From the IMG/VR virus record IMGVR_UViG_3300024308_000188, positions 124,001-188,000 of that record: 64,000 nucleotides of DNA. The stretch is one strand, 5' to 3'. The position numbers were made by a program, and so were the translations under genes. The notes under the pieces were generated by a model. It did no database searches and was not told the DNA's origin. It saw nothing but the letters and a program-made list of their open reading frames with translations. The number at the start of each line of letters is the position of its first letter. Within the stretch, counting starts at the first letter, position 1. Positions 1-64,000 of the stretch are shown here, one piece after another. The stretch is from a virus.

Positions 1-1
1 T

Positions 2-127
2 GATCTGCTTACCGGAATTCCAGCTGGTGAAACTAAAATGGAATCCATTGAACATCTTGTAACAGCAGTTAAGATAGTCACAACTGGCGAAGCCCGTATA
101 GTTCTGTCTATCAAAGACAGTATATAA
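2..127 (+). CDS. 3' end of a gene cut by the window edge, unknown product
   Basis: An open frame runs from the window edge to a TAA at 125-127 and encodes the last 41 residues of a protein. The visible part (DLLTGIPAGETKMESIEHLV at its start, ending IVLSIKDSI) looks like folded alpha/beta sequence and has no low-complexity bias. The start lies upstream of the window, so neither length nor family can be judged. It is followed by about 400 bases without a convincing gene. Confidence 0.6.
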   Translation, partial: DLLTGIPAGETKMESIEHLVTAVKIVTTGEARIVLSIKDSI

Positions 128-500
128 ATTTCCCTGACCTGCCAAACTTTGCATGTATTTGTTTGGCAACTAAACTCAGGAACTGGATTGTGTCTGCGCT
201 ACATCCTTTCCGATAGTTTGTGTAAGAATTTCTTACGGTCTTTTTTATTTCGGCACTCTAGCGTCCTCTAAGTGCTGTTTCTGGTCGCAAGACTGGTTTT
301 ACAAAACAAGCTTATTCGTTTGCATCGACATGCGAGATACGTGAGTAGCTGTCATGAGAAATTCTTTGTTTTGTATTAGCGCCACCGAATCTGATTGGCG
401 ATCTGATCACGTTTATCAAAGCATATAAGATAGATGGTTATAGTGTAATGCTTTCCACTAGAAGCTGTTTGTTGAAATTGCTTTTCAGTGACTTTCCATG

Positions 501-524
<24 letters not shown>
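128..524 (+). ncRNA. non-coding stretch rich in perfect inverted repeats; possible structured RNA
   Basis: No ORF here looks like a gene, but short perfect helices follow one another: 133-137/176-180 enclosing 140-147/161-168 (8 bp); 253-257/271-275; 281-286/291-296, closed by a GCAA tetraloop and followed by TTTT; 301-309/366-374 (9 bp); 380-384/396-400; 418-424/448-454 (7 bp) enclosing 425-428/438-441; and 496-503/512-519 (8 bp, CCATGTTT with AAACATGG). This density is unusual for a phage intergenic region and resembles the stretch at 1166-2231. It may be one structured RNA, several small RNAs, or the leader of the tRNA transcript. The strand is assumed from the neighbours; no promoter could be assigned. 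Confidence 0.35.
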
Positions 525-613
<89 letters not shown>

Positions 614-618
614 CAAAA

Positions 619-702
619 ATGCTTCCAGATTATTCAGAATTAAAACCCTATCTGCTTTCTCTTGTTTTAGTTTTTGTTATTTTGATTGCGCTTAGTTTTT
701 GA
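619..702 (+). CDS. tiny single-span membrane protein (27 aa), tentative
   Basis: A short frame begins ATG at 619, ten bases after an AGGT, and encodes 27 residues: a short polar head (MLPDYSELKP) followed by one continuous hydrophobic segment (YLLSLVLVFVILIALSF) that would span a membrane. It starts 20 bases after the tRNA. A Shine-Dalgarno-like site and a clean transmembrane helix favour a real peptide, but at this length chance cannot be excluded. Function unknown. Confidence 0.4.
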   Translation: MLPDYSELKPYLLSLVLVFVILIALSF

Positions 703-773
703 TTCCAACACTAAACTTATTTCAGTTAGCTAAGTAACTTAAGATAGTCCTGCACTTAGCCGCGTAGGAGACT

Positions 774-851
774 ATGAAAAGTTTGTGGTTTAAGTGTATC
801 ACTGAACAGGAATCTTTATTTGGTAATCATTTATGGAACCAGAGTTTTTAA
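774..851 (+). CDS. small ORF (25 aa) overlapping the next gene
   Basis: ATG at 774 sits six bases after a strong AGGAG and opens a 25-codon frame (MKSLWFKCITEQ...) ending at TAA 849-851. It overlaps the following 110-aa gene, which has a poor ribosome site of its own, by 19 bases in another frame. The arrangement suggests a leader peptide that couples translation into the downstream gene. No homology can be recognised at this length. Confidence 0.5.
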   Translation: MKSLWFKCITEQESLFGNHLWNQSF

Positions 852-1165
852 ATTGCCCTGAATTTTATTCTAAACATTTTCTTGAACTTAACAATAAAGA
901 AAAATTCTGCGCTTTTTATTGGAGTCAGATGCGAAGATTTACAACGCTTAAGCAAGCTTTAACTTCTTTACCTGCAAATAGAATACCTTACAGATGCGCT
1001 TTAATTGTTTTGCGCGAAAAGAAATGTCGTTGGCCTGAAGTAGAATTCTTGATAGCCCAAACTTCTTACTCAAAAGGTTTGTATTTGAATTACATGAAAA
1101 TTTTAGTTGAACGAAACCAATTGACTACAGAAGAATTTGAAGATATTTTGAATATGTTAAAGTAG
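833..1165 (+). CDS. hypothetical protein, 110 aa
   Basis: Encodes a small protein of mixed charge rich in aromatic residues (FYSKHF, FCAFYWSQMRRF), probably helical, with three cysteines and no recognisable motif. Its ATG lacks a good Shine-Dalgarno site but lies inside the preceding 25-codon ORF, so it may be translated by coupling. The stop codon TAG at 1163-1165 touches the first base-paired segment of the structured non-coding region that follows. Not recognised as any family. Confidence 0.75.
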   Translation: MEPEFLNCPEFYSKHFLELNNKEKFCAFYWSQMRRFTTLKQALTSLPANRIPYRCALIVLREKKCRWPEVEFLIAQTSYSKGLYLNYMKILVERNQLTTEEFEDILNMLK

Positions 1166-2070
1166 ATTCCACTTTAGATCTGCAAGCAGAGACATTTTTT
1201 GTCTTAGGTCAGAACAGCCGTTGCTTGTGCGCTGGTATGCAGTGCAAAGTTTATTATGTCAAGCTAGATCCCTTGACTAGACTTTATACGAAGTAGCCTA
1301 ACTTCGAGATTTTTAGTGGAATCTCCTTTAACATCTTTGTCTGTTCGATCTCCTTTTAGGTACGTGGGGTTCCAAGCAAGTTGTGTCGAACAGGCATTCT
1401 AATTTTTCGCGGCATTAGTTTAAGCAGTCCTTGAAAAAGTTTTGTGTGAGGCGGATTCTTCCTTGCCGCTGTGCTGATGAACTTATAGAGGAAAAACAAC
1501 GAGACAATACTTGCGTCCCTCCAAGTCGGTTAGTATTGTGAGTATCTCACGCACTCATTCGTTATTTCAAAACATGAACGTGCTGACGCGAACTCCCGCT
1601 GAGAGTACAAACCTTAATCTAGCATTAAGCAATGTTTAGACTTTGAATTGTTGTAGGTTTTTGGACTTTTTTCCTTGCTCCAATTCTTGGGTCGTGTATT
1701 TGAAATGCCGCTATACAGGAATATTCATGGTAACTATATTCATCTTTTTTCTAACGATTTGTATTAACCGCGAAAACAATTTACGGCGGTCATCCGTAGA
1801 AAGTTTTCGTATAACAACTAACATTCAACGCATAACAGATTACTTTGACCTTAAAGGTTGGTTAACTGTTCGCGTTGTACAAGTTGAGCATAAACCTGCT
1901 CACTATAAGCACTCGTTGATATGATGCTTGGCGATTTGTTATTTACATGACTCCTTATCTTGTTGAGAGGGTAAGAACAAATCTCGGTAGCCGTAATACC
2001 GATATTAAATAATCCAGCAGGTGGGTTTGTTGTTCGCATTTTGGACAAGGAAACCAAACCCACCGAATCA

Positions 2071-2177
2071 AATAGATTTTTGTTCTGACGGTAAGATTCA
2101 ACTTTCGCACTGGCTTTGTTCGAGCACCAGTACATATTACAGTCTGTTGCGTTTTGCCGTCAGAACAAAAATCTATT
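2071..2177. repeat. perfect 21-bp inverted repeat with a 65-nt loop
   Basis: The arms at 2071-2091 and 2157-2177 are exact reverse complements (first arm begins AATAGATTTTTG; second ends AAAAATCTATT). The 65-nt loop contains a second hairpin, ACTGG...CCAGT. It is the longest perfect helix in the window and forms the 3' part of the structured region, just ahead of the terminator. It could close a domain of a large RNA or be an RNase III target. Confidence 0.85.
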
Positions 2178-2183
2178 AAACAC

Positions 2184-2209
2184 AAGGCCACTTTGCTGTG
2201 GCCTTTTTT
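2184..2209 (+). terminator. intrinsic terminator upstream of tmk
   Basis: AAGGCCAC (2184-2191), a six-base loop, GTGGCCTT (2198-2205) and a run of T residues to 2209 form a classic Rho-independent terminator. It ends the hairpin-rich non-coding region and separates it from tmk, whose start lies 23 bases downstream. Confidence 0.85.
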
Positions 2210-2231
2210 GATCTTAACTGGGGAAATAACT

Positions 2232-2867
2232 ATGCAAGGTAAATTTTTTGTACTTGAAGGATTGGATGGTGTTGGTAAAAGTGAACAAGCAAAAATATTG
2301 ACGGCAAATCTTACTAAAATATTTGGCCCGACTATTCAAGTACGCGAACCTGGAGGAACTCCGATTGCAGAACAGATACGTACTGTGGTAAAAGGTAATG
2401 CTAATAACTCTGATGAAAAGTTTACTGTAGAAGCAGAAACTCTTTTAATGTTTGCTGCCAGAGCGCAATTGGTTCCTTACGTAAGATCACAACTTGCCGC
2501 TGGCGTTAATGTTGTTGCAGATCGTTGGGATTTTTCAACAAGAGCTTTTCAGTGTGGAGGTAAAGGTTTTCCACTTGAGCACTTTTATAACCTGCGTAAA
2601 ATACTGAGTTTAGATACCTTGGTTCCTGATATGATTTTTTACGGAACTAACTCAGGCAAAGTAAAAGAGCCTGAAGATCGAATTGAGTTTGAGTATTTTG
2701 AGTTCAGAGAAAAGATTGGTGCCGAATATGACCGCATGTTTGCTCTTAGCAATATGGATCATACTGTTGCGAAAAGTTTAGTCACTTTCGACATAAATGG
2801 AGTTAGTATTGAAGATACTGCGGAAATGATTTTAATGTGTGCGCGTAAAGCTTTTGGTGATGTATGA
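2232..2867 (+). CDS. tmk: thymidylate kinase (dTMP kinase)
   Basis: Phosphorylates dTMP to dTDP with ATP, feeding dTTP synthesis for phage replication. The 211-aa product has the family motifs in order: P-loop EGLDGVGKS (residues 9-17), REPGGT (38-43) for dTMP binding, and a DRW motif near residue 97 in a context like the usual DR(Y/W)xxSxxAYQ. Length is normal for the family. I chose ATG 2232 because it follows GGGG and begins right at the P-loop strand; a longer frame from 2154 would run back through the terminator. The next gene overlaps by ATGA at 2864, so the two are probably co-translated. Confidence 0.92.
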   Translation: MQGKFFVLEGLDGVGKSEQAKILTANLTKIFGPTIQVREPGGTPIAEQIRTVVKGNANNSDEKFTVEAETLLMFAARAQLVPYVRSQLAAGVNVVADRWDFSTRAFQCGGKGFPLEHFYNLRKILSLDTLVPDMIFYGTNSGKVKEPEDRIEFEYFEFREKIGAEYDRMFALSNMDHTVAKSLVTFDINGVSIEDTAEMILMCARKAFGDV

Positions 2868-3307
2868 GAATATTATGCCACTTAAACAGCCCTAGACTCA
2901 CATTTTCTGGTGTGCGTTGGACAATGGCCGAAGCCTATCGAAAACTTTCTGATTTTGCAGAACTTAGTTCTGCGGATAAAAATCGAATAGTGGCCGAAGC
3001 AGGACAAGCTACCGTTCGCGTATTTTCAAGCGTATTCATTGATAAAGATCTTGTTACTGAGATTACTTTCCTACCTACCAATGAAATGACTTTGCAGCAA
3101 ATTGAAGAATACGAAATTCTATCTGTCGATCTTTCCGATGAAAAATTAAAACCTGCCGAACTCAGTGCTTTGATTGATCGCATATCAAATCCCGATAAAG
3201 GCAAGATAATGATTTTATCTGGAACCAAAGTTAAAGAAGCTCCGAGGCTTTCTCCTTCTTTAACACGCGCAATTAAAAAAGCACTGAAAATAAAACATCC
3301 AAGTTAG
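2864..3307 (+). CDS. hypothetical protein, 147 aa, coupled to tmk
   Basis: Starts at the ATGA overlap with tmk. An internal ATG at 2924 (MAEAYRKL) is an alternative start, so the first 20 residues are uncertain. The product is mostly helical with beta segments and ends in a basic stretch (TRAIKKALKIKHPS). No recognisable motif. Followed by a bidirectional terminator shared with the convergent gene at 3347-3550. Confidence 0.8.
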   Translation: MRILCHLNSPRLTFSGVRWTMAEAYRKLSDFAELSSADKNRIVAEAGQATVRVFSSVFIDKDLVTEITFLPTNEMTLQQIEEYEILSVDLSDEKLKPAELSALIDRISNPDKGKIMILSGTKVKEAPRLSPSLTRAIKKALKIKHPS

Positions 3308-3312
3308 ATCAA

Positions 3313-3342
3313 AAAAGGGAACCTCTTTCGGGGTTCCCTTTT
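3313..3342. terminator. bidirectional intrinsic terminator between convergent genes
   Basis: AAAAGGGAACC (3313-3323) pairs perfectly with GGTTCCCTTTT (3332-3342). The A-rich and T-rich arms let it act on both strands. It separates the plus-strand gene ending at 3307 from the minus-strand gene ending at 3347. Confidence 0.85.
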
Positions 3343-3346
3343 GCAT

Positions 3347-3550
3347 TTATTCTGACAGTTGTTTAAAGCGATCTAAAAATTGACCGTCCTTGGCTTTTTC
3401 TGGACTTGCCAATAGTAATGTTGCAAGTCTGTATATTCCACGTTGTTTGTTATCACTGCTATTACGCAATTCAAAATTTTCTGCAATTGACTTTTCAAGA
3501 TCCTCCAGAGTTTTAGTTCCTTCGATCACTTCTTGAATAACTTCTTTCAT
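3347..3550 (-). CDS. hypothetical protein, 67 aa, isolated minus-strand gene
   Basis: A lone minus-strand gene inside a plus-strand region. The start at 3550 (MKEVIQEVIEGTKTLEDLEK) follows a strong AAAGGAGATT site, which is why I prefer it over the longer frame to 3649 that would run into the promoter box at 3641. The product is short, helical and of mixed charge, with no known motif. It converges on the shared terminator at 3313-3342. Its transcription opposes the neighbours, so it may be expressed under different conditions, for example as a small early inhibitor, but this is speculation. Confidence 0.75.
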   Translation of the reverse strand: MKEVIQEVIEGTKTLEDLEKSIAENFELRNSSDNKQRGIYRLATLLLASPEKAKDGQFLDRFKQLSE

Positions 3551-3640
3551 AATAATCTCCTTTAGTAGTACCCTTAAATTACTAACAAGTATGACCTTCA
3601 AATTTAACAAAAATCGTTGAAAGTTGCTGAACTGATCCAA

Positions 3641-3687
3641 GTGTGTCAAAAATAGCTATATACATGATCCTACATTTTTGCTATAAT
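3641..3687 (+). promoter_or_regulatory. composite promoter element, copy 1
   Basis: Box GTGTGTCAAAAA starts at 3641 and TATAAT is at 3682-3687, 41 bp from box start to -10 start. The -35 position (3659-3664, TATACA) is weak. The A5T of the box can pair with ATTTTT at 3673-3678. The transcript would begin near CACATTGAAACA and reads into the gene at 3727. Confidence 0.8.
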
Positions 3688-3726
3688 AGGCACATTGAAA
3701 CAGCGAAGAATCTACGAGGTATTAAA

Positions 3727-4053
3727 ATGAAAGTGTCGGTATCAAATAAAAAGTTTGTTAGAAGCTGCGGTGTAGGTTTGACAGAAGTTAAACTGCTGGA
3801 TTTTATTAAATTAGATGCAGCTTTATTGGGAAAAGATCCTTTACTAGATTCTGAAACATTCTATCAGGTTATATCTATTCAGGAGTTAAATAAAAGTTAT
3901 ATTGAAAGTTTGGATGCTTTTTGTCCACAATCTTTCGTACTCGTTCTTTTAGATAACCATGTTCGCAGAACCGCAAAAGGCTCTTTTGAAAAACTGTGTT
4001 TTTCAGTAGAAATAACTGAAGATGAACTTTACAATGTAACAGTTAAGAAGTAA
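3727..4053 (+). CDS. hypothetical protein, 108 aa
   Basis: First gene after promoter copy 1. ATG 3727 follows GAGGT by six bases; a longer frame from 3643 would overlap the promoter and is rejected. The product (MKVSVSNKKFVRSCGVGLTE...) is alpha/beta with no recognisable motif. It leads a compact operon with the genes at 4064, 4432 and 4829. Confidence 0.85.
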   Translation: MKVSVSNKKFVRSCGVGLTEVKLLDFIKLDAALLGKDPLLDSETFYQVISIQELNKSYIESLDAFCPQSFVLVLLDNHVRRTAKGSFEKLCFSVEITEDELYNVTVKK

Positions 4054-4063
4054 GGAAAAGTTT

Positions 4064-4435
4064 ATGAATGATTTAATTAAAGTAGCACCGGTTGTTGAAG
4101 GTGAGTTGATAGTTGATCCTATTGAATACTCGATTACTATTGAACAAATACAATCTTTTTTAGTCAGGACGATGAATCAACCTGTATCTACACGCATCAG
4201 ATTTTACAATGATGTTATTTTTGAAAAATATTCTTACATTCATTTTGATGAAGAAAACGGATGGCAATTCTATCACGGTCATGATGAAAAGTTTATGCCT
4301 TGGTCTTGGGTAGATGACATTGAAGAAATCTATCGTGATTGTGATATTCAAGAAATACTTGATTACAACGATGGTTGGGTATTTTACGATCTTGACGGTG
4401 GCCGTAATAAACAACTTGTGTTGGGTGATGTATGA
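4064..4435 (+). CDS. hypothetical acidic protein, 123 aa
   Basis: Starts ten bases after the previous gene, following AAGGAAAAG. The protein is acidic and rich in Trp, Tyr and Phe (for example FMPWSWVDDIEEIYRD). No motif recognised. Its stop overlaps the next start as ATGA, so it is likely produced together with the oxygenase-like protein at 4432. Confidence 0.85.
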   Translation: MNDLIKVAPVVEGELIVDPIEYSITIEQIQSFLVRTMNQPVSTRIRFYNDVIFEKYSYIHFDEENGWQFYHGHDEKFMPWSWVDDIEEIYRDCDIQEILDYNDGWVFYDLDGGRNKQLVLGDV

Positions 4436-4827
4436 TCAAAAAGTTTGTTGATAACCTGCGAAATTACTTTCGGTGGAAAGACGGCAGACAAGGAACCGGA
4501 TATAAAAAGTTTGAGATTTTAATCAGCAAGCGCTTTAATCTGGATTTTCATATTCTGCGCTATGAAGCCGGAAGCAGCATTCCATACCACTTTGATCGTG
4601 TTGGTAAGGATTACGAACACCATAGAATCAACATTGTGATTTTTCCTGCAAAAGTTGGCGGTGAATTTCGTTATGATCAATTCAATAAGTTTGGTCATAA
4701 AAACAAGGTTACACACTTCGGCCCGTTAGTTTATTTTCGACCTGATTTAATTGGACACTCTGTTTCTTACATTGAGTCTGGCACTCGTTATGTATTATCA
4801 ATTGGTTTTCTGAAAAAGGTGAAATAA
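4432..4827 (+). CDS. small 2-oxoglutarate/Fe(II) oxygenase-like protein
   Basis: The 131-aa product resembles the compact double-stranded beta-helix of prolyl-4-hydroxylase-type dioxygenases. Visible parts are HxD at H53-D55 (YHFDRV), a strand RINIVIF, GGEFRY (76-81), and a distal His H109 followed ten residues later by Arg R119 in RYVLSIGF. His-Asp-His would bind iron and the Arg would bind 2-oxoglutarate. At 131 aa it is close to a minimal catalytic core. The substrate cannot be inferred; phage members may act on proteins or on modified bases. It overlaps the acidic gene upstream by ATGA. A non-catalytic relative with the same fold is the main alternative. Confidence 0.55.
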   Translation: MIKKFVDNLRNYFRWKDGRQGTGYKKFEILISKRFNLDFHILRYEAGSSIPYHFDRVGKDYEHHRINIVIFPAKVGGEFRYDQFNKFGHKNKVTHFGPLVYFRPDLIGHSVSYIESGTRYVLSIGFLKKVK

Positions 4828-4828
4828 C

Positions 4829-5440
4829 ATGAAAGACTTAACAAACAAAATGGTTGAAGTTTCTCGTTGGTTAGCATTGCAAAGTACATTTTTATCAAGG
4901 GGTTTGCGTTCTTTGGCCGATGCTGAAAAGTTGTGGCAAGCTTTTGAAGGCAAGTATGCTGATTCAGAAGATTCCCGTGAAAAACGAATTGAGATCTTGG
5001 GTTACGATCCAATCGATTTAACAGCTGAAAAAATCTCTACTGGAAAGAAACCAACTGTAAGTACGGCAGATCGTTTATTACCAAAGACCTGCTATTTTGT
5101 CGGTGAGGATGGAGTTATTTTTTCTATTTACCCACGCGATTTTAAAACTAGCGAAGGACGTTACATTATTCGCACCAACTTTGCTGGCTACAACGGATTG
5201 ATTTACATTCAAGGAAATGAAGTAAACGCGATTGCACCTGCCGATGAAAACGGCCAAAGTTTGATCCTGAATAGTTATCAGCTGTGGACATCATTGCCAG
5301 AGTTGGCTGTTGAAATAGATTCTGACAAGACTAAATTGGATGCAAACTTTTTAGCCGAATTCGACAAAATGAAACATGCAATGTATGTTTCAATGGTTGG
5401 AAAAGAAATGGCCGATTCTATCTTTGATTTTGAGCAATAA
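4829..5440 (+). CDS. hypothetical protein, 203 aa
   Basis: Starts one base after the oxygenase-like gene ends. Helical N-terminus (about 1-60), a beta-rich middle (CYFVGEDGVIFSIYPRDF) and a helical C-terminus ending SIFDFEQ. No family recognised. It closes the operon that begins at 3727; the next composite element starts 15 bases after its stop. Confidence 0.85.
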   Translation: MKDLTNKMVEVSRWLALQSTFLSRGLRSLADAEKLWQAFEGKYADSEDSREKRIEILGYDPIDLTAEKISTGKKPTVSTADRLLPKTCYFVGEDGVIFSIYPRDFKTSEGRYIIRTNFAGYNGLIYIQGNEVNAIAPADENGQSLILNSYQLWTSLPELAVEIDSDKTKLDANFLAEFDKMKHAMYVSMVGKEMADSIFDFEQ

Positions 5441-5455
5441 CATCAACTAAACCAA

Positions 5456-5502
5456 GTGTGTCAAAAATAGGGGTGGCTTCGGCTGCCCTTTTTTGGTATA
5501 AT
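5456..5502 (+). promoter_or_regulatory. composite terminator-promoter element, copy 2
   Basis: The clearest composite copy. After the box GTGTGTCAAAAA (5456-5467), GGGTGGC (5471-5477) pairs with GCTGCCC (5482-5488, two G-T pairs) across a UUCG tetraloop and is followed by six T residues, a textbook intrinsic terminator. TATAAT at 5497-5502 begins two bases after the T-run, with GG before it. It would end the upstream operon and start the next. The initial transcript contains CAATGGTTAAGGCAA. Confidence 0.85.
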
Positions 5503-5562
5503 GTATTCAATGGTTAAGGCAAGAACCATGTCAAATCTTGCCAAACATAAGAGAATCTAGTT

Positions 5563-5970
5563 ATGTCACAAGCACGAATCAATTTGAAAAGTTTAATGCG
5601 CGTTACACTGAAAGATCGTAAAGGCACTTTCACTATACTGTCTTTTCGTTTTTCATCGAATCCAACTAAAACCATGATCACTTGCATGGCGGATTCTGAC
5701 GACGAAATTTGTCATACCACGGAAGAAAATGTCGAAAAAGTTGTTTGCTACGATATTCGCAGCAATGGCTTGCAGGAAAGTACGGTCATGAACTATCTGA
5801 CTGACGATAAACATTTTGATGTTAATGATCCTGAAGCTGACATCTACGCTGCGGTTTCAGATGCGCTAAGTGCCAAAGGTGCTAACCGAATCAAAGACGA
5901 ATTCCAGCGCCAAATAAACACACTGGACTACGATTCGATCAAAGAAAAGTTGGTAGCTCTGGCTCAGTAA
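5563..5970 (+). CDS. hypothetical protein, 135 aa
   Basis: First gene after promoter copy 2, with GAGAATCT upstream of the ATG. Basic N-terminus (MSQARINLKSLMRVTLKDRK) leading into an acidic body (ADSDDEI, DVNDPEAD). No motif recognised. A hairpin with T-run follows at 5979-6005. Confidence 0.85.
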   Translation: MSQARINLKSLMRVTLKDRKGTFTILSFRFSSNPTKTMITCMADSDDEICHTTEENVEKVVCYDIRSNGLQESTVMNYLTDDKHFDVNDPEADIYAAVSDALSAKGANRIKDEFQRQINTLDYDSIKEKLVALAQ

Positions 5971-5978
5971 AATCATTC

Positions 5979-6005
5979 GGTGGCTTTCGGGCCACCAACT
6001 TTTTG
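5979..6005 (+). terminator. hairpin with T-tract between genes
   Basis: GGTGGC (5979-5984) pairs with GCCACC (5991-5996), followed by AACTTTTT. The T-run is separated by two bases, so termination may be partial and allow read-through into the gene at 6018. Confidence 0.6.
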
Positions 6006-6017
6006 GGAGAAAAGTTT

Positions 6018-6707
6018 ATGCGTAAACTTACCACGGAAGTAGTTTTTCAAGTGCTTCATTTGCTGATGCAATCAACTAAGGCTATGCCTGAAGTTTCTTT
6101 GCAGGGAAGTCGCGTGTACATTTTCGGCAAACTTTTTGCACAATCAAATGAGGCTCGTGAAATTCTCAGACTGTGTGCAAAGCAATGTCACAGGCAAGAA
6201 CGAGCTGAACCAACTTTACCGACTGTCGCAAGTAAGTTTTTCATGGATCGTTATGAGAACGATTTTATCAAGACAGTCGTTCAAAATACAGCGACAGGTC
6301 GAATTACTGAATTTACTTTGATGGACATTACTATCGGTCTTGCGCCTGAAGCAAGTTATGATGTTTTCGATCAAACGATGGAAGCCAACGCTTTTTCTCA
6401 GTACCTGAAGTTTCATGTGACACAAGCTCATACAAAAGTTTGTTTCGCAAAGAATATCGATATGAGAATCAATCATGGTTTACCTATCGGCCTTAGCATT
6501 CACCAACTGGTCAACAAAAAAGTTGGTGTTTTTCTCAGTAACGATCTGGTCAATGTTGACGTTCTTTCTTACACAGATTTGAAAGATGTTGCTAAAACTC
6601 GTGATGGACGTAAGCAACCTTTTGCCCTCGACATACAAGTTTTGTGTGAAGGCAAAAAACTTTTCATCAAGTCAAATTTAATAAGCAGTTTAGTTGCTGA
6701 TAAATAA
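6018..6707 (+). CDS. hypothetical protein, 229 aa
   Basis: ATG 6018 follows GGGAGAA; the alternative TTG at 6003 lies inside the preceding T-tract and is less likely. The protein starts with helices (MRKLTTEVVFQVLHLLMQST) and contains beta segments later (KVGVFLSNDLVNVDVLSY). No motif recognised. Spaced 11 bases from the next gene. Confidence 0.85.
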   Translation: MRKLTTEVVFQVLHLLMQSTKAMPEVSLQGSRVYIFGKLFAQSNEAREILRLCAKQCHRQERAEPTLPTVASKFFMDRYENDFIKTVVQNTATGRITEFTLMDITIGLAPEASYDVFDQTMEANAFSQYLKFHVTQAHTKVCFAKNIDMRINHGLPIGLSIHQLVNKKVGVFLSNDLVNVDVLSYTDLKDVAKTRDGRKQPFALDIQVLCEGKKLFIKSNLISSLVADK

Positions 6708-6718
6708 CCGGAGAATCT

Positions 6719-7507
6719 ATGAAGTTATTCAAATTAGAATGTAACAAACCACAGAAAAACGGCTCAAGCTTACCTCTGCAAATTTTGTCGCTGGTGAAAC
6801 GCCTTACTCTTGGTGATGTTTATGATGTGGTAATGAACATAGAAAACATTACCAAAGACGTATCTGATTGTGAACCCGAAAACTATGTTTATCGGATCAC
6901 ACTGCTTTCAGCGCAAAACGAAATTTCTTATGTTGATGGAAATATCGACGAAGTATATTCTGCTTTAAAAGTGGTTGTTGCTGATCTTCGTAAGCTGGAA
7001 ATGAATTCCACAATTTTTGCAGACTGGATATTAAAAGGCATGGCCGCTGATATTTTATCGCACGATGCGCTTGACGATCTGGACTTGCCGGAAATTGCCA
7101 ATGAACTTTGTGAAGGTCTTGACCAGCTGGATCTGGATATTAACTTTGATGATATATCCAATCTTGTTAGTATCGAACTGGAAAAGTTTAAGGTATTTGC
7201 TTTAGCCGCGATGAAAACAAAATTCGTGTTTTTAGATGAAAACAAAATCGAAGAGTTTTCATCAGCTACCGAAATTGTTGACTTCTTTACCAAAAATAAA
7301 AATGTAGGAATGCCTGCATCCATTTACGTAACGAACGATCAATTGAATATTAAAAATTCAACAGCCGCTTTCCGTCAGATCAGTCAGATTCTTACTGATA
7401 ACTTCGGGCCGACTGCGGTAAAACGTCAGAAGAAAGTTGATAAAGCTTTTATTGTTGCATCTATTGAAGATGCGTTGGCTTCAGCCTTGAATTACGTGCG
7501 TTCTTAA
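6719..7507 (+). CDS. hypothetical protein, 262 aa
   Basis: Follows GGAGAATCT. The middle (about residues 105-160) is a leucine- and aspartate-rich helical segment (LDDLDLPEIANEL, LDQLDLDINFDDI) that could be a protein-protein interface. The C-terminus is basic then helical. No family recognised. A hairpin without a T-run follows at 7518-7537. Confidence 0.85.
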   Translation: MKLFKLECNKPQKNGSSLPLQILSLVKRLTLGDVYDVVMNIENITKDVSDCEPENYVYRITLLSAQNEISYVDGNIDEVYSALKVVVADLRKLEMNSTIFADWILKGMAADILSHDALDDLDLPEIANELCEGLDQLDLDINFDDISNLVSIELEKFKVFALAAMKTKFVFLDENKIEEFSSATEIVDFFTKNKNVGMPASIYVTNDQLNIKNSTAAFRQISQILTDNFGPTAVKRQKKVDKAFIVASIEDALASALNYVRS

Positions 7508-7517
7508 AACTAAACTG

Positions 7518-7537
7518 AGGGGAACAGAAGTTCCCCT
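7518..7537. other. intergenic perfect hairpin
   Basis: AGGGGAAC and GTTCCCCT form a perfect 8-bp stem with an AGAA loop. No T-run follows, so it may be an RNA processing or stability element rather than a terminator. Confidence 0.7.
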
Positions 7538-7558
7538 ACCGCTTGAAAGGAAAATCAA

Positions 7559-8314
7559 ATGCGACAATTATATACCGTACCAAACAAACCTGCTACTGCG
7601 GATTTATCAAGCTTAATAAAGATCATGTATGATCAACAAGCGCGGATTAGTATCTCAGGCAGTTATCTTGGTGAGTGTCTTTATGAACCTGACAGTTTAG
7701 CAACTTTAATAGTTCGTGGCACTATAAAGATTAGTGTTGAAAAAGTTTATCAGTTGTTCAACGTGACTTCACGAAAAATGTTCGTTGAAGAAAACAAGGT
7801 TATCATTATTAATAACTCTTGTCACTTACACGTTGAGCTTATTTGGGATGGTTCGTTTCCGACTATTGACGAAGAACGCATCTACAAAATAAAATGTTTG
7901 TTGAACTGTAGTAATTACAGTCCAGACCCAAGTATATCAGTATCGCCACGAGCGGCACTTGATGTACTGAAAGATGATTTAGAAAATTACATAGATCATC
8001 TGAATGAAGTTTTAGAGTTTGAAGGCAAATCTTATTCTGCACACACTCTGAAAAACTTTAACTATGATATGCGGTTTGGTCTTAATCTTTTTAGCATTCA
8101 AAAAGGATCGCGCATAACATATCTTGACCGTGGCAAGTTGAAATCTGCTACGGTTGTAAATTTCAATCCGGTAAACTTTGCACTGATTAAACAGGAAGGT
8201 ATGCCGACACGAGATCTTCATTTGATCAACATTGAGTTTAAAGAAGGCGGTTATATGTCTTACAAAACTCTTTACTTAAATCAGATTGTCGCAATAGGAG
8301 GCAATAATGAATAG
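7559..8314 (+). CDS. hypothetical protein, 251 aa, upstream of the sigma gene
   Basis: Start chosen after GAAAGGA. A beta-rich N-terminal half is followed by a helical segment (LDVLKDDLENYIDHLNEVLEF) and a small beta region (GSRITYLDRGKLKSATVVNF) resembling an SH3-like barrel strand pattern. Not recognised. Its last eight bases overlap the sigma factor gene, so the two may be translationally coupled. Confidence 0.85.
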   Translation: MRQLYTVPNKPATADLSSLIKIMYDQQARISISGSYLGECLYEPDSLATLIVRGTIKISVEKVYQLFNVTSRKMFVEENKVIIINNSCHLHVELIWDGSFPTIDEERIYKIKCLLNCSNYSPDPSISVSPRAALDVLKDDLENYIDHLNEVLEFEGKSYSAHTLKNFNYDMRFGLNLFSIQKGSRITYLDRGKLKSATVVNFNPVNFALIKQEGMPTRDLHLINIEFKEGGYMSYKTLYLNQIVAIGGNNE

Positions 8315-8987
8315 CAAACAAAAAATTATTGCGGATAATCTGGTTATGGTTAAACGCATTGCCAACAGTTTAATTGGCAAACTTTCCGCGAGTATACAGC
8401 TGGATGATTTAATCCAAGCTGGTATGCTTGGAATACTGGAGTCGATTGATCGTTATGATTCAAACTCTGGCACTTCTTTTCAAACTTTTGCTGGAATTCG
8501 AGTTTACGGTTCAATGTTAGACGAGGCCAGAAAACTAGGTTGGATTCCTAAAAATGTTTGTGCAGAAGCTCGTAAACTAAATGAAGTGCGTTCTGCATTA
8601 GAGCAGAAGTTTTTGCGCGTTCCAACAAATATTGAAGTTGCTCATGAACTGAATATTTCTATCGAAGAGTTTAATAAACTCGAACGTGAAACACACAGCA
8701 TTCATGTGTTACTTGACAGTGAACTCAATGAAAGCAACTTTGACGGTTTTTGCACTGAAGTGGATTTTGTGGATCGTCAGTGCGAGGTCACAAAGTTAGG
8801 ATCTGCTTTAAAAGTATTCGTATCAAAACTGCCAAAGCAGGAATCTATTGTAGTTAATCTTTACTATATGCGCGATCTTAACATGGAAGAGATTGGAAAT
8901 CGTATGGAACTTTGTGTGCCTCGCATAAGTAATCTTCATAAACAAGCATTGAAAAGAATGCAATTAAACATGCGTTCTTGGGTATAA
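8307..8987 (+). CDS. FliA-like (sigma28-group) RNA polymerase sigma factor
   Basis: The 226-aa product matches the FliA/WhiG group through most of its length. Region 2 is at residues 32-84 (LDDLIQAGMLGILESIDRYD, then SFQTFAGIRVYGSMLDEARKLGWIPKNV); a region 3-like helix follows (EARKLNEVRSALEQ...VPTNIEVAHELNISIEEF); region 4 is at 175-219 (LPKQESIVVNLYYMRDLN, then MEEIGNRMELCVPRISNLHKQALKRM). It should direct host RNA polymerase to phage promoters, most plausibly the middle or late set. The CTGTAAAT motifs in this window are candidates for its -10 site, but that link is inference. No anti-sigma partner is evident next to it. Confidence 0.9.
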   Translation: MNSKQKIIADNLVMVKRIANSLIGKLSASIQLDDLIQAGMLGILESIDRYDSNSGTSFQTFAGIRVYGSMLDEARKLGWIPKNVCAEARKLNEVRSALEQKFLRVPTNIEVAHELNISIEEFNKLERETHSIHVLLDSELNESNFDGFCTEVDFVDRQCEVTKLGSALKVFVSKLPKQESIVVNLYYMRDLNMEEIGNRMELCVPRISNLHKQALKRMQLNMRSWV

Positions 8988-8997
8988 GGAAAGTACA

Positions 8998-9588
8998 ATG
9001 AAATTTTATCATAACTTAAAGTTTAAAATTCTTGTGTTCTTTAACAACTTAAGCTTCAAACTCAACTTCATTATACACATGAACAGTTTAAGGTTAAGTC
9101 TGAACGACGATCTTGTCAATAAATCTGAAGAACAGGATTTGATAGTCGTGTATTCACGCATAGACAGATTCTTGCAAAACAATTTGTTTATAGAAAAACA
9201 TATAGCAGGTATGGTTGCCACTGATAAACAAGGTCATAAAATGTCTTATCAAGATCGCACCATGCGTTGGCTTCCCATGATTTTCGTATTGATTATGCAC
9301 TACATGGTTCAAAGCGAAAGTCCTTTCGATAAGACTACTGTAAATCAGATAATGAAACTTATAAACAAAGACGTAAATCAAACTTACGTTGTGGACGTTT
9401 CAACTATTGGGTTGCAATCTTTTAACGACCAAATGCTTTGGCATCAGTTTGTTTTGCACTCAAGGATCTTTTATGCACTTGGCTTATTGATGCAGCAATG
9501 CGACTTAGTTGACTCTAAATTTCTTGCTGGAACCAGATCTAAATCTATTGTCTGTTCAGAAGAGAATCAGCCAGAACCTGCGGAGTAG
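8998..9588 (+). CDS. hypothetical protein, 196 aa
   Basis: Starts ten bases after the sigma gene behind AAGGAAAG. The N-terminal 27 residues are basic and rich in Phe/Leu (MKFYHNLKFKILVFFNNLSF); a second hydrophobic stretch (WLPMIFVLIMHYMVQ, about residues 91-105) could be membrane-associated or buried. Acidic proline-containing tail. No family recognised. Confidence 0.8.
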   Translation: MKFYHNLKFKILVFFNNLSFKLNFIIHMNSLRLSLNDDLVNKSEEQDLIVVYSRIDRFLQNNLFIEKHIAGMVATDKQGHKMSYQDRTMRWLPMIFVLIMHYMVQSESPFDKTTVNQIMKLINKDVNQTYVVDVSTIGLQSFNDQMLWHQFVLHSRIFYALGLLMQQCDLVDSKFLAGTRSKSIVCSEENQPEPAE

Positions 9589-9591
9589 TTT

Positions 9592-9873
9592 ATGAACTCT
9601 GATAAGTTTAATGCGTACATAGTTTCTGTTACCGAATTCGATCACGGTATGTCTCGTCCAGATGGACACATTGTTTGCTTTGATGTTGAAGAAGGTAAAA
9701 AGTTTGCTATTGCAAAACAAGGCTACGTTTACAAAGATGCTGATGTTCGCAGTGAAATATCTGGACAGTTTAAGCGCTGCTTACTTAGTCCTATTGGCAT
9801 CGAAACCGTTCAAAAATTTAATGGCTTGGTTTGGTCTAACGATATAATCAAGCACGTAATGATCATCGAATAA
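9592..9873 (+). CDS. hypothetical protein, 93 aa
   Basis: Begins three bases after the previous stop. Small beta-rich protein (FNAYIVSVTEFDHG, GHIVCFDVEEGKKFAIAKQG) of the type seen in OB- or SH3-like folds, but no diagnostic motif. Part of the tightly packed run from 7559 to 12752. Confidence 0.8.
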   Translation: MNSDKFNAYIVSVTEFDHGMSRPDGHIVCFDVEEGKKFAIAKQGYVYKDADVRSEISGQFKRCLLSPIGIETVQKFNGLVWSNDIIKHVMIIE

Positions 9874-9886
9874 TTGAGGAATTTTT

Positions 9887-10468
9887 ATGAGTACGAATGA
9901 TGTATTAACCTATTTAATGGCTATGCGTTCTTTTCCAACCGACAATAAACTTCGCACAAATATAGTTAAACACTGCGCCACTGTATTAGGTGAATTAACT
10001 TTACCTACTGACGGTGAATCAATAAGAATCAACGATTCTTTTGAAAGCAAAGTTCGCAAAGAAGTATTTGCGGAATTAAAGAAGATGCGTTCTGCTCATT
10101 TGGTGACTGCGGTTGTGATGCGTAATTTTTTGCAGTTTGTCGAACTTGTGTCCTTTGATACAGACAAAGTATTGCTGCAAACTTTATTACGCACAGTTTA
10201 TCTTGATAATACTTTGCCTGATGATAAAATGACAGGTGTGTTTTATCAAATGGTTTTGGCTGATGTCCGAAACAGTTTGAACAAACGCGATGCTACTGCT
10301 GGTGCAGTAACAGCTTCTGCGTTACGCTCAATTGTTTTTACTTATCTGTCTTTGGTTGCCGATGATTCTATGGTAGACAGTTTTGAGATTTATCTGAAGT
10401 TCTCTGACGCTTTCTCTATAGAACAAAAACGTGCTGGTGAAGCCAGCATTTATTGGAGTCCAAAATGA
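9887..10468 (+). CDS. hypothetical helical protein, 193 aa
   Basis: Follows TTGAGGAA. Predicted almost entirely helical (MSTNDVLTYLMAMRSFPTDN..., LLQTLLRTVYLDN). No motif recognised. Its stop overlaps the next ATG (ATGA at 10465-10468). Confidence 0.85.
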   Translation: MSTNDVLTYLMAMRSFPTDNKLRTNIVKHCATVLGELTLPTDGESIRINDSFESKVRKEVFAELKKMRSAHLVTAVVMRNFLQFVELVSFDTDKVLLQTLLRTVYLDNTLPDDKMTGVFYQMVLADVRNSLNKRDATAGAVTASALRSIVFTYLSLVADDSMVDSFEIYLKFSDAFSIEQKRAGEASIYWSPK

Positions 10469-10923
10469 GTCAACTTGATTTTCCGTTAATTCATCCGGTT
10501 CATTTTACAGCCGAAACATTAGAGACAACTTGCCAGCTATTTGCTGAAAGTTTAATCGAAGGCTTTAACGTAGAGCTGGTTGTTGAAGGCCGTGTTTTTC
10601 GTAGCTACTTTTTCGATAAGAAATTTTGGCCGCTTTCTGAAATGGAAGTACGTGTTGCTGCAATGCAAACTTTTGTAAGTAACCTCGGCGTGAATATTTT
10701 AGCTGGCATACATTTAACGAAGCGCAAAGAATTCGATCTTATTGAATTCAATTTGCATTTGGAGTACGCCCAGTTCAATTTGGAAAATGATCAACGGCCT
10801 TATATGTATAATCCAGAAGTGTTAATTTTTGTTTGGATTGTTTACAGACGTATGCCGACAATAACCGCTTCTGAATTTATGAAGTTAATGCAAATTGCGA
10901 TTGCCAATCTGGTAAGGAAATAA
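10465..10923 (+). CDS. hypothetical protein, 152 aa
   Basis: ATG 10465 overlaps the previous stop and follows GGAG; a TTG at 10453 is a less likely alternative. Mixed alpha/beta with aromatic-rich segments (YFFDKKFWPLSEMEV). Not recognised. Two bases separate it from the next gene. Confidence 0.85.
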   Translation: MSQLDFPLIHPVHFTAETLETTCQLFAESLIEGFNVELVVEGRVFRSYFFDKKFWPLSEMEVRVAAMQTFVSNLGVNILAGIHLTKRKEFDLIEFNLHLEYAQFNLENDQRPYMYNPEVLIFVWIVYRRMPTITASEFMKLMQIAIANLVRK

Positions 10924-10925
10924 AA

Positions 10926-11669
10926 ATGAACTATCAAATGCTTTCTCTTTTAATCGAAGATTTCCACAAAGAACTGGATCATCAAATTCAATATCTGGTT
11001 TCCGGTGAAACAACCGTGGATCAGTATGATTCTGTTGTTAGCGCTGTCTTTGAAATGTTTGAAGATGAAACCAAAATAACTCAGTATGGTTTCTCTAGTT
11101 TGTCCAAAGGCGGTCGTATTCTCAAGTACCTCAACACCAGACTTTATGCGTCTGACAGCTTGGCAATGCAACAGTATTATCCTGTTATATCCTGCTACAA
11201 ATCAAGCTGCCGGATTATCATGGAAGAAAATATGGCGAACAAAAATGCTTTCATGTCTCGCATCCTTTACTTTATTAATAGCGAACATGAAACGCATTCA
11301 GCTACTGCTGTAGCCAGTTGTTTTGCTGATGCTCCAAATGCAGCTTGGCTTTTTACCTCAAGGTTAGAAGGCGGTTATTTTTCTGTACGTAACTCTACAG
11401 AACTTTGCGTGAAATATTTAAAGAACGAGCTTTATATAAATCCTCGTTTTGGCTTAACTGAGATAATGACTGAGCTTATGGCTTTAAGTGAATTCAGTTT
11501 TTTCTTCCAGAACAATCTTAAGATACTGGAAAATAAATGGTACTTTATGTACGTGGTATGTTCTTTCCTTGAAGAATTTATGCCACACATTTATTTACCG
11601 AATCGCGCTGTATTAAACTACGAAGATAACTTAGTTGACGCATTGCGTAAGTTTAGTGATGGAGAGTAG
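10926..11669 (+). CDS. hypothetical helical protein, 247 aa
   Basis: Helical protein (MNYQMLSLLIEDFHKELDHQ...) with acidic N-terminal third and aromatic C-terminal third. It resembles its neighbours at 9887 and 10465 in style, and the three may form one complex, but no family is recognised. Confidence 0.85.
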   Translation: MNYQMLSLLIEDFHKELDHQIQYLVSGETTVDQYDSVVSAVFEMFEDETKITQYGFSSLSKGGRILKYLNTRLYASDSLAMQQYYPVISCYKSSCRIIMEENMANKNAFMSRILYFINSEHETHSATAVASCFADAPNAAWLFTSRLEGGYFSVRNSTELCVKYLKNELYINPRFGLTEIMTELMALSEFSFFFQNNLKILENKWYFMYVVCSFLEEFMPHIYLPNRAVLNYEDNLVDALRKFSDGE

Positions 11670-11676
11670 AAACTTT

Positions 11677-12120
11677 ATGCAGTTGAATAATCTAAGTAAG
11701 TTCACTAGACGCGATCAAATTCAGTGGCTTGAGTCTGAAATTCGTAGACTATCTACGCAAAGAACGCCAGTCAAACTTAAGAAAGAGGCCATGTTAAATG
11801 ATCTGATCTCTTTAGTTCGCGCCCAAGCTGAACCAGCTTTGCCTTCGATTATTTATTGCGCTCGAATAGTCGAACAGTCTGAAGGTGAAAAAGATCTTCA
11901 TGGCTGGTTAGTTGCTGTAACACCTGAAAAGTTTGAAGAAGCAGTTTTTCATTTGTTACGTAAAGGAAATGGTAAGCGTTATTATCGACTTGAAAACGAG
12001 GAAGCTTTTCAGTTTAAGCCTAAGCTTGAATTGTTTCATCTTAATCCTCGTATTCTTGCCGGAGGTTGGGCCAGAATAAATCAGGAAAATATAGACGCTT
12101 ATGTTTATGAAAAGTTGTGA
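11677..12120 (+). CDS. hypothetical protein, 147 aa
   Basis: I chose ATG 11677, which follows GGAGAG, rather than an upstream in-frame start at 11635 inside the previous gene. Basic N-terminus (MQLNNLSKFTRRDQIQWLES) followed by alpha/beta sequence with EGEKDLHGWLVAVTPEKFEE. No known motif. Ends just before the membrane-protein gene. Confidence 0.82.
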   Translation: MQLNNLSKFTRRDQIQWLESEIRRLSTQRTPVKLKKEAMLNDLISLVRAQAEPALPSIIYCARIVEQSEGEKDLHGWLVAVTPEKFEEAVFHLLRKGNGKRYYRLENEEAFQFKPKLELFHLNPRILAGGWARINQENIDAYVYEKL

Positions 12121-12128
12121 GGTATTGG

Positions 12129-12752
12129 ATGGAGTTTATTATCGAGTATCAATTTTTCTTGTATGCTACTTTAGCAGGTTTCATTAGTGCGTTTTTCAGA
12201 TCCATACAAAGTAAAAACGTACAGGCTAATCTAAAATTCTCGGCCTTTGGTGTAGGCTGGTTTATGGGATTAGCTGATGCAGCTTCGATTGCTATTGTAG
12301 CGAATAATGGATTTGTGTTTGGTGTATTCACAGGTCTAGGTATCGGTTTAGGTTACGTTGCTGGCATGGTAACTCATGATCGGCTAATGCGTAAGAGACG
12401 TTTGCTGCGTAAGAAAGAAAAACGAGCAAAACTTTATTCTCGAATCAGAAAAGTTGTAAAGCAACTTGATGAAAAAGAAACTAAAGTCGAAACCGTTTAT
12501 ATGGATGACGATCAAATAATTCAAGATATTTTAGCTGACACGAATGAAGAAGATGTCAAAGGTTGGCAAAGTATCTCATTTGATAATCTTGTTAAGTTTC
12601 ACCACACAACAGGACGCGACATTCGCAATCAGTACAAAATGTGGGATTCGAAAAACCCATATAATCAGGATCGATCATCTGCACGTCGATCTATGGATAT
12701 AATTAAACGTATCTGGAAAATTCATAATCCAGATAAAACTGAACACGACTGA
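12129..12752 (+). CDS. membrane protein with about three N-terminal spans and a cytoplasmic tail
   Basis: The 207-aa product has hydrophobic segments near residues 8-22 (FFLYATLAGFISAFF), 38-58 (FSAFGVGWFMGLADAASIAI) and 62-82 (GFVFGVFTGLGIGLGYVAGMV), then a very basic stretch (MRKRRLLRKKEKRAKLYSR) and an acidic, helical tail. By the positive-inside rule the tail is cytoplasmic. The three-span glycine-rich layout resembles some phage holins, but the long charged tail is atypical and the lysis genes are far away. ATG 12129 follows GAGGT; a GTG at 12117 overlapping the previous stop is an alternative start. Confidence 0.75.
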   Translation: MEFIIEYQFFLYATLAGFISAFFRSIQSKNVQANLKFSAFGVGWFMGLADAASIAIVANNGFVFGVFTGLGIGLGYVAGMVTHDRLMRKRRLLRKKEKRAKLYSRIRKVVKQLDEKETKVETVYMDDDQIIQDILADTNEEDVKGWQSISFDNLVKFHHTTGRDIRNQYKMWDSKNPYNQDRSSARRSMDIIKRIWKIHNPDKTEHD

Positions 12753-12770
12753 GTAATGTTTTGCTCAGTC
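12747..12770. other. perfect hairpin spanning the end of the membrane-protein gene
   Basis: GACTGAG (12747-12753) and CTCAGTC (12764-12770) pair perfectly around the stop codon of the membrane-protein gene. A weak T-run lies in the loop rather than after the stem. Probably an mRNA end or processing signal. Confidence 0.6.
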
Positions 12771-12784
12771 ATTAAGAGGTAGAT

Positions 12785-12877
12785 ATGAGCAAAGAACTTT
12801 TGGAAAAACAAAAGCGTTTGGTCTGGCAGAATAAAGCGAATATGATTCGTGTTCTGCGTCAAATTAAACGTGTGTAA
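12785..12877 (+). CDS. small basic peptide, 30 aa
   Basis: ATG 12785 follows GAGGTAGAT and opens a 30-codon frame rich in Lys, Arg and Gln (MSKELLEKQKRLVWQNKANM...) that would form one amphipathic helix. The strong ribosome site and clean fit between the hairpin at 12747 and the promoter at 12891 favour a real gene. Function unknown. Confidence 0.6.
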   Translation: MSKELLEKQKRLVWQNKANMIRVLRQIKRV

Positions 12878-12890
12878 TCAACTGATCTGA

Positions 12891-12937
12891 GTGCGTCAAA
12901 AATAGACATAGACGCACTTGGTCATTTTTGGTATAAT
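12891..12937 (+). promoter_or_regulatory. composite promoter element, copy 3
   Basis: Variant box GTGCGTCAAAAA starts at 12891 and TATAAT is at 12932-12937 (41 bp). The variant is compensated: GTGCGTC (12891-12897) pairs perfectly with GACGCAC (12911-12917), placing the box itself in a hairpin. The -35 position reads TAGACG. Extended -10 sequence TTGG precedes TATAAT. Drives the gene at 13005. Confidence 0.82.
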
Positions 12938-13004
12938 GGCATCATACAAACAAGGGAAGTGCTGTACTTTCACATGCACAAAAGTTTGTTAGGAGAAGAA
13001 GTAA

Positions 13005-13229
13005 ATGCAAACTCAGCGTTGGCAACGTCGATTATTCGGTGCTGTAATTAGTGCCACTTTATTACTTTTATCGTGCGCTCTTTTTGATGTGTACTCGACT
13101 AAAGCTGCCGCGTATTTTGTTTATGGTTGTTTAGTAGTATTTTTTACTTTAACAACTTTTGGATTTGTAGTATCAACTGTTTACCACAAAATCAATCGGA
13201 CTAAAGCTCCAAAGAAATTGTGGAAATAA
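13005..13229 (+). CDS. small membrane protein, 74 aa, two spans
   Basis: Follows TAGGAGAAGAAG. A short basic head (MQTQRWQRRLFG) precedes two hydrophobic helices (about 11-28 and 36-57, FVYGCLVVFFTLTTFGFVV), then a basic tail (INRTKAPKKLWK). Both ends would be cytoplasmic. First gene after promoter copy 3. Function unknown; a small inner-membrane modulator is plausible. Confidence 0.85.
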   Translation: MQTQRWQRRLFGAVISATLLLLSCALFDVYSTKAAAYFVYGCLVVFFTLTTFGFVVSTVYHKINRTKAPKKLWK

Positions 13230-13255
13230 AAAGTTTATCATTTGAGGATCAATAA

Positions 13256-14875
13256 ATGAGCAAAGTCACTTCATCATTAAGTTTCGTTTTATCTGCAATG
13301 GCGTTAGAAATTTGCGCTACTCCAGAAGCTTTTCGCACACAAGCAAAAGCTTCAAAAGTTCCACTGAATTTAATTAACGATGTTTGTGTTCAAGCACAAA
13401 TTCTCGTTGAGAATTTAACTGAGAAATCTTCACTGGCCAATTCTGAACAAAAAAGTTTGTCAGATACTCTGTCTGGCTTTCGTGCCTTTCATGTTCGTCA
13501 CTGCCAAGGTAAAGCAGAAATCCGCGAACCTCTTCGCAATTTTTGTGAATCGGCTGTTATTAAACAGACCAATACTGTTCGTAGTTCTAACAACAGCCTT
13601 GTTCTTCGCATGGTCGATCTTATTGATCAGTACGGCTTGGTAGGAAAGTTTATTACCACTCAGGAAATGGATAAACTTATGTTTCTTGATAAGATTCCAA
13701 TGGTGTGTCAGGCATTTGCGGTACATGGTAAAGAAACTCTGATGTATCAAATAAATCGTCTGGATGTTACTTCAGAAATTTCCGACGAATTTGTTGAGGC
13801 AGCCATTTGGTTAAATCAGACTTATTACAAGTCTGTGGACATCGGTGAATTAACTGATGCTTCACACATTCATCAGAAAGTTTCTACTATGATCGACTTC
13901 ATGGCAAACTATGCCAGAAGTAAATCTAAGTTCTATTCTTATATCCTGAACTTTAAATATCGCTATATTAATTCGTATATGGAACATCCAGACGCGAATG
14001 AAGCCAAAAAGTACAGAGAGTTATCAGCATTTATTTTAAACAACTTTGCAAAAGCCGAGGCCGCTATGAATGAAGAACAAAAAGCTCCAAGCAGTTCAAG
14101 TAAAAAACTTGAATTGGCATCTTTGTTGCGTGAGCCGACTGAAGATAAAAAAGTCTCAGAGCAAAAACAACTTCCACTGGAATCAGATTCCATTCCAGTT
14201 GATGAACTTGTTGAAGTTCCAGCAGAAAGTGCTTCTGAAAAAGTTCGGCCTGTTAAAAAGCCAAAAAGAATTAAACTAAATCCAAAGTTCAAAAAAGAAG
14301 AAAAGCCTGTTGTAATTCGCGGTGTCGGCCCTGCTTTAATGTCAATGGTTTCCAGCTTTAACGCCACGCATTTAGATACGCCAAGGCTTATGCTTATTGA
14401 TCTGGATGAAGATACCCAGTCTGATATTATTTCAGTCTTGGGTCAAACTTCACTTTACGGCTTCGTTCTGGATATTCCAGATACTGAATTTTTTGAAGAG
14501 CAGAGCTATACTTTTGCAGAATCTTTGGACGGCAAAGTTTATATGTTCGGCATTCATTATGTTTCATCTAAAGGCCGTGTTGGTCTGACAATACAAAACT
14601 TTATACAACAAGTTGAAACAGCGGCAGATGCTATCAGAGTTTTCTACAACTATCTGGTTGAAAGTCAGACGCGAATCTCTGGAGAACCTTTGGTTGTAGA
14701 AGTTAGCAAACGCACAAAAGTTGGTACTGAAAAACCCGTGTACGAAAATTGTGATGAATACTCAGAAAACTTCATTTTGGAATTTGCTCATTTGGGGCTG
14801 ATTACTTATGAAGAAGAAGTTGTGAAAACAACTCGTGCTGTTTTCAAAGTACCGGCAACTGTTTCTGTAGAATAA
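13256..14875 (+). CDS. hypothetical protein, 539 aa, with basic linker
   Basis: Follows TGAGGATC, a ribosome-site form shared with three other genes here. Two probably folded parts (about 1-265, helical; 360-539, alpha/beta) are joined by a charged linker with SSSSKK and VRPVKKPKRIKLNPKFKKEE. No known motif in either part. Codon use matches its neighbours. Confidence 0.88.
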   Translation: MSKVTSSLSFVLSAMALEICATPEAFRTQAKASKVPLNLINDVCVQAQILVENLTEKSSLANSEQKSLSDTLSGFRAFHVRHCQGKAEIREPLRNFCESAVIKQTNTVRSSNNSLVLRMVDLIDQYGLVGKFITTQEMDKLMFLDKIPMVCQAFAVHGKETLMYQINRLDVTSEISDEFVEAAIWLNQTYYKSVDIGELTDASHIHQKVSTMIDFMANYARSKSKFYSYILNFKYRYINSYMEHPDANEAKKYRELSAFILNNFAKAEAAMNEEQKAPSSSSKKLELASLLREPTEDKKVSEQKQLPLESDSIPVDELVEVPAESASEKVRPVKKPKRIKLNPKFKKEEKPVVIRGVGPALMSMVSSFNATHLDTPRLMLIDLDEDTQSDIISVLGQTSLYGFVLDIPDTEFFEEQSYTFAESLDGKVYMFGIHYVSSKGRVGLTIQNFIQQVETAADAIRVFYNYLVESQTRISGEPLVVEVSKRTKVGTEKPVYENCDEYSENFILEFAHLGLITYEEEVVKTTRAVFKVPATVSVE

Positions 14876-14929
14876 ACAAACGTGGCCTCTTAATTGGGGC
14901 CGCAAACTTTTGCGTATGGGAATTGTGAT

Positions 14930-15430
14930 ATGCAAACTAGATTAGAGATTTTAAAAGACCTTAGACGTTATGGTTGTCGTATAGAAACAACTCATTTGAG
15001 CTATGGTCGAACAGAAGATAAAATCTTCTTCCCTTATCCAAAATTAAATCCTGTACACGTTTCAAAATACAATCGCTTTGATCCTAATCCGATTTTGTAT
15101 ACCTATAAGGCGAATGATCAAGAACAGAAAAGTTTGAAGTGTGTTATTACAGGAAGTTCTTGGAACGCATCAAACTCTGAAGCTTTTGTTCGCTACTATG
15201 CACATCAAATGAAAATGTGCATCAGCGATCCATTAGTCCTTAAAGATTTGCATTACAAAAACAGAAACTCACTTAGAGATCTGGATTTGTTTTGTTTTCG
15301 TAAAGGTTTCTTTTGTATATCAGTCAATAAAGATAAAAGTATTGTAAGGGTAATTCATCATGATCCGGTCAAGCTCGATTATTACAAGTGGAAAAACTTT
15401 TCATTTGATCGCCGCACTAACGGCCATTAG
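14930..15430 (+). CDS. hypothetical protein, 166 aa
   Basis: I chose ATG 14930, preceded by GGGA, over a TTG at 14894 that lies within a GGCC hairpin after the previous gene. Basic, Tyr/His/Lys-rich alpha/beta protein (MQTRLEILKDLRRYGCRIET...). No motif recognised. Its last 71 bases overlap the membrane-protein gene at 15360 in another frame. Confidence 0.75.
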   Translation: MQTRLEILKDLRRYGCRIETTHLSYGRTEDKIFFPYPKLNPVHVSKYNRFDPNPILYTYKANDQEQKSLKCVITGSSWNASNSEAFVRYYAHQMKMCISDPLVLKDLHYKNRNSLRDLDLFCFRKGFFCISVNKDKSIVRVIHHDPVKLDYYKWKNFSFDRRTNGH

Positions 15431-15638
15431 TTTATTTTCTTTTTGCCTCGATAAATACTTTAGACAAGTTGGAATTTTATCAGCGGCCCCTATAATTATT
15501 TCAACTTTATTTTCAATCGTTAGCCTTTATTTGCTGATAAAAGATTCAGAAGCTAATCCTGATCGCACTGGAATATCCGCGTACAAAAATGATTTGATTT
15601 TTGCTCCGCAACTTTTAATACTTCTTTTACTGGTGTAA
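15360..15638 (+). CDS. small membrane protein, 92 aa
   Basis: Starts inside the previous gene behind AAGGGTAA. Three hydrophobic stretches (about 15-32, 38-60 and 80-92; for example ILSAAPIIISTLFSIVSLYL) suggest an integral membrane protein. The long overlap is unusual here, but the remaining 200 bases before uvdE would otherwise be empty and the hydrophobic pattern is clean. Function unknown. Confidence 0.7.
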   Translation: MIRSSSIITSGKTFHLIAALTAISLFSFCLDKYFRQVGILSAAPIIISTLFSIVSLYLLIKDSEANPDRTGISAYKNDLIFAPQLLILLLLV

Positions 15639-15639
15639 T

Positions 15640-16662
15640 ATGAAAATTGGCTTCGCTTGTAAATACATGCACCCTGACAGATCACTAAAAGCAAGTGAAC
15701 TTAAAAAGTTGGAAGAACCTTACAATATGAGAACCACAACTGTCAAGTGGTGCAAAGACAATCCTGACCTTTGGCAAGAACGTCTTTGGGAAATAATGGA
15801 ATTTAATATCAAAGCTATCTACAACATGATCGGCTATGTTAGATCGTTGCCTAAGATTGCACAAATGGTTCGTCTTAGTAGTGATGCTTTTCCTCTTTTT
15901 ACGCATCCTGATTTTTCTCATTTTTACAAACGTAAAGACGTAGAGCGTTACCTAGAAAAACATTTGGCCAATGTGCGAACTTTTGCTGGTGACGTTAGAC
16001 TTAGTTTTCATCCAGCGCAATTTTGTGTGCTTGCCAGTGAGAATCCAAATGTTGTTGAAAAGAGTATTGAAGAATTTGAGTATCATGCTTATATCGCAGA
16101 ACTTATGGGCTATGGTAGAAAGTTTCAAGATTTTAAATGCAACATTCATTTGAATGGTAAAGGTGGTGAATCTGTTTTCAGAAAAACCTACAAAAGATTA
16201 AGTGCGGCTGCCCGTAACATAATCACTGTGGAAAATGATGAATACAGTTCTGGCTTGGATGACGTTTTAGCTATAGCCGACTTGGTTCCTATTGTTCTGG
16301 ATATTCACCATCATTGGATTCATAGCGGCGGTTACATTAAACCTGATTCTAAACGTGCGTTACAAGTTATAGAAAGTTGGAGAGGCGTCAGGCCAGTTAT
16401 TCACTATGCGTATTCGCGTGAGGAATATCTGGTCAATGAAAAGTTTTCACGTAGACCTACTTTGGCAAAAATGGAGACTGATAGTAGAAAGTTGCGTGAG
16501 CACAGTGACCAATATCCAAACTGGCACTCGAATGCTTGGGCGCTAAGTTTTCTACCAAGCTTCGATATTATGTGTGAGGCGAAACATAAAAACATTGCTT
16601 CACAGCAATTAATTGATCAATACCTGAAATCTATTTCTGGAGGAAGGAATGTCAATTTATGA
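15640..16662 (+). CDS. uvdE: UV damage endonuclease, UvdE/UvsE family
   Basis: Nicks DNA immediately 5' of UV photoproducts and some other lesions, starting excision repair without UvrABC. The 340-aa TIM-barrel-type sequence shows family signatures: RLSFHPAQFCVLAS (about 119-132; metal-binding His), a Glu in ITVENDE (near 198), DIHHHWIH (about 221-228), and HYAYSREE further on. Length is normal for the family. It starts one base after the membrane-protein gene, and the following gene overlaps it by 14 bases. The enzyme is uncommon in phages and suggests exposure to light or a host with limited repair. Confidence 0.9.
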   Translation: MKIGFACKYMHPDRSLKASELKKLEEPYNMRTTTVKWCKDNPDLWQERLWEIMEFNIKAIYNMIGYVRSLPKIAQMVRLSSDAFPLFTHPDFSHFYKRKDVERYLEKHLANVRTFAGDVRLSFHPAQFCVLASENPNVVEKSIEEFEYHAYIAELMGYGRKFQDFKCNIHLNGKGGESVFRKTYKRLSAAARNIITVENDEYSSGLDDVLAIADLVPIVLDIHHHWIHSGGYIKPDSKRALQVIESWRGVRPVIHYAYSREEYLVNEKFSRRPTLAKMETDSRKLREHSDQYPNWHSNAWALSFLPSFDIMCEAKHKNIASQQLIDQYLKSISGGRNVNL

Positions 16663-16981
16663 TGGAAGTGGCCGACCTAGAAAACCACACAAACTTGAAA
16701 AAAGTTTGGTTCCCAAAAAGCTAATTAGCACCAAAGAAATATGTGACGCTGTATTTGGTGTTGAATCTAAATTTATAAATGTCGATACGGAGAAATGCCA
16801 CTACAAAAGAATTCAAAAAAGTGCAAAAACCTTAGAAGAATGTTTGGATAAACTTAACGAGGTTGTCCAACAGAAATTGGATGTGAACAAATACAAGATC
16901 TATGTATTACCTTGTTTACTTGCTTTTCATCCTGATTATGTTCGTGTTGAAATCCCATTTTATTATCAAAGGAAGTCGTAA
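16649..16981 (+). CDS. hypothetical protein, 110 aa
   Basis: Overlaps the end of uvdE by 14 bases and has a strong GGAGGAAGG site. Basic N-terminus (SGRPRKPHKLEKSLVPKKLI), three Cys, and a C-terminal beta segment. No motif recognised. The stop overlaps the next start by one base (TAATG). Confidence 0.82.
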   Translation: MSIYDGSGRPRKPHKLEKSLVPKKLISTKEICDAVFGVESKFINVDTEKCHYKRIQKSAKTLEECLDKLNEVVQQKLDVNKYKIYVLPCLLAFHPDYVRVEIPFYYQRKS

Positions 16982-17451
16982 TGAAAAAAGCTGGCAATAG
17001 AATTCAAATAACAGCAGAAGTTCAATCGGTAGTTCGTAGTGTTGACTCTCAATTATCTAAGGCAGTTGACAAAGGATTTATAACAGGACAACAAAAAACA
17101 TTGGCCGTTAATCTGATAGGTCGCTCTGCAAATAAAAGGACTAAGAAGAATCTTGGTATTTTACGGCCATTCAAACATGATACAACGAATAAAGAAATGA
17201 TGGGAGAACGTGATTCTGGAAAAATTGCTTTAAGCTTTCCTTTTGCCTTTGTTGATTGTTACGGAACTTTCTGGCTATGCTGTGATTCAGATACTGGTCT
17301 TTATTTAGAATGCAAGATCGATTCTAAATTTGATACTGTTTACACGCAACGCTTTTATTTAAAGGGCAATACAAAAAGTTGTATAAAGAAACTGTGCCGA
17401 TTCTTAGAATCATCGAACAACTTGGAAACTTCTCTTCGTAATCTGAACTAA
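16981..17451 (+). CDS. hypothetical protein, 156 aa
   Basis: Begins at TAATG overlapping the previous stop. Basic N-terminal 60 residues (SANKRTKKNLGILRPFKHD) and a Cys/Phe-rich C-terminal part (DCYGTFWLCCDSDTGLYLEC). No family recognised. Last gene before promoter copy 4, whose box begins five bases after the stop. Confidence 0.82.
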   Translation: MKKAGNRIQITAEVQSVVRSVDSQLSKAVDKGFITGQQKTLAVNLIGRSANKRTKKNLGILRPFKHDTTNKEMMGERDSGKIALSFPFAFVDCYGTFWLCCDSDTGLYLECKIDSKFDTVYTQRFYLKGNTKSCIKKLCRFLESSNNLETSLRNLN

Positions 17452-17456
17452 ACCAA

Positions 17457-17503
17457 GTGTGTCAAAAACAGCGGTTGTTATGAATGGCCGCTTTTGGTAT
17501 AAT
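17457..17503 (+). promoter_or_regulatory. composite promoter element, copy 4
   Basis: Box GTGTGTCAAAAA at 17457; -35 TTGTTA at 17475-17480; 17-bp spacer; TATAAT at 17498-17503 with TTTTGG before it. AGCGG (17470-17474) and CCGCT (17488-17492) form a hairpin around the -35 and spacer, followed by a short T-run. The transcript starts near CATTGGTAAGGCAA. Drives the gene at 17561. Confidence 0.88.
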
Positions 17504-17560
17504 GTCGTCATTGGTAAGGCAAGAGTGTCTACCAAATAACCCACATTTGAGGATCAAGAA

Positions 17561-18052
17561 ATGTATCAAGTAACATTAGTATATGAAAGCAACGTAACTG
17601 TAACTTCGCGTAAACCAATAGAACCAAAAAATGGTTTTGTTAAGATCGAAAATCTTTTGGTTCCTGCTCAAAAAGTTGATTGTGTTTTCATGGAAGAATC
17701 TGACTACTTAATAACATATCCTATTATTAAAACAGAAGTTCTTTTTGTTGACGCTGTTTCGTTTAACGAAAAAGGTGAATTGCAGGTTGATTCGTTTTGC
17801 GCGAACGCTGTTGCAGGTTTCAAACTTTTAGGCCACACGATTTTAGAGGCCAGCCGCCAAACATTATATGAAGGCGAGTTCACTATGCACTCAGATGGCT
17901 ATCGTGAAATTTCTGAAGAAGCGTACAACAGACTTAATATTATGCGCTGCCTTTATTATGTGGAAGGCTCAAACATTTCAGGATATGCCGATGCCAATAA
18001 AGTTGTAGTGCTTTATGCGGATCGTTTAGAACCTCGTTACTTTAAAGTTTAG
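17561..18052 (+). CDS. hypothetical protein, 163 aa
   Basis: First gene after promoter copy 4, with TTGAGGATC before the ATG. Mostly beta-strand sequence (MYQVTLVYESNVTVTSRKPI...) with acidic patches. No motif recognised. Confidence 0.85.
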   Translation: MYQVTLVYESNVTVTSRKPIEPKNGFVKIENLLVPAQKVDCVFMEESDYLITYPIIKTEVLFVDAVSFNEKGELQVDSFCANAVAGFKLLGHTILEASRQTLYEGEFTMHSDGYREISEEAYNRLNIMRCLYYVEGSNISGYADANKVVVLYADRLEPRYFKV

Positions 18053-18063
18053 CGGAGAACTTT

Positions 18064-18708
18064 ATGAAGAAAATAACACGACAAAAAACAACTAAAAGTA
18101 AAGCAAAGAAAGAAAAGCCTACTTTAGTTACTCCATTGTTTCCAGCTGCTTACTTTGGTTTTGATCTGGTATCAAAAGCCGCTGGCTATTCTTTTGAAGT
18201 AGATTGGGATAATTACGCTGTTGGTTTATCTGGACGGCAAAATCTTTCCGATCTGAAAGAACTGATTAGTCTGCTTGAGCATTTTATTCAAATTGAAAAG
18301 ACTAATAAGGTTTATCAATATTCAGAATTAGATATTTCCGATTTTGAACTTGAAACTTATGAACCTTTTGAATCTGGTATGTCTCAAACTGCCATAGTCA
18401 TTGATTGTTCGGTGTATAAAAACAGATACGCTTTATTCTGTACCGCAGACACGATCAACTTTTCCACGCTGAATATTGATTCCTGCGAAGATATTGAAGT
18501 TGTTCTGGTGCTGGAATGTAATCACAACCGAGCGCGTATCGTCAGACTTTCTAAGCTATTGCAATCAAAGGCTGTTATGACGCTTGCCGCCCAGTTTGAA
18601 TATGTTGCTTATGCACCAATTTCTGATAAACAAACTTTGATGGAAAAAGTCTTATACTCTGATACAGAAGAAGTATATTTGGAAAGACTTTCCCGTTTAG
18701 AAAAGTAA
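18064..18708 (+). CDS. hypothetical protein, 214 aa, basic N-terminal tail
   Basis: Starts after CGGAGAAC. The first 20 residues are very basic (KKITRQKTTKSKAKKEKP), followed by an acidic alpha/beta body. The tail could bind nucleic acid, like those on several other proteins in this window. No family recognised. Confidence 0.85.
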   Translation: MKKITRQKTTKSKAKKEKPTLVTPLFPAAYFGFDLVSKAAGYSFEVDWDNYAVGLSGRQNLSDLKELISLLEHFIQIEKTNKVYQYSELDISDFELETYEPFESGMSQTAIVIDCSVYKNRYALFCTADTINFSTLNIDSCEDIEVVLVLECNHNRARIVRLSKLLQSKAVMTLAAQFEYVAYAPISDKQTLMEKVLYSDTEEVYLERLSRLEK

Positions 18709-18725
18709 TGTGTGTGATAAATCAA

Positions 18726-18759
18726 GGACTGGCTGTTATGACCGAATGGCAGCTAGTCC
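18726..18759. other. 10-bp hairpin in a possible relic of the composite promoter
   Basis: GGACTGGCTG (18726-18735) pairs with CAGCTAGTCC (18750-18759, one G-T pair). Upstream, GTGTGTG at 18710 and the loop word TTATGA recall the composite promoter, but there is no TATAAT at the expected position. The hairpin covers the start of the 44-aa ORF at 18738 and may control it. Confidence 0.5.
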
Positions 18760-18872
18760 GTTTATTCAAAACTTTGTTCGGTATTGAACTAGATTTAATA
18801 ACAATACAAACTTTTCGCCATGACATTGAAGCAAAATTGTCGATGCGAATTAAGGATCAAAATGTTTGTTGA
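18738..18872 (+). CDS. small ORF, 44 aa, tentative
   Basis: ATG 18738, ten bases downstream of AAGGA, opens a 44-codon frame (MTEWQLVRLFKTLFGIELDL...) that fills an otherwise empty gap and overlaps the next start by 11 bases. The start lies in the loop of a 10-bp hairpin, which could repress translation. Composition is protein-like, but no homology can be recognised. Confidence 0.5.
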   Translation: MTEWQLVRLFKTLFGIELDLITIQTFRHDIEAKLSMRIKDQNVC

Positions 18873-19035
18873 ATATTGCTTACGGGTAATCGCGCTGATT
18901 GCTGTTATTCTTTTAATTGTTTGCGTTTTGCCATTTCCTTTTGTTAAAGCGCATCCGATATTAACGCCGACTATTGGATCAATGTGTGTTATTTATTTAA
19001 TATACTTTGTATTCTATAGGCCACGGCACTTTTAA
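18862..19035 (+). CDS. small membrane protein, 57 aa, two spans
   Basis: I chose ATG 18862, behind AAGGATCAAA, because the hydrophobic protein begins there (MFVEYCLRVIALIAVILLIV); an in-frame ATG at 18820 would only add a charged extension. Two spans (about 7-24 and 32-52) with a short basic tail. Function unknown. Confidence 0.78.
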   Translation: MFVEYCLRVIALIAVILLIVCVLPFPFVKAHPILTPTIGSMCVIYLIYFVFYRPRHF

Positions 19036-19059
19036 ACGTAACCACTTGAGGATCTAGAA

Positions 19060-19644
19060 ATGGTTAAGAATGTAATCAACTTTATTTTGCGCTACACAGT
19101 CGGATTAGTAATAGCTCTTTTTATCGAATTACTTTTCCGAATTGTCGTAGCTTGTTTACCCTTTTATTCAAAACTGGATAAAAAGTTTGCTGCCAAAGCG
19201 AAACACATCGATACAGTGGCTGCCGAACTTAAATCTACTCGTATTACTTTGTGGACAAAAAATAAAATGTGTCAGTCGGAAGAAATGCTCAGCCGATCTA
19301 TGTGTCGTCGTTTTAACGCGCTGTATCGCTTTATGTCTTTGGACTTTGTAGAAAGCTTGATGTTGAATGATGAAAAATCTACAACTTGGCTGCAACACAG
19401 AGAAAAAGCTTTGGATGAATTTTACACTCTTTTGCTTTTGGCTAGAAATGAGCAAAATGATCCTTCTTTTACTCGTGAAAAGTTTGAGATAGAATTACGT
19501 AGAACTGCCAGCTATTTTGATGCTTGGTCAACATTGATGAATTTGATGAATGAAATGTTTGGCCGTTTAGGTCTAATTGTTTTGGCGGTCAAACTGGATT
19601 TAGTAACTGTAAATCTTAAGGTAAAGTGTAATGACAAAGAATGA
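19060..19644 (+). CDS. membrane-anchored hypothetical protein, 194 aa
   Basis: Follows TTGAGGATC. One N-terminal hydrophobic helix (about 10-36, YTVGLVIALFIELLFRIVVA) anchors a long helical domain rich in Lys, Arg, Glu and Leu, probably coiled coil. Could be a membrane-tethered scaffold. Overlaps the next gene by 14 bases. Confidence 0.82.
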   Translation: MVKNVINFILRYTVGLVIALFIELLFRIVVACLPFYSKLDKKFAAKAKHIDTVAAELKSTRITLWTKNKMCQSEEMLSRSMCRRFNALYRFMSLDFVESLMLNDEKSTTWLQHREKALDEFYTLLLLARNEQNDPSFTREKFEIELRRTASYFDAWSTLMNLMNEMFGRLGLIVLAVKLDLVTVNLKVKCNDKE

Positions 19645-19852
19645 AAAGCTTCTCAGGTCTTTGAAACGCAAATTGGCTTTGTTGGATCTTACTGATGCTG
19701 AATATGCTTTGTTGGGTTTGGAGCCGCCAAAAAGAAAGCCACCTAAGCGTTTGATCGAAAAGGCAGCTAAACTTGTTCGTGCCTTAAAACGCAAGGCCAA
19801 GAAAAAAGCTGATAAGAAAAGTTTAGATCCGGTAATCTGGCATACTAGCTAG
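19631..19852 (+). CDS. small very basic protein, 73 aa
   Basis: Over one third Lys/Arg (KRKPPKRLIEKAAKLVRALK), with an N-terminal leucine-rich helix (LLRSLKRKLALLDLTDAEYA). Probably nucleic-acid binding. It overlaps the end of the membrane-anchored gene and shares its style with the 52-aa protein at 20438. Confidence 0.8.
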   Translation: MTKNEKLLRSLKRKLALLDLTDAEYALLGLEPPKRKPPKRLIEKAAKLVRALKRKAKKKADKKSLDPVIWHTS

Positions 19853-19862
19853 GAGAATAAAA

Positions 19863-20435
19863 ATGCAGTTAGTGTCTTATATTTTTAATCACCGTTGGGA
19901 TTCGGAATGGAAATCTATTCCTGCAACAATGCGTGACGTAATTCGTCCGGCCCAAACTCGCAACGATAAGTTGGATGCTTTCAATAAAGCCAACGATGTT
20001 ATGTTGCGTAGTATTTTATTGAATAATGAAAATCCAATATTGGATTTTAGTTTGAATCGTGAAATCGTTGTTCCTGAGAAAAAGTCTGAGCAAAGCAGCG
20101 TGTGGTATTTACGTGCTTTACCTTTGAACCAAAGTCAGCCGATTGATGCGGATTATTTGCTGGATCTTCAGGAAACTATATCAGCGTACCGCAAAAAGAC
20201 TGTGGAAAACTCTGACTGCGCTTTTTGTTTACCTCAAAGCGAGAACAACGATTTACGTAATGTTGTTTGGTTTGATCTGGACTCCGGTACTTTTCTTACC
20301 TACAACAAAAATTTCTGCACTCGCATTCAAAGACACTTTCATGATTTGGCGAAACGCCATGTTATGGATTATATCTCAGATGCGGGTGAAGAACTCCAGA
20401 AGCTTTACTCTGCTTCTGTTTATAGCTCACGTTAA
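19863..20435 (+). CDS. hypothetical protein, 190 aa
   Basis: Follows TAGGAGAATAAAA. Alpha/beta protein with no known motif; contains FNHRWDSEWKSIPATMRDVI near the start and a CAFCLPQSEN segment. Ends two bases before the start of the 52-aa ORF. Confidence 0.82.
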   Translation: MQLVSYIFNHRWDSEWKSIPATMRDVIRPAQTRNDKLDAFNKANDVMLRSILLNNENPILDFSLNREIVVPEKKSEQSSVWYLRALPLNQSQPIDADYLLDLQETISAYRKKTVENSDCAFCLPQSENNDLRNVVWFDLDSGTFLTYNKNFCTRIQRHFHDLAKRHVMDYISDAGEELQKLYSASVYSSR

Positions 20436-20437
20436 AT

Positions 20438-20596
20438 ATGTGTGCTTGTTTAGGTTGTGAATCAAAACGCAAGCTCAACAAACGTCTTAAGCAAAAGCTC
20501 GTAGAGCACAAACGCTTGATGAAATTGTATGAGCGCAAGTTAATGGCTTTGGGTGTAGATCCTAAAAGCCTTGAATCAAAGAGAGAATCTAAATGA
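20438..20596 (+). CDS. small basic protein, 52 aa, N-terminal cysteine cluster
   Basis: A 52-codon frame fills the gap between 20435 and the NADAR gene and overlaps the latter as ATGA (20593-20596). The N-terminus MCACLGCESKRK has three Cys; the rest is a basic helix (KLNKRLKQKLVEHKRLMKLY). The exact stop-start overlap and the resemblance to the protein at 19631 (both carry a short leucine/lysine helix and then LGxxPPK or LGVDPK) support a real gene. The ribosome site is weak. Confidence 0.65.
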   Translation: MCACLGCESKRKLNKRLKQKLVEHKRLMKLYERKLMALGVDPKSLESKRESK

Positions 20597-21222
20597 AAGA
20601 ACCTAAGAAACTTGCAAAGAAACCTTTGGCTAAAAAGCCTTCGCTTCCATTGAAGAAGTCTTTTATTAAGTCTCAGGCCGAGCAAAAATCTGTTCCTGCT
20701 AAAGCAGAGAAAAAAGAACCTGTCACTTTAACTTACAACAGCCAGATTGAAAAGTTGGAATGGTTATCAAACTTTCAACCTTGTCTGATCGTTGTGGTTA
20801 TTGATCGTACTACTGGCGAAACATTAAAGTTTAGCAGTGTAGAACAAGGCTTCCATTACTTCAAAACTCGCAGTCCTGAATTCCGCCAAAAGATTTACAA
20901 CTGCGTCAAAGCAAAAGACGCTCGTTATCATGGCAGTGAAAAATCTGGTTGCCCTATGCGACCTGACTGGAAAGAAATTCGCAAGAGCGTGATGAAAAAT
21001 CTTCTTCTTGCAAAATACGGCCAAAACTTGATTTTGAAAAAGTGGCTTCTTGCTACTGAAGATGCTAAGTTGGTTGAACTTGCACCTTGGGACAAAGAAA
21101 AGTTTTGGGGTGTTGACGAACAAGGGAACGGATCAAACAATTCTGGTTTACTTACAGAAGAAGTTCGTGAAATTCTGGCCGATAAATCAATCACAACTGT
21201 TTATATGGATCGTTACTTATGA
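20593..21222 (+). CDS. NADAR (YbiA/DUF1768-type) domain protein with basic N-terminal tail
   Basis: NADAR proteins hydrolyse N-glycosidic bonds in ADP-ribose- and riboflavin-related compounds; some members remove ADP-ribose from guanine in DNA. The 209-aa product has a lysine/proline-rich tail (1-45) and then the family motifs: LSNF (58-61), the EQGFHYFK helix (84-91), RPDWKEIRKSVM (123-134), APWDKEKFWGV (164-174) and the glycine/asparagine-rich GNGSNNSGLL (178-187). The tail could bring it to DNA. A phage copy might counter DarT-type toxins that ADP-ribosylate phage DNA, or salvage NAD metabolites; these cannot be separated from sequence alone. Confidence 0.85.
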   Translation: MKEPKKLAKKPLAKKPSLPLKKSFIKSQAEQKSVPAKAEKKEPVTLTYNSQIEKLEWLSNFQPCLIVVVIDRTTGETLKFSSVEQGFHYFKTRSPEFRQKIYNCVKAKDARYHGSEKSGCPMRPDWKEIRKSVMKNLLLAKYGQNLILKKWLLATEDAKLVELAPWDKEKFWGVDEQGNGSNNSGLLTEEVREILADKSITTVYMDRYL

Positions 21223-22037
21223 CACAGTTAACTGATGCAAAACTCGATACAATGGTTTCTGCCGTCCAACAATTCGTTGCTCGTACAGTCGTTGACGATT
21301 TAGTTATTGCTTTGACGACCGAACAGCTTTTAAAATTGATCGCAGTTAATTCTGCTGATCTGAAAGCTGATCCTTCTGCGATTTTAAAGTTGCAGGAAAT
21401 GCTGATGTTAAGCGGTGTATGTTTGGTTAGCTTACCGACAGAACAGCGTGAATCAGCCACTGAAGGCAAGGCCAAAAAGTTGTATTACATTTTCCGTGAT
21501 ACAAATACTTTCCTGACAGATGCTGAAAAATATTCAATGGATGATTTTGATGATCTGTTAAATAGTAAACAAGTTTTGTTTGCAGATATTCAAAATCTGA
21601 AGCGTTTAAATTTACCGGAAGATAAAGTTGCTTCCGTTGTATGTGAAGCCGTTGGCCACAGTCGTTTGTCTATTCGACAGACAGGTAAATGCTCTCGCTG
21701 CGGATCTAAAATCCCTGCAACTTCTTTTACAGTCCTTATTACGGATAAAGGAAATGTTGGCATTGTGCCAACTAAGTTCCGTCCGATAGATCGCTTGGAT
21801 TGGAAAGATTTGATATTTGTTCCTGAGAAAACTTTGCAAATTTTGGCACGTAGTAAAAAGTTTAAGACTGTTGTTGATGTGAATAACAGTTACGATCTTG
21901 TTGTGCCGAAACAGGACAAATCTGAATTAATGTCCGACGACGATAAGCTTGAGATACATAAAATAGTCGCAAGCAAGTTGGAAGGTAAGGACAAAAAATC
22001 TCACGATAAGAAATCTCGTGAAAAAGATAAGAAGTAG
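21219..22037 (+). CDS. hypothetical protein, 272 aa, single CxxC and lysine-rich tail
   Basis: Starts at an ATGA overlap with the NADAR gene. A helical N-terminal part is followed by CSRCGSK (about 157-163), one half of a zinc site, and a basic C-terminal tail (KDKKSHDKKSREKDKK). Co-translated with the NADAR protein, so possibly part of the same pathway. No family recognised. Confidence 0.82.
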   Translation: MTQLTDAKLDTMVSAVQQFVARTVVDDLVIALTTEQLLKLIAVNSADLKADPSAILKLQEMLMLSGVCLVSLPTEQRESATEGKAKKLYYIFRDTNTFLTDAEKYSMDDFDDLLNSKQVLFADIQNLKRLNLPEDKVASVVCEAVGHSRLSIRQTGKCSRCGSKIPATSFTVLITDKGNVGIVPTKFRPIDRLDWKDLIFVPEKTLQILARSKKFKTVVDVNNSYDLVVPKQDKSELMSDDDKLEIHKIVASKLEGKDKKSHDKKSREKDKK

Positions 22038-22059
22038 ATTTTACTTCGTTAAATAGTAT

Positions 22060-22074
22060 TGCCAGATAAACTGG
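22060..22074. other. intergenic perfect hairpin
   Basis: GCCAG and CTGGC with an ATAAA loop, between the genes ending at 22037 and starting at 22106. No T-run follows. Confidence 0.55.
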
Positions 22075-22105
22075 CCGAATCAAATATAACAACAGAGAAT
22101 TAATT

Positions 22106-22378
22106 ATGACACAGCAAAATACCGCGCAAGTTTGTGACTCAACTGAAGTTGTTGAATTTAGTACAAGCACCTCGGAAATAGTTGATGTTTTACACGATGC
22201 TGCCACGCGAACTTATTGGCAGCGTTACTTTGAAGCTGATTGTCAATATCCAGAACTTACTGACGAAAAACTTAAAGAGTATATCGAAAATCTTAGTTTC
22301 TATAAAAATGAAGATGACGAATATTCTTTTGAATTGTTCGGTGAAGGTTTTGTCGTTAAATTAAATTTCTTAGATTAA
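22106..22378 (+). CDS. hypothetical acidic protein, 90 aa
   Basis: Follows CAGAGAATTA. Strongly acidic small protein (YPELTDEKLKEYIENLSFYK, NEDDEYSFEL). No motif; acidic phage proteins of this size often bind host proteins, but nothing specific is visible. Confidence 0.8.
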   Translation: MTQQNTAQVCDSTEVVEFSTSTSEIVDVLHDAATRTYWQRYFEADCQYPELTDEKLKEYIENLSFYKNEDDEYSFELFGEGFVVKLNFLD

Positions 22379-22393
22379 TGTAAAGGAAACTTT

Positions 22394-24103
22394 ATGAAAA
22401 GTATCACAGTTCGTATTACTCACCTTATTGCTGTTGGTGAACTTTTTCAATCTCAAACAAACAAAGCTATGGCCGCTATCATCCCAAAAGATGATGCTTT
22501 GCCAACTTACAAAATTGAAACCGATGATTACAGACTGATTGAACAACTTTCTGGCGCTGTACTTTTGGTTCCTAAAAATCCGATTGATGCTGATTGCTCA
22601 AGTACAATTCAGCTGACCGAAATGGAAGTTGGTTATGGTGACTCTATCTATCCGGTTTATTCTGCGGTTACGCATGACAAAAAATCTGGAAAAACTCGTC
22701 CAATCTTTTTTATTGCGGGTATGGTTCAAACAATTTATGGTAGTTCTTTGTTCTTGCCGACTTTGACCGTACCGGCTGATGAAGTTGATATTGCGGCTTT
22801 GGTAAAAGATCCTGAAGAATCTGCAACAGGATTTGAAAAGCCACAGGCTTCATCTTTAGAGTTTATTCCAACAGACGAAGGCGCAAAAGTTGTTGCGCCT
22901 GAACCCGTTGTCGAAAACAGCGAGTCCAATGTAGAACCTGAAGAAGTTGAGTTTGATTTGATTCCAACAACTTCAGCTTTACTCGAAACTGATGCTACTC
23001 AATTGAATAAAGATGCTTTTGATGCCGCTGTTGAAAATTCAGGCTACGCGCATTTGTTTTCTTTGGATAGTTACAAAGTTTACGCGAATATTCAAAACGC
23101 TGAGTTTATCCAACAGTTAACAGAATCTTTAAGAGAAAGCGGTGATGTCAGCGCTTTCATTTATGAAGCTTTTGTTGGCCTTACAACAGACGATACAAGT
23201 TTAGTTTGGGATCAGGAATTTTGCGCCAACTATTTGGCCCCTGTTCTGTCACACTTGACCGCTTTGGCTGAAGGCCAGACGCGCGTTATTAAAGTTAGTA
23301 GTCAGTTTGATTGTACTTCGTTTGAAAGTTTTTGTGCTGCCTTACGAATCATAAAACATTTAAGTCTGCCGTTTGAATCGTCGCTTGATGCTCCAACAGT
23401 TGAAGCTTTCTTGCTTGATACAGCTTATGTAACAAACGAAGTTTTGGGCGCAATCCTAAACATTTATGTTGCGATCAATGAAGGTAAAACTACAACAGCT
23501 TGGTCTAAGCGCGGTAAAGCGTGTATTGTTTTAAGCTTGCTCGGCTTTATTGATGTGAATCCAGAAACACGATTCACAGAAGATGGTGCATTGTATGCTG
23601 TTGACCTGATCCGAACTTATTACACAACAGAAGATCAGTTTGAAGATAGCGGCTGCACTAATTTACTTCGCTATGTTCCTGAAGTTATTGACCAACTTTT
23701 CGAAGCTTTAAAAGTTCGCAAGCTGGTTGACAATCGCTGTTTATCCGAAACATCTATCGAGAAACGCGCTAAAATTGTTCGCGCTGTTTTGAATGATGTT
23801 ATTACAGTGAACGCTTTATCTTCGTGCGTACCAGACGTTTACGAAGCTTTATGTAAAGTTGAAAAACGTCTGTCTGATACTGGAGTTATTGTTGTCGGTG
23901 ATTCATGGTTAGCTCAACTCGAAGCCGCCTTACTTGCGGCTGATGATCTGGATATTGAATTCGCAGAGTATTCCACAAAGACTTTTCCGGTGGCACTGTC
24001 AGTTTGTTCAATCCTTCATCCTGAAATTGAAGTAACTTCTATTAATAGTGTTGATAGCAAAGAACAGCGCGTTAAAAATCTTATTGATGCACTGTTGACC
24101 TAA
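22394..24103 (+). CDS. hypothetical protein, 569 aa
   Basis: Follows AAAGGAAAC. An N-terminal domain (about 1-140, beta-rich) is joined by an acidic linker (residues about 150-195, PEPVVENSESNVEPEEVEFD) to a long helical C-terminal region. No family recognised. Codon use and Ala/Glu content resemble the acidic proteins at 26972 and 29814, so a related role is possible. Followed directly by promoter copy 5. Confidence 0.88.
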   Translation: MKSITVRITHLIAVGELFQSQTNKAMAAIIPKDDALPTYKIETDDYRLIEQLSGAVLLVPKNPIDADCSSTIQLTEMEVGYGDSIYPVYSAVTHDKKSGKTRPIFFIAGMVQTIYGSSLFLPTLTVPADEVDIAALVKDPEESATGFEKPQASSLEFIPTDEGAKVVAPEPVVENSESNVEPEEVEFDLIPTTSALLETDATQLNKDAFDAAVENSGYAHLFSLDSYKVYANIQNAEFIQQLTESLRESGDVSAFIYEAFVGLTTDDTSLVWDQEFCANYLAPVLSHLTALAEGQTRVIKVSSQFDCTSFESFCAALRIIKHLSLPFESSLDAPTVEAFLLDTAYVTNEVLGAILNIYVAINEGKTTTAWSKRGKACIVLSLLGFIDVNPETRFTEDGALYAVDLIRTYYTTEDQFEDSGCTNLLRYVPEVIDQLFEALKVRKLVDNRCLSETSIEKRAKIVRAVLNDVITVNALSSCVPDVYEALCKVEKRLSDTGVIVVGDSWLAQLEAALLAADDLDIEFAEYSTKTFPVALSVCSILHPEIEVTSINSVDSKEQRVKNLIDALLT

Positions 24104-24113
24104 ACTTTTCTAG

Positions 24114-24160
24114 GTGTGTCAAAAATGAGTGTTGCCTATTATAGTCTGTTTTGATATAAT
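24114..24160 (+). promoter_or_regulatory. composite promoter element, copy 5
   Basis: Box GTGTGTCAAAAA at 24114; -35 TTGCCT at 24132-24137; 17-bp spacer; TATAAT at 24155-24160. An 11-bp perfect inverted repeat (TGCCTATTATA 24133-24143 with TATAATAGGCA 24155-24165) includes the -10, so a hairpin or a symmetric protein site would overlap the core promoter. Drives the gene at 24187. Confidence 0.88.
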
Positions 24161-24186
24161 AGGCACATTCAAACAAAGGAGAAAAC

Positions 24187-24441
24187 ATGCAAGCTAATAT
24201 ACTTAGCGTTAATAATGGGTTCCCATTCAATATGACTGTTGAGCAATTAAAGCCAAACGCAGTTGTAGAAATTCATATTAACGGACGCCAACAAAATTGT
24301 TTGATTATTTCCGTTGAAAAAGTTAAACAAGGTTTTAAAGGCGAAAGATTTTTTATGGCAATGACTCAACAAGGTGATCAATTTAGAGCAAGCCAGTTGA
24401 GCATTATTCGTTTAGTGAATCACAGCTTGACCTACGGGTGA
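24187..24441 (+). CDS. hypothetical protein, 84 aa
   Basis: First gene after promoter copy 5 (AAAGGAGAAAAC before the ATG). Small beta-rich protein (NAVVEIHINGRQQNCLIISV) followed by FFMAMTQQGDQFRASQLSII, an SH3/OB-like strand pattern. No family recognised. Confidence 0.82.
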   Translation: MQANILSVNNGFPFNMTVEQLKPNAVVEIHINGRQQNCLIISVEKVKQGFKGERFFMAMTQQGDQFRASQLSIIRLVNHSLTYG

Positions 24442-24444
24442 TAT

Positions 24445-24861
24445 ATGAAAAAAGAAATTGTTGGAATTCCGGCACTTCAAACATACGCCGAGAAGTTCTT
24501 TGCTAAAGTTCCTGATGCTGACTTTCAAACACTCAGGTTATATGCTGAAAAACGTCCGGCCTTTGCTGAGAACTTAATAACAGCTGGAAAAAGTTTGCGC
24601 TATTCATCAAAAGATTACGCAATCACTTTGACTCGCATCAGTGAAAAAGTTTATCAATTACTTTTGGATCGTATTGATTCCGAAGGTAACTCGCAAAAAG
24701 ATTTATACAGACTTACGCCATTCTATGCAATGCGTTTGTTTGCAAGTTTTGCTATGGCTTGTGTTCCACGCAAATCACGCGATCTTGAATTGGTTCTTGA
24801 TCGTCACCAAGCTAGACGAATTGATCCAAGCGTGTCAAAAACAGTGGTTGATCGACACTAA
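24445..24861 (+). CDS. hypothetical protein, 138 aa, 3' end inside a promoter
   Basis: Helical protein with basic C-terminus. Its last residues (RIDPSVSKTVVDRH) are encoded by the box and hairpin of promoter copy 6, so that element has been accommodated in coding sequence or the gene end has been captured by it. The stop lies ten bases before the -10. No family recognised. Confidence 0.8.
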   Translation: MKKEIVGIPALQTYAEKFFAKVPDADFQTLRLYAEKRPAFAENLITAGKSLRYSSKDYAITLTRISEKVYQLLLDRIDSEGNSQKDLYRLTPFYAMRLFASFAMACVPRKSRDLELVLDRHQARRIDPSVSKTVVDRH

Positions 24862-24876
24862 GCTTTTTGGTAAAAT
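24830..24876 (+). promoter_or_regulatory. composite promoter element, copy 6, within a gene end
   Basis: Variant box GCGTGTCAAAAA at 24830; -35 TTGATC at 24848-24853; 17-bp spacer; TAAAAT at 24871-24876. GTGTC (24832-24836) pairs with GACAC (24854-24858), extended by AAGC/GCTT and a T-run, so a terminator-like hairpin precedes the -10. The initial transcript has CATTGGTTAAGGCAA. Drives the gene at 24938. Confidence 0.82.
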
Positions 24877-24937
24877 ACAGTCATTGGTTAAGGCAATAAG
24901 GCCACCAGTTAAACATATTATGATGGGAATCTAGATC

Positions 24938-25714
24938 ATGAAAAGTGTACAAGAGTTAAACAACGCTAGTATGTCAGACCTTTTAACTTTCGCGGAAGAA
25001 AAAGGTTTAACCATTCCTGAACAAATGCGTTCAACAAAATATCAAAAAGCTGTTGTTGAGTATTTGACCCGAAATGCAATCTACGCAAACAAAGCACCTG
25101 TTCAGGTTGTTATCGACACTACTCAGGAATGCAAACTTTTGGTTTCAAGCGAATGTGTTGATGCTTATGTAGAATTTTTAGCACAAACAGCTGCAAAAGG
25201 TCGTGCGCCTGACTTTATGAATTCAGGTTATGAAATTCGTGAAGATCTTGGTGTGGTTACTGATGCACGTTTGCTGTTTAACTACGGCATGGTAAAACGT
25301 GTTGAAAAGTTTATTCAGTTACCTAAACTTGGGCTGCATATTAATTCTTTGAAAGATAAGTTTTCCGTTTTTGTTGTTGACGTTCCGTACAGGGTTGAAT
25401 TTTCATTTGCCGACGAATTCAAAATTCAACCTATAACCCCAAATTCAATAATGGTTGACGGCCAACTTTTTACAAATTGCAGTTACAGCGTTCGTATTCT
25501 TCGTGAAGATGAAGAAGATATGGAAGAAGATGATGCTGATTTACCTGTAGAAAACTTTGTCGATTTTCAGGAAATGAGTTTGCCAGCTTTGCAGCGTTAC
25601 GCTCGTGAAAATCTGCCGGATAAAGGTGCAAGTATTGATCACGGTATTTTCACCAGCCAAAGTTTCCTGCAAGAATATTTGGATGCTGTTATAAACGGAA
25701 TTGATATAGAATAA
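24938..25714 (+). CDS. hypothetical protein, 258 aa, SAP-like helical modules at both ends
   Basis: The N-terminus (SMSDLLTFAEEKGLTIPEQM) and C-terminus (EMSLPALQRYARENLPDKGA) each carry a short helix-turn-helix module of the form LxxLxxFAxxxxLxIP, related to repeats in the proteins at 32722 and 41362. This resembles SAP/LEM/Rho-N-type modules that bind nucleic acid or proteins. Between them lies a beta-rich domain and an acidic stretch (DEEDMEEDDADLP). Function unknown; a nucleic-acid or scaffold role is inferred from the modules only. Confidence 0.82.
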   Translation: MKSVQELNNASMSDLLTFAEEKGLTIPEQMRSTKYQKAVVEYLTRNAIYANKAPVQVVIDTTQECKLLVSSECVDAYVEFLAQTAAKGRAPDFMNSGYEIREDLGVVTDARLLFNYGMVKRVEKFIQLPKLGLHINSLKDKFSVFVVDVPYRVEFSFADEFKIQPITPNSIMVDGQLFTNCSYSVRILREDEEDMEEDDADLPVENFVDFQEMSLPALQRYARENLPDKGASIDHGIFTSQSFLQEYLDAVINGIDIE

Positions 25715-25723
25715 AGTTTTGGC

Positions 25724-25752
25724 AAAGGTGATTTTATCAAGTCGCCTTTTAC
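25724..25752 (+). terminator. intrinsic terminator-like hairpin
   Basis: AAAGGTGA (25724-25731) pairs with TCGCCTTT (25742-25749, one G-T pair), then a short T-run. Located after the gene ending at 25714. Confidence 0.6.
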
Positions 25753-25778
25753 GCAAGCTTTAGCAAAAGGATATTTAT

Positions 25779-26030
25779 ATGAGAAAAGAATTAGTTGGTG
25801 CAATCGTCGCTTCTCAATTTAATCAGATTGCGATAGCCGAGGATATTAGTGAAGCCGAAGTTAAGCGTATTGTTAAAAGTTTAAAAGAAGATTACAGTGA
25901 GCCGCAGCAAGATTCTTGGCACGATGAAGGTATAGCTACTCGTTATCGTGCAACAAAAAAGTTGATTCCAAAAAGTTTACGTAGAGCAAAACGTGCTGTA
26001 CAAAAGAAGGCACGTAAAGCTCAACGATAA
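25779..26030 (+). CDS. small basic protein, 83 aa
   Basis: Follows AAAAGGATAT. Helical N-terminal part (ISEAEVKRIVKSLKEDYSEP) and a very basic C-terminus (LRRAKRAVQKKARKAQR), likely nucleic-acid binding. Last gene before the tandem promoters at 26044 and 26162. Confidence 0.8.
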   Translation: MRKELVGAIVASQFNQIAIAEDISEAEVKRIVKSLKEDYSEPQQDSWHDEGIATRYRATKKLIPKSLRRAKRAVQKKARKAQR

Positions 26031-26043
26031 TCAACTGATCGAG

Positions 26044-26090
26044 GTGTGTCAAAAATAGTGGTTGTTATGAGCTACCACTTTTGATATAAT
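26044..26090 (+). promoter_or_regulatory. composite promoter element, copy 7 (tandem, upstream)
   Basis: Box GTGTGTCAAAAA at 26044; -35 TTGTTA at 26062-26067; 17-bp spacer; TATAAT at 26085-26090. AGTGGT (26057-26062) pairs with ACCACT (26074-26079), followed by TTTT. First of two near-identical copies 118 bp apart; the sequence between them has no gene. Confidence 0.88.
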
Positions 26091-26161
26091 TACACCATCG
26101 AAACAACAGAGAAAGTTTGTCTGAAGTTTCGTTCCCGATAAAAAGTTTGTTACTAAACAAA

Positions 26162-26208
26162 GTGTGTCAAAAATAGTGGTTGTTATGAGCTGCCACTTTT
26201 AGTATAAT
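26162..26208 (+). promoter_or_regulatory. composite promoter element, copy 8 (tandem, downstream)
   Basis: Box GTGTGTCAAAAA at 26162; -35 TTGTTA at 26180-26185; 17-bp spacer; TATAAT at 26203-26208. AGTGGT (26175-26180) pairs with GCCACT (26192-26197). Copies 7 and 8 share nearly the same hairpin, consistent with local duplication. A transcript from copy 7 would meet the hairpin of copy 8. Drives the gene at 26278. Confidence 0.88.
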
Positions 26209-26277
26209 GTATACATTGGTTAGGCAATAAAGCTCAGCCAAAGTAAAAAGTTTATCAATCATTTGAGGATCTCGACC

Positions 26278-26883
26278 ATGATTAAAAAGTTTCCAAAGAA
26301 AGGTGAAAACAAAGCTCCAGTAAGTGTAAAACCTTCTGGTAAAGTTAAACCAAGTGCTAAATTTCCTGCAAAAGATACTCCGGTTAAAAAACCAAAAGCA
26401 AGTATTCCTGTTGCGGTAAGGTCAACTTTAAAAAGTGCTGGCATCGAAGTAAACAACATCGACAACTTAGATGCAAAATCATTAACTCGTGTTCTTTCTG
26501 CCGTAGATCAACTTTCAACTTTGATAAAAGAAAAGTTGGTTGATCTGAAAGGTTCTGGTACTGCCAAAACTGTAAATAAAACAGTGACTGGCAAAGCAAG
26601 TAAAAAGCAAGCGGTAGCGCAGTTCGTTGCTCCATCCACAGAGTTACGAAAGGTTTATCGTGAAGCAGGTTTGAGCGAAACTAAAGATTCGTTCAAGGCG
26701 AATTTAGCCAAAGCTAAAGAATTCGGCGTTGCATTATCAATGTTCAACAAGTCGATATTCGTAGATGATCAGGAACTTCTGGTTTACGGTGTTTCAGTGC
26801 GTGGTGGCGTTTGCCGCTTAATCTGTAAAAATGCCAAAGGCAAGGATGTTCGCGTTGAGTCAGATACTGTAATCAGTTTCTAA
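26278..26883 (+). CDS. protein with histone-H1-like basic tail, 201 aa
   Basis: ATG 26278 follows TTGAGGATC; the upstream TTG at 26263 is inside that site. The first 45 residues are a Lys/Pro/Ala tail (KPSGKVKPSAKFPAKDTPVK) like histone H1 tails, followed by a helical part and a beta-rich C-terminal domain (VYGVSVRGGVCRLICKNAKG). First of the basic/acidic protein cluster and transcribed from the tandem promoters. Probably nucleic-acid associated. Confidence 0.85.
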   Translation: MIKKFPKKGENKAPVSVKPSGKVKPSAKFPAKDTPVKKPKASIPVAVRSTLKSAGIEVNNIDNLDAKSLTRVLSAVDQLSTLIKEKLVDLKGSGTAKTVNKTVTGKASKKQAVAQFVAPSTELRKVYREAGLSETKDSFKANLAKAKEFGVALSMFNKSIFVDDQELLVYGVSVRGGVCRLICKNAKGKDVRVESDTVISF

Positions 26884-26908
26884 CAAAAAGTTTGTTTGAT
26901 TAATGTGT

Positions 26909-26924
26909 GGGGCAATCCTGCCCC
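26909..26924. other. intergenic perfect hairpin
   Basis: GGGGCA and TGCCCC with an ATCC loop, seven bases before the CTGTAAATA motif at 26932. May be a terminator without T-run, or part of promoter control. Confidence 0.6.
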
Positions 26925-26931
26925 GACCGTT

Positions 26932-26940
26932 CTGTAAATA
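26932..26940 (+). promoter_or_regulatory. CTGTAAATA motif, candidate late promoter 1
   Basis: CTGTAAATA lies 31 bases before the start at 26972. One of five intergenic copies of [AT]CTGTAAAT in the window. It resembles a sigma-specific -10 (compare the T4 late TATAAATA) with no obvious -35. Candidate site for the phage sigma factor encoded at 8307. Confidence 0.45.
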
Positions 26941-26971
26941 TTTATTTGAATCCAATGTAAGGAAAGTTGAA

Positions 26972-28435
26972 ATGAAAGTAACTCCTAATGAAGCTTTAGT
27001 CGGTAAAAAAATTACTCTGTTAGATGGTTCGCGTGACACTATCACAGAGACAACTAAAACTGGTTACAAACTGCAAGGTCGTCGTAAAGGCGTTGCCGCA
27101 AATTGTGTTGTACGTGATGGTCAAAAGTTTGAAGAAATCGATCAGCCTGTTGACGGTGCAAAAGTTGGTTCTGGTTATGTGACTTTGCCAAAAGTTAAAA
27201 AAGCTCCGGCCAAAGCCGACAAAAAAGCTCCAGCAAAAGCTCCGGCCAAAGCCGACAAAAAACCAGCTGGCAAAAAAGTTGCTGAAACAAAACCTGCACG
27301 TAAGTCTGCCGCCAAAGTTGTGGAAGAACTGGAAGAAGTTGACGCCATTACTATCGAAAATGTTACTGAACAGTCAGGTGAAATTCGTTCAGCGGTTGAA
27401 GAAATTCTGCGCGAACATTTGCCAAAACGCTTTGACAATTTCGTTAGCGTAAACACTGGCGCACAGATCGAAGAAGAAGGTGGCGATCCGACCGTTATTC
27501 TTTGCATGTCAGATTTAACTTTTGACATTCCTGAAGAAGAGGAAGAGTTAGAAGAAGAACTAGAAGAACTGGAAGAAGAGGAAGAAGCTGTAGAATTTAA
27601 CTTCAGCGAAGAAACTTTATCTCTGGTTGAAGAAGGTCTGTGGGAAAGTCAGGTTGCCGCGAATTCAAAAGTTGCTCAACGTGTGTTTGCCGCACTGCAA
27701 CTGGACGAAGAAGAAATGGAAGAGTTTGTCATCGGTTCACGCTTAGTTGACGAAGATGGTAAAACTTACTACTTTGCTGGTATGCAACGTGATCCAGTTC
27801 GTTTGATTCTGGAAGATGAAAACGGTGAACCAAAAGATGTTGGTTCAAAAGACTTTGAAAGTTTAGACTTTGTTCCTTTCTCTGAAGAAGAGGAAACAGA
27901 AGTTGATGAACTGGAGGAAGAAGAAGTTGATGAACTGGACGAGCTGGACGAAGCCGAAGAAGAGGAAGAAGAATCTGAAGATGATTCAAATCTTTTAGAA
28001 GGCTGTGAATCTGCTGAAGAAGCCGCTGACGCACTGGCCGATTACTCTGAATCAGAAATCCGCACTTTCATCTTTGGTGCTGTTGATTTAGGTGAAGAAG
28101 GTAGCGAAGATTACGAAGCTACTGTTGATTACATCGAAGGTTTGGATAAAGAAGAACTGATCGAATACGTGGTCAGCCTGTTCTTTGAAGAAACTGACGA
28201 AGAGGAAGAGGAAGAAGAAGTTGAGGAAGGCATTACTGCCGAGGAAATCAACGAAATCCGCGACTTCGATTCTTTACTGGAAATTGCAAAACAATACAGC
28301 GATAAAGTTGGTAAAGTTTCGCAGAACATCCGTCACTTCCGTAAAATCAAAGCGTTGAAAGCTTTACTGATTGAAAAGTTGGTTGACGCTGAAGAAACTA
28401 CTGGCGAAGAGGACTTCGAGTTCGAGAGCGAGTAA
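26972..28435 (+). CDS. acidic low-complexity protein with H1-like segment, 487 aa
   Basis: ATG 26972 follows AAGGAAAG; an earlier ATG at 26903 would span the hairpin and CTGTAAATA motif and is rejected. A small N-terminal domain (about 1-65, MKVTPNEALVGKKITLLDGS) precedes a basic KAPAKADKK repeat segment (about 70-115) and then a long, very acidic region with runs of Glu. The C-terminus returns to a helical basic segment and ends EEDFEFESE. The basic patch inside an acidic protein suggests self-association or binding to both DNA and basic partners. No family recognised. Confidence 0.85.
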   Translation: MKVTPNEALVGKKITLLDGSRDTITETTKTGYKLQGRRKGVAANCVVRDGQKFEEIDQPVDGAKVGSGYVTLPKVKKAPAKADKKAPAKAPAKADKKPAGKKVAETKPARKSAAKVVEELEEVDAITIENVTEQSGEIRSAVEEILREHLPKRFDNFVSVNTGAQIEEEGGDPTVILCMSDLTFDIPEEEEELEEELEELEEEEEAVEFNFSEETLSLVEEGLWESQVAANSKVAQRVFAALQLDEEEMEEFVIGSRLVDEDGKTYYFAGMQRDPVRLILEDENGEPKDVGSKDFESLDFVPFSEEEETEVDELEEEEVDELDELDEAEEEEEESEDDSNLLEGCESAEEAADALADYSESEIRTFIFGAVDLGEEGSEDYEATVDYIEGLDKEELIEYVVSLFFEETDEEEEEEEVEEGITAEEINEIRDFDSLLEIAKQYSDKVGKVSQNIRHFRKIKALKALLIEKLVDAEETTGEEDFEFESE

Positions 28436-28490
28436 TTCTCTAGCTTAAGAGGAAGATGAAGAAGAGGAAGAATCTTTAACCAAGTAAATT

Positions 28491-28512
28491 GGCGGTAGGA
28501 ATTCCTACCGCC
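28491..28512. other. 22-bp perfect palindrome
   Basis: GGCGGTAGGAA followed immediately by TTCCTACCGCC, between the genes ending at 28435 and starting at 28528. It could be a dimeric protein site or, with a small forced loop, an RNA hairpin. No T-run. Confidence 0.75.
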
Positions 28513-28527
28513 TAATCTGGAAAATTT

Positions 28528-29805
28528 ATGAATCAGCACACAAAGTTGATCTATTCAAGCATTTTGCATGAACAAGCGCCAAACGCTTTAACAAATTGTT
28601 TGATTACTACTGCTGTGCCTTTGTCTGGTGATCGTTGGGTAGCGCGAGGTAGCGCAAGCAGCGAACATCATTTCATGTTGCGTATATCACGTTCGCACCT
28701 TATTAATTTGTACAATCAAATTTGTCGTGGTAGTTATGTTGCTTGTGAAAAAGTTGCATTACTTTACGAATGCGGTTTAGCTTTGCCCCAAAGCAATATA
28801 AATAAAATGCTTTGGAATGAAGTCGCTGGTTATGATGCGGTTCAGTTGCCTGATTCCGTATTAACGAAAAAAGATCTAAGATCAGTTTTAAAAGAACACA
28901 TGCGCTCCGCTTTAGATTGCAGTGTGACTTATGTTCCTTCTGATCACTATTTAAAATTGATGAAGAGCATTTCTCAGTTCAAAATAGTAGATGGGCCAGC
29001 AAAATCTTGTTTAGGTAAAAGTTTTGTTCGTGTTCAAACTGACGCTTATGATATGTACTGCGTTTATAAAAAAGTTGCTGGTCAGACTAAGTTAGTTTCT
29101 GCTTTTCTGAATTACGTAGACTCCAAACAAAAAGAAAAGTTTGTTGATTTTACGTATCAAGCTTCAAACATTGTTCCACCGAATTTACCTGACGGTGCTT
29201 TTGGTAAAAGTGAGCAGTATTATGTTGTTTACGGCAAACTTGAGCGCAACGAATACGATCCTGAAATGGATTATGCTTCGGTGATTCATGAATGGATTAT
29301 TCACGATGTTGATCGTTTAGCTGAGATATATCGTGAACGTGCGGATCGAAAAAGTCCATATATTGGATTCTTAGATAAGTATCGTGAAAAGAAAGCAAAG
29401 GCAGTGCTTTATCTTTCAGAGTTCAATCAAATAAAACGGCCAACAAGACGCCAGATTAATTTGGCTGAAGCCGCTAAAAAGTTGATTGATGCTTTTGAAG
29501 AAAAGCGAGAAGCCAATCGTGAATTGCGTAAAAAAGCTCGTGAAGTTGCGAAAGCAAATGACCCAGTGAATTTATTTTGTTTTAAAGCATTAGATTTATT
29601 TCTTTGCTCAAATTCAAATGAGATCACATGCACTCCACCGAGCGTTAAACACCCTCAGATTATGAGCAAACTAAAAAGTTTGGGTTTTGTTTGTTGTGAT
29701 TCAAAAACAGCTCAGAGTTCCAGCCTCGAAAGCAGAAAGGGCAAAAATGGAACTCAGCCAGTTGTGAGAATTTCAAAACCTAAAATGTACTGGCAAAAAG
29801 CCTAG
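28528..29805 (+). CDS. hypothetical protein, 425 aa
   Basis: Starts 15 bases after the 22-bp palindrome. Unlike its neighbours it is not low-complexity: a normal mixed-charge protein, Cys- and Tyr-containing, with a basic helical region (about 300-345, EAAKKLIDAFEEKREANREL). No motif recognised. Its insertion between two acidic repeat proteins may indicate joint function. Confidence 0.87.
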   Translation: MNQHTKLIYSSILHEQAPNALTNCLITTAVPLSGDRWVARGSASSEHHFMLRISRSHLINLYNQICRGSYVACEKVALLYECGLALPQSNINKMLWNEVAGYDAVQLPDSVLTKKDLRSVLKEHMRSALDCSVTYVPSDHYLKLMKSISQFKIVDGPAKSCLGKSFVRVQTDAYDMYCVYKKVAGQTKLVSAFLNYVDSKQKEKFVDFTYQASNIVPPNLPDGAFGKSEQYYVVYGKLERNEYDPEMDYASVIHEWIIHDVDRLAEIYRERADRKSPYIGFLDKYREKKAKAVLYLSEFNQIKRPTRRQINLAEAAKKLIDAFEEKREANRELRKKAREVAKANDPVNLFCFKALDLFLCSNSNEITCTPPSVKHPQIMSKLKSLGFVCCDSKTAQSSSLESRKGKNGTQPVVRISKPKMYWQKA

Positions 29806-29813
29806 AGGACATT

Positions 29814-31964
29814 ATGCTAAAACCAAAACATAAGTTGTTGCCTAAAGTTAGTGCAGCTGCCGCTGCTTCTATGCAACAATCTAAAGTAGTGCCGAACTCA
29901 GCGCCTGTTGTGGCTGAACCAAAAACAAATGTTGGAGAAACCGCAATGTACGTTAACGAAGTTAAAATTCCTGCTCCAGAGAAAAAGCAATTCAATCCAT
30001 CTGTTGATTACACTAATCCGGTGAATCTTGAAGAGTTAAGTTTGAAAGGCCACAAAGATCTGTTGAACCATTTAGGTGGTAATGCGGAAGCTTTGTTGAA
30101 AGGTATTAAAAACGGTGCTGAATCTCGCAACAAACTTCGTGCCGAAATTGATCCGTTATTGGCCGCTTTATCTGGCGGAAATCCAGCAAACTCTACTTTT
30201 GATGAAGCTGATTTTGCCGAATTCGATCCGATGGTCGATTACTCAGACGCTTCAAAAGTTGAACAACTTTCTGATGACGGTCTGGCCGATCTGCTTATTC
30301 ACTTAGGCGGTTATGCCGATGAAGCTACAGAAAACGCTGAAACTTCAGACGAAGCTCGTCAAATGTTGATTGCAGCAATCAACAAAATTTATGCTGAAGA
30401 TTCAGATGAAAGCACAACTGTAGTTGTTGATGCTGTGCCGACTGCCAGCGATTTTGAAGCCGAAGAGTCGAGCGAATTTGATTTTGCAGAAAACGAAACT
30501 GTTTCAACAGCGCAGGTTATGCAGGAAATCACCGGAACTGAAAAAGTTGATGATTCAGATTTTGATGAACTTCTGGAACATGCTACCAACGGTGACGAAG
30601 ATAAATTTCTGGAAGTTTTGGACTCTATGGATCGCAAAGCCTTGCTTTCTCATTTTGAACAGCACATTAGCTTAACAGCTGATCAGCTTTCAGAAATTTC
30701 TGACTTAGGTACTTCAGAAATTCGTGAAGAATTACGCGGTCAGTATTCTGACGTTCTGGCCGTTGCTGAAAACAAAGCTTTGGCTGAAGTAGAAGCCGAA
30801 GATGATTCAGAAACTTCTGACGAAACTGACGACTTTGAAACTCATGAAGAAGAAGTCGAAGAAGTTGAACGCGACGATCCTGAAAACTATGTTTCTGATG
30901 AAGATGAAGAAGATGGTGTTCAGATTGAATTCACCGAAGAACAATTGGCTGAAATGGATGCCGAAATCGAAGCAGAAATGCAAGCTGAGGCTGAAGCTGA
31001 AGCTTTGAATGCCGAAGTGATTCGTCACTTAGAAGAAGTAGATTATTTAGGTTCAGAAGTTCCGCACTTTGAACTTACAACTTCTTCTCGCATTATTCTG
31101 GTTTTATCGGCTGGCACACAGCAAACTCGTGAAATCGATCAGGAAGAACTGGCCGCAATTTACATTGGCGAAAATGCAATGTGTGCCAATCATCCGTTAC
31201 GCCGTCGTGAAACCGATGACAAAAACATGGGCTGGTTTGTAGATCCAATGCAATCATTATCGCAAATGGTTGCAGAGTTTAACATGAAGCAGCGCGTTTA
31301 CTGCGGCCCAACAATTGCTGTTCATCAAACCGTTTATGGTATTTGTGAGAACCTGCAAAAAGTTGCAAAAGCTTTGGTCTACGGTTTAACCGATGACAAC
31401 GTATTACCAGAAGGTATCGATTTAAGCGACTTAGCTTCTATCAATGTTCAACCTTCAGTCGGTGATACTGAAAATGAAATCGTGTACAACTTTTTCGTAT
31501 CTCTGAACGTCCCAATGTTGGGCCGTAGCCGTGATTCAGAAAAGTTGCGCGGAAATCTGACGGCACTAAAAAAATCTGCTCAAGCAATTGCTGATGAAGC
31601 GACAGAAGAGTCGATTGAAATCATGGTTACTTTTGCAGCCGATTTAGATCTGCTGTTAAAATCTCGTGCTGTTGTTGATCTGTTTAACAAAACAGGCTAC
31701 TATAGCCGCGAACAGTTAGTTGAATATGTTCGTGAAAAAGCAGAACAGGCCGCTGAAATGCAGGACTCTGAATTTGAATTCGATGGTGAATTGGATGAAG
31801 AGTACGAAAGCGAAGAAGTTGAAGAAACAGAAGAAGAAATTGATTCAGAAGAAGAAACTGAGTCAGAAGTCGAAACCGACATTGTTCACACTCTGTTATC
31901 TGATTTTGATTCAATTTCTTACCTGTTGCCGTGGTCTGCAAACTCAATGATTGTCATTGAGTAA
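29814..31964 (+). CDS. large acidic repeat protein, 716 aa
   Basis: Follows AGAGGACATT. After a 60-residue tail come two tandem copies of a roughly 60-aa helical module, starting FNPSVDYTNPVNLEEL and FDPMVDYSDASKVEQL and each containing a DLLxHLGG core. Long Glu/Asp-rich segments follow (near 200-260 and 330-400), a folded-looking domain (about 410-640), and an acidic C-terminus. Highly negative overall. It could be a DNA mimic, a chaperone for basic proteins, or an abundant structural component; sequence alone does not decide. Confidence 0.85.
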   Translation: MLKPKHKLLPKVSAAAAASMQQSKVVPNSAPVVAEPKTNVGETAMYVNEVKIPAPEKKQFNPSVDYTNPVNLEELSLKGHKDLLNHLGGNAEALLKGIKNGAESRNKLRAEIDPLLAALSGGNPANSTFDEADFAEFDPMVDYSDASKVEQLSDDGLADLLIHLGGYADEATENAETSDEARQMLIAAINKIYAEDSDESTTVVVDAVPTASDFEAEESSEFDFAENETVSTAQVMQEITGTEKVDDSDFDELLEHATNGDEDKFLEVLDSMDRKALLSHFEQHISLTADQLSEISDLGTSEIREELRGQYSDVLAVAENKALAEVEAEDDSETSDETDDFETHEEEVEEVERDDPENYVSDEDEEDGVQIEFTEEQLAEMDAEIEAEMQAEAEAEALNAEVIRHLEEVDYLGSEVPHFELTTSSRIILVLSAGTQQTREIDQEELAAIYIGENAMCANHPLRRRETDDKNMGWFVDPMQSLSQMVAEFNMKQRVYCGPTIAVHQTVYGICENLQKVAKALVYGLTDDNVLPEGIDLSDLASINVQPSVGDTENEIVYNFFVSLNVPMLGRSRDSEKLRGNLTALKKSAQAIADEATEESIEIMVTFAADLDLLLKSRAVVDLFNKTGYYSREQLVEYVREKAEQAAEMQDSEFEFDGELDEEYESEEVEETEEEIDSEEETESEVETDIVHTLLSDFDSISYLLPWSANSMIVIE

Positions 31965-31982
31965 GCTGCTGGTCTGCTAAAA

Positions 31983-31991
31983 CTGTAAATA
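31983..31991 (+). promoter_or_regulatory. CTGTAAATA motif, candidate late promoter 2
   Basis: Preceded by TAAAA and located 97 bases before the start at 32088. The hairpin at 31996-32041 follows immediately and would lie at the 5' end of the transcript. Confidence 0.45.
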
Positions 31992-31995
31992 CATA

Positions 31996-32041
31996 GGCAG
32001 GTCGGGAGGAATTTTAGAATTCTGACCTGCCGATGATAATG
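31996..32041. other. 8-bp inverted repeat with nested palindrome
   Basis: GGCAGGTC (31996-32003) pairs with GACCTGCC (32034-32041); the loop contains GAATT...AATTC. Lies just after a CTGTAAATA motif, so it may form the 5' hairpin of that mRNA. Confidence 0.6.
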
Positions 32042-32087
32042 TAATAACTGTCGCTTTTGACTAAAATCGCAAAGGAAATTTATAGCT

Positions 32088-32609
32088 ATGTCAAACCAAA
32101 AGAAACTGCCTTTAACCAAAGGCAAAGCCCCTGTAAAAGCTGCCGGTAAAGTACCTGCCAAAGCTCCTGCTACAAAAGTTAAGAAAGCTGGCCAGCCTTC
32201 AATGCTTGATAAGTTTGAAAGCAAACTTTCCAAAATTTCTTTACGCAAGCACAACCCTAAAATGGAATTACGTGTTCGTATTGTTGCGAAACGCACTGCC
32301 CAACACCTGCAAGGTTATTTGCTGAAAATCGAAGGTGAATCTTTTGTTTTCTCACACACAAAACCTCGTTCTTCCAAGCAAACAGTTTCAATCTTTCCAG
32401 CGAAAGATGTAATCATGTACACTGGTGCTGTAGGTGAACGCGCTCAAATCACCGTGATGTCACAAGAAGTTGTTCGTGAAATCAAACGTGCCAATGTTGA
32501 AACTCGCGGTTCTGCCAATGTTATCACAAATCTGGACACTGGTGACGTTACTGTTTTTAATACGTCAAATACTGACGGCTTTGAAATGCAGACCGAACTG
32601 GCCGAGTAA
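32088..32609 (+). CDS. protein with H1-like basic tail, 173 aa
   Basis: Follows AAAGGAAATT. N-terminal tail rich in Lys/Ala/Pro (KGKAPVKAAGKVPAKAPATK), then a beta-rich domain (about 60-160, MELRVRIVAKRTAQHLQGYL...) that could be an SH3- or KOW-like barrel, and an acidic tip. Similar in plan to the 201-aa protein at 26278. Likely nucleic-acid binding; not recognised as a family. Confidence 0.83.
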   Translation: MSNQKKLPLTKGKAPVKAAGKVPAKAPATKVKKAGQPSMLDKFESKLSKISLRKHNPKMELRVRIVAKRTAQHLQGYLLKIEGESFVFSHTKPRSSKQTVSIFPAKDVIMYTGAVGERAQITVMSQEVVREIKRANVETRGSANVITNLDTGDVTVFNTSNTDGFEMQTELAE

Positions 32610-32618
32610 TTCTTTTCA

Positions 32619-32653
32619 AGTATTCCCTTAGTTTAGTCTGCTTTGGGAATACT
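32619..32653. other. 9-bp hairpin overlapping a CTGTAAAT motif
   Basis: AGTATTCCC (32619-32627) pairs with GGGAATACT (32645-32653). The last bases overlap the motif at 32652. Could end the upstream transcript and gate the next promoter, similar in principle to the composite elements. Confidence 0.6.
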
Positions 32654-32659
32654 GTAAAT
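32652..32659 (+). promoter_or_regulatory. CTGTAAAT motif, candidate late promoter 3
   Basis: Located 62 bases before the start at 32722. Followed by a 6-bp hairpin, TATACC (32667-32672) with GGTATA (32678-32683). Confidence 0.42.
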
Positions 32660-32721
32660 TCTTTAGTATACCTAAATGGTATAAACAATTTTTTATAACA
32701 GTAGAACATTGGGAAAATATC

Positions 32722-33447
32722 ATGTCAAAGAAAAAGACCGCCGGAAAAACAGTTGCTTCTGCGTTACTGGAATTGCTGACAGTTTGTGTTGAAGAAGGTG
32801 TTATCGAAGCTGATGACGTTGTTGCCGCTGTAGGCGCTCCTGCCGGTAAATCCTCCAAAGGCAAAAAATCCAAAAAGGATGAAGAAGTCGAAGAGGAAGA
32901 AGAGGAAGAAGAGTCTGATGAACCAGACTTTGAAGAAATGAATCTGAAGCAGCTGAAAAAGTTTGCTAAAGACAACGAAATCGAGATCCCTAAAAAGATC
33001 AAAGATGAAGATGACCTGCGCGAGTTTTTAGCTGAGCAGTATTCCGAAGAGGAAGAGGAAGAAGAGGAAGAAGAGGAAGAAGAATCTGATTCTCCTGACT
33101 TCGAGGACATGGATCACAAAGCACTGAAAAAGTTTGTGAAAGAAAATGATCTGGAAGTTCCTGCCAAAGTTCTGAAAGACGAAGATGACCTGCGCGAGTG
33201 GTTGGAAGAAAACTATTCCTCTGACGAAGAAGAGGAAGAAGAGGAAGAAGAGTCTGAAGAACCAGACTTTGAAGAAATGGATTTAAAAGAAATGAAGGCT
33301 TTCGCAAAAGAAAACGATCTTGAGCCGCCTAAGAAGGCGCTGAAGAACGAAGATACTCTGCGTGAGTGGCTGGAAGAAAACTATTCCTCTGACGAAGAAG
33401 AGGAAGAGGAAGAAGAGGAAGAAGAGGAAGAGTGGGAAGAAGATTAA
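32722..33447 (+). CDS. acidic protein with three SAP-like repeats, 241 aa
   Basis: Three copies of a roughly 45-aa unit, each PDFEEM(N/D)LKxxKxFAKxN followed by (I/L)xxPKK and DEDDLREWLEENY, separated by runs of Glu. The unit has the helix-extended loop-helix look of SAP/LEM/Rho-N-type modules and recurs in the proteins at 24938 and 41362. A short basic patch (SSKGKKSKKDEE) precedes the repeats. Extremely acidic overall, with a poly-Glu C-terminus. Could be a multivalent adaptor, a DNA mimic, or a chaperone for the basic proteins encoded next to it. Confidence 0.87.
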   Translation: MSKKKTAGKTVASALLELLTVCVEEGVIEADDVVAAVGAPAGKSSKGKKSKKDEEVEEEEEEEESDEPDFEEMNLKQLKKFAKDNEIEIPKKIKDEDDLREFLAEQYSEEEEEEEEEEEEESDSPDFEDMDHKALKKFVKENDLEVPAKVLKDEDDLREWLEENYSSDEEEEEEEEESEEPDFEEMDLKEMKAFAKENDLEPPKKALKNEDTLREWLEENYSSDEEEEEEEEEEEEEWEED

Positions 33448-33480
33448 TCCCTGACCTCTAACTAACCTTCTTTAAAATTT

Positions 33481-33510
33481 AAAGCGATGTGTATTGCATC
33501 GCTTTCCTTT
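33481..33510 (+). terminator. intrinsic terminator
   Basis: AAAGCGATG (33481-33489) pairs with CATCGCTTT (33497-33505) and is followed by CCTTT. Ends the acidic-repeat transcript. Confidence 0.7.
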
Positions 33511-33535
33511 AATTCGCAATAAGAGAAATTGAAAA

Positions 33536-34003
33536 ATGAGTAAACAAGCTATTTCCGCACTGAACAAAAGTGCAACTGCTTCTACAAAGCAAGCCGCTGC
33601 TTTACGCAAACAAGCAGAAGCTTTAGTTAAAGCCGCTGAACAAGCAGAAGCAGTTGCTGCCGCTACAAAACAGCAAGCCGAAGCTTTAGCAGGTAATCCA
33701 GCTCCTGCCGCAAAAGCTCCTGCCAAAGCTGACAAAAAAGCTCCGGTAGCCGATAAGAAAGCTCCGGCCAAAGCGGATAAGAAAGCTGACAAAAAAGCTG
33801 ACAAAAAAGCTCCGGCCAAAGCGGATAAGAAAGCTGATAAAAAGTCTGCTGACAAAAAAGCTCCGGCCAAGTCAGACAAGAAAGCTGACAAAAAGCCAGC
33901 TGATAAAAAGTCTGCTGACAAAAAAGCTCCGGCCAAGTCAGACAAGAAAGCTGACAAAAAGCCTTCTACAAAAAAGAAAAATAACGACTTCGATTTTGAA
34001 TAA
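33536..34003 (+). CDS. histone H1-like lysine-rich repeat protein, 155 aa
   Basis: An alanine-rich helical N-terminus (about 1-55, coiled-coil-like) is followed by about 90 residues built from KAPAKADKK and KADKKSADKK units, like the C-terminal tails of histone H1 and bacterial Hc1/AlgP-type proteins. The last residues are acidic-aromatic (NNDFDFE). Expected to bind and condense DNA or neutralise acidic partners. It sits directly after the extremely acidic 241-aa protein, an acidic/basic pairing. Strong terminator downstream, suggesting high expression. Confidence 0.87.
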   Translation: MSKQAISALNKSATASTKQAAALRKQAEALVKAAEQAEAVAAATKQQAEALAGNPAPAAKAPAKADKKAPVADKKAPAKADKKADKKADKKAPAKADKKADKKSADKKAPAKSDKKADKKPADKKSADKKAPAKSDKKADKKPSTKKKNNDFDFE

Positions 34004-34025
34004 TAAATTTTAGTCGTTATAAAAC

Positions 34026-34050
34026 AAAAGCCGCTTCTTGCGGCTTTTTT
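34026..34050 (+). terminator. strong intrinsic terminator
   Basis: AAAAGCCGC (34026-34034), loop TTCTT, GCGGCTTTT and further T residues to 34050. It ends the H1-like gene transcript. Confidence 0.9.
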
Positions 34051-34082
34051 CGTAAAAGTTCTCTAGCGAATGGAATTGAGAA

Positions 34083-34511
34083 ATGAACACGAGTTTGGCT
34101 CATGTAACCAATAATCTGCTTCACATAAAAGATCCTGTTGAGCTTTATGCTTACATGGTTTCTTACCGCACTTCGCTTCGCCTCAACTTACTTGAGCTAG
34201 AGCAACAAAAAACTGAACAAACAAACTTAGTTGCAAAGGGAAATAGAATCCTTACTAAAAACAAGGACAATCTAGATCCAGAAGATATTGCAATTTGGGA
34301 AGGTTCAGTATCTTGCGCCAAAGCCTCTTTGGAAATTCTAAAAGTTAGTCTGATGGAAACCTCTATGGTTCTTGATGCTGTTAATGCAAATATTTCCTTG
34401 CTAGGGAAACATTATAATCTCAGCGAAGAAAAGATTTTATCTACTCAGATTGATAGCATTAACGAATATTTCCGAAAATGTTTGGGGATAACTTTAAATG
34501 CCGAGCATTAA
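34083..34511 (+). CDS. hypothetical coiled-coil protein, 142 aa
   Basis: Almost wholly helical with heptad-like leucine spacing (LRLNLLELEQQKTEQTNLVA, ASLEILKVSLMETSMVLDAV). No family recognised. Overlaps the next gene by 14 bases and precedes the topoisomerase genes. Confidence 0.83.
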   Translation: MNTSLAHVTNNLLHIKDPVELYAYMVSYRTSLRLNLLELEQQKTEQTNLVAKGNRILTKNKDNLDPEDIAIWEGSVSCAKASLEILKVSLMETSMVLDAVNANISLLGKHYNLSEEKILSTQIDSINEYFRKCLGITLNAEH

Positions 34512-34875
34512 AAAGCGCTTGACTTCTTTGCAGAATCAAGGAACTTCGTGGTTTGAAAAGTTTGAGGCTAAGGTTGATGTTTTCCGGCAAGATGTTTTCC
34601 GAGCTTTTATTTTGGATGGTTATATTTTCCTGATAACAGCTACAGGTAACTCAATCACAGCACCTATTGAAATTGTCGCCACCGTTCTTGACGAAAATTT
34701 TTCTCAGATACCAGTCAAGTTGGATTCTTCTGATCTGAAATTGGTTAATGCTTATGTAAAAGTTCTTAACCTTATTTCTTCTGGAAGATTACCAGATGCT
34801 GATCCAGATCTGACTTCAAAAATAATTCAAGTGTTGGAGTCTCGTTATTTCAATACAAATAACAATACGCCTTAA
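34498..34875 (+). CDS. hypothetical protein, 125 aa
   Basis: Starts inside the previous gene. Basic N-terminus (MPSIKKRLTSLQNQG), then alpha/beta sequence with a hydrophobic strand pair (FILDGYIFLITATGNSITAP). No motif recognised. Confidence 0.8.
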   Translation: MPSIKKRLTSLQNQGTSWFEKFEAKVDVFRQDVFRAFILDGYIFLITATGNSITAPIEIVATVLDENFSQIPVKLDSSDLKLVNAYVKVLNLISSGRLPDADPDLTSKIIQVLESRYFNTNNNTP

Positions 34876-34887
34876 GGAAAGATCCCA

Positions 34888-36870
34888 ATGGCTAAAGCAA
34901 AAGCAAAATCTGCAAATACTTATGATGAAGATAGTATTCAGGTTCACAAAGGTTTAGCTGGTGTTAGATTAAACGCTGGCATGTACATGGGTGAGCTTGG
35001 CGATTCAATGATGTATCGCATGGGCAAAGAAGCTGTTGAAAACAGCCGCGATGAATACGAAGCTGGACGCAACAACGCAATCTATGTAGCCTTTAATAAC
35101 AAAACAAGTGAATACGTTTTTGCCGACTGCGCTCAAGGTATTCCTGTTGGAATGAAAACAGTTGAAGGTAAAAAAGTAAGCGCATTAACAGTAATTCTTA
35201 CTGAACTTCATGCTGGCGGAAAATTTGATGTAAAAGCTTATCAGACTTCAGGTGGTACGCACGGTGTTGGTATTTCTGCGGTCAATGCTTTATCAAAAGA
35301 ACTTGAGGTCTGGACTTGTCGTGAAGATCAGTGGTACTACCAAAGTTTTTCATGCGGAAAAGAAACCAGTCCTGTTAAAAAGGTTCCAGACACTTTCCTC
35401 AAGAAAAAGTTTGGTTATCTTTTGCCGCTCAAGAAAAAGTTTAAGCGACTTGGCACTATCATTCGCTTGGTTCCAGATCAAAGCGTGATAAGCGTTGATG
35501 CTAGTCGTACCTCAAAACTTAAAACATATACCCAAGCTGTTTTGGAAGAACAAAAGTTTGCTGATTATTTAAAGTTCATGAGTACCATGAATAGCAAGCT
35601 TTATATCGGTTTCCTAAACCTTGAAACAAACAAAGAACAGGTTTTCTACAATGATAAAGGTTTGGGTGCTGTAGTCAGTTCAATAATTTCTGATCATGAT
35701 TTAGAGCCTTTGGGTAAGCCATTCGAGTTCGATGGCTCAAGCCTGAAAGTTGCTATTCAATGGTCTAATCACTATGACAGTGATCTGTTCAGAAGTTATG
35801 TAAATAGTAGTCCAACAATAGATCATGGTACGCATGTAAATGGTTTCCGTGCGGCCATGTCAAAAGCTTTGAAAAACTATCTGCCCAAAAAAGCAGGTAA
35901 GTTTAAGCCAGAAGATCTTTATGTTGGCGCAGTTGCTATTATCAACTGGAAAATGAACAGCGCTCAATTTAGTGGTCAGGTAAAAGATAAACTGGTATCT
36001 AAAATCGATAACGAAGTTTGTGATTTACTGACTCAACCATTAACCGATTTTTTTGCAAAGAACAAAACATTAGCCAAGCAGATTATAAAACGCGCAAGTG
36101 ATGTTGCGGCTTCCCGTGAAGATCTTGCTAAAACAATGAAAGGCATGAGCGAAGTTAAAAAAGGTGGAAGTAAGCTGCCGATAAAACTTTATGAAGCTCC
36201 AGATTGTAAACCGCATGAGCGTGAGCTGTATTTTGTCGAAGGCGATTCGGCTGGCGGTACTGCCAAAAATGCTCGTGGCTTTAATCAGGAAGTTTTAAAA
36301 CTTGGCGGTAAAATTCCAAACGCATTGAATGTTAGTCTAAGTGCCTTACTTTCAAATGACCGCATTCAAGATATGCTGAACAGTTTGGGAGTTGACATAA
36401 AAAGTTTGGATGTTAAAGCTGATAATCCTACATTCAGTACAAAGAATCTGCGAGTTGCTGTTGCAATGTTGCTTGCTGATGCTGATGCTGATGGATCTCA
36501 CATTAACGTACTTATCACCGCATTTTTCTATAAACTTATGCCCGACTTTATTAAAGAAGGTCGTTTGTTTGTTGTTGACGCTCAATTGTACAACGCACTC
36601 GTTAATGGTGTGCATTACAGCGGAAACACAATGGAAGAGTGTTTAGCTAAGTTACCAAAAAATGCTCCGAAGGGAAGTGTGTTCCGTGCAAAAGGTTGGG
36701 GAGAGACAGATGCAGATTTACTTGAAGCCATAGCATTTGATATTAACAACAGAAAGTTGATTCAAATTGAATATGGCAAAGTTCAAGAAGATCTTGCGTT
36801 TTACAGATCAGTTGTAGGTGAAGATGCCTCTGCCAGACGGCAATTGTTGGGGTTAAGTTCCAACGATTAA
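34888..36870 (+). CDS. type IIA DNA topoisomerase, ATPase subunit (GyrB/ParE/T4 gp39-like)
   Basis: The 660-aa subunit binds ATP and, with the subunit at 37806, passes one duplex through another. GHKL ATPase motifs: EAVENSRDE with the Mg-binding Asn at 52, and GGTHGVGIS (122-130) for the ATP lid. The TOPRIM domain has EGDSAGG (about 451-457) and DADADGSH (about 530-538), the metal-binding acidic residues. Good ribosome site (AAGGAAAG). Length matches the shorter GyrB/ParE type. Phages use such enzymes to relieve supercoils during replication or to resolve progeny DNA. Whether it supercoils (gyrase) or only relaxes and decatenates cannot be told from the sequence. Confidence 0.95.
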   Translation: MAKAKAKSANTYDEDSIQVHKGLAGVRLNAGMYMGELGDSMMYRMGKEAVENSRDEYEAGRNNAIYVAFNNKTSEYVFADCAQGIPVGMKTVEGKKVSALTVILTELHAGGKFDVKAYQTSGGTHGVGISAVNALSKELEVWTCREDQWYYQSFSCGKETSPVKKVPDTFLKKKFGYLLPLKKKFKRLGTIIRLVPDQSVISVDASRTSKLKTYTQAVLEEQKFADYLKFMSTMNSKLYIGFLNLETNKEQVFYNDKGLGAVVSSIISDHDLEPLGKPFEFDGSSLKVAIQWSNHYDSDLFRSYVNSSPTIDHGTHVNGFRAAMSKALKNYLPKKAGKFKPEDLYVGAVAIINWKMNSAQFSGQVKDKLVSKIDNEVCDLLTQPLTDFFAKNKTLAKQIIKRASDVAASREDLAKTMKGMSEVKKGGSKLPIKLYEAPDCKPHERELYFVEGDSAGGTAKNARGFNQEVLKLGGKIPNALNVSLSALLSNDRIQDMLNSLGVDIKSLDVKADNPTFSTKNLRVAVAMLLADADADGSHINVLITAFFYKLMPDFIKEGRLFVVDAQLYNALVNGVHYSGNTMEECLAKLPKNAPKGSVFRAKGWGETDADLLEAIAFDINNRKLIQIEYGKVQEDLAFYRSVVGEDASARRQLLGLSSND

Positions 36871-36882
36871 GAGGATCGTGAA

Positions 36883-37272
36883 ATGGGACAACGCTACTAT
36901 GCTCTAATGGACTTAAGCTTTATTCCAATAAAGATGAATCCAGATCACATGCGAAATAATAGTTTGACTGTGTTTTGGGTTCGACTTTCATTTATCAACA
37001 CAAAGATTAAACGGGCCGCTTTGATTGTACTTAGTAATGATGGTACAATCGTAAAAAGTGTTTGGCCCACAAAATCGAAAACAATATCTTCAGTTATATT
37101 GAATGTGTTTGAGAGAACTTCTCTTGATGGTGACGATTGGAATTGGGACGAGCTTTTAAAAATAAGTCTGGCGCGAAAGCGTATGATTCAGTATTATGGA
37201 TCAAGAGAGTCTTATCGCAGACGTATTGCTTTGCTTCCAGTTACGCAAAATAGTTTGCATAATATTTGTTGA
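36883..37272 (+). CDS. hypothetical protein, 129 aa, between the topoisomerase subunits
   Basis: Basic protein with an alpha/beta start (MGQRYYALMDLSFIPIKMNP) and a core strand AALIVLSNDGTIVKSVWP. It weakly resembles the next protein (ALAIVDANGFFIKRPP), so the two may be divergent duplicates. Function unknown. Confidence 0.82.
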   Translation: MGQRYYALMDLSFIPIKMNPDHMRNNSLTVFWVRLSFINTKIKRAALIVLSNDGTIVKSVWPTKSKTISSVILNVFERTSLDGDDWNWDELLKISLARKRMIQYYGSRESYRRRIALLPVTQNSLHNIC

Positions 37273-37281
37273 GGAAATTGC

Positions 37282-37707
37282 ATGATTAAAAAACAAATTG
37301 TATTCATGTATATGGCTCAAGGTGTAGTCGAAGAAAGTTGTCGATGGATAAAAGCTGAACTTGAAGTCAACGACAATCCTAAAAAATTGTTGGAAACTCG
37401 ATTGCAGTGTATGGCCTTAGCTATTGTGGATGCGAACGGATTTTTCATAAAACGCCCTCCACAAAATATTATTGGTAGCGTTTCCCGTGTTTACACTACA
37501 GGTCTTTATTGGTTGGGTAAGAATAGTAAATTCCTGACAGACACGTTGCTTAATGAATTGAGTGAAAAGAAAACTCTTTCAACATTAGGACTGGACTCTG
37601 TGAGAGCATATGTTTCTTATTTGAGTTCAAATAATCCGTATGATCAAGTTCAATTCACTTCATTCCTGAAAGAAGTGTTACCTAAAGGAACACCATCTTT
37701 AGTATGA
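37282..37707 (+). CDS. hypothetical protein, 141 aa, between the topoisomerase subunits
   Basis: Follows TGAGGAAATT. Helical with a central strand segment (CMALAIVDANGFFIKRPPQN) similar to that in the previous gene. No family recognised. Promoter copy 9 begins ten bases after its stop. Confidence 0.82.
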   Translation: MIKKQIVFMYMAQGVVEESCRWIKAELEVNDNPKKLLETRLQCMALAIVDANGFFIKRPPQNIIGSVSRVYTTGLYWLGKNSKFLTDTLLNELSEKKTLSTLGLDSVRAYVSYLSSNNPYDQVQFTSFLKEVLPKGTPSLV

Positions 37708-37717
37708 ACTGATCCAA

Positions 37718-37765
37718 GTGTGTCAAAAATCAGGGGTTTATTTCAATACCTTATTTTGGTATAAT
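37718..37765 (+). promoter_or_regulatory. composite promoter element, copy 9
   Basis: Box GTGTGTCAAAAA at 37718 and TATAAT at 37760-37765, 42 bp apart, the only copy one base longer. The hairpin is weak and the -35 position (TTTATT) is poor, but TTTTGG precedes the -10 as in other copies. Drives the topoisomerase A gene at 37806. Confidence 0.8.
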
Positions 37766-37805
37766 CCGGCCTGTTCGCTTACACAAAAAGTTGGTAAACT
37801 AAACA

Positions 37806-39449
37806 ATGAAATCAAAAAAGCCGCCAGCAAAAACAAAGAAAGTTTCTAAGACTGAGTTGGGAGATATTAAACAACATAAAAAGTCGAAGAAAAATTTACC
37901 CGCAGTTGTTGAACCTAATCAATTCAAACTGCCTTCCACTGTACTGATGAAAACTATTGTCAAAGAAGATTTGGCAAACTTTGCAAAAAGAAATTTAACT
38001 CATTACGGTGAATACGTTGTACAAGATCGTGCTGTTCCAGAATTCCGTGATGGATTAAAGCCAGTTCACCGCCACATTATTTATGCAATGTCTCAGCTGA
38101 ATTTATTCGGTTCTGACTTTAAAAAGTGTGCGCGTATTGTTGGTGATACAATTGGTAAGTATCATCCTCACGGTGACTCTGCAACGTATGGTGCATTAGT
38201 TACGTTAGCCAATACAATTCCAAAACTTATTCAAGGTCGAGGAAATTTTGGCAGTCCACTCGATATGGCGGCAGCTCAGCGTTATACTGAAGCGCGTTTG
38301 AGTGATTACAGCAAACTTTTTCTTTTGGATAAAGGTTATCTTGAAGTTGTTCCGCGTATAAACAACTTTGATGACAGCGAAAAAATTCCGTTGTATTTGC
38401 CTTCGCTTCTTCCAACAATGCTGTTGATTGGAAATGCTGGTGGTATTGCCTACGGTGTTCGTGCTTGTAATCCTGCTTTTGAAATTGAAGGCGTTACAAA
38501 ACTTATTCAAATTGTATTGGAAAAAGGCGATTTGAAATCTTCTGATTGTGTAAAGCATTTAAAAATTCAAGCTCCTTTTGGATCTGATTGCGTTAGCACA
38601 CCAGAAGAACTTGCAAGCTTTATTGAAACAGGTAGAGCAAAGGCAATAAAATATTGTCCGAAAGTTCAAGTTGATTACAAAAATAAAATCGTTGAAATTG
38701 TTTCTTATTCTCCCGGTTTCGCATCTGAAGATGGCGTTGCTAAAAAACGTGATAAGATTTTAGAATTACCCGAAGTTAGTCGTTGGGTAAGTGACTGTGG
38801 TGATAAACGTCCGAACGCTGGCCCTTATGGTGCATATTATTATGTTGTACCAAAACGTGGAATGTCAGATGACGGCCTTTTTGATTTAGCTGAAAAAATT
38901 CGTAAGATGTTGACTGGCAGTGAGTTCTATAACTTAGGACTTACAATAAACAACGTCGATGGAACTGCTAAATTCCTTTACTGTAACTTTGCGACCTATA
39001 TTAAAAACTGGGTTCGCTATCGTGTGGAATTGGAAAAGCGTTATCTGGAAAACATTATTGCAAAACGCGAACGCGATTTGTGGGAATACAACGTATTGTC
39101 CTACGCTGTTATCAACAAGAATAAAATCTTGGAAGTAATGAAAAAAGCTTTGGACAAAGATGATCCAGATACTTACACTGCAAAAACATTGAAGATTCCT
39201 CAAGATGAAGCTACTTTCATTTTGGAATTGAAAATGCGTAGGCTGGCAAAACTTGAACTGAAAGCGCTACAGGACAAGATTAAAATTGCTACTGCCGACA
39301 TTAAAGGATGGAAACGCGATCACAAAGATCCTAATCCTCGTATCGCTTCTTCCTTGACCGAATCTGTAAATAAGTATGTACGGATGGTAAATGCTTCAAT
39401 CGCAGACACTAAAAAGTCTGAGAAGAAGCGCAAGAAAAAAGCAGACTGA
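37806..39449 (+). CDS. type IIA DNA topoisomerase, cleavage subunit (GyrA/ParC/T4 gp52-like)
   Basis: The 547-aa product carries the DNA cleavage-religation core: [20 protein letters not shown] near residues 70-90, [16 protein letters not shown] (about 117-132), and the catalytic tyrosine at about 160 in [10 protein letters not shown]. It lacks the C-terminal beta-pinwheel of full GyrA, so it is more like a T4-type or minimal ParC subunit. A basic N-terminal tail ([13 protein letters not shown]) resembles the H1-like tails elsewhere in the window. It has its own promoter (copy 9), separate from the ATPase subunit gene. Confidence 0.94.
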
Positions 39450-39471
39450 CGCTGCTTTAGGATAAAGGCAA

Positions 39472-39494
39472 GAGGATTATAATTTATAATCCTC
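39472..39494. other. 23-bp perfect palindrome in an intergenic region
   Basis: GAGGATTATAA (39472-39482), one T, TTATAATCCTC (39484-39494). The palindrome contains TATAAT on each strand. It could be a symmetric operator or, as RNA, a long hairpin. No T-run follows. Confidence 0.75.
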
Positions 39495-39550
39495 AACACC
39501 TTTCGGGCCTAGCCCATTATAACAAACAGAAAATTAGGGAAATTAACACA

Positions 39551-40936
39551 ATGTCAGAAGTCCTTTACGCGACGGTACTTCAATCATTGATGTCGAGCAT
39601 TAGCTCAACAGACAATTTGATTAAAAAGGCTGCAACACCTAAAAAGTTTGCTAAAGCTAGTGAAACACTGGCTGACCTATCATCTACTATAGATGCTTTA
39701 GCTGACTTCGATTCTAGCTCAAAGCGGGATCGTAAATTTACCGCACAGCGAAAACCTGCTCGGTATTTAGCTAACACTATACGTTCTTTAAAGGATGCGT
39801 TGGAAAATCGTGAGATTAATCTCACTAGATTTTGTGAATTGATCAGAACAGAAATGTCTGACAGATTGCAAGATCTAAAAGATTCTTCGCAGACCCATAT
39901 AAAAAGGATCGAGCAAAATCCAGATCTTTTAATGGAAGTAAGTGACGACGAAGTTGGCCATGCCATTTTTGTTGAATCCTACAAAAAAGTTTCTGGTGCT
40001 TCAAAATCCAAGGCAGAACCTGTCGAGGAGTACGAAGAGATTGCCGATTTTTCTCAAGCTCAATATGAATTTGTGACAAACAGATTGGCTGTTCATAGTC
40101 AAGCTGTACACAAAGCATTAGTCAGCAAAATAAAATCTGATAAATTAAATTTCTCCAGAAGTGCTGTAATACCAACGCAGTGCCCTGTTACAGTTAACTT
40201 TGAAAATGTTGCTTTACGCAGCACAAAACTTTTACGTCACATATTTACTGGTGTCGATGCGCTTGGCTTTGCTGGCCCTGATAGCAGTGATGTTGCTTTA
40301 ATTTTACCTAATCAAATTCTTTTGCAGTTTAGCAAAAGTCAAAGCGAATTGTTGATTGCTACAAAACACGACGATTCAAAGTTTGCCGATGCCGTAACAA
40401 AAAACAAGTCTGCAATGAAAGCGGAAAAAAGTTTGTTACGTAAACTTCTGACCGAACGTGAAAAACTAAATAACAGAAAAGAAGGGGCAAAGCGTACTGG
40501 AACTCTGGACTCTGAATTACGTAAAAAACTTGAAGCCGAACTGAAATCGGTTCAAGTTAAAATAGATACTTCTGAAAAGATGATCTCTATTTTGAAACGT
40601 CATGGAGTAGAAGCTAAAAGTATCTATGATTCCAAGGCTCGATTCCTTGACAAGAAAACCTCAAATGTTTATTTTGAGCGCGTTAATCAATTTCTTGATG
40701 ACGCTAGATCTCGCGGCCATGAATATAGTTTAATGTCAAATGATTTTGCTACCAGTCCTACTAATAGCGATATTTCCTTGGCATGGATCGTACCAACAGC
40801 CGTCTATAAAAAGTTGTATGCTCAAACAAAAGGCAATATCAAAGTTTTGTCATGGGGACTTCCACTTTCAAATAAAAGTTTAGGAGTTTCAAATGGAAAA
40901 CAAACTGCCAGTGGTAAAAAGAGCCGACGGCTGTGA
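39551..40936 (+). CDS. hypothetical protein, 461 aa, coiled-coil segments
   Basis: Helical N-terminal region (about 1-125) with basic/acidic alternation, a central domain, and a coiled-coil (about 300-355, KSLLRKLLTEREKLNNRKEG...). Basic C-terminal end (ASGKKSRRL). No motif recognised. The next gene (HNH) starts inside its 3' end, a 44-base overlap. Confidence 0.85.
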   Translation: MSEVLYATVLQSLMSSISSTDNLIKKAATPKKFAKASETLADLSSTIDALADFDSSSKRDRKFTAQRKPARYLANTIRSLKDALENREINLTRFCELIRTEMSDRLQDLKDSSQTHIKRIEQNPDLLMEVSDDEVGHAIFVESYKKVSGASKSKAEPVEEYEEIADFSQAQYEFVTNRLAVHSQAVHKALVSKIKSDKLNFSRSAVIPTQCPVTVNFENVALRSTKLLRHIFTGVDALGFAGPDSSDVALILPNQILLQFSKSQSELLIATKHDDSKFADAVTKNKSAMKAEKSLLRKLLTEREKLNNRKEGAKRTGTLDSELRKKLEAELKSVQVKIDTSEKMISILKRHGVEAKSIYDSKARFLDKKTSNVYFERVNQFLDDARSRGHEYSLMSNDFATSPTNSDISLAWIVPTAVYKKLYAQTKGNIKVLSWGLPLSNKSLGVSNGKQTASGKKSRRL

Positions 40937-41444
40937 GTTATGTTGTATTTGTATGAATTGGTTTGCCAATATACATTGGCACCACACTATTCCAAGATCG
41001 TTAGGTGGTAGTGATAGTTTGCAAATTCCTATCGATGGAGCTTGCCATACAACACTTCATGCTCATGCAGATGCTATAGTTGCACGTATTGGTGCTAAAA
41101 ACCCAAAACCCTTAAGGAAATTTTGGGCTGACCCTGAGACAGAACTTAGAGCTAAAACTTGGTTAGAAATTTTGGTCAAGGCATTATTGAGTCCTCCAGT
41201 TTCTTCCAATGCTAAAATGACTTTACTTCCTATGGTACATGCCGATCCAGCAACTCGGCAAGGATTAGAGTTACTCAAAAAAGATCTTCCGGGGATAACC
41301 AATATGGAGCAGACGATCTTATATTGTATCAATCACACGTTGAGATCCAAAGGATTAAAAAATGACAACAAAAAGACAGACATCAGTAAACAAAGCGCAG
41401 ATAAAGATAAAAGTCATAACAGAAGAAAAACTAACTTGTGGTGA
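40893..41444 (+). CDS. HNH-type endonuclease
   Basis: The 183-aa product has the HNH layout: Cys pair CELCCIC (14-20), HWHHTIPRSLGG (28-39) with the metal-binding His, and CHTTLHAH (51-58) supplying the second His pair. It would cut DNA as a nickase or double-strand enzyme. The basic C-terminal tail (NHTLRSKGLKNDNKKTDISK) could bind DNA. It overlaps both neighbours by 44 and 83 bases, unusual for a free-standing homing gene, and suggests an integrated cellular or packaging role. Phage HNH proteins beside terminase genes assist packaging, but this one is about 5 kb from the terminase. Confidence 0.85.
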   Translation: MENKLPVVKRADGCELCCICMNWFANIHWHHTIPRSLGGSDSLQIPIDGACHTTLHAHADAIVARIGAKNPKPLRKFWADPETELRAKTWLEILVKALLSPPVSSNAKMTLLPMVHADPATRQGLELLKKDLPGITNMEQTILYCINHTLRSKGLKNDNKKTDISKQSADKDKSHNRRKTNLW

Positions 41445-42447
41445 GTGCATTGGACTCACACGAGAACGGTTGATTGCTGGTGACGATACGCCTTGCATTA
41501 AACAAGGTCGCTTTGAATACTCTTCGAGCTGTGAAAATTTTAAACCCAACAGTGTGGCTCTGGCCGAGAGCATCGAGAAAAATGGCAGTTCACTTTATGA
41601 GCTTGCCGATATTATGCGTGAATTTGATAATGGACAGCTAAGACTTTTTGGTGCAGCTATTTTAAACGAACATATTACTCGCAAACAAGGATATACATTC
41701 TTACAAAAAGTTTATGTTCGTTTCCGTGGAACTTTGGCTTCGGATTATTTATCAAATTTCATGACAGCACGTATTCTTTCAGCTGATAAAGATTATGTGC
41801 GTGTGTGCAGTGATGATGGAAAGATTGTACTGACTTTCCAAAATCTAGGAAAAGAGAAGAATATATTTACGGTTTCTCAGTTTTCTATTTTCCGCCGTCA
41901 GATGGAATTCAAAGGTCGAGTTGTAGATCCTAAGTTGGACAGACCGACCGCTAAAAATGTAAAAGCTCTTGAACTTCCATTTGAATTAAAATTGAATACC
42001 AATGGAGTCATGGGTTACATTGATGACATAGGATCTTTGGCTAAACGCAACAAAATTAAACGTGAAAGCTCTGATCAGCAAGTTTACAGCCTTGTTGATA
42101 TTGCTCGTGATATTGACCGTGGTTATGCAAAAGCTCATAAAGAAACGGATGAAGATCATTACGAACTGGATGAACTTGACTACAAGCGTGAAACCACGAT
42201 TGAAGATATTCAGGAAATGGAAGAAGCGCAACTTCTGAAGTTTGCCAAAAAGAACAAAATTCGTATACCTCGTGATATTAAAGAAAGCGATGACGTCGAT
42301 GACTTAAGACAACATTTGTCAACAGCTTATCTTGAAAAATTGGAACTGGAATTGGCAGAGGCTCAGGCCGAAACGAAAAACTCTGGTAAGAAACGAAGTC
42401 TTAAAGGCGGTAAGATCAAAACTGAACTTGGCGATATGGCAGACTAA
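41362..42447 (+). CDS. zinc-binding protein with C-terminal SAP-like module, 361 aa
   Basis: N-terminal Cys set CGECIGLTRERL...DTPC...SSC (about 26-56) suggests a small zinc site. The middle is alpha/beta; the C-terminal third has the acidic-flanked module MEEAQLLKFAKKNKIRIPRD followed by DDVDDLRQHL, matching the repeats of the protein at 32722. Basic end (SGKKRSLKGGKIKTEL). It overlaps the HNH gene by 83 bases. Likely a nucleic-acid-associated protein; no family recognised. Confidence 0.83.
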   Translation: MTTKRQTSVNKAQIKIKVITEEKLTCGECIGLTRERLIAGDDTPCIKQGRFEYSSSCENFKPNSVALAESIEKNGSSLYELADIMREFDNGQLRLFGAAILNEHITRKQGYTFLQKVYVRFRGTLASDYLSNFMTARILSADKDYVRVCSDDGKIVLTFQNLGKEKNIFTVSQFSIFRRQMEFKGRVVDPKLDRPTAKNVKALELPFELKLNTNGVMGYIDDIGSLAKRNKIKRESSDQQVYSLVDIARDIDRGYAKAHKETDEDHYELDELDYKRETTIEDIQEMEEAQLLKFAKKNKIRIPRDIKESDDVDDLRQHLSTAYLEKLELELAEAQAETKNSGKKRSLKGGKIKTELGDMAD

Positions 42448-42470
42448 CCTTCTTATTCAGGGATTTAAAA

Positions 42471-43601
42471 ATGCAAATAGAGTCCAGATCTATAGTAAGC
42501 GTTTTTCAAAAAGTTTTGGGTGTTGAATATGATACTCAGCAATGCAAAGATTTGTTTAATTATGTTGTTGAACACTTTTGTATGCAAACAAACATCGCGG
42601 ATTTCCATAAAAAGATTTCCTCTGTTGTAAATTTTAATGATACGGAACTTTCTGCCAGCCAGTTTAGATTACTGCTTTCTGAAACAGGTTATGTTGTTTT
42701 GAATTTGCGTTACTATGCAACATTCTTGTCTGGTTATCGTGGTTTGAACAGTATGGTGGCCGAAGAAAACTATGCGCGATTTGATTTATGCCGTTGTGAT
42801 GCTGTGCGAGTATTTCACGCAGTTAAAATACACAGAACGGCAATAAACAAATTTTTGGTTAAACGTAAGCAAACAAGCAAACTTTTTTGCCCAAGTGAAT
42901 TTGAGCAGGTTCGTAATGGCTTTGCTCAGTATGCCGAGCCGATTCAACGCTTTATACGTTATAAGACTAAAAGCAAACTGAAATTTGTTTATCAGTCTAA
43001 CAATATTGATAAGAAGGATTTTCACTCTGAACTTACTATAGCTGCTTTAAGAGCATACTATAAAAGACAGCCGTGCAATTTAAGTTATGACCACATGCTG
43101 AATTATTTAAGAGCCAGTGTTCGTAATACAACTTGCAATCTTATCGATAAGTACACAACTGAAAAACGTCAAACACTTATTGGTGATGGTGAAGGAGCAG
43201 ATCGTCGTTATCGGTTGAACGTAGAAGCTATGAGTCAAATAACTCCACGTTACAATGGTGACGGTGAAGAAATTTCAATCGAAGATCGTTTCGATGAATC
43301 TGCTCACACTAAATCTGGAAGTGATTTTGATTTCAGCGTAGATCGTATGCTTGATCGTTTACGCAACACCAAAAAAGGATTCATCCTTGCTGTTTATGTT
43401 GGACGGGAAGTAGCCAAGTTTACACAGTGGCTCCGTGAGAAAAGATACATTCGTACAGAAGATAAAAGTTGTCAAGATTTTTTAGCTGAGCGCGGTTTTG
43501 ATGAAACTGCAAGTGTTGTAGCTAAATTTATGGGATCTGATGTCGATTACGTTCATAAAAAACTACGGGAAGTTGCGTTAGAACTTGGCGTCATGAATTA
43601 G
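42471..43601 (+). CDS. hypothetical protein, 376 aa, possibly a divergent sigma-like protein
   Basis: A central segment, FHSELTIAALRAYYKRQPCN, then LSYDHMLNYLRASVRNTTCN and LIDKYTTEKRQTLI, resembles sigma70 region 2 in its pattern (helix ahead of an (F/Y)xxYL-x-x-x-(V/I)R segment). The C-terminal end has a helix-turn-helix-like stretch (VVAKFMGSDVDYVHKKLREV) that could be a region 4 analogue. This is weak evidence; a DNA-binding protein of another kind is equally possible. Codon use matches neighbours. Confidence 0.8.
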   Translation: MQIESRSIVSVFQKVLGVEYDTQQCKDLFNYVVEHFCMQTNIADFHKKISSVVNFNDTELSASQFRLLLSETGYVVLNLRYYATFLSGYRGLNSMVAEENYARFDLCRCDAVRVFHAVKIHRTAINKFLVKRKQTSKLFCPSEFEQVRNGFAQYAEPIQRFIRYKTKSKLKFVYQSNNIDKKDFHSELTIAALRAYYKRQPCNLSYDHMLNYLRASVRNTTCNLIDKYTTEKRQTLIGDGEGADRRYRLNVEAMSQITPRYNGDGEEISIEDRFDESAHTKSGSDFDFSVDRMLDRLRNTKKGFILAVYVGREVAKFTQWLREKRYIRTEDKSCQDFLAERGFDETASVVAKFMGSDVDYVHKKLREVALELGVMN

Positions 43602-43610
43602 GTAAGTAAA

Positions 43611-44057
43611 ATGACAACTACATCAAATTTGTTATTAAAAAGTAGTAAAGTGGACGGTGACTTATTGATAAAAAGGTCACTATTGTTTGGGTTGGTTTCT
43701 GAGGGCTTGTTCGAGGAAAAGAACAATCTGCTTTATGTTGTACTCAAAACGCTTAAGCGCTATCCGAGTATATCTAATAGCATGTTGTCCTACAATCTGT
43801 CTAAGCGTTTTCCATTTTCAGAAAAAGTTATTATGCAAATGGTAGATGCTTTAACAACGGATGCAGCTGGCACACCTCCTTTAGTGTGGAGTCGCAAGAA
43901 TACTCAGGATGCTAAACGCCCTGAAAAAGTTTTTTACTCTATCCAAAATGCAGAACTTGCTGACCAGTGGTTATCTGCTTTAGAGTTGGAAAATTCGGCT
44001 TTGAAATTGGTTAACGTAGTAATCGGTGCGCTTGAACAAAAAAGCAAAGGGAGTTAA
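43611..44057 (+). CDS. hypothetical protein, 148 aa, winged-helix-like, upstream of the helicase
   Basis: Contains a helical triad followed by a beta hairpin (KRYPSISNSMLSYNLSKRFP...PPLVWSRKNT...KVFYSIQN), a pattern like a winged helix. It ends three bases before the helicase gene and may be a helicase loader or accessory protein, as is common next to phage dnaB-like genes. No direct family match. Confidence 0.82.
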   Translation: MTTTSNLLLKSSKVDGDLLIKRSLLFGLVSEGLFEEKNNLLYVVLKTLKRYPSISNSMLSYNLSKRFPFSEKVIMQMVDALTTDAAGTPPLVWSRKNTQDAKRPEKVFYSIQNAELADQWLSALELENSALKLVNVVIGALEQKSKGS

Positions 44058-44060
44058 CCA

Positions 44061-45428
44061 GTGTCTAAGAAATTGTTTTCGCCACTAGCGGAAATGACTT
44101 TGTTAAAGACGATAACCGACACTGACGTTCCAGAAAAACAAAGAACAATGTTGCTTGCAAAAACTGATGCAAGTCTTTTTCATACACCTGCAACAAAGAA
44201 AGCTTTCTTGCGTGTGAAAAAATTGACTGAAGCAAAGCAACGTGTTCCTGTTTGGGATGATATAGTTGATGATCCTACGTTCGATGCAAAAGTCCGAGAA
44301 TTTTTAGCGGACTCAGATGCTAAGCCTGTAAAAAGTAAAATAAAGGCAAGGACTCTAATTGAGCGTTTAGATCGTTACCGCAAATTACGCGGTCTATTTG
44401 ATATGGGAAAGGATATTATTTCCTATTTCGATTTACAGGATTCTTTAGATCCTGAAGAACTTGCAGATAAGTTAGCGCTTCAACTAGCCAATAACCGTAA
44501 AGAGTTTGGAAAGCAACAAGAAATACACACGTTTGGTGTTGGTGGATCTATTCGTGCTTTGGTACGCAGAACTTTGCATAAACCAACAGAACGAATGTAC
44601 AAAACTGGTTACGCAGATTACGATAGGCGTAATGGTGGATTGCCGACAACTGGAGTTATGTTACTTGCTGGTACAACGAGCGGTGGTAAATCCGTTCTCG
44701 CATCAAACTTGGAACATAATCTAACTTCTTTAAATTCTGGACTTTCAGCTATCAAGATAACTCTTGAAATGACGGCAGAGCAAGAAACCAACAGGGTTCT
44801 TTCAATGCTTACTGGAATTCCATTATGGAAGTTCAAACAAAATAAGCTTACTAAACAGGAGAAGAAAAGAATAGAACGTGCTGCCTTAAAGCACGATAAG
44901 AAACTGAAAAAACTTGGCAGCAAATTTAGTTATTCGAGTCCTGATGGTTCAATGACGATAGATGATGTCATTAACATGGTCAAACCTTTTGGTTACAATG
45001 TTGTTATTCTCGACTACATTAGTTTGCTTGAAGGTGTTGACGATGATAACCAGTGGCGTATGCTAAGCGCTATTTGTCGTAAAGCAAAAGTTTATGCAAC
45101 AGAATTCAAAGTGTTGTTTATAATTCTTGCTCAGTTAGATAGCGATAGTAACAATCTGAGATATTCTCGTGGTATGAAAGAACACGCTGACATTGTGTGG
45201 ACTTGGAACTATAGTAAACCTGAAGTTCGTGCTACGAAGATATTACCAATCGATGTTGTTAAAGCGCGTGACGGTGAATTATTCCGTCTTGAGTTGCAAG
45301 AGACATTTGAAACAATGCGTGTTTCAAACTTACCCGGAGTTGCAGGTTCTCAATTTGGAGCAAGCGCTGCTGGCGGGTCTGACGTTGATGAAGATGATGA
45401 AGATGCTGGTCTTAATGCTTTATCGTAA
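44061..45428 (+). CDS. DnaB/RecA-fold replicative helicase
   Basis: Starts at GTG behind GGGAG. The 455-aa product has the DnaB core: TGYADYDRRNGGLPTTGVML leading into Walker A GTTSGGKS (about 204-211), KITLEMTAEQ (H1a-like Glu), Walker B VVILDYISLLEG (about 314-325), an AQLDSDS segment and the TWNYSK region (H4-like). The N-terminal part is helical. It would unwind the phage fork 5' to 3' as a hexamer. The acidic C-terminus (DVDEDDEDAG) resembles protein-interaction tails. A terminator-like hairpin follows. Confidence 0.9.
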   Translation: MSKKLFSPLAEMTLLKTITDTDVPEKQRTMLLAKTDASLFHTPATKKAFLRVKKLTEAKQRVPVWDDIVDDPTFDAKVREFLADSDAKPVKSKIKARTLIERLDRYRKLRGLFDMGKDIISYFDLQDSLDPEELADKLALQLANNRKEFGKQQEIHTFGVGGSIRALVRRTLHKPTERMYKTGYADYDRRNGGLPTTGVMLLAGTTSGGKSVLASNLEHNLTSLNSGLSAIKITLEMTAEQETNRVLSMLTGIPLWKFKQNKLTKQEKKRIERAALKHDKKLKKLGSKFSYSSPDGSMTIDDVINMVKPFGYNVVILDYISLLEGVDDDNQWRMLSAICRKAKVYATEFKVLFIILAQLDSDSNNLRYSRGMKEHADIVWTWNYSKPEVRATKILPIDVVKARDGELFRLELQETFETMRVSNLPGVAGSQFGASAAGGSDVDEDDEDAGLNALS

Positions 45429-45437
45429 ACTTAGATA

Positions 45438-45465
45438 AGAGGCACATTTTGTGCCTCTATTCTTT
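45438..45465 (+). terminator. terminator-like hairpin after the helicase gene
   Basis: AGAGGCACA (45438-45446), loop TTT, TGTGCCTCT (45450-45458), then ATTCTTT. The stem is perfect; the T-tract is short and interrupted, so termination may be partial. Confidence 0.65.
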
Positions 45466-45480
45466 GGGGAAATAAAAAAT

Positions 45481-46290
45481 ATGTTTAGTTCACCAGAAAA
45501 TAGTCCTTATGGAGTGTTGCCAGAACATACAATACCTTTGGTTGAAATAGAAGAATCTTTGTGTGAACCTTATATTCATGGTCAAACAGTAAAAGTCAAA
45601 AAGCTTCCAAGGTTTCAACCAGTATGTCACATTATAATTCGCCCACCTGAAGCCAAACAAGTTGTTGTAGAAGAAAGTTTCGAGCAAGATTTTATTCAAC
45701 AAAAATACACAACTGTAGATCTCAGCAAACTTTCTCGCTACAAAAGAACAGCCGAACAAAAAGAAGTCATGCAGGAAGTTGACATCGAAGTTGATATTTC
45801 TCCACCTGACAATCTGATACGTTTAAAAACTGCCCATATAAAAAACTTTCCTAAAATACTTCAAACTAAATCAGGTTTGATAAAAGATGTTTTTATAAAA
45901 GAATATCTTCCTCAAATTTTAGGTATTGATGAAGCTTCTGCTTATGTAGAGGCATTCGCAAAAGACGGACTCGGCTTATCTGAATTTGAGATAAGCGTTG
46001 ATATGATTCCATATATTCATAACGCGATCAAGACTGATTTCGTTAGCCTTATCCTAAAACAATTGACTAACCTAAGTGAAGAAACCCGACAAGCTTATAT
46101 TATAGGTTATGTAACTGATGCTCTTGCATCTGCGCGTTATCTAGCTAAAAATAATCTTGCGGCTCAACAGCACAGACGTTACCAAGAAAGACTGGACAAT
46201 CCTGCCGGATATGTTGCTGGCGTTGGAATGAAAAAATCTAAGGTAATTCGTGATGGTAAAGCAGATAAAGAAAAAGAAGCCAATAGGTAA
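45481..46290 (+). CDS. hypothetical protein, 269 aa, upstream of terminase
   Basis: ATG 45481 follows GGGGAAA; an upstream GTG at 45451 lies in the hairpin and is rejected. Proline-rich N-terminal half with paired acidic and basic segments, and a helical C-terminal half (FAKDGLGLSEFEISVDMIPY). Basic end. It overlaps the terminase gene by 38 bases. Position suggests a packaging role, possibly a small terminase, but no DNA-binding motif is visible. Confidence 0.83.
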   Translation: MFSSPENSPYGVLPEHTIPLVEIEESLCEPYIHGQTVKVKKLPRFQPVCHIIIRPPEAKQVVVEESFEQDFIQQKYTTVDLSKLSRYKRTAEQKEVMQEVDIEVDISPPDNLIRLKTAHIKNFPKILQTKSGLIKDVFIKEYLPQILGIDEASAYVEAFAKDGLGLSEFEISVDMIPYIHNAIKTDFVSLILKQLTNLSEETRQAYIIGYVTDALASARYLAKNNLAAQQHRRYQERLDNPAGYVAGVGMKKSKVIRDGKADKEKEANR

Positions 46291-49201
46291 AGCCAAAAAA
46301 CCTAGTGCAATTAAACCATTAGATGATTTATTCAATTTGTTGGGTGAAGATGACGATGAAAGCGTCACAATAGTACATGACGACGATGACGACGATGATG
46401 GCCATCATTTTAAGCATGATTTAGAAGATGGCCATGAAGTCTTAGATCTCGAACAACTTATATATGATGAACTGGATAATGCTAGGCCGATCTCTAAAGA
46501 TTTGCGTATAGACGACAGTTCTATGCCGATAGCAAAAAACTTCTTACAGTTTGCTAATGATGAAAGTTTTCTTAGTTCCACGCCTTATCTCGAACAGGCC
46601 ATAATAGGTATCAAACTTTTTGCTGAGTATTGTCCAAGACCTGAATGTTCTGATTTAAAATGGTTTTCTGATGATGGACATTCGGCAGATGAACCATTAG
46701 CAACACTTTCCAGAAAAGTGTCTCTTTTACATCATGGTGTTTGTCCAAAGTGTGGCGCACGTAAATCCGAACTTATTGCAAGTGGTGAACTAAATTTCTA
46801 TAACGAACTTGTAGTTGTTGCTGGACAGCGTTGTGTTACTGGCGATACTCATATTTTCACTGGAAAAGGTATTGAAAGAATTGGAGATCTTGTTCCGCGC
46901 AATGCTAAACAAGGTTACAATGATTTTAAATATCCTGTATTCAACGGTGAAAAGCTTGAGACAACAAAAGAATTTTATATAACGAAAGCCGAACACGTTT
47001 ACACACTACAGCTGGATAATGGATCTACTTTAAGTGGAACTCTTGACCATCCTGTTCGTGTTGAAAAGTTTGGTTATCGTGCTTTGCACCAAATAAAAGC
47101 TGGTGAGCAAGTTGTTGTACAAACCGGACAAAATTGTTGGGGAAATTTAAACTGCCCTTATACAGTTGATGAATTACGCTCTATAGGATCTGATATTACA
47201 AATCGACTAGACTTGTTGGTTGATACAGTAGCTGGTAAAGGCTTACATCCAGATCTTTTAAAATACAGTATGAAAAATTGTCGAGAATTTCTACGTGGAG
47301 TATTCGACAACAACACAACGCAATATCCTGTTGCTTACCACCAATTAGTAAAAGATGTTTATGCCTTGCTGCTAAACATTGGCATTCTGCCTACAATTCA
47401 AAATACCTCAGAAACAATCTCCATTTCTATCTCAAACGAAAACCGAAATATATTATTTGATGATCACAGATCCGTCAAAAGAAATCGGCATCTTTTATCC
47501 GTTGTTAGCTGCGGAGTTACAGATAGAACTGAAGTCATGTACGATGTTACAATGCCTATCACACAACATTTTATTACCAATGGCATTGATTCACATAACA
47601 GCGGCAAGTCTGCGGTTGTTACCATGATAAGTGCTTATATAGTGCATTTGTTTTTGATGTGTGGTAAGCCCACTGAACTTTTCAATATTCGTAATAACGA
47701 AATATTGCATGGAACTTTCCTTGCGCTTACACTTGGACAAGCAACACAAAACTTATGGGAACCTTTTCTCGGTTACATAAATAATAGTCCTTGGTTTAAA
47801 GCTTATCACTTAATGCTTCGTCGTTATGAAAAGAAATACGGAGAAGTTCTACTAAAGCTAAAAGATACCTTTATTGATTATCGTCATAGAAACCTTAAAC
47901 TTTATCCGGCAACTCCAGACAAACGTGTACTTCGTGGTCGTACTCGTATACTCGGAGCCCTGGATGAACTTGGGTGGTTTGATTCTAATCGTGATAGTAA
48001 AAAAGTTAAGGATAACGCGCACGAAGTTTATAAAGCAATGTCAAACAGTTTGGCTACTGCCAGACAAAGTGAAAAGCGTTTAGTCGAACAAGGCTTTGAT
48101 CAATTCATGTTAACCGGATATATGTTGAACGTAAGTTCTCCAAATAATATCCGTGACAAAATCATGGAACTTTATAAACAAAGTTTGGGCAGTCGTAAGA
48201 TGCTTGGCCTTCATCGTCCAACATGGAAAATGAATCCACATATTCCATTTGATGGTGAATTGATACGTGAAGAATATCGTAAAGATCCTATTGGAGCTGC
48301 ACGAGACTTTGGAGCCGAGCCAAGTTTATCAAGTAATCCGTTTATGAGTAATCACAGATTACTTGAAGAGACTGTTAGAACTAGCGGTAAAAATTGGGTT
48401 AAATATGCGCTCAAAACTATTCGTATCAGTCGAGACGAAAAGCACAGAACCGTTGAGTTACTTAACGTCAAACAAAATGGCTCTAGGAGTGTTATGGCTA
48501 TTGATGCTGGATTCTCTAACAACTGTTTTGCCATAGTCTGTGGATCTTTGCATGATGGTATTCCTCACATGGATTGCCTTTTAGAAATAAATGCTCTTCC
48601 TGGTATTCCAATAAGTTTCACTTCTGTTTTTGCAGATGCTGTACTTCCACTTATTGAACAGCGCAATTGCAGTATTCTTTTGGCAGACCGTTGGAATAGT
48701 ATCAAGTTATTGCAAGATGCTCAAGCCACCTATGATAGTTTAAAAGTGTCAGGTCAATATAGCTTACGCTACAACGATATGTACGAAGTTAAAACAGCTA
48801 TTGAAATGGGTCAATTCAAAATACCAAACATTGAAGATCCTAGCATTAAAAATATCCTTGCTAGTAACCTCGATGATTATCCAGCGTGTTTTGAAGGTAG
48901 ACCTGTACATCATTTGCTGCTGCAACTTGCAACCGTTGTTGATGTTGGTAAGAAATCTGTTGAAAAAGGAAATGGATTCACCGATGATCTTTGGAGAGCA
49001 GCCGCGCTTTGTTATTTTGGTTTAACTAATCCAGATTATCAAGAGCATTTGGTTGGTGAGGTTGAAAGTAAAAAAGTTCAACCACCGTTAGCCCTGTTGA
49101 AGAAACTCACGGGCGGAATGAATGCGCTTACTGTTACAACCGGAAACAAAACGTATTCGGGTTCGACAAAATTCATCGGTGTAAAACGAACAGGAAAATA
49201 A
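46253..49201 (+). CDS. terminase large subunit interrupted by an intein
   Basis: The packaging motor ATPase-nuclease. The 982-aa precursor contains a 256-aa intein; the mature protein is 726 aa. Before the intein an N-terminal four-Cys zinc motif (CPRPECSD...CPKCGA) precedes VVVAGQR; after it SGKS completes Walker A. Walker B is ILGALDELGWF (about 568-578). The RNase H-like nuclease domain shows IDAGFSNN (about 748-756), LLADRWNS and FTDDLWRAA (about 909). ATG 46253 follows AAGG; GTG 46250 is an alternative. Two other genes in the window (49244 and 62122) look like partial relatives of its ATPase region. Confidence 0.93.
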   Translation: MVKQIKKKKPIGKAKKPSAIKPLDDLFNLLGEDDDESVTIVHDDDDDDDGHHFKHDLEDGHEVLDLEQLIYDELDNARPISKDLRIDDSSMPIAKNFLQFANDESFLSSTPYLEQAIIGIKLFAEYCPRPECSDLKWFSDDGHSADEPLATLSRKVSLLHHGVCPKCGARKSELIASGELNFYNELVVVAGQRCVTGDTHIFTGKGIERIGDLVPRNAKQGYNDFKYPVFNGEKLETTKEFYITKAEHVYTLQLDNGSTLSGTLDHPVRVEKFGYRALHQIKAGEQVVVQTGQNCWGNLNCPYTVDELRSIGSDITNRLDLLVDTVAGKGLHPDLLKYSMKNCREFLRGVFDNNTTQYPVAYHQLVKDVYALLLNIGILPTIQNTSETISISISNENRNILFDDHRSVKRNRHLLSVVSCGVTDRTEVMYDVTMPITQHFITNGIDSHNSGKSAVVTMISAYIVHLFLMCGKPTELFNIRNNEILHGTFLALTLGQATQNLWEPFLGYINNSPWFKAYHLMLRRYEKKYGEVLLKLKDTFIDYRHRNLKLYPATPDKRVLRGRTRILGALDELGWFDSNRDSKKVKDNAHEVYKAMSNSLATARQSEKRLVEQGFDQFMLTGYMLNVSSPNNIRDKIMELYKQSLGSRKMLGLHRPTWKMNPHIPFDGELIREEYRKDPIGAARDFGAEPSLSSNPFMSNHRLLEETVRTSGKNWVKYALKTIRISRDEKHRTVELLNVKQNGSRSVMAIDAGFSNNCFAIVCGSLHDGIPHMDCLLEINALPGIPISFTSVFADAVLPLIEQRNCSILLADRWNSIKLLQDAQATYDSLKVSGQYSLRYNDMYEVKTAIEMGQFKIPNIEDPSIKNILASNLDDYPACFEGRPVHHLLLQLATVVDVGKKSVEKGNGFTDDLWRAAALCYFGLTNPDYQEHLVGEVESKKVQPPLALLKKLTGGMNALTVTTGNKTYSGSTKFIGVKRTGK
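46832..47599 (+). mobile_element. 256-aa intein inserted in the terminase Walker A motif
   Basis: The intein starts at Cys (CVTGDTHIFTGKG, block A) and ends at His-Asn (ITNGIDSHN, blocks F/G) followed by Ser+1, all canonical for splicing. Block B is SGTLDHP (TxxH). Excision rejoins GQR with SGKS to restore Walker A, so the motor is inactive until splicing. The middle keeps one LAGLIDADG-like block, FLRGVFDNN, followed by VYALLLNIGI, but the catalytic acidic residue of the motif is replaced by Asn. This looks like a degenerate homing endonuclease remnant. Splicing may act as a control point for packaging. Confidence 0.92.
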
Positions 49202-49208
49202 ATTGATT

Positions 49209-49229
49209 AGGGGATAAACTTTATCCCCT
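49209..49229. other. 21-bp perfect palindrome after the terminase gene
   Basis: AGGGGATAAA, one C, TTTATCCCCT. Located eight bases after the terminase stop and 15 bases before the next gene. Likely an RNA hairpin or operator. No T-run. Confidence 0.75.
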
Positions 49230-49243
49230 ATCAGGAGAAACCT

Positions 49244-49927
49244 ATGTCAAATCAATATGTCTATAGTGCTAAGCAGCACTCAGACTTTCTGCAAAAACAT
49301 AATGTACTTAAAGCCGCAAATTTTCTTGAGTTTGTCTCTGCCCCTCAGTTTTTAGGGCAATCTGTTATTTGGGAAAAGATGTCTACTGCAAGTGTAATGG
49401 ACTACGCACACAAAATTACATTTTTTCAAAATAGTGTAATGGGTGATGTTAACTATTATGAAGCATTATTTTTATATGCGATACATACTCAAATAACAAC
49501 ACTCAATTTTCACGAACACAACGCACAACCTAAACACCTTTATTTGTGTCGTACTGAACGTGCATATATGTTCAATCGATTCAAAGATATTTTCCGAGAT
49601 AGTCCTTGGTTCTCAAATTTACTTAAATCATTGGCTGAATACAATAGCAATTCTTTTAAAGCCCTAACAATTAAAGACTGTGACATGGAATTCTCTTTGT
49701 GTGGGAATTTAGTTATTCGATTTGTTGGAGCTATTAACACAGATAATGATCTAAGATTGATGCGCGGTAAATTCATTGTAGGTATTCTGAACTTCCAAAG
49801 TTCGCTATTTCCTAGTGTGAAATTGCCTTATGAAAAACCTCGCCTTATCTATGATAAGTTTTTGTCCGAAAATGTAGATCCTGCTGATTTGCCGTATTTG
49901 CCATACATAAACGCTTGTTTAGAATAA
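49244..49927 (+). CDS. degenerate terminase-ATPase-like paralogue, 227 aa
   Basis: Sits directly behind the terminase gene (CAGGAGAAACC site). Its N-terminus AANFLEFVSAPQFLGQSVIW parallels AKNFLQFANDESFLSSTPYL in the terminase; further on DIFRDSPWFSNLLK parallels LGYINNSPWFKAYH, and NLVIRFVG...LRLMRGKFIVGIL parallels NLKLYPATPDKRVLRGRTRILGAL. The Walker A P-loop is absent. It therefore looks like a duplicated, shortened ATPase-domain relative that cannot hydrolyse ATP by itself, possibly a regulatory subunit of the motor. Confidence 0.72.
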   Translation: MSNQYVYSAKQHSDFLQKHNVLKAANFLEFVSAPQFLGQSVIWEKMSTASVMDYAHKITFFQNSVMGDVNYYEALFLYAIHTQITTLNFHEHNAQPKHLYLCRTERAYMFNRFKDIFRDSPWFSNLLKSLAEYNSNSFKALTIKDCDMEFSLCGNLVIRFVGAINTDNDLRLMRGKFIVGILNFQSSLFPSVKLPYEKPRLIYDKFLSENVDPADLPYLPYINACLE

Positions 49928-49983
49928 GTAGGGTACATGCTCTAATTCGATAATTTAAGGGTATAAACACAAGGAAACTGATC

Positions 49984-50220
49984 ATGAACCAAACTCAAAG
50001 AAAAAAGCCTTTAGATCCATTCGCACTTGTTAAACAGCAAAAGCTTTCAAGTGAAAGTAGTGCGATTAAGAGTGAAAGTAGTGTAGATAACACTCGTGCT
50101 GGTGTGTGTCCAAAGTGTGGTGTTCCTATGGATATAGTTAAAGCTAACACACATAGCATGAGCACAGTGGATGCTTATATGTGCGCTCCATGTTGCGTGG
50201 TTACACCTATTCCTGCGTAA
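49984..50220 (+). CDS. zinc-ribbon protein, 78 aa
   Basis: Starts after CAAGGAAACTG. A serine/lysine-rich N-terminal half is followed by CPKCGVPMDIV and CAPCC (42-71), a four-Cys zinc ribbon. Likely binds DNA or a packaging partner. Located between terminase and portal. Confidence 0.8.
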   Translation: MNQTQRKKPLDPFALVKQQKLSSESSAIKSESSVDNTRAGVCPKCGVPMDIVKANTHSMSTVDAYMCAPCCVVTPIPA

Positions 50221-50230
50221 CATCCACTAA

Positions 50231-50252
50231 ATCTGTAAATACAATTACAGAT
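50231..50252. other. 8-bp inverted repeat containing a CTGTAAAT motif
   Basis: ATCTGTAA (50231-50238) pairs with TTACAGAT (50245-50252). The motif [AT]CTGTAAAT at 50232 lies inside the first arm, so a hairpin or operator overlaps this candidate promoter. Confidence 0.6.
50233..50241 (+). promoter_or_regulatory. CTGTAAATA motif, candidate late promoter 4 (portal)
   Basis: CTGTAAATA lies 25 bases before the portal start, a typical promoter-to-gene distance for late phage genes, preceded by CACTAAAT. Confidence 0.5.
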
Positions 50253-50266
50253 ATGGAGAATACATA

Positions 50267-52201
50267 ATGTTCAGTTTTAAGAAAACAATTCCTTCCACTT
50301 CTCGAAGTCGAGATCAAGAAGGGTTAGGTACGTCATCTAAAGATCGTGTTAGTGTTCGCAAAGCTGCTGAGGCAGAACAAAAGAAAACACGATCCGAACA
50401 ACAAGGCTTCAGATCTGAAAGTAACGCTTCAGCTGGCGCACGTATGAGTAGTTTAGACGTAAACTTAGATACCTCTTTATTGTTAGAAGGTATGGACAGT
50501 GATTTAAAAGATCAGCAACTGTTCAGAGTTTATCGTGATATGTACTGGCACGATCCTGTTTGTGGATCTTGTGCAGATTTATACTCAACACTTCCTTTTT
50601 CTGAATTTAGTTTGGCCGGAGCTTCGGACAAATATTTAGATCAATACAGAGAAGTAGTTGAACTCTTGAATCTGCGTACAGCAATGCCTCGTATTAGTAT
50701 TGACCATCAAGTTACTGGCGCATTCACTGCAACTATTTTGTACAACAGCCAGAAAAAGCAATTCATTGATTTGATGTGTCACAAATATGAAAACCTTACC
50801 GTACACTCTTTGCCATTATTTGGTCAAGATCCAATAATGTACTTGCAGCTTGATGCTGATATGAAACGTACTTTGGGTTTGCCTTCAAAACGCATAGAGC
50901 AAATACGTCAAAGTCTTGGTATAGAATTTTTTAACAAACTACTCAACGATCAAATTGAATTAGATCCAGTAGGTACTTTGTATGTTCCACGTAAAACTTT
51001 CTCTTATGGTGAAGGTGTTAGTTACTTTAAACGAGTGCTTCCACTTTGGTTGATTGAGAAAAATTTATATCGCGGAACACTGATTGAAAGTGGACGTAGA
51101 CAACGAGCCATACTTCACTTAATGTTAGGTGAAGAAGGTTGGGAACCTACACCACAAGATTACGAACAAGCAACTGATTTATTTCTTGATGCTGATGCTG
51201 ATCCTATAGGTGCTGTTGTCGCAACACGTTTAGGTATTAGCGTTAGCGAGTTAAGACCAGGTGGTGACTTTTGGAAAGTTACTGACATTTGGGATCAAAC
51301 AACTCCAGCAAAAATGAGAGCGCTTGGAATAAGTGAAGCTTTCTTGAGTGGTGACGCAAGTTATCAAACAATGGAAGGCTCAATGACTGTTTTCACTGAA
51401 ACAATGAGAGCATATCGTGATATGCAAACTCGTTGCATTTTCTACGATAAAGTATTTCCGTTAGTTTCTATGATGCACGGTAATACAATTCGTAAAGGTA
51501 AGATTGTTAAACGTGAAGGCTTGATGTCTGGAACTACAGAAGAACGCTTACGTTTAATGCAAGATGGTTCAAAACTTTTAATTCCAAATGTACATTGGGC
51601 AAAAAGTTTAAAGCCTGAGCAAGATCAATCTTATATGGAAATTCTTGATCGTATGACTGCTGCTGGAATTCCAGTTCCAATACGAATGATGGCTGCTGCT
51701 GGTGGATTTAACTTGGATCAGCTGTTATTAAATCAAGATGAAGATTTTGCTATTCAACGTCAACTTCTTGATTACAAAAAACGTGTTGCCGATATGACCG
51801 CTAAATATGCTGCTGCCGAAGGCGGTGGCGCTGAAGGCGGTGGCGGAGGAATGGGATCTTTCAGTTCTTCAAGTTCTGATCGTTATTTCAATCCAGATCG
51901 TTATCTCGATAAAGTAACTGCACAGCCACGGGGATTCAGTAATATTCTTGGAGGTGCTTCGCAAAATCTTTTACGTCACGATTTTGGTGAAGGAAGCGAG
52001 TTATATACTCACGATCATAGCGGTAAGAAAAAGCATGTATTTAATCAGACTGCGAAAAACAAGATGATCAATGCCAAAATTACAAAAGCCTTAGTTGCTA
52101 TGAGTAAGAGTGGTAATGCACCATTGTTAACGCACGAAACAACGACAAATTTAAAGCCAACGCAAAGAGAAATGCAACGGCTTCTTGGAGTAGTTAAATG
52201 A
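50267..52201 (+). CDS. portal protein
   Basis: The 644-aa product forms the dodecameric ring at the capsid vertex through which DNA enters. It follows the terminase, as portals usually do, and has portal-like features: a disordered charged N-terminus, YRDMYWHDPVCGSCADLYST near residue 90-105, helical stem segments, and a Gly/Ser-rich region with a charged C-terminus (EGGGAEGGGGG about 525-540). Starts after GGAGAATACATA. Overlaps the next gene by ATGA. Confidence 0.82.
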   Translation: MFSFKKTIPSTSRSRDQEGLGTSSKDRVSVRKAAEAEQKKTRSEQQGFRSESNASAGARMSSLDVNLDTSLLLEGMDSDLKDQQLFRVYRDMYWHDPVCGSCADLYSTLPFSEFSLAGASDKYLDQYREVVELLNLRTAMPRISIDHQVTGAFTATILYNSQKKQFIDLMCHKYENLTVHSLPLFGQDPIMYLQLDADMKRTLGLPSKRIEQIRQSLGIEFFNKLLNDQIELDPVGTLYVPRKTFSYGEGVSYFKRVLPLWLIEKNLYRGTLIESGRRQRAILHLMLGEEGWEPTPQDYEQATDLFLDADADPIGAVVATRLGISVSELRPGGDFWKVTDIWDQTTPAKMRALGISEAFLSGDASYQTMEGSMTVFTETMRAYRDMQTRCIFYDKVFPLVSMMHGNTIRKGKIVKREGLMSGTTEERLRLMQDGSKLLIPNVHWAKSLKPEQDQSYMEILDRMTAAGIPVPIRMMAAAGGFNLDQLLLNQDEDFAIQRQLLDYKKRVADMTAKYAAAEGGGAEGGGGGMGSFSSSSSDRYFNPDRYLDKVTAQPRGFSNILGGASQNLLRHDFGEGSELYTHDHSGKKKHVFNQTAKNKMINAKITKALVAMSKSGNAPLLTHETTTNLKPTQREMQRLLGVVK

Positions 52202-52983
52202 AGTTAGTCCGTGACCTTTTTTATAAAGGAACTGCGGCAATATCTGACTGGCTTGTATTCCACCGATTCATTCGTCAGCCATTATCTTTCTTTGAGGATA
52301 ATCTGAGGAAAGGAATTTTGTCTGAAGTAAAAGCAATTGAAGATATTCTCTTTGCTTTTACTTCAGAACATTCCGCTTGGTTTACAGACAGACACTTCAA
52401 TCAATACGGTGCATTTATGTGCCGTGATTTGATAAACAAAGAACTTTTCGATATAAATGATTATGTAGCTACGGATCTATATGATGCTGTGGCGCGGTCA
52501 TCCATCAAAAGTAATTTTTCAGTTGAAGTGCAAAAGATGGTTGCTGAGCTTTCTAAGAAATTTTCAGAAGATCCTCGTTTCCAAAACACAACAACTGAAA
52601 CTTATTTGAATTTATTTCACAGAACGCTACCTTTATTGTTTTTGAGATTTTTTGCACCAAAAGATTTGGTGAATTTCTCTAACAATTTCTTATATGCTAT
52701 CGCAGCATTAGTAGCGTTTGATCGTAAAGGCTACTCAGAGTTTACCTCACCTGAAGCCATAAAAACAAAAACCTTTCTTGAGGATTTTTTGTTTGAAGTT
52801 GTCAACGATAGCTTTCACATATACAGCTACAATTTTTATATGGTTGTGCGTCGTATGTTTCCTGAAAGAATGTCTAACAGAATGGCAACCGTGCAATTCA
52901 AATTCAAATCCCTTCAAAGTGATAATTACATATATGCGCCAAAACGCATGGTTAGTGATGTTGCCCTGTTCAGGAGAAAATGA
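52198..52983 (+). CDS. hypothetical helical protein, 261 aa, downstream of portal
   Basis: Starts at the ATGA overlap with portal. Helical with repeated aromatic clusters (FHRFIRQPLSFFEDNL, YSYNFYMVVRRMFPERMS). Its place directly behind portal suggests a head or connector role, but no motif is recognised. Confidence 0.8.
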   Translation: MKLVRDLFYKGTAAISDWLVFHRFIRQPLSFFEDNLRKGILSEVKAIEDILFAFTSEHSAWFTDRHFNQYGAFMCRDLINKELFDINDYVATDLYDAVARSSIKSNFSVEVQKMVAELSKKFSEDPRFQNTTTETYLNLFHRTLPLLFLRFFAPKDLVNFSNNFLYAIAALVAFDRKGYSEFTSPEAIKTKTFLEDFLFEVVNDSFHIYSYNFYMVVRRMFPERMSNRMATVQFKFKSLQSDNYIYAPKRMVSDVALFRRK

Positions 52984-53363
52984 TGGAACTTTCTTGGTCA
53001 GAATTTCTGAAGAAATTTGAGGAAAAAGAATCTGGATCGAACATACGCTTGCTTATTCAAGATGTGAATTTACCTGCGTTTTGTGTTGGGATTATTTTTA
53101 GAAGCAATCAAGGAGTGCTAGAACCTATTGTTAGATTCTTCACTACAAAAGACGCGACTGATGCACTACAAGCAAATGCCGAGAATCTCGTTTCTTTAAA
53201 TTCGTGCTATGTAATTCCACACGTTCTTTACTATCCGGCTGGTTTGCTGGTTAATCGTGTAATGGCTTGGATGTCAGGATCTACAACTCTTGCTGGTGTT
53301 CCGTTTAATTCAATGCAATACAAAACAACATTGACATACAGGGATCATAAACAAGATGAATAA
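52980..53363 (+). CDS. hypothetical protein, 127 aa
   Basis: Two adjacent ATGs (52980, 52983) behind AGGAGAAA; either could start it. Mixed alpha/beta (MELSWSEFLKKFEEKESG), no motif. Overlaps the next gene by eight bases. Confidence 0.8.
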   Translation: MMELSWSEFLKKFEEKESGSNIRLLIQDVNLPAFCVGIIFRSNQGVLEPIVRFFTTKDATDALQANAENLVSLNSCYVIPHVLYYPAGLLVNRVMAWMSGSTTLAGVPFNSMQYKTTLTYRDHKQDE

Positions 53364-53625
53364 TGAAGAGTTAAATGCCGCTTGGTCAGAACTTACAAAA
53401 CAGCCTGTTAAAGCTTGGGCAGAAGATCAGGTTAAACTTGATTTAAGCTTTATAACCGATCTTGAGTTGCAAGTTAAGATTGCAACAAGCTTTAGCGGAT
53501 CTGTTTCTGAACAATTTTATAAGTTGCCTTCTAGTCAACAAGATGCTTACTTGTTTTATTTTATGATGGCAACCATACCGAACAAACTGCTTATGCAAGC
53601 AGTTTTATCTCAACTTAAAAAGTAA
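53356..53625 (+). CDS. hypothetical protein, 89 aa
   Basis: Short helical protein (MNNEELNAAWSELTKQPVKA...). No family recognised. Part of the compact run after portal. Confidence 0.78.
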   Translation: MNNEELNAAWSELTKQPVKAWAEDQVKLDLSFITDLELQVKIATSFSGSVSEQFYKLPSSQQDAYLFYFMMATIPNKLLMQAVLSQLKK

Positions 53626-53633
53626 AGGAAGTA

Positions 53634-54011
53634 ATGATGGAAACTTTGTTTGATTTTTCTCAGGTTGATTTGAGTTCTGCCCCTGCACTGGTTATATTAC
53701 CTGTTGGAAATTTCAATGGGGAAGATCTGGAAACCTTAAAACGCTTTGAACAAGAGTACGATAAATACGTAAATCTTGGTGAGATCGTTAACTACGAAAC
53801 AGCTGAAATTTTAGTGGATGCTTTTGGTGAATTTCAGGAAGAAAACGAATTGTATGTTGGTGACGAATCTTCAGCTGAAGAAGATGGTGTTGAAAACATT
53901 GCAATGATTTCAGGCGTTACGTTATTAGCGCTTGGTACTCGTCAAACCATTTTGATTACAATCATACCGTCCTTTGAAGATGCTGAATCTGAAGAAGATG
54001 ACTTTGAATAA
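53634..54011 (+). CDS. acidic protein, 125 aa
   Basis: Follows AAGGAAG; two tandem ATGs. Acidic throughout with an acidic-aromatic end (SEEDDFE), similar to several other proteins here. No family recognised. A strong terminator follows. Confidence 0.8.
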   Translation: MMETLFDFSQVDLSSAPALVILPVGNFNGEDLETLKRFEQEYDKYVNLGEIVNYETAEILVDAFGEFQEENELYVGDESSAEEDGVENIAMISGVTLLALGTRQTILITIIPSFEDAESEEDDFE

Positions 54012-54025
54012 CAGTTAACCCAAGG

Positions 54026-54052
54026 AAGGGCGGCCCAGTGTCGCCCTTTTTT
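54026..54052 (+). terminator. intrinsic terminator
   Basis: AAGGGCG (54026-54032) pairs with CGCCCTT (54042-54048), followed by TTTT. Ends the portal transcript. Confidence 0.85.
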
Positions 54053-54067
54053 ATTAGGAATTTCATT

Positions 54068-54370
54068 ATGAATATTCAACTTGTACATTCCTCAGTTTTA
54101 ACCGTTAATCATTTTGTACGCAATCAAATGGCAGGAGAACTTACTGTTGTTTTATGTGATACAAGCGATACACTAGAAGCCCAGCGCTATATGGAAACCT
54201 TCAAAAAGAAAGTCCAACAGGTAATGCCGCTTATGGTTCCAGATAAGTTAAGTTGCTACTGCTATACAAATGGCCGCCTTAATTGCAGAAAGCTACACAG
54301 GAATCTTTCTACCTTTATTCAAAATCATCCAGACCAGAAATTAATTAATCAACGAGCCGAGTGGCATTAG
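54068..54370 (+). CDS. hypothetical protein, 100 aa
   Basis: ATG 54068 follows AGGAATTTC; a GTG at 54038 lies in the terminator and is rejected. Alpha/beta protein with no known motif. The CTGTAAAT motif begins six bases after its stop. Confidence 0.78.
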   Translation: MNIQLVHSSVLTVNHFVRNQMAGELTVVLCDTSDTLEAQRYMETFKKKVQQVMPLMVPDKLSCYCYTNGRLNCRKLHRNLSTFIQNHPDQKLINQRAEWH

Positions 54371-54375
54371 TAAAA

Positions 54376-54383
54376 CTGTAAAT
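54376..54383 (+). promoter_or_regulatory. CTGTAAAT motif, candidate late promoter 5
   Basis: CTGTAAAT, preceded by TAAAA, lies 25 bases before the start at 54409, the same spacing as the portal copy. Confidence 0.45.
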
Positions 54384-54408
54384 CTTTCTTTAGTAACAGG
54401 AGAGATTT

Positions 54409-55110
54409 ATGATATGCACTTTATATTCGTGTGGTTGCAGTAACACAGCTAAAAAGCAAGGGCCAGATTTCTGTGACATACATGGAAGGCAGTATATAAT
54501 CAGAGGCAGCTGGCCGAATCCTTTAAAGAAAAGAAAGTTTGTGCGCGATAAGTATTCTGTTTATTTATGTGCTAATCCAGAAGATGTGCCGTTCAAACCT
54601 GTGATAACAGATCTTGTTGTCATAAACAATATGTATGACTTAACAGTCGAAAACATAAAGCATTTCTTTGGTGGAAATAAAGTTCTTTGTTTGCTCTTAG
54701 AAAACATGAAAGCAGAATCTGACATAAGATCTTTTATTTTTGCTGGCGTCCCTATGAACATGGGTACTGTAGGAAAAAGTTTCCAGTTTGTGGACATACA
54801 TACAGTAGAAAATGGATCTATTATTTCAGAATACAAAACGCTTTCTGGAATACTCGCTCCGAAAAAGCTTGAAGAATTTGCTGAGTGTCATCGCAGCGTT
54901 GGTTGCTTTTTTGAAAAGTGGCTTATTACACAAGTTAAGCCAAAACGAGTTGTTCACGTAAATGCTAAATCTTTACGTTGGTTAAAAGCAGCTAAAGAAA
55001 CTGAAACTCCTTACACAGCGCAAACTGTAAATCCATTAGTATACAATCTAATGGTCGATTCGGATAAATTGGAAAGAATTCAATTATCCGAACATGGGAT
55101 AATCAAATGA
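54409..55110 (+). CDS. hypothetical protein, 233 aa, N-terminal Cys/His cluster
   Basis: Follows ACAGGAGAGATT. The N-terminus CTLYSCGCSNTAKKQGPDFC and then DIHG has four Cys and a His in zinc-finger-like spacing; the rest is alpha/beta. Possibly a nucleic-acid-binding protein. ATGA overlap with the FEN exonuclease gene. Confidence 0.8.
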   Translation: MICTLYSCGCSNTAKKQGPDFCDIHGRQYIIRGSWPNPLKKRKFVRDKYSVYLCANPEDVPFKPVITDLVVINNMYDLTVENIKHFFGGNKVLCLLLENMKAESDIRSFIFAGVPMNMGTVGKSFQFVDIHTVENGSIISEYKTLSGILAPKKLEEFAECHRSVGCFFEKWLITQVKPKRVVHVNAKSLRWLKAAKETETPYTAQTVNPLVYNLMVDSDKLERIQLSEHGIIK

Positions 55111-56075
55111 ATAAAATCAAACCTAATCCGGTTATAGATATTATTGACGGCCACAACTGGCTTAATCGAGCATATTACTCCAGTTTAAAGAACAAGGGAA
55201 TGACGTTAAAGGACGGAACACCTACCGGAGCAGCTAAAACTTTTTGCGTTATGCTAAATGCTCTTATTCGCAGAAGATTAGCGTCACGAGGTCAAGTTAT
55301 TTTAGCTGTTGTATTTGACCACAAAAAAGGTTCGGACAAGCGCAAGAAAATAATGCGCGATTTCATGGAAAAGCGTTTACGCGGAGAAGATGCTGCTAAA
55401 TTTCCAGAAAAATATTTAAGTGGTTATAAAGGTAATCGTTTTTCTGACGGTGACGATGCTAAAAGTATTGCACTTCGCCCACAATTAAAAATGATTATTG
55501 ATATTTTGACTGCGCGTGGAATTCACCCTATAACTTCTGTTCACGGTGAGGCCGACGATATTATAGGAAGCTTGTGTTTCCAACTAAAATGTCGTAAATA
55601 TATTTGGAGTCGTGACGGTGATTTCGCTCAGTTATTAAAACCTGATACAAGGTTACGTTTACCAAAACAAGACAACAGTGAAGAACAAGATATTACATAT
55701 CAAAGTTGTCTTGAAAAGTATGGCGTTATTCCTCCAATGTTTGTGGATCTTTTGGCACTGACAGGAGATCAGAGCGATAACATTCCAGGCATTCCAGGCG
55801 TCGGAGATAAAACAGCTATCGAATTGTTGATGCAGTATGAAGATCTTGATTCTATATTCCAAGCAGAACATAAAGGCGCTTTGGGAAAAAAACTCAAAGA
55901 TCCATTTTATCAAGATCTTTGTTTTATGTGCAGAGATTTAGTTGAGATCAAGAAAGACTTAAAGGTAGATACACGATTATCGACCTATCTGTTGGAACCT
56001 TGGTCTAAAAAAGTCGAACGAAAAGTTCGTTCTGTAGAAAAACAGTTTGAGTTCAAAGAAACATTCAACTGTTAG
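55107..56075 (+). CDS. 5'-3' exonuclease / flap endonuclease (FEN, Pol I N-terminal type)
   Basis: The 322-aa product resembles phage FEN enzymes that remove RNA primers and flaps. Metal-binding acids are in IDIIDGH (about 10-16), HGEADDIIGSL (about 146-156) and SRDGDFAQLL (about 167-176); the helix-hairpin-helix is GDQSDNIPGIPGVGDKTA (about 220-237). Slightly longer than the T5/T7-type core. ATGA overlap with the previous gene links it to the zinc-cluster protein. Confidence 0.92.
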   Translation: MNKIKPNPVIDIIDGHNWLNRAYYSSLKNKGMTLKDGTPTGAAKTFCVMLNALIRRRLASRGQVILAVVFDHKKGSDKRKKIMRDFMEKRLRGEDAAKFPEKYLSGYKGNRFSDGDDAKSIALRPQLKMIIDILTARGIHPITSVHGEADDIIGSLCFQLKCRKYIWSRDGDFAQLLKPDTRLRLPKQDNSEEQDITYQSCLEKYGVIPPMFVDLLALTGDQSDNIPGIPGVGDKTAIELLMQYEDLDSIFQAEHKGALGKKLKDPFYQDLCFMCRDLVEIKKDLKVDTRLSTYLLEPWSKKVERKVRSVEKQFEFKETFNC

Positions 56076-56089
56076 CGAGGGGAAATATT

Positions 56090-56764
56090 ATGACAACATT
56101 AGAACAAAGACTTCAACAGCTGGTTAAAGGTGGCTTGGGCTGCAAAACAAATTCAGTTAACTATATGATAACCGATCATTTCTTGGACGCTATAGTACAC
56201 AGCGTAAGAAATAATTTTTCTGATTTGGTTGTTGCCTCAAATACGTCCCATGTTCCTAAAGGTCTTGTGGGTTCTTTGCATAAGTTTATACCTGAACTTA
56301 TTAAAGCAGAAGCTGCTTGCAAATTCACCGGACGTACTGCACTAGGAAAGCATTTTAAATATTCTTGCTATCCGGCTTCAGAGTTACCTAACATAGTTGA
56401 CCAGAGAAATGCCGGACGCAAACTCGATATTACTACAATATTCGTGCAAAATACTTTTGGACACAAAGTTCCAGATAATAAAGTTCACCACGTTGATCTG
56501 GATTCTGTAGAATCTGGCTTTAATCAATTGTTGGAAGATTTTGATAAACCGACCAACATCGGACTTTATTTTTTCGGTAACGATTCTTCTTATGGTACAC
56601 CTTGGGAAGAAATAGAAGATGCTTTAAATCGGTCTTTTGATGGTACTCGCCACAACTTAACAGTTTTCCTTCCTGCATCTGTTGTTCGAGATCATAATTT
56701 TTTCAAAAGACTGAGTTTGACTTCAGTTCCTAAGTATTACAGCAAAGTCAAAAACAAAAACTAA
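56090..56764 (+). CDS. hypothetical protein, 224 aa
   Basis: Starts after GAGGGGAAATATT. Mixed alpha/beta with basic patches (HKVPDNKVHHVDLDSVESGF); no family recognised. A hairpin after its stop overlaps the next ribosome site region. Confidence 0.82.
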   Translation: MTTLEQRLQQLVKGGLGCKTNSVNYMITDHFLDAIVHSVRNNFSDLVVASNTSHVPKGLVGSLHKFIPELIKAEAACKFTGRTALGKHFKYSCYPASELPNIVDQRNAGRKLDITTIFVQNTFGHKVPDNKVHHVDLDSVESGFNQLLEDFDKPTNIGLYFFGNDSSYGTPWEEIEDALNRSFDGTRHNLTVFLPASVVRDHNFFKRLSLTSVPKYYSKVKNKN

Positions 56765-56789
56765 AAAGTTTGGGGGCTTAGGCTCCCAA

Positions 56790-56810
56790 CCTGTTAGTTC
56801 TGATAACAGG
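56790..56810. other. hairpin that may hide the next ribosome binding site
   Basis: CCTGTTA (56790-56796) pairs with TAACAGG (56804-56810), six bases before ATG 56817. The AACAGG in the second arm is the most likely Shine-Dalgarno, so the hairpin would sequester it. A second hairpin, TTGGGGGC/GCTCCCAA, precedes it at about 56770-56789. Confidence 0.55.
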
Positions 56811-56816
56811 TGAATC

Positions 56817-57650
56817 ATGATCACTCAATTTTCAGCTAATGAAGCTGTTCGTTGTTTTATAAGTCAAGAGTCCTCAGACTTGTCTTTGTTAGAAGATAAT
56901 TCGGAGGCTTTAGAGAGACTCACAACAAAATACAATCGTACTTATATCTTCAAGGTAACTAAAGATCGTATTGATTGCTTTAGTACAAGCATGACACGAG
57001 TTATGAATGCCGTGCTTTATCATGGATATGATATTCCTTGCTATTTGGTTCCTGCTTCCTCAAATTCTTTAACTGACAGGCTGGCTAGACTTATCGAGCA
57101 TAGTGAATTAATAAATACATTGAGAAGCAATTTTACAGAAAGCTTTGTTACCGTTACAAAAATAGAAGATACTTGGTATTTCAAATATGGCCATAAAGAT
57201 TCTATTTCTGATAAAGCGTTAACATCTTTTGGATTTCCAATTTGTTCAAAGTTAAATCGCTTAATTGATTCTCAGCTTGATGTGTCGGGCATAGGTAAAA
57301 TTTTTCTGATAAAAGATCAGACTCTTATGTTGAACGTACAGTCTTTGCTTGAAATGAAATATTCATTTGATTTAATTGAAAGCAGAGCCGAAAACAAATC
57401 CACCTCTGACGAAATGGATATTTGGCGTTTGACATCTTGGATGAATGAATATGCTCTTTTCATATACAGAACTTACGACCTTGATATTTGCACTAGCTTG
57501 AGCGGTAAATATTTTGGATTAAATCACGACAGAGTTTGCATTAAGTCTATTGACGGGCATTTACGCATTGTAAGTAATTCAAGCCCAAGACATCACGACT
57601 TGCATTATCTTCATATTTTAAATCAAGTAGAAGCCATAATGGAGGCTTAG
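56817..57650 (+). CDS. hypothetical protein, 277 aa
   Basis: Its ribosome site appears masked by a hairpin. Alpha/beta protein with Ser/Thr-rich surface segments; no motif. The next start follows after two bases. Confidence 0.82.
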   Translation: MITQFSANEAVRCFISQESSDLSLLEDNSEALERLTTKYNRTYIFKVTKDRIDCFSTSMTRVMNAVLYHGYDIPCYLVPASSNSLTDRLARLIEHSELINTLRSNFTESFVTVTKIEDTWYFKYGHKDSISDKALTSFGFPICSKLNRLIDSQLDVSGIGKIFLIKDQTLMLNVQSLLEMKYSFDLIESRAENKSTSDEMDIWRLTSWMNEYALFIYRTYDLDICTSLSGKYFGLNHDRVCIKSIDGHLRIVSNSSPRHHDLHYLHILNQVEAIMEA

Positions 57651-57652
57651 TT

Positions 57653-58108
57653 TTGCAGATACAACCTTATTCAAGTACAACTTGGTGGCGTGATATTTTA
57701 AATCAATCGCTGCCTTCCCATCTTTTGCTTGTCGATGTTCAGTTGACAGAGTTTCCTGTAAGTACATCCAAGCATTGGGGTAAGCTTGAGTTGATTCAAG
57801 ATCCTGAAGATCAAGAGTCGCAGAGTTACAATGAGTATCTTCAATCTTTTATAGATGAAGGAAATATTTTTAATTATGGTGCAGAACGTCTTGAAGATTG
57901 CACTTTGTTTATGACAGTAGCTACTGTGATAATGGAAAAACAAGACGGCGAATTATTTGCTCAAATTGAAATTCCTCTTGTTATTGATCAGACTACAGTA
58001 AGTCCTGATGTAGTTGGTATAAGAAAAACTGTTCTTACCACTGTCAAAACGCAGTTAGATGAATTGTTATCTGATATTCCAGAATTTATTCCTCACAGGC
58101 TAAACTAA
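57653..58108 (+). CDS. hypothetical protein, 151 aa, TTG start
   Basis: The only reasonable start is TTG 57653 after GGAGGC. Starts MQIQPYSSTTWWRDILNQSL; alpha/beta. No family recognised. One base separates it from the next gene. Confidence 0.75.
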   Translation: MQIQPYSSTTWWRDILNQSLPSHLLLVDVQLTEFPVSTSKHWGKLELIQDPEDQESQSYNEYLQSFIDEGNIFNYGAERLEDCTLFMTVATVIMEKQDGELFAQIEIPLVIDQTTVSPDVVGIRKTVLTTVKTQLDELLSDIPEFIPHRLN

Positions 58109-58109
58109 G

Positions 58110-58790
58110 ATGAAAGCAAAACAACTATTAGCTGAGTACGGAAAGTGTTACAGCATTGTTCACCGCACAGCAAACTCAAAATTCAATACAACGATGGGTG
58201 TTGTTTGTGAGTGCGAAAAACGACTTGAATCTATTACAAATGAATTGATTAAGTTACCTGAAAAATCTCAGTACGCAAGTCCTTATGTTCGTATTCGTTA
58301 TGGAAATCGGTTATGCACTATTGATGAACTTGCTTCTGCTTTTGATTGTTCACCAGTTTATATAGCTGCATATTATGGAATTTATGGTGCTGATATTAAA
58401 GGTATGTTACGCGATCTTGGTCGTGACTACATTGAATACCACGGCCACCACTATGATCTTTTAGAGATAGGGAATAGAATAAATGTTCCTTGGTCGCTAA
58501 TGAAAGACATTGAAGATCCAGAAGTTTTGTACAAGCTGCATGATCACTATCTGAGAATTTTATTCATAGATAAAAATGTTTCTCACGGCAAACCAAATAA
58601 AGAACCTTCTGAGAAAATTAAAAAGGAATACGATATTATACTGAAGAAAATTCTTCAGGCATTTAATACACTTCCTAAGCTTGAAAGTTACTTGGCGGAT
58701 AAAGCAAAATGTAATTCTGCCGCGCAAGCACGTAGCGTTAAACGTAGGGCAAAACCTGCCGATATTTTTGATAACATTGATAGAGGATAA
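58110..58790 (+). CDS. hypothetical protein, 226 aa, HTH-like segment
   Basis: A segment CTIDELASAFDCSPVYIAAY (about 72-91) has helix-turn-helix character, and the C-terminus is basic (ARSVKRRAKPADIF). Possibly a DNA-binding protein. No family recognised. Confidence 0.8.
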   Translation: MKAKQLLAEYGKCYSIVHRTANSKFNTTMGVVCECEKRLESITNELIKLPEKSQYASPYVRIRYGNRLCTIDELASAFDCSPVYIAAYYGIYGADIKGMLRDLGRDYIEYHGHHYDLLEIGNRINVPWSLMKDIEDPEVLYKLHDHYLRILFIDKNVSHGKPNKEPSEKIKKEYDIILKKILQAFNTLPKLESYLADKAKCNSAAQARSVKRRAKPADIFDNIDRG

Positions 58791-58793
58791 TTC

Positions 58794-59600
58794 ATGTTTT
58801 TCACAAACTCAAATCCGTATATGACCGCTACTGAAGCCAAAGTGAACTTGAATCCAAAGGGATTTATTTTGGTTGAACAGCAGGTAAGTGCCGAAGAAGT
58901 ACATCAAACTCTTTTAGATCGTTACCGTGATAAAGATGGTGATGGTTACTTAGATATTAATCCTGACGAACTTTTAAGCGACAACTTTAAATATAAAGAG
59001 TTGATTCGTAGTGATAACGCCACTAAGTATGGCCTTGAAAATCGTGTACCTGCCAACATGATTCACATTGTTGAAAATGCACGTTACACAGCTAAAACTT
59101 GTTTGGAAGTTATTCGTAATAAGTTTGGCGGCTTCACACCTAACAGTTGGTATCGCGGCCCTGAAGTTGAGTACATGGCTACCTATAAAGACGGCTTTAG
59201 TAAATACGTTACAAAGTCTTATCGTCGCAGCAACAACAGTGAGCCTACAGCCGCTGAATTAGTTACCATAATTAATTCAACTATGTATCATCGTGATTTA
59301 GTTCGGAATGCACTGAATTCAAAAACTCACACGTATGCGATTATTTTAGAACTTTGGGATCGCTATTACGCTGGCAAGCAGCATCCGTTAGGTGAAGCTG
59401 TTGATCTTGAAGTTACTAAGAGTGGAAGTAATGGCTCATTGTTTAACTGGATCAAAAACGACAGTAAGATTCAGTACGATCAGTTGATTCTGGAATTTCA
59501 CAAACCAAATATGGGTGCATTTACTGGTTGGGTTCATATTAGCACAACGGAAACCGCACGTACTGGTAAAAAGAATCGGTTGAGCGCATTCAGCATTTAA
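58794..59600 (+). CDS. endolysin, M15-type D,D- or L-Ala-D-Glu peptidase, with Ca-binding-like motif
   Basis: Cleaves peptidoglycan cross-links for lysis. The C-terminal half has M15-family zinc residues: H197 and D204 in KQHPLGEAVDLEV and H248 in GWVHIS; E234 of LILEFH would be the catalytic base. The N-terminal part has DRYRDKDGDGYLDINPDE (43-60), an EF-hand/dockerin-like DxDxDG site. T5 endolysin, an M15-family enzyme, is Ca-activated, which makes this motif informative. A roughly 60-residue insert (about 128-190) lies between the NSWYRGPEVE helix and the zinc motif. The small membrane-protein gene lies just downstream. Confidence 0.82.
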   Translation: MFFTNSNPYMTATEAKVNLNPKGFILVEQQVSAEEVHQTLLDRYRDKDGDGYLDINPDELLSDNFKYKELIRSDNATKYGLENRVPANMIHIVENARYTAKTCLEVIRNKFGGFTPNSWYRGPEVEYMATYKDGFSKYVTKSYRRSNNSEPTAAELVTIINSTMYHRDLVRNALNSKTHTYAIILELWDRYYAGKQHPLGEAVDLEVTKSGSNGSLFNWIKNDSKIQYDQLILEFHKPNMGAFTGWVHISTTETARTGKKNRLSAFSI

Positions 59601-59603
59601 TAT

Positions 59604-59624
59604 ACGAGGCCGCAGCCTCGTTTC
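59604..59624 (+). terminator. hairpin after the endolysin gene
   Basis: ACGAGGC (59604-59610), loop CGCA, GCCTCGT (59615-59621), then TT. Perfect stem but short T-run; likely partial termination or mRNA stabilisation. Confidence 0.55.
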
Positions 59625-59639
59625 CTATTGGAGATTCTT

Positions 59640-59858
59640 ATGTTTGAGTATCAAACTCCTCAATTGTTTCAAGCCGATGATATTCGGGACTCTGAAACGC
59701 AAACACAAATTACTCGTCAGGGTGCAAGTTGTTGGACTGCTTCTCGTCCATTATCGCTTCCAAGTTTACGTACTCGTTTAAGTTTAGCTTGGAAAGTATT
59801 TACTGGACAAGCTGATGCTTTAGTGTGGCGTGGAGATCAGGGAAAACAAACAAAATGA
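59640..59858 (+). CDS. hypothetical protein, 72 aa, between endolysin and membrane gene
   Basis: ATG 59640 follows GGAGATTC; TTG 59628 is less likely. Basic C-terminal half. ATGA overlap with the next small membrane gene. Possibly lysis-associated by position; no motif recognised. Confidence 0.75.
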   Translation: MFEYQTPQLFQADDIRDSETQTQITRQGASCWTASRPLSLPSLRTRLSLAWKVFTGQADALVWRGDQGKQTK

Positions 59859-59983
59859 TGTATATGAAAAAGATGAATCCTTTTATTCGTGCTGTACTTA
59901 TTTACATTGCAAGTACAATTGTAGTATCTACTTTACTCGTGGCAAGCAACGCACTCAGTTATGTAGCAAAAGAACTAGATTAA
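59855..59983 (+). CDS. small single-span membrane protein, 42 aa, possible holin
   Basis: Too short for most ORF finders but well supported: an ATGA overlap with the previous stop, a short basic head (MMYMKKMNPFIR), one hydrophobic helix (about 13-31, VLIYIASTIVVSTLLVA) and a polar tail. Located two genes after the endolysin, so a pinholin-like or lysis accessory role is plausible. ORFs in the other frames here look spurious. Confidence 0.68.
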   Translation: MMYMKKMNPFIRAVLIYIASTIVVSTLLVASNALSYVAKELD

Positions 59984-59998
59984 AGGTTACGGCACTCT

Positions 59999-60514
59999 AT
60001 GACTTCAGATCAATTTTGGACAATTTACAACATGATCAAGGCCAAGCCTGTAATAAGTAAAAGTGTACATGCTGTGCATGACGTCTTGTGTGGTAGCCTG
60101 TCTGTTAGTGAATCCGCTGCTAAATATGGTGTGAGTATTCCAGTTGTTTTTGATGGTGTAAAGCGCTACACTAAATATCACGCTGATTTATGTATAGCCT
60201 ATGGTTATTCGGATCGTGAGATAATTCAGTTACGTATTGCTTCATCTTCGCGTGATTGGATTTTAATGCAACGTCCGTTTGCTGCACGTAATTATAAATT
60301 TGTTGCTGAGCTTGCGTTAAAATCTGATCCAAACGCGAAAACGGCAATGATAGACAACTTTATTGCAAGCGTGATTAAACTTGTTAAACAAAACAAGTGC
60401 ATTCAACCTGATGTGAAGTTAAGGGCTTTAGTTTACAGTTGGCACAGCATTCCAGCAATGGATGCGTTAAACTCTTTGGAATTGAAACCTCAACCGCAGC
60501 AATTAGTCTGTTAA
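59999..60514 (+). CDS. HTH DNA-binding protein, 171 aa
   Basis: Starts 15 bases after the membrane-protein stop. A helix-turn-helix is clear at about residues 32-58 (GSLSVSESAAKYGVSIPVVF), like KorB/TrfB-type and resolvase-type HTHs. The rest is helical. Probably a phage transcription regulator of late or lysis genes; the target is unknown. Confidence 0.82.
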   Translation: MTSDQFWTIYNMIKAKPVISKSVHAVHDVLCGSLSVSESAAKYGVSIPVVFDGVKRYTKYHADLCIAYGYSDREIIQLRIASSSRDWILMQRPFAARNYKFVAELALKSDPNAKTAMIDNFIASVIKLVKQNKCIQPDVKLRALVYSWHSIPAMDALNSLELKPQPQQLVC

Positions 60515-60527
60515 AGGAATTAATTTA

Positions 60528-60734
60528 ATGTCAACAAGCTCTAATGTTCCACCGCATCCAGAAATTAAATATTTCCCCACTGGAAATTCACGATTGCGCC
60601 CTCACACTTTAGAAGATGGCACTGTTTTGCTTGTATATCAAATTGAGTTGGCTTCAAATATGAATCAAGTTAAAATATATCGTGACGCCACTGTGCAAGA
60701 TTTATCTCTTAATATTCCTCTTGTAAAAAACTAG
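60528..60734 (+). CDS. hypothetical protein, 68 aa
   Basis: Follows AAAGGAATTAA. Proline-containing beta-rich protein (TLEDGTVLLVYQIELASNMN). No family recognised. Confidence 0.75.
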   Translation: MSTSSNVPPHPEIKYFPTGNSRLRPHTLEDGTVLLVYQIELASNMNQVKIYRDATVQDLSLNIPLVKN

Positions 60735-60749
60735 AAAAGGAAATCAATT

Positions 60750-61271
60750 ATGAAAATTTTGGTATCTTTAAATAAAAATAAACCTAAGTCTTTTCCTCAG
60801 AAAAGTGCTCAAGTAATTTGCGGCTTTCCTGGAATTGGTAAAACTCATTTCTTCAATCGCCAGCAAGAGTTGGGATTTACTGTTATGGACAGCGATAGTT
60901 CAAAATTCCCTAAAGATGATTTTCCGGCAAATTACATTAAACACATTGAAGAAGCTCGTTACCAGTGCGATTATTTACTCGTTAGTTCGCATGATGCTGT
61001 ACGCCAAGCTTTGGTAGATGCTGGAATTGAATTCACTTTGATTTATCCAGAAAAGAATTTAAAAGTAGAGTACATGCAGCGTTATGCTAAGCGTGGATCT
61101 CCAAAAGAATTCTTAACCATGATGAACAAGAACTGGGCAAATTTTTTAACCAGTTGTGTTGATCAACAAGGTTGCACTCATGTTGTGTTAAAAGCAAAAC
61201 AATTTATGTCGGATGTGATTGGCACACAGGAGAAAGTTGATGAATTTACAACAGATGAAAGTCAGGGTTAG
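60750..61271 (+). CDS. P-loop kinase-like NTPase, 173 aa
   Basis: P-loop GFPGIGKT at 25-32, then MDSDSSKF (46-53), typical of small nucleotide/nucleoside kinases and related phage P-loop proteins, and a possible lid region with YMQRYAKRGSPKEF (about 107-120). Substrate cannot be read. It overlaps the MazG-like gene by 32 bases, suggesting a shared nucleotide-metabolism role. Confidence 0.78.
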   Translation: MKILVSLNKNKPKSFPQKSAQVICGFPGIGKTHFFNRQQELGFTVMDSDSSKFPKDDFPANYIKHIEEARYQCDYLLVSSHDAVRQALVDAGIEFTLIYPEKNLKVEYMQRYAKRGSPKEFLTMMNKNWANFLTSCVDQQGCTHVVLKAKQFMSDVIGTQEKVDEFTTDESQG

Positions 61272-62112
61272 AAACTGGCTTACTAATTGTTTTGGTGTTG
61301 AACACACAAATGACAAAAGTGAACGCAGTTTTCGTTTTGCAGAAGAATGTGTAGAATTGTGTCAGGCTATAGGTTTATCGCGTGACCAAATGAATAGTAT
61401 TTTAGATCACGTTTATAGCCGACCAAAAGGTGAAGTAGATCAGGAAGCAGCAGGTACACTGATCACATTATTATCAGTGTGTGATTTGCATAGCGTTTCA
61501 CTTGAATCAATTTTTAAAAGTGAAATGAATCGCGCTGAAAATAATATTGAGGCTATTCGTGCTAAGCATAATACAAAACCTGCACATTTGGCCAAACATA
61601 TTTCTTATTCACAAAATCAAGAAATTTTAAATCGATCAAAGATAAAGCACGTTACTAAGAAATTGTGTGATTTCTTTAACGCACCTATTTCCTTTGCTTT
61701 TCACATGGGAACCGCATCTTCGGAATATTTCGCAATAAGTGTTAAATCTATTTCAGCAGTTATTCAGGCAGATCCTACATTGCTGGACATAAGGGTATAT
61801 AAAGAGTGGCGCGAAAAACAACCAAAACTGTTTTTCTTGGATTCTTATACCACTATAGAAAGAATCACCGGCATCTTTGAAGGCATTAAACTTGATAAGA
61901 AACAGACTAAATTTTGGGTAACTCGCATTGCACCAAACTCAAAAGATTTGAATAATATAGTAGAGCTTACGGAAGCTCTGGACTTGGACTCAATTGGTTT
62001 TTGCTTACAAGGAATTGCATTTCCAAAGGTTGTTCAGTGTGAGTTCGGTAGCCCTGTTCCATCAGACAATGAATACTTATTTATATTCAATAAACAAATA
62101 TTGAATGACTGA
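61240..62112 (+). CDS. MazG-like NTP pyrophosphohydrolase domain fused to a unique C-terminal domain
   Basis: ATG 61240 follows AGGAGAAAG; the TTG at 61219 is inside the site. Residues about 29-110 resemble all-alpha NTP pyrophosphatases: FAEECVELCQA (33-43) with the ExxE metal pair and EVDQEAAGTLITLLSV (65-80) with the second acidic set. Phage members hydrolyse dNTPs or (p)ppGpp. The remaining 180 residues (about 111-290) match nothing I recognise and may give specificity. Overlaps the P-loop gene. Confidence 0.78.
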   Translation: MNLQQMKVRVRNWLTNCFGVEHTNDKSERSFRFAEECVELCQAIGLSRDQMNSILDHVYSRPKGEVDQEAAGTLITLLSVCDLHSVSLESIFKSEMNRAENNIEAIRAKHNTKPAHLAKHISYSQNQEILNRSKIKHVTKKLCDFFNAPISFAFHMGTASSEYFAISVKSISAVIQADPTLLDIRVYKEWREKQPKLFFLDSYTTIERITGIFEGIKLDKKQTKFWVTRIAPNSKDLNNIVELTEALDLDSIGFCLQGIAFPKVVQCEFGSPVPSDNEYLFIFNKQILND

Positions 62113-62121
62113 GGGTAAATT

Positions 62122-62955
62122 ATGCAATCTTTTTTCCAATTTTGTACAAAATACCATGATGGAATGTGGCCTGATTTAATTTTGATCGGAAGTCAGATAT
62201 TCGGTCAAGTTAAGCCTGATGAATTCTTAAAAAGAGACGGTATAAACATTCCGAAACCTTGCACTTATTTAGATGTTGGTAACTTGCAGTTAGATGCTAG
62301 TTACTACAGGGAACAGGCTTTGACATCTAGCCTTCTTATAGGTCAAAGATCCGGTAAATCTTATTTGTTAAGAGCTTTAGTGAGCTATATATCTAGCTTC
62401 TCAGAAGAATTTAATTTAGGTCAGAATTCTACACAGTCAAAAGATTATTTTCATATTGATGTGCCGAATGCAAATGTTGAAGATCATGTAAGAAGTATAT
62501 GTGAAACTTTAACAGCCTTTAAAGCAGCCTTTACTGTGGAAATGTTTGAATCAGGAAATCAGACAGCTGCACGAATTCTAATGAATTCTGGATTCACCGT
62601 GGTTTTGTGTGATGGTATTCCAAATTCAGGAAACGCTGATTATTTTGAACTTGGAAGATGTATTGGTTATATATCTGAAGAGTTAGCTTGGAGATATAAA
62701 GCAGTAAAAAATAAATCAATGAATCCAATTGACCGACTTAATTCTTTAAAGATGTCGAGCATTGCACATAATGCACCTCTCTTTATTTCGATAAGTTCGG
62801 TTTTCGATGATGATACCTTTTTAAAATGTCGCGTTAATTTATTCATACGTCGCGCTACTTGGGAAGTCAACCCAAATATAAAAGGATCTTTACTTGGAGA
62901 GTTATTCATCGCAGATCCTACAGGAGCCATGCGTGATTTTGGATCACGAGTTTAA
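62122..62955 (+). CDS. intein-free terminase-ATPase-like paralogue, 277 aa
   Basis: Walker A is intact: LLIGQRSGKSYLLRAL (71-86), the same GQRSGKS as in the spliced terminase. Near the C-terminus RATWEVNPNIKGSLLGELF and then DPTGAMRDFGSR parallel terminase RPTWKMNPHI...GELI...DPIGAARDFGAE. An N-terminal SFFQFC... parallels the terminase NFLQFA. There is no RNase H-like nuclease domain. It therefore looks like a duplicated terminase ATPase without the nuclease, 13 kb from the terminase gene. It could be an alternative motor or a regulator. Confidence 0.8.
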   Translation: MQSFFQFCTKYHDGMWPDLILIGSQIFGQVKPDEFLKRDGINIPKPCTYLDVGNLQLDASYYREQALTSSLLIGQRSGKSYLLRALVSYISSFSEEFNLGQNSTQSKDYFHIDVPNANVEDHVRSICETLTAFKAAFTVEMFESGNQTAARILMNSGFTVVLCDGIPNSGNADYFELGRCIGYISEELAWRYKAVKNKSMNPIDRLNSLKMSSIAHNAPLFISISSVFDDDTFLKCRVNLFIRRATWEVNPNIKGSLLGELFIADPTGAMRDFGSRV

Positions 62956-62976
62956 ATTTACTTGTTGAAAAAAGAA

Positions 62977-63002
62977 AAGGGAACCGTAATGGCTCCCCTT
63001 TC
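62977..63002. terminator. bidirectional terminator between convergent genes
   Basis: AAAGGGA(A)CC ... GG(C)TCCC(C)TTT forms a nearly perfect stem with one mismatch and one bulge, with A- and T-rich flanks. It lies between the convergent genes ending at 62955 (plus) and 63003 (minus). Confidence 0.65.
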
Positions 63003-63467
63003 TCATATTGCTACGACTAATGCAAGTGCAGTAATTATTTTCAGTGTTATGCTTTCAATACTATTCCGCAATTGTTCTTCCCTTCTGCTTTCCCTTTCAT
63101 CATTCAAAACAACTTCCATTTTCAATGCTCTGTATTCTTCCAGCTCAGCAAGTTCACGTATTAAGTTTGCGCGTTGGACAGTTAATTCTAAAATTAAATT
63201 GGCCTGTTCCACAAGTGCTGCATTAGATTCAGCACTGATATAAGCTTGCTCTACTTTTACTAAGTCGTCAGGATCTACAAGTGCCCATGTTTTTCCATTT
63301 GCATCTTTATAACTTCCTACATCATGCGTGAAGGCTTCTGGAATACTCACAGGAGTTACTTCTTTGTGTACGAATTCTGCAATCTTTTTGGTCTGTATTT
63401 CTCTCGGCTCTGGCGCACTAGCACATCCAAAAAGAAACATTGATAAAACAATTAGAGCGTATTTCAT
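63003..63467 (-). CDS. lipoprotein with coiled coil and C-terminal span; unimolecular spanin candidate
   Basis: The start at 63467 follows a strong GGGGA, so the longer frame to 63533 is rejected. The 154-aa product begins with a lipoprotein signal peptide (MKYALIVLSMFLFGC, lipobox Cys at 15), has a periplasmic coiled coil (about 70-130), and ends in a hydrophobic segment (ITLKIITALALVVAI). A lipobox at one end and a membrane span at the other is the signature of a u-spanin, which fuses outer and inner membranes during lysis (T1 gp11 type). Length fits. It supports a Gram-negative host. Confidence 0.78.
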   Translation of the reverse strand: MKYALIVLSMFLFGCASAPEPREIQTKKIAEFVHKEVTPVSIPEAFTHDVGSYKDANGKTWALVDPDDLVKVEQAYISAESNAALVEQANLILELTVQRANLIRELAELEEYRALKMEVVLNDERESRREEQLRNSIESITLKIITALALVVAI

Positions 63468-63973
63468 TTCATTCCCCTGTTTTCTTCCCAAGCACGAAAT
63501 CCAACTAAACGAAGTGCATTGTACATTGCCCAAGATTTTCTGTCGGTTACGCCTTCAACAATTAAACCTATTTTAAAAATTAAGTCCGCATCTTTCTGCG
63601 TGTAAAATTGCCCTGATGGAGAAGGAATATCATTTCTATAAAGTAGATCATGAATAACCGATGCCTTTAGTCCACTACCAAATGGAGGAAACAGCGACCA
63701 TAGAAATCGAGGACTACTAATAAGATCAGATTCAAAACCTTCTCTTGCTGTTAGCGTTACGATCTTAAACTTACGCAACTTATTAGCTGTTGGAAGTATA
63801 GGGCAATTATTTTCTATGTCCCAACAAAAATCCATACTAAAATCTTCAAGTAAATTAAACTTGTAGCCGCCATCATGTGCTTGAATTTTCAAACTATCGT
63901 GAAATTTCGCAGAGAAGGCATTGGCTACAGAAATTTGCTCTGAATGTTTTACCAAGTAATTTTCTGTAGCCAT
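63464..63973 (-). CDS. DUF1353-family phage protein
   Basis: ATGA overlap with the spanin candidate (63464-63467). The 169-aa product shows the DUF1353 pattern: GFESDLISSPRFLWSLFPP, then KASVIHDLLYRND, and a later AMYNALRLVGFRAW. Family members are common in phages, often near lysis or tail genes; their function is not established. Follows GGAGATAG on the minus strand. Confidence 0.8.
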   Translation of the reverse strand: MATENYLVKHSEQISVANAFSAKFHDSLKIQAHDGGYKFNLLEDFSMDFCWDIENNCPILPTANKLRKFKIVTLTAREGFESDLISSPRFLWSLFPPFGSGLKASVIHDLLYRNDIPSPSGQFYTQKDADLIFKIGLIVEGVTDRKSWAMYNALRLVGFRAWEENRGMK

Positions 63974-63976
63974 TAA

Positions 63977-64000
63977 CTATCTCCGTTTTTTCATGCTTTC
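63977..64000 (-). CDS. end of a minus-strand gene, cut by the window edge (tentative)
   Basis: Reading the minus strand, codons ...ESMKKRR end at TAG 63977-63979, three bases before the DUF1353 gene. This would be the 3' end of another minus-strand gene; with only seven codons visible it cannot be confirmed. Confidence 0.3.
   Translation of the reverse strand, partial: ESMKKRR

Follow-up and report, generated by a model that had tools for sequence, protein, structure and literature searches.

Upstream of the thymidylate kinase gene tmk of a jumbo phage lies a large structured non-coding RNA (positions 1164-2211, + strand) which is probably best understood as a giant trans-acting scaffold presenting an antisense loop against a cold-shock (csp) mRNA of its host. 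That the region is a structured RNA is well supported by its predicted fold, its lack of ORFs and its positional homologues in two related phages (loci L056 and L057), and with these relatives it probably forms a new jumbo-phage class of large structured non-coding RNAs, 1.0-1.3 kb in size. Because its conserved tip is complementary to the 5' end of csp, a trans-acting antisense RNA is favoured over one that is purely structural.

The stretch of DNA analysed here, referred to below as the window, comprises 64,000 nucleotides (positions 124001-188000 of a 214.5-kb virus record). The portal protein of this phage shares 55% identity with its Phage NCTB counterpart and about 48% with the portal proteins of Erwinia phages in Alexandravirus, and the source is therefore a jumbo phage. 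The sole tRNA found in the whole record, a tRNA-Gly (TCC) detected by ARAGORN and Rfam, lies at 525-599 (+ strand), which bears out the tRNA proximity pointed out in the initial annotation. It is flanked by ORF-poor, weakly structured stretches (121-524, z -1.8; 600-832, z -1.1) that might form a leader or belong to a longer precursor. Directly 5' of the RNA, a 110-aa ORF with no assigned function (833-1165, + strand) ends in a TAG stop overlapping the first helix of the RNA; relative to a 97%-identical phage, third codon positions account for 2 of its 3 differences. On the 3' side, tmk follows at 2232-2867 (+ strand; Pfam PF02223, E=1.4e-22).

Elsewhere in the window, a phage DNA gyrase B (34888-36870, Pfam match) and a gyrase A-like ORF (37806-39449) stand in the same gene order as in Phage NCTB. 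A 983-aa large terminase-like ORF (46250-49201) is split by an intein, whose match to Pfam Intein_splicing (E=1.4e-7) falls slightly under that model's cut-off, and a perfect 16-bp inverted repeat (52321-52367) sits within the ORF at 52198-52983. A stretch of 79 bp (55738-55816) shares 79% nucleotide identity with a polA-like 5'-3' exonuclease in a Rheinheimera-related MAG (L183). Two other long ORF-free stretches of the same genome were considered and rejected. The gap at 118.6-120 kb proved to be coding sequence divided by the end of a retrieved segment; by eye, this region (L133 18674-20000 and L134; genome 118674 onwards) is RecA/UvsX-like, apparently with an intein inserted in it (it reads ...FCMTGDTFIHSEKGMLTAFEYYQ...). 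The gap at 107.0-108.1 kb is low-complexity and dissimilar; it is an ORF-poor stretch (L133 7018-8108; genome 107018-108108) with several hairpins and long homopolymers (C7 A22), and may reflect a fault in the assembly.

The initial annotation had described the RNA region as lacking a convincing gene and rich in helices. Between 1166 and 2209 the largest ORFs, which lie on opposite strands, indeed reach only 93-94 aa, and the MEA fold contains 27 helices of at least 6 bp, including those already described, with one loop corrected. All features that follow are on the + strand. The 5' domain (1164-1324) is enclosed by a 10-bp stem (AGATTCCACT/AGTGGAATCT, 1164-1173/1315-1324), 8 bp of which are present in the predicted fold, around several hairpins. 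It is followed by a 12-bp hairpin with a GGGGUUCCAAGCAAG loop (1338-1396), a more weakly predicted central domain closed by a 7-bp helix (1409-1711) and a hairpin of 8 + 7 bp (1770-1810). In this last hairpin, stacked helices had been reported at 1771-1809 around a symmetric 4x4 internal loop; the helices stand, and the loop becomes 2x2 once G-U pairs are counted. The two-part stacked hairpin seen earlier at 1826-1877 also appears in the predicted fold, followed by the hairpin UGAGCA-UAAACC-UGCUCA (1885-1902), found in both fold and alignment, and by three further hairpins (1906-2002, made up of 1906-1930, 1933-1983 and 1984-2002). The 3' module comprises the hairpin H-a of 10 + 7 bp (2020-2064) and the long helix H-b (2071-2177), both seen in the predicted fold. 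H-b has 27 bp counting G-U and contains a perfect 21-bp helix (2071-2091/2157-2177). Among perfect inverted repeats with a span of at most 420 nt, this 21-bp helix is the longest of the whole window. An intrinsic terminator (2184-2211), with an 8-bp stem (2184-2205) and T6, follows here as in L056 and L057; this terminator and the perfect 21-bp helix had likewise been picked out initially.

The predicted MFE of the window RNA (-315.7, against -256.4 +/- 7.9 in dinucleotide shuffles; z=-7.5) is lower than expected, and is not decisive alone because one coding control reached z=-5.8. This strongly negative control could be taken to mean that there is no RNA function here, only AT-rich intergenic DNA folding by chance or an unrecognised coding sequence. 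The same view may draw on L005, the 97%-identical relative, which differs from the window at 11 positions of the RNA region, mostly in loops. Since the identical blocks run on through tmk, the near-zero divergence over part of the region probably reflects recent recombination and not constraint, and L005 was set aside as evidence of conservation.

More diverged relatives are informative in this respect, and the architecture that two of them conserve is decisive where folding energy is not. A search of related phages for homologous intergenic regions, as had been proposed initially, identified L056 (genome G002, portal 71% identical to that of the window phage) and L057 (G003, 62%). In both, tmk occurs in the same context and is preceded by tRNAs (tRNA-Met and tRNA-Gly in L056, tRNA-Met in L057) and by a stretch without convincing ORFs (1.3 kb and 1.0 kb, respectively), with MFE z values of -8.4 and -5.5 against dinucleotide shuffles. 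Counting the window together with L005, the RNA is thus borne by three lineages. Further relatives sought via tmk and portal added none, and a covariance model (R1) found no additional matches in 25 records. L076 and L077 were rejected as carriers, the gap before tmk being filled by small ORFs and a tRNA.

The three lineages share the same 3' order, namely H-a, a linker of 3-6 nt, H-b (25-27 bp), the terminator and tmk. Their helix sequences differ almost completely yet remain paired: in a hand-made register, which leans towards structure, 105 of 108 helix cells of H-a and H-b are standard pairs, and both sides have changed in 63 of 102 pairwise comparisons. Independently of that register, a covariance model derived solely from the window and L005 recovers L056 at the right place (E=1.7e-8) and misses L057 (5.1 bits), so that L057 is included on the strength of its synteny, its architecture and the motif it shares. 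Similarly, the window-L056 alignment scores above 200 of 200 shuffles, and the window-L057 alignment does not beat all 200. Outside the 3' module, L056 has a 12-bp equivalent of the 1338-1396 hairpin, with GGGGUUCCAGCUUGCAAG; a counterpart of 1826-1877 with a CGGCC/GGCCG closure immediately 5' of UACAAnUUG; and a version of 1885-1902 (UGCGCA-CAAGCC-UGCGCA) with one compensatory pair change. The central domain has possible counterparts at 7330-7602 in L056 and 6306-6661 in L057. The 5' domain varies by lineage, being a 27-bp helix domain in L056 and without counterpart in L057. The initial annotation had weighed conserved ORFs against compensatory changes in the helices; we find no conserved ORF, and helices that change on both sides. 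An architecture maintained under such divergent helix sequences, together with the covariance model match and the missing ORF, makes it highly improbable that the region is without RNA function.

Comparison with Rfam at the gathering threshold returned nothing but tRNAs for the window, L056 and L057. At relaxed E-values there was no match to GOLLD (E up to 10 in window positions 1-2400, up to 5 in L056 and L057), nor to ROOL and other large RNAs in any of the three. Of the initial proposal that the RNA recalls GOLLD and ROOL or forms a new class, the general likeness to such large non-coding RNAs can be retained, membership of either family cannot, and a new class is probable, given an architecture conserved through double-sided pair changes and lacking an Rfam match.

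In all three lineages the RNA lies directly 5' of tmk, with the terminator shortly before the start codon, an arrangement which would suit a cis-acting leader or attenuator, that is, a 1-kb 5' UTR of tmk with a switchable terminator. However, most partners found upstream for the arms of the terminator pair no more strongly than its own hairpin (-12.2 versus -13.5 in the window; -15.2 versus -13.7 for the 5' arm in L056), and no consistent antiterminator emerges. Other relatives, moreover, carry tmk without the RNA, and a leader would leave the conserved antisense tip unexplained. We hold a role of this sort to be quite improbable.

That tip, the element ACUGGCUUUGUUCGAGC-ACC-AGUACAUAUUAC (2109-2140, + strand) at the end of H-b, is the sole sequence clearly common to the three lineages. 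It is described by the pattern GKCYWYGUUMG, 5-16 nt, GURCAUAUUAC, and is still recovered by MAFFT, whose alignment of the three 3' modules puts the helices out of register. In its first form, the pattern has a single occurrence per record in the four records with the RNA and is absent from 16 further records that include NCTB and an Alexandravirus, and the refined pattern is confined to the three lineages among 2.9 million IMG/VR contigs. Seven extra matches of a looser pattern in IMG/VR, every one within or antisense to ORFs, were rejected. In the predicted fold of each lineage, the element ranks among the 4-7% most open windows.

When the refined pattern was scanned over 85,000 bacterial and archaeal genomes (a 257-Gb collection), 15 matches were obtained. 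Ten are one element, antisense to the 5' end of a csp transcript, in Rheinheimera and close MAGs; the five outside this cluster, four of them within ORFs, all score as chance. The gene downstream of the matched leader encodes a CSD-family cold-shock protein. Fourteen distinct leaders keep both the promoter (TTGACC-17-(G/C)ATAAT, then GTAATATGTACTAGC 7 nt on) and an ATG at +81 to +83. Promoter spacing, from which +1 is deduced, places it at the end of the conserved block, with the G of GUAAUAUGUAC as the predicted first base. The leader is present in 21 of the 22 genomes of the genus Rheinheimera and, allowing 3 mismatches, in 3 of 90 sampled genomes of the family, all three from the Rheinheimera set.

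Each of the phage RNAs is predicted to form 27-29 bp with csp mRNA +1 to +31, a span which excludes the ribosome-binding site near +70. Appending promoter DNA to the target extends the predicted pairing a few bases beyond +1, and the coincidence of the block boundary with +1 is thus suggestive only. Host leader variants (CGUGG, CACGG and UACGG) partly match the phage variants, the window tip pairing slightly better with CACGG and those of L056 and L057 with CGUGG. Against Rheinheimera, the conserved hairpin 1885-1902 has no consistent target site and the RNA as a whole gives chance matches only; a comparison of 20 kb of phage with 22 Rheinheimera genomes returned no spacer and no phage match.

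In its size and ornate fold, its nearness to a tRNA and its occurrence in a phage, the RNA resembles GOLLD and ROOL (PMC12286853). An alternative reading is therefore a purely structural giant RNA that works like these two, an RNA-only multimer or cage in which the tip serves as a tertiary or quaternary contact and the csp match is coincidental. A single good chance match in 257 Gb is possible, and some good match is to be expected because the scan used a pattern fitted to three phages. Several controls address this concern. Firstly, predicted duplexes with csp +1 to +41 reach -43.2 (window), -37.5 (L056) and -42.5 (L057) kcal/mol, against about -13 to -17 kcal/mol (sd about 3) in shuffled controls. 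Secondly, among 99,990 windows covering 400 kb of R. texasensis on both strands, none surpasses the csp site with the three tips summed (-131.5), the next independent site scoring -104 (mean -53, sd 10.9); for single lineages it ranks 1, 4 and 2. Thirdly, random sequences already fitting the pattern average -87.8 (sd 11.6), and this conditional control, in which the five other genome matches score -57 to -97, gives P(<= -131.5)=0.0004 and P(<= -125)=0.0012, values that are not independent and that refer to a target window picked after the fact. With about five independent matches, roughly half a percent is left for chance, the location at an mRNA 5' end not counted. The controls partly lessen the worry over database selection without removing it, and coincidence is unlikely as an explanation of the csp match. 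The match far exceeds random pattern-fitting sequences (P about 0.0004-0.001), lies genus-wide at a promoter-proximal mRNA 5' end, and is preserved through wobbles where the lineages differ. These features weigh against a purely structural RNA, which we regard as possible but rather unlikely.

Viewed from the opposite strand, the element resembles the csp 5' end itself and, were that strand transcribed, might act as a decoy for a csp regulator. The terminator U-tract, the neighbouring genes and the folding energy favour the + strand, although the better folding of the + strand over the RNA region is matched by the same difference in one coding control. The + strand also out-pairs the opposite strand in 9 of 9 phage-leader combinations, because many of the differences between lineages, C to U or A to G, are tolerated as wobbles. 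We find a decoy scarcely credible.

Under the antisense reading that we prefer, the phages would infect Rheinheimera, and the RNA would be transcribed from the + strand and end at the terminator. H-b would act as a stalk that displays the antisense element as an open loop plus a single-stranded segment, from which it could meet the nascent csp 5' end and form a duplex. The most likely effect of this duplex would be to repress csp, by RNase III cleavage or by altering the structure of the leader, with the host's RNA-chaperone economy redirected as a result. As the pairing spans +1 to +31 and leaves the ribosome-binding site free, repression would have to operate via leader structure, RNase III or early transcription. 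The remaining scaffold may provide stability or multimerisation, as in GOLLD and ROOL. Activation of csp is conceivable as well, and precedents point both ways. During P1vir infection, cspA was the most down-regulated host gene and csp genes dropped strongly (PMC8201110); during phiR1-37 infection, csp genes rose (PMC4848604).

More broadly, we would give an even chance to the proposition that some of the giant phage RNAs with ornate folds work as antisense machines against the host. In such RNAs a fast-changing scaffold would carry one or more short elements adapted to the 5' ends of host mRNAs that are abundant (in this case Rheinheimera csp), so that a 1-kb RNA would conserve only the part fixed by its target. 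To our knowledge, giant phage RNAs in general have no assigned role. In the present case, sequence alone yields a concrete molecular target for a large phage RNA, one that can be tested. Should this target prove correct, at least one giant phage RNA would gain a function, the scant sequence conservation of such RNAs would have a reason, phage hosts would become predictable from phage RNAs, and there would be a link to reports of strong csp regulation in phage infection.

Among known systems, the giant phage RNAs GOLLD and ROOL occur near tRNAs and form nanocages, and a recent structural paper describes no function for either (PMC12286853). The window RNA shares with GOLLD a phage or prophage origin near tRNAs, and with ROOL its large size, its ornate fold and a phage or prophage setting close to tRNA islands (PMC12286853). 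Whereas GOLLD forms a 14-mer nanocage and ROOL an ordered nanocage with conserved kissing loops, the window RNA is known here through its sequence and predicted fold. It differs from GOLLD in its conserved element antisense to a host-like mRNA, and from ROOL in its greater length (1.0-1.3 kb versus 659 nt for ROOL env-120), its different architecture and its lack of an Rfam match. The ~800-nt ORF-less transcript of ICP1 (gp139-gp140) and the lncRNAs of phage K are large, abundant and of unknown function (PMC7567579, PMC9241854); as large ORF-less phage RNAs they are comparable to the window RNA, in the case of phage K by description only. The gp139-gp140 gap of Vibrio phage ICP1 (L137 10098-11108) has a complex predicted fold without similarity to the window RNA, and neither the motif nor long perfect helices occur there; with no motif in common, the ICP1 RNA was rejected as a relative.

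Smaller phage RNAs offer a parallel in the proposed mechanism. PreS of lambda is a trans-acting phage sRNA which targets the host dnaN mRNA (PMC12197685), and pairing with a host mRNA is the mode proposed for the window RNA. In contrast to the 50-550 nt given for sRNAs, the window RNA measures about 1 kb, and its 27-29-bp complementarity, directed at the extreme 5' end, is carried on the tip of a long stalk helix. The E. coli csp 5' untranslated region carries a cold box (PMC6719143), and in cspA leader regulation, as in the mode proposed here, the csp 5' untranslated region is the target; the differences are that a phage RNA is the proposed binder and that the Rheinheimera leader is short. 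If our reading is right, the window RNA resembles giant RNAs of the GOLLD and ROOL type in form and phage sRNAs in action.

Follow-up and report, generated by a model that had tools for sequence, protein, structure and literature searches.

Background

Promoter-early stem-loop (PeSL) cassettes have reportedly been described in T4-type phages by Arbiol et al. 2010 and Comeau et al. 2014. They consist of a sigma-70-type promoter and a stem-loop terminator, are present in many copies in the variable early regions, and gene modules are gained or lost between copies (PMC4503421). The T4 early promoters are 'uber' UP/-35/TGn/-10 promoters with additional conserved regions (PMC2988021).

The stretch analysed here, referred to as the window, is 64,000 nt long and represents positions 124001-188000 of a 214,526-bp virus record (G000), the source of which is an uncultivated jumbo phage. 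Judged by its sequence, the repeated element in the window is likely to be a promoter/terminator cassette with a box acting at the DNA level, punctuating what is probably an early gene region. As in the PeSL cassettes, a sigma-70-like early promoter and a stem-loop are united in one intergenic unit, with the stem absent or weak in some copies, and modules have been gained or lost between cassettes. The differences are that the terminase of the carrier was closest to the Erwinia Y3/Dickeya JA11 type, with no T4-type phage among the listed matches; that the hairpin is embedded between the UP site and the -10, overlapping the -35; and that an extra upstream box is present, which persists without the hairpin. 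The terminator function of the hairpins described here is a prediction.

An A-tract UP site, a TG-extended TATAAT and additional conserved upstream positions are shared with T4 early promoters, but the sequence at -64 to -45 is a GTGTGTC/AACTGATC box and not A/T-rich. The TTTAC-like -35 found in copies of one relative (G001) resembles the T4 early hexamer. Promoters of class I/II activators (e.g. CRP) also have a specific, helically fixed site 5′ of the -35 beside the alpha-CTD position, whereas the present site is non-palindromic and centred near -54.5, not -41.5 or -61.5. A hairpin inside a phage early promoter is likewise known from the N4 vRNAP promoters; in contrast, the architecture here is of the TATAAT/sigma-70 kind, RNA polymerase beta gave no match and the hairpin is dispensable. 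The cassette kind, a promoter-terminator, is already known, and the upstream box is new.

Source record and relatives

The terminase of G000 matched phrog_17415. The best tblastn matches of this protein were Erwinia phage Y3, Dickeya JA11/JA13 and other jumbo phages, with approximately 40% identity, and no T4-type phage was among the matches listed. Gene blocks in G000 were long and co-directional, with approximately 94-95% of the sequence coding. The relatives were G002 (319,518 bp, terminase 99% identical to that of G000), G001 (286,584 bp, 63% identical) and G004 (80,834 bp). When they were searched for the box, as suggested in the first-pass annotation, copies were found in all of them: 13 in G002, in one cluster at 147-183 kb and a second at 266-300 kb; 12 distinct copies and a further one, at the contig end, in G001; and four in G004, which holds counterparts of the second cluster of G002. 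The region of this second cluster appears to be missing from the G000 contig. Across G000 and the relatives, 38 cassette copies were examined; the consensus alignment contained 25 non-redundant copies.

Genes for a UvdE-type UV endonuclease (15640-16662) and a NADAR domain protein (20593-21222) were located within the cassette region of the window, and a thymidylate kinase gene (2154-2867) just upstream of it.

The nine cassettes

The first-pass annotation had listed nine copies of a box beginning 41 bp before TATAAT in eight cases and 42 bp in one (37718). All nine coordinates were exact and on a single strand, and the distances from box start to -10 start were as given. TATAAT was the -10 in eight copies; at 24830, the -10 is TAAAAT. 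The cassettes of the window are:

3630..3694, + strand: cassette 1, with AACTGATC (-64), GTGTGTC at 3641, -35 TATACA, TGC TATAAT, CA and putative +1 at 3694; no stable hairpin, upstream gene (3347-3649, minus strand) divergent
5445..5509, + strand: cassette 2, with box at 5456, TGG TATAAT, terminator-like hairpin at 5469-5490 and putative +1 at 5509
12880..12944, + strand: cassette 3, with box GTGCGTC at 12891, -35 TAGACG, TGG TATAAT and hairpin GAC..GTC
17446..17510, + strand: cassette 4, with box at 17457, -35 TTGTTA, TGG TATAAT and hairpin at 17470-17492; contains the stop codon of the upstream gene (17449-17451)
24103..24167, + strand: cassette 5, with box at 24114, -35 TTGCCT, TGA TATAAT and a modest hairpin; the hairpin of its positional ortholog, G001:96810, is very strong
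24819..24883, + strand: cassette 6, with box GCGTGTC at 24830, -35 TTGATC and TGG TAAAAT; the upstream ORF ends within it, at 24861
26033..26097, + strand: cassette 7, with box at 26044, -35 TTGTTA, TGA TATAAT and hairpin AGTGGT..ACCACT
26151..26215, + strand: cassette 8, with box at 26162 and -35 TTGTTA, 118 bp after cassette 7 across a gene-less interval; stem sequence nearly identical to that of cassette 7
37707..37772, + strand: cassette 9, with box at 37718, 42-bp spacing and -35 TTTATT at 17 bp; precedes a topoisomerase II subunit gene (37806-39449)

TTGTTA, previously noted as a -35 element at 17457, 26044 and 26162, was located 17 bp from the -10 in each of them. Most cassettes sit directly after gene ends and before gene starts, with the preceding gene usually stopping shortly before, or inside, the cassette.

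When the search was extended to the entire 214-kb record, only these nine boxes were found within one mismatch, none on the opposite strand. The exact 12-mer occurred 7 times on the plus strand and 0 times on the minus strand, with approximately 0.009 per strand expected from base composition; for the 12-mer plus TATAAT the expectation was approximately 8e-6. A profile of the element scored 64-88 at the eight 41-bp window copies, compared with at most -7 in shuffled sequence.

Promoter architecture

Across the 38 copies, the layout was AACTGATC-N3-GTGTGTCAA, A-tract, -35, TG-extended TATAAT and CA at -1/+1, with positions numbered relative to the inferred +1. The conserved cassette is approximately 65 bp long, conservation reaching AACTGATC upstream and the CA downstream. 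In the 25-copy alignment, A A C T (G) A T C at -64 to -57 is followed by three free bases, then by GTGTGTC at -53 to -47 and AAAAA at -46 to -42, which is where the box had been estimated to lie (-53 to -42). Further downstream are a -35 (-35 to -30) with an invariant T and a 17-bp spacer, TTTT at -18 to -15, the TG-extended TATAAT, and a C at -1 and an A at +1, each in 22/25 independent copies. Because the variants GTGTGTCAATATT, GTGTGTCAAGAAC and GTGTGTCAAAAGC occur in G001, the core of the box was set as GTGTGTCAA; the remaining A-tract positions vary slightly among these variants.

By sequence, every cassette copy is a predicted σ70-type promoter, in agreement with the earlier placement of the box 5′ of a -35/-10 pair. 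The -35 hexamers are mediocre, with weak examples in several copies, and in the cassette region generic promoter scans gave no excess over shuffles. At threshold, the box profile and the promoter profile picked out nearly identical sets of sites, and scanning G000 gave no comparable TATAAT promoter without a box.

UP elements are A/T-rich alpha-CTD sites at about -38 to -59, and class II activator sites centre near -41.5, overlap the -35 and are usually accompanied by a degenerate -35. The first-pass annotation had assigned the box to a place where either may sit. The UP part held for the A-tract, which at -46 to -42 occupies the proximal (alpha-CTD) position, but GTGTGTC at -53 to -47 is not A/T-rich. 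The class II part was not supported: the midpoint of the conserved 20-bp module (-64 to -45) is close to -54.5, and the copies retain a -35 at 17 bp.

The box could also function without a dedicated protein, as part of an extended sigma-70/alpha-CTD promoter like those of T4 early genes. The cassettes do have T4-like early-promoter features (UP A-tract, -35, TGn, -10, 17-bp spacing and a purine at the putative start), the A-tract is exactly at the proximal UP site, and T4 early promoters carry additional consensus regions of unknown role (PMC2988021). However, GTGTGTC and AACTGATC contain G/C and are near-invariant, unlike A/T-rich UP sequences, and the conserved blocks reach -64 with a fixed 3-nt gap; this explanation is possible, though on the doubtful side. 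An operator for a repressor that shuts the early genes off later would similarly be sequence-specific and common to one promoter class only, but the region from -64 to -45 does not overlap the -35 or -10, and rigid spacing is more typical of an activator, making an operator unlikely. We lean slightly towards a dedicated protein reader of the box.

Terminator-like hairpin

Overlooked in the first-pass annotation was a terminator-like hairpin fused into the cassette. In many copies, the sequence of 20-odd bases that separates the A-tract from the -10 overlaps the -35 and folds into a hairpin with T4-5 after it, for example AGGGGTGGC-TTCG-GCTGCCCT at 5456 and AGCGGT..GGCCGCT at 17457. Stem sequences differ among copies, with each 5′ arm fitting its own 3′ arm: native arms had a mean of -6.0 kcal/mol versus -3.8 kcal/mol for swapped arms (permutation p=5e-5), and own-arm pairing was also significant for the stem interior without the A/T tracts. 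The predicted structure resembles an intrinsic terminator and shares sequence with the -35 of the promoter that follows. In approximately 1/3 of the co-directional copies the hairpin was weaker than -4 kcal/mol, and a standard terminator scan flagged 2/9 window copies (5456 and 17457); therefore, termination is uncertain for many copies. Where the upstream gene is divergent (3641, G002:299879 and G001:107423), hairpin energies were 0 to -2.6 kcal/mol, meaning a weak hairpin or none, and the box was kept (one-sided p=0.011 for the hairpin, with n=3, two of which are near-identical orthologs).

These observations bear on whether the box acts in RNA, helping to form the 3′ end of the upstream transcript as a terminator enhancer or a processing site. 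In many copies it immediately precedes the terminator-like A-tract/hairpin, which would suit such a role. Against it, the box is intact without a stable hairpin at G001 81830, 95927 and 266918, and is kept at 3641, G002 299879 and G001 107423, where the upstream gene is divergent and no upstream transcript is expected. A role in RNA is thus very unlikely.

Conservation of box and hairpin

Six cassettes have positional orthologs in G001, with flanking proteins of 23-73% amino acid identity. At these sites, identity between G000 and G001 was 93% for GTGTGTCAA, 88% for AACTGATC, 88% for TGn/-10 and 83% for the T4 tract, and 42% for the hairpin and 34% for the upstream flank. Five ortholog pairs had a box-to--10 spacing of 41/41; the sixth, 37718 and G001:81830 at the topoisomerase gene (the latter without a hairpin), had 42/42, so that the rigid spacing noted in the window was kept at all six sites despite divergence. 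Since the -35/-10 spacer stays 17 in the 42-bp pair, the extra base lies between the box and the -35. The box and its spacing are conserved while the hairpin has diverged and is dispensable, indicating that the box belongs to the promoter and not to the terminator; it is independent of the hairpin.

Module shuffling

Cassette 107423 of G001 has the same upstream neighbour as 3641, and its downstream gene is a homolog (31%) of that following 5456, from a family with a second G001 member; G001 has no counterparts of the four genes that lie from 3641 to 5456. Also missing in G001 are the two genes between 24830 and 26044; a gene-less interval of 170 bp separates two cassettes there. Cassette 17457 is missing in G001, as are the two genes on either side of it. 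Cassettes thus mark the start or end of several gene-content differences, as reported for PeSL cassettes in T4-type phages (PMC4503421); other differences between G000 and G001 are not cassette-bounded.

Differences bounded by, or carrying, cassettes would also be seen if the conserved sequence were mere homology for cassette recombination with no regulatory role. However, conservation is confined to the box, -10, T-tract and CA, whereas the hairpin among them is free to diverge. Gene conversion would be expected to make the hairpins uniform as well; the spacing is kept and the hairpin sequence is not. We regard mere recombination homology as extremely unlikely.

Occurrence elsewhere

IMG/VR scans with the AACTGATC/AACTAATC module and with a box-TTTTG-TATAAT pattern detected the full element only in G000 and its relatives. 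In Erwinia Y3 and Dickeya JA13, 3-mismatch matches were at or below the reversed-pattern control. One bacterial chromosome carried a full element:

L125:3267-3324, - strand: single chromosomal copy, Rheinheimera texasensis DSM 17496, NZ_JONU01000008.1

This copy has the 41-bp spacing, TGT TATAAT and CA, and lies upstream of an AAA-ATPase gene in a stretch of 33-43% GC with DUF2787, DUF6641, UvrD-like and AAA-ATPase genes. Its neighbour gene is divergent and there is no T-tract hairpin. By a rough estimate, the bare pattern might occur by chance a few times per hundred such scans; homology is likely because there are additional matches beyond the bare pattern. The element was absent from 21 other Rheinheimera genomes and 394 others of the order.

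With one copy in R. texasensis and none in its relatives, a host regulon was rejected. A site for a host regulator of host promoters, copied by the phage, would account for the full copy in the R. texasensis island upstream of the AAA ATPase gene, but a regulon would recur, and the copy is single there, with 0/21 in congeners and 0/394 in other genomes of the order; such an origin is decidedly unlikely. Among AAA-ATPase homologs, the best upstream similarities were at chance level, and sharing of the box by them was discarded. GTGTCAAAAACAG plus a hairpin in L138, before an integrase-like ORF, was not considered homologous.

Candidate readers of the box

Two sigma-70-family factors are encoded by the source record:

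window 8307-8987, + strand: sigma-70-family factor (regions 2, 3, 4), 226-aa ORF, no match in G001
G000:116987-117172: second sigma-70-family factor, 347-aa open frame

Since the factor at 8307-8987 is matchless in G001, which keeps the cassettes, it is not required for the box and was rejected as the reader. No match to a phage RNA polymerase beta subunit was found, and a phage multisubunit RNA polymerase was dismissed on this ground. The reverse complement of the invariant core, TTGACACAC, is a perfect -35, but a reversed sigma-70 promoter was rejected for want of a conserved -10 downstream, a weak TATCGT being present at 26052 only. Marbox, Fis, sigma-54 and CRP consensus sequences did not fit by eye, the Rfam search returned tRNA only, and no candidate protein reader was found. 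The phage-encoded activator or modified polymerase put forward in the first-pass annotation is a possible reader of the box.

Proposed mechanism

We infer transcription, its start site, termination and the protein reader in the following form. Host sigma-70 RNA polymerase would bind the UP-like A-tract (-46 to -42), the position of which we take to be the proximal UP subsite of established sigma-70 biology, together with the -35 (TTGnnn/TTTACn, 17-bp spacer) and the TG-extended TATAAT, and would initiate 7 nt past the -10, on the A of the conserved CA. AACTGATC-N3-GTGTGTCAA (-64 to -45), with its two conserved blocks approximately one helical turn apart and adjoining the A-tract, would serve as a non-palindromic sequence-specific promoter element. 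It is most likely bound by a DNA-binding protein (host-encoded, injected or early phage-encoded) contacting alpha-CTD, which would explain the rigid spacing; the mediocre quality of the -35 is consistent with a need for upstream help. In many copies, transcription of the preceding gene would be ended by the hairpin and U-tract encoded between the A-tract and the -10. Judging only from promoter type and gene content, the cassettes probably mark early genes.

A more specific version is speculative and rather unlikely. In it, the 20-bp module would be the site for a dedicated novel activator (encoded by the host, or a phage protein that is virion-injected or immediate-early) docking beside alpha-CTD, the cassettes would form a private early-promoter class of this lineage, and the Rheinheimera island would have acquired the promoter, possibly for an infection-triggered AAA-ATPase.

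Leader hairpins, a small RNA and other motifs

Hairpins starting at the putative +1 were observed at 5456, 17457, 24830 and 26162 and at G001 95927 and 107423, with a recurring AGGCAA stretch. Examples are ATTGGT..GGC(AATA)GCC..ACCAAT at 24830 and ATGGTT-AAGGCAAG-AACCAT at 5456. The arms match within copies (p=1e-4). Ideas for their role include 5′-end protection and a put-like RNA. The interval between cassettes 7 and 8 contains:

26097..26201, + strand: candidate small RNA of approximately 100 nt, from the putative +1 of cassette 7 to the T-tract of cassette 8, with no convincing ORF

This interval has a predicted structure, and a gene-less tandem pair also precedes the orthologous gene in G001 (~96044-95890, minus strand).

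A second over-represented intergenic motif, AAACTGTAAAT(C/A), was found at 36 places in G000 (e.g. window 50233, 54376 and 55025), often with GTA approximately 6 bases later, and may be a middle/late promoter read by a phage sigma. A third motif, in which TAATTTA precedes a GTAAG-like sequence, occurred in intergenic regions of G000 and G001 (e.g. G000 38791 and 173951, G001 191766 and 213301) and is perhaps another phage promoter class. An order-3 Markov model predicts 21.8 occurrences of the 9-mer AAAAGTTTG in G002, where 103 were counted, at coding as well as antisense positions; this 9-mer was frequent also in G000, G001 and G004. In G001, the topoisomerase II genes (78133-87812, L105/L106) gave matches to intein splicing domains carrying HNH motifs. 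An ORF on the opposite strand, encoding a TnsA-like domain, interrupts the large subunit, the downstream half of which begins with the C-terminal part of an intein; this layout suggests a split intein.

Implications

The cassettes extend the promoter-terminator principle from T4-type phages to an unrelated jumbo lineage, and their presence in unrelated lineages suggests convergent or widespread use for module shuffling. For a jumbo phage group without isolates, they offer a compact and testable model of host takeover, comprising one promoter class with predicted start sites, a box of strict geometry, and terminators fused to promoters. The box would be usable as bait for an activator, and the copies that naturally lack a hairpin or have the 42-bp spacing already provide controls.
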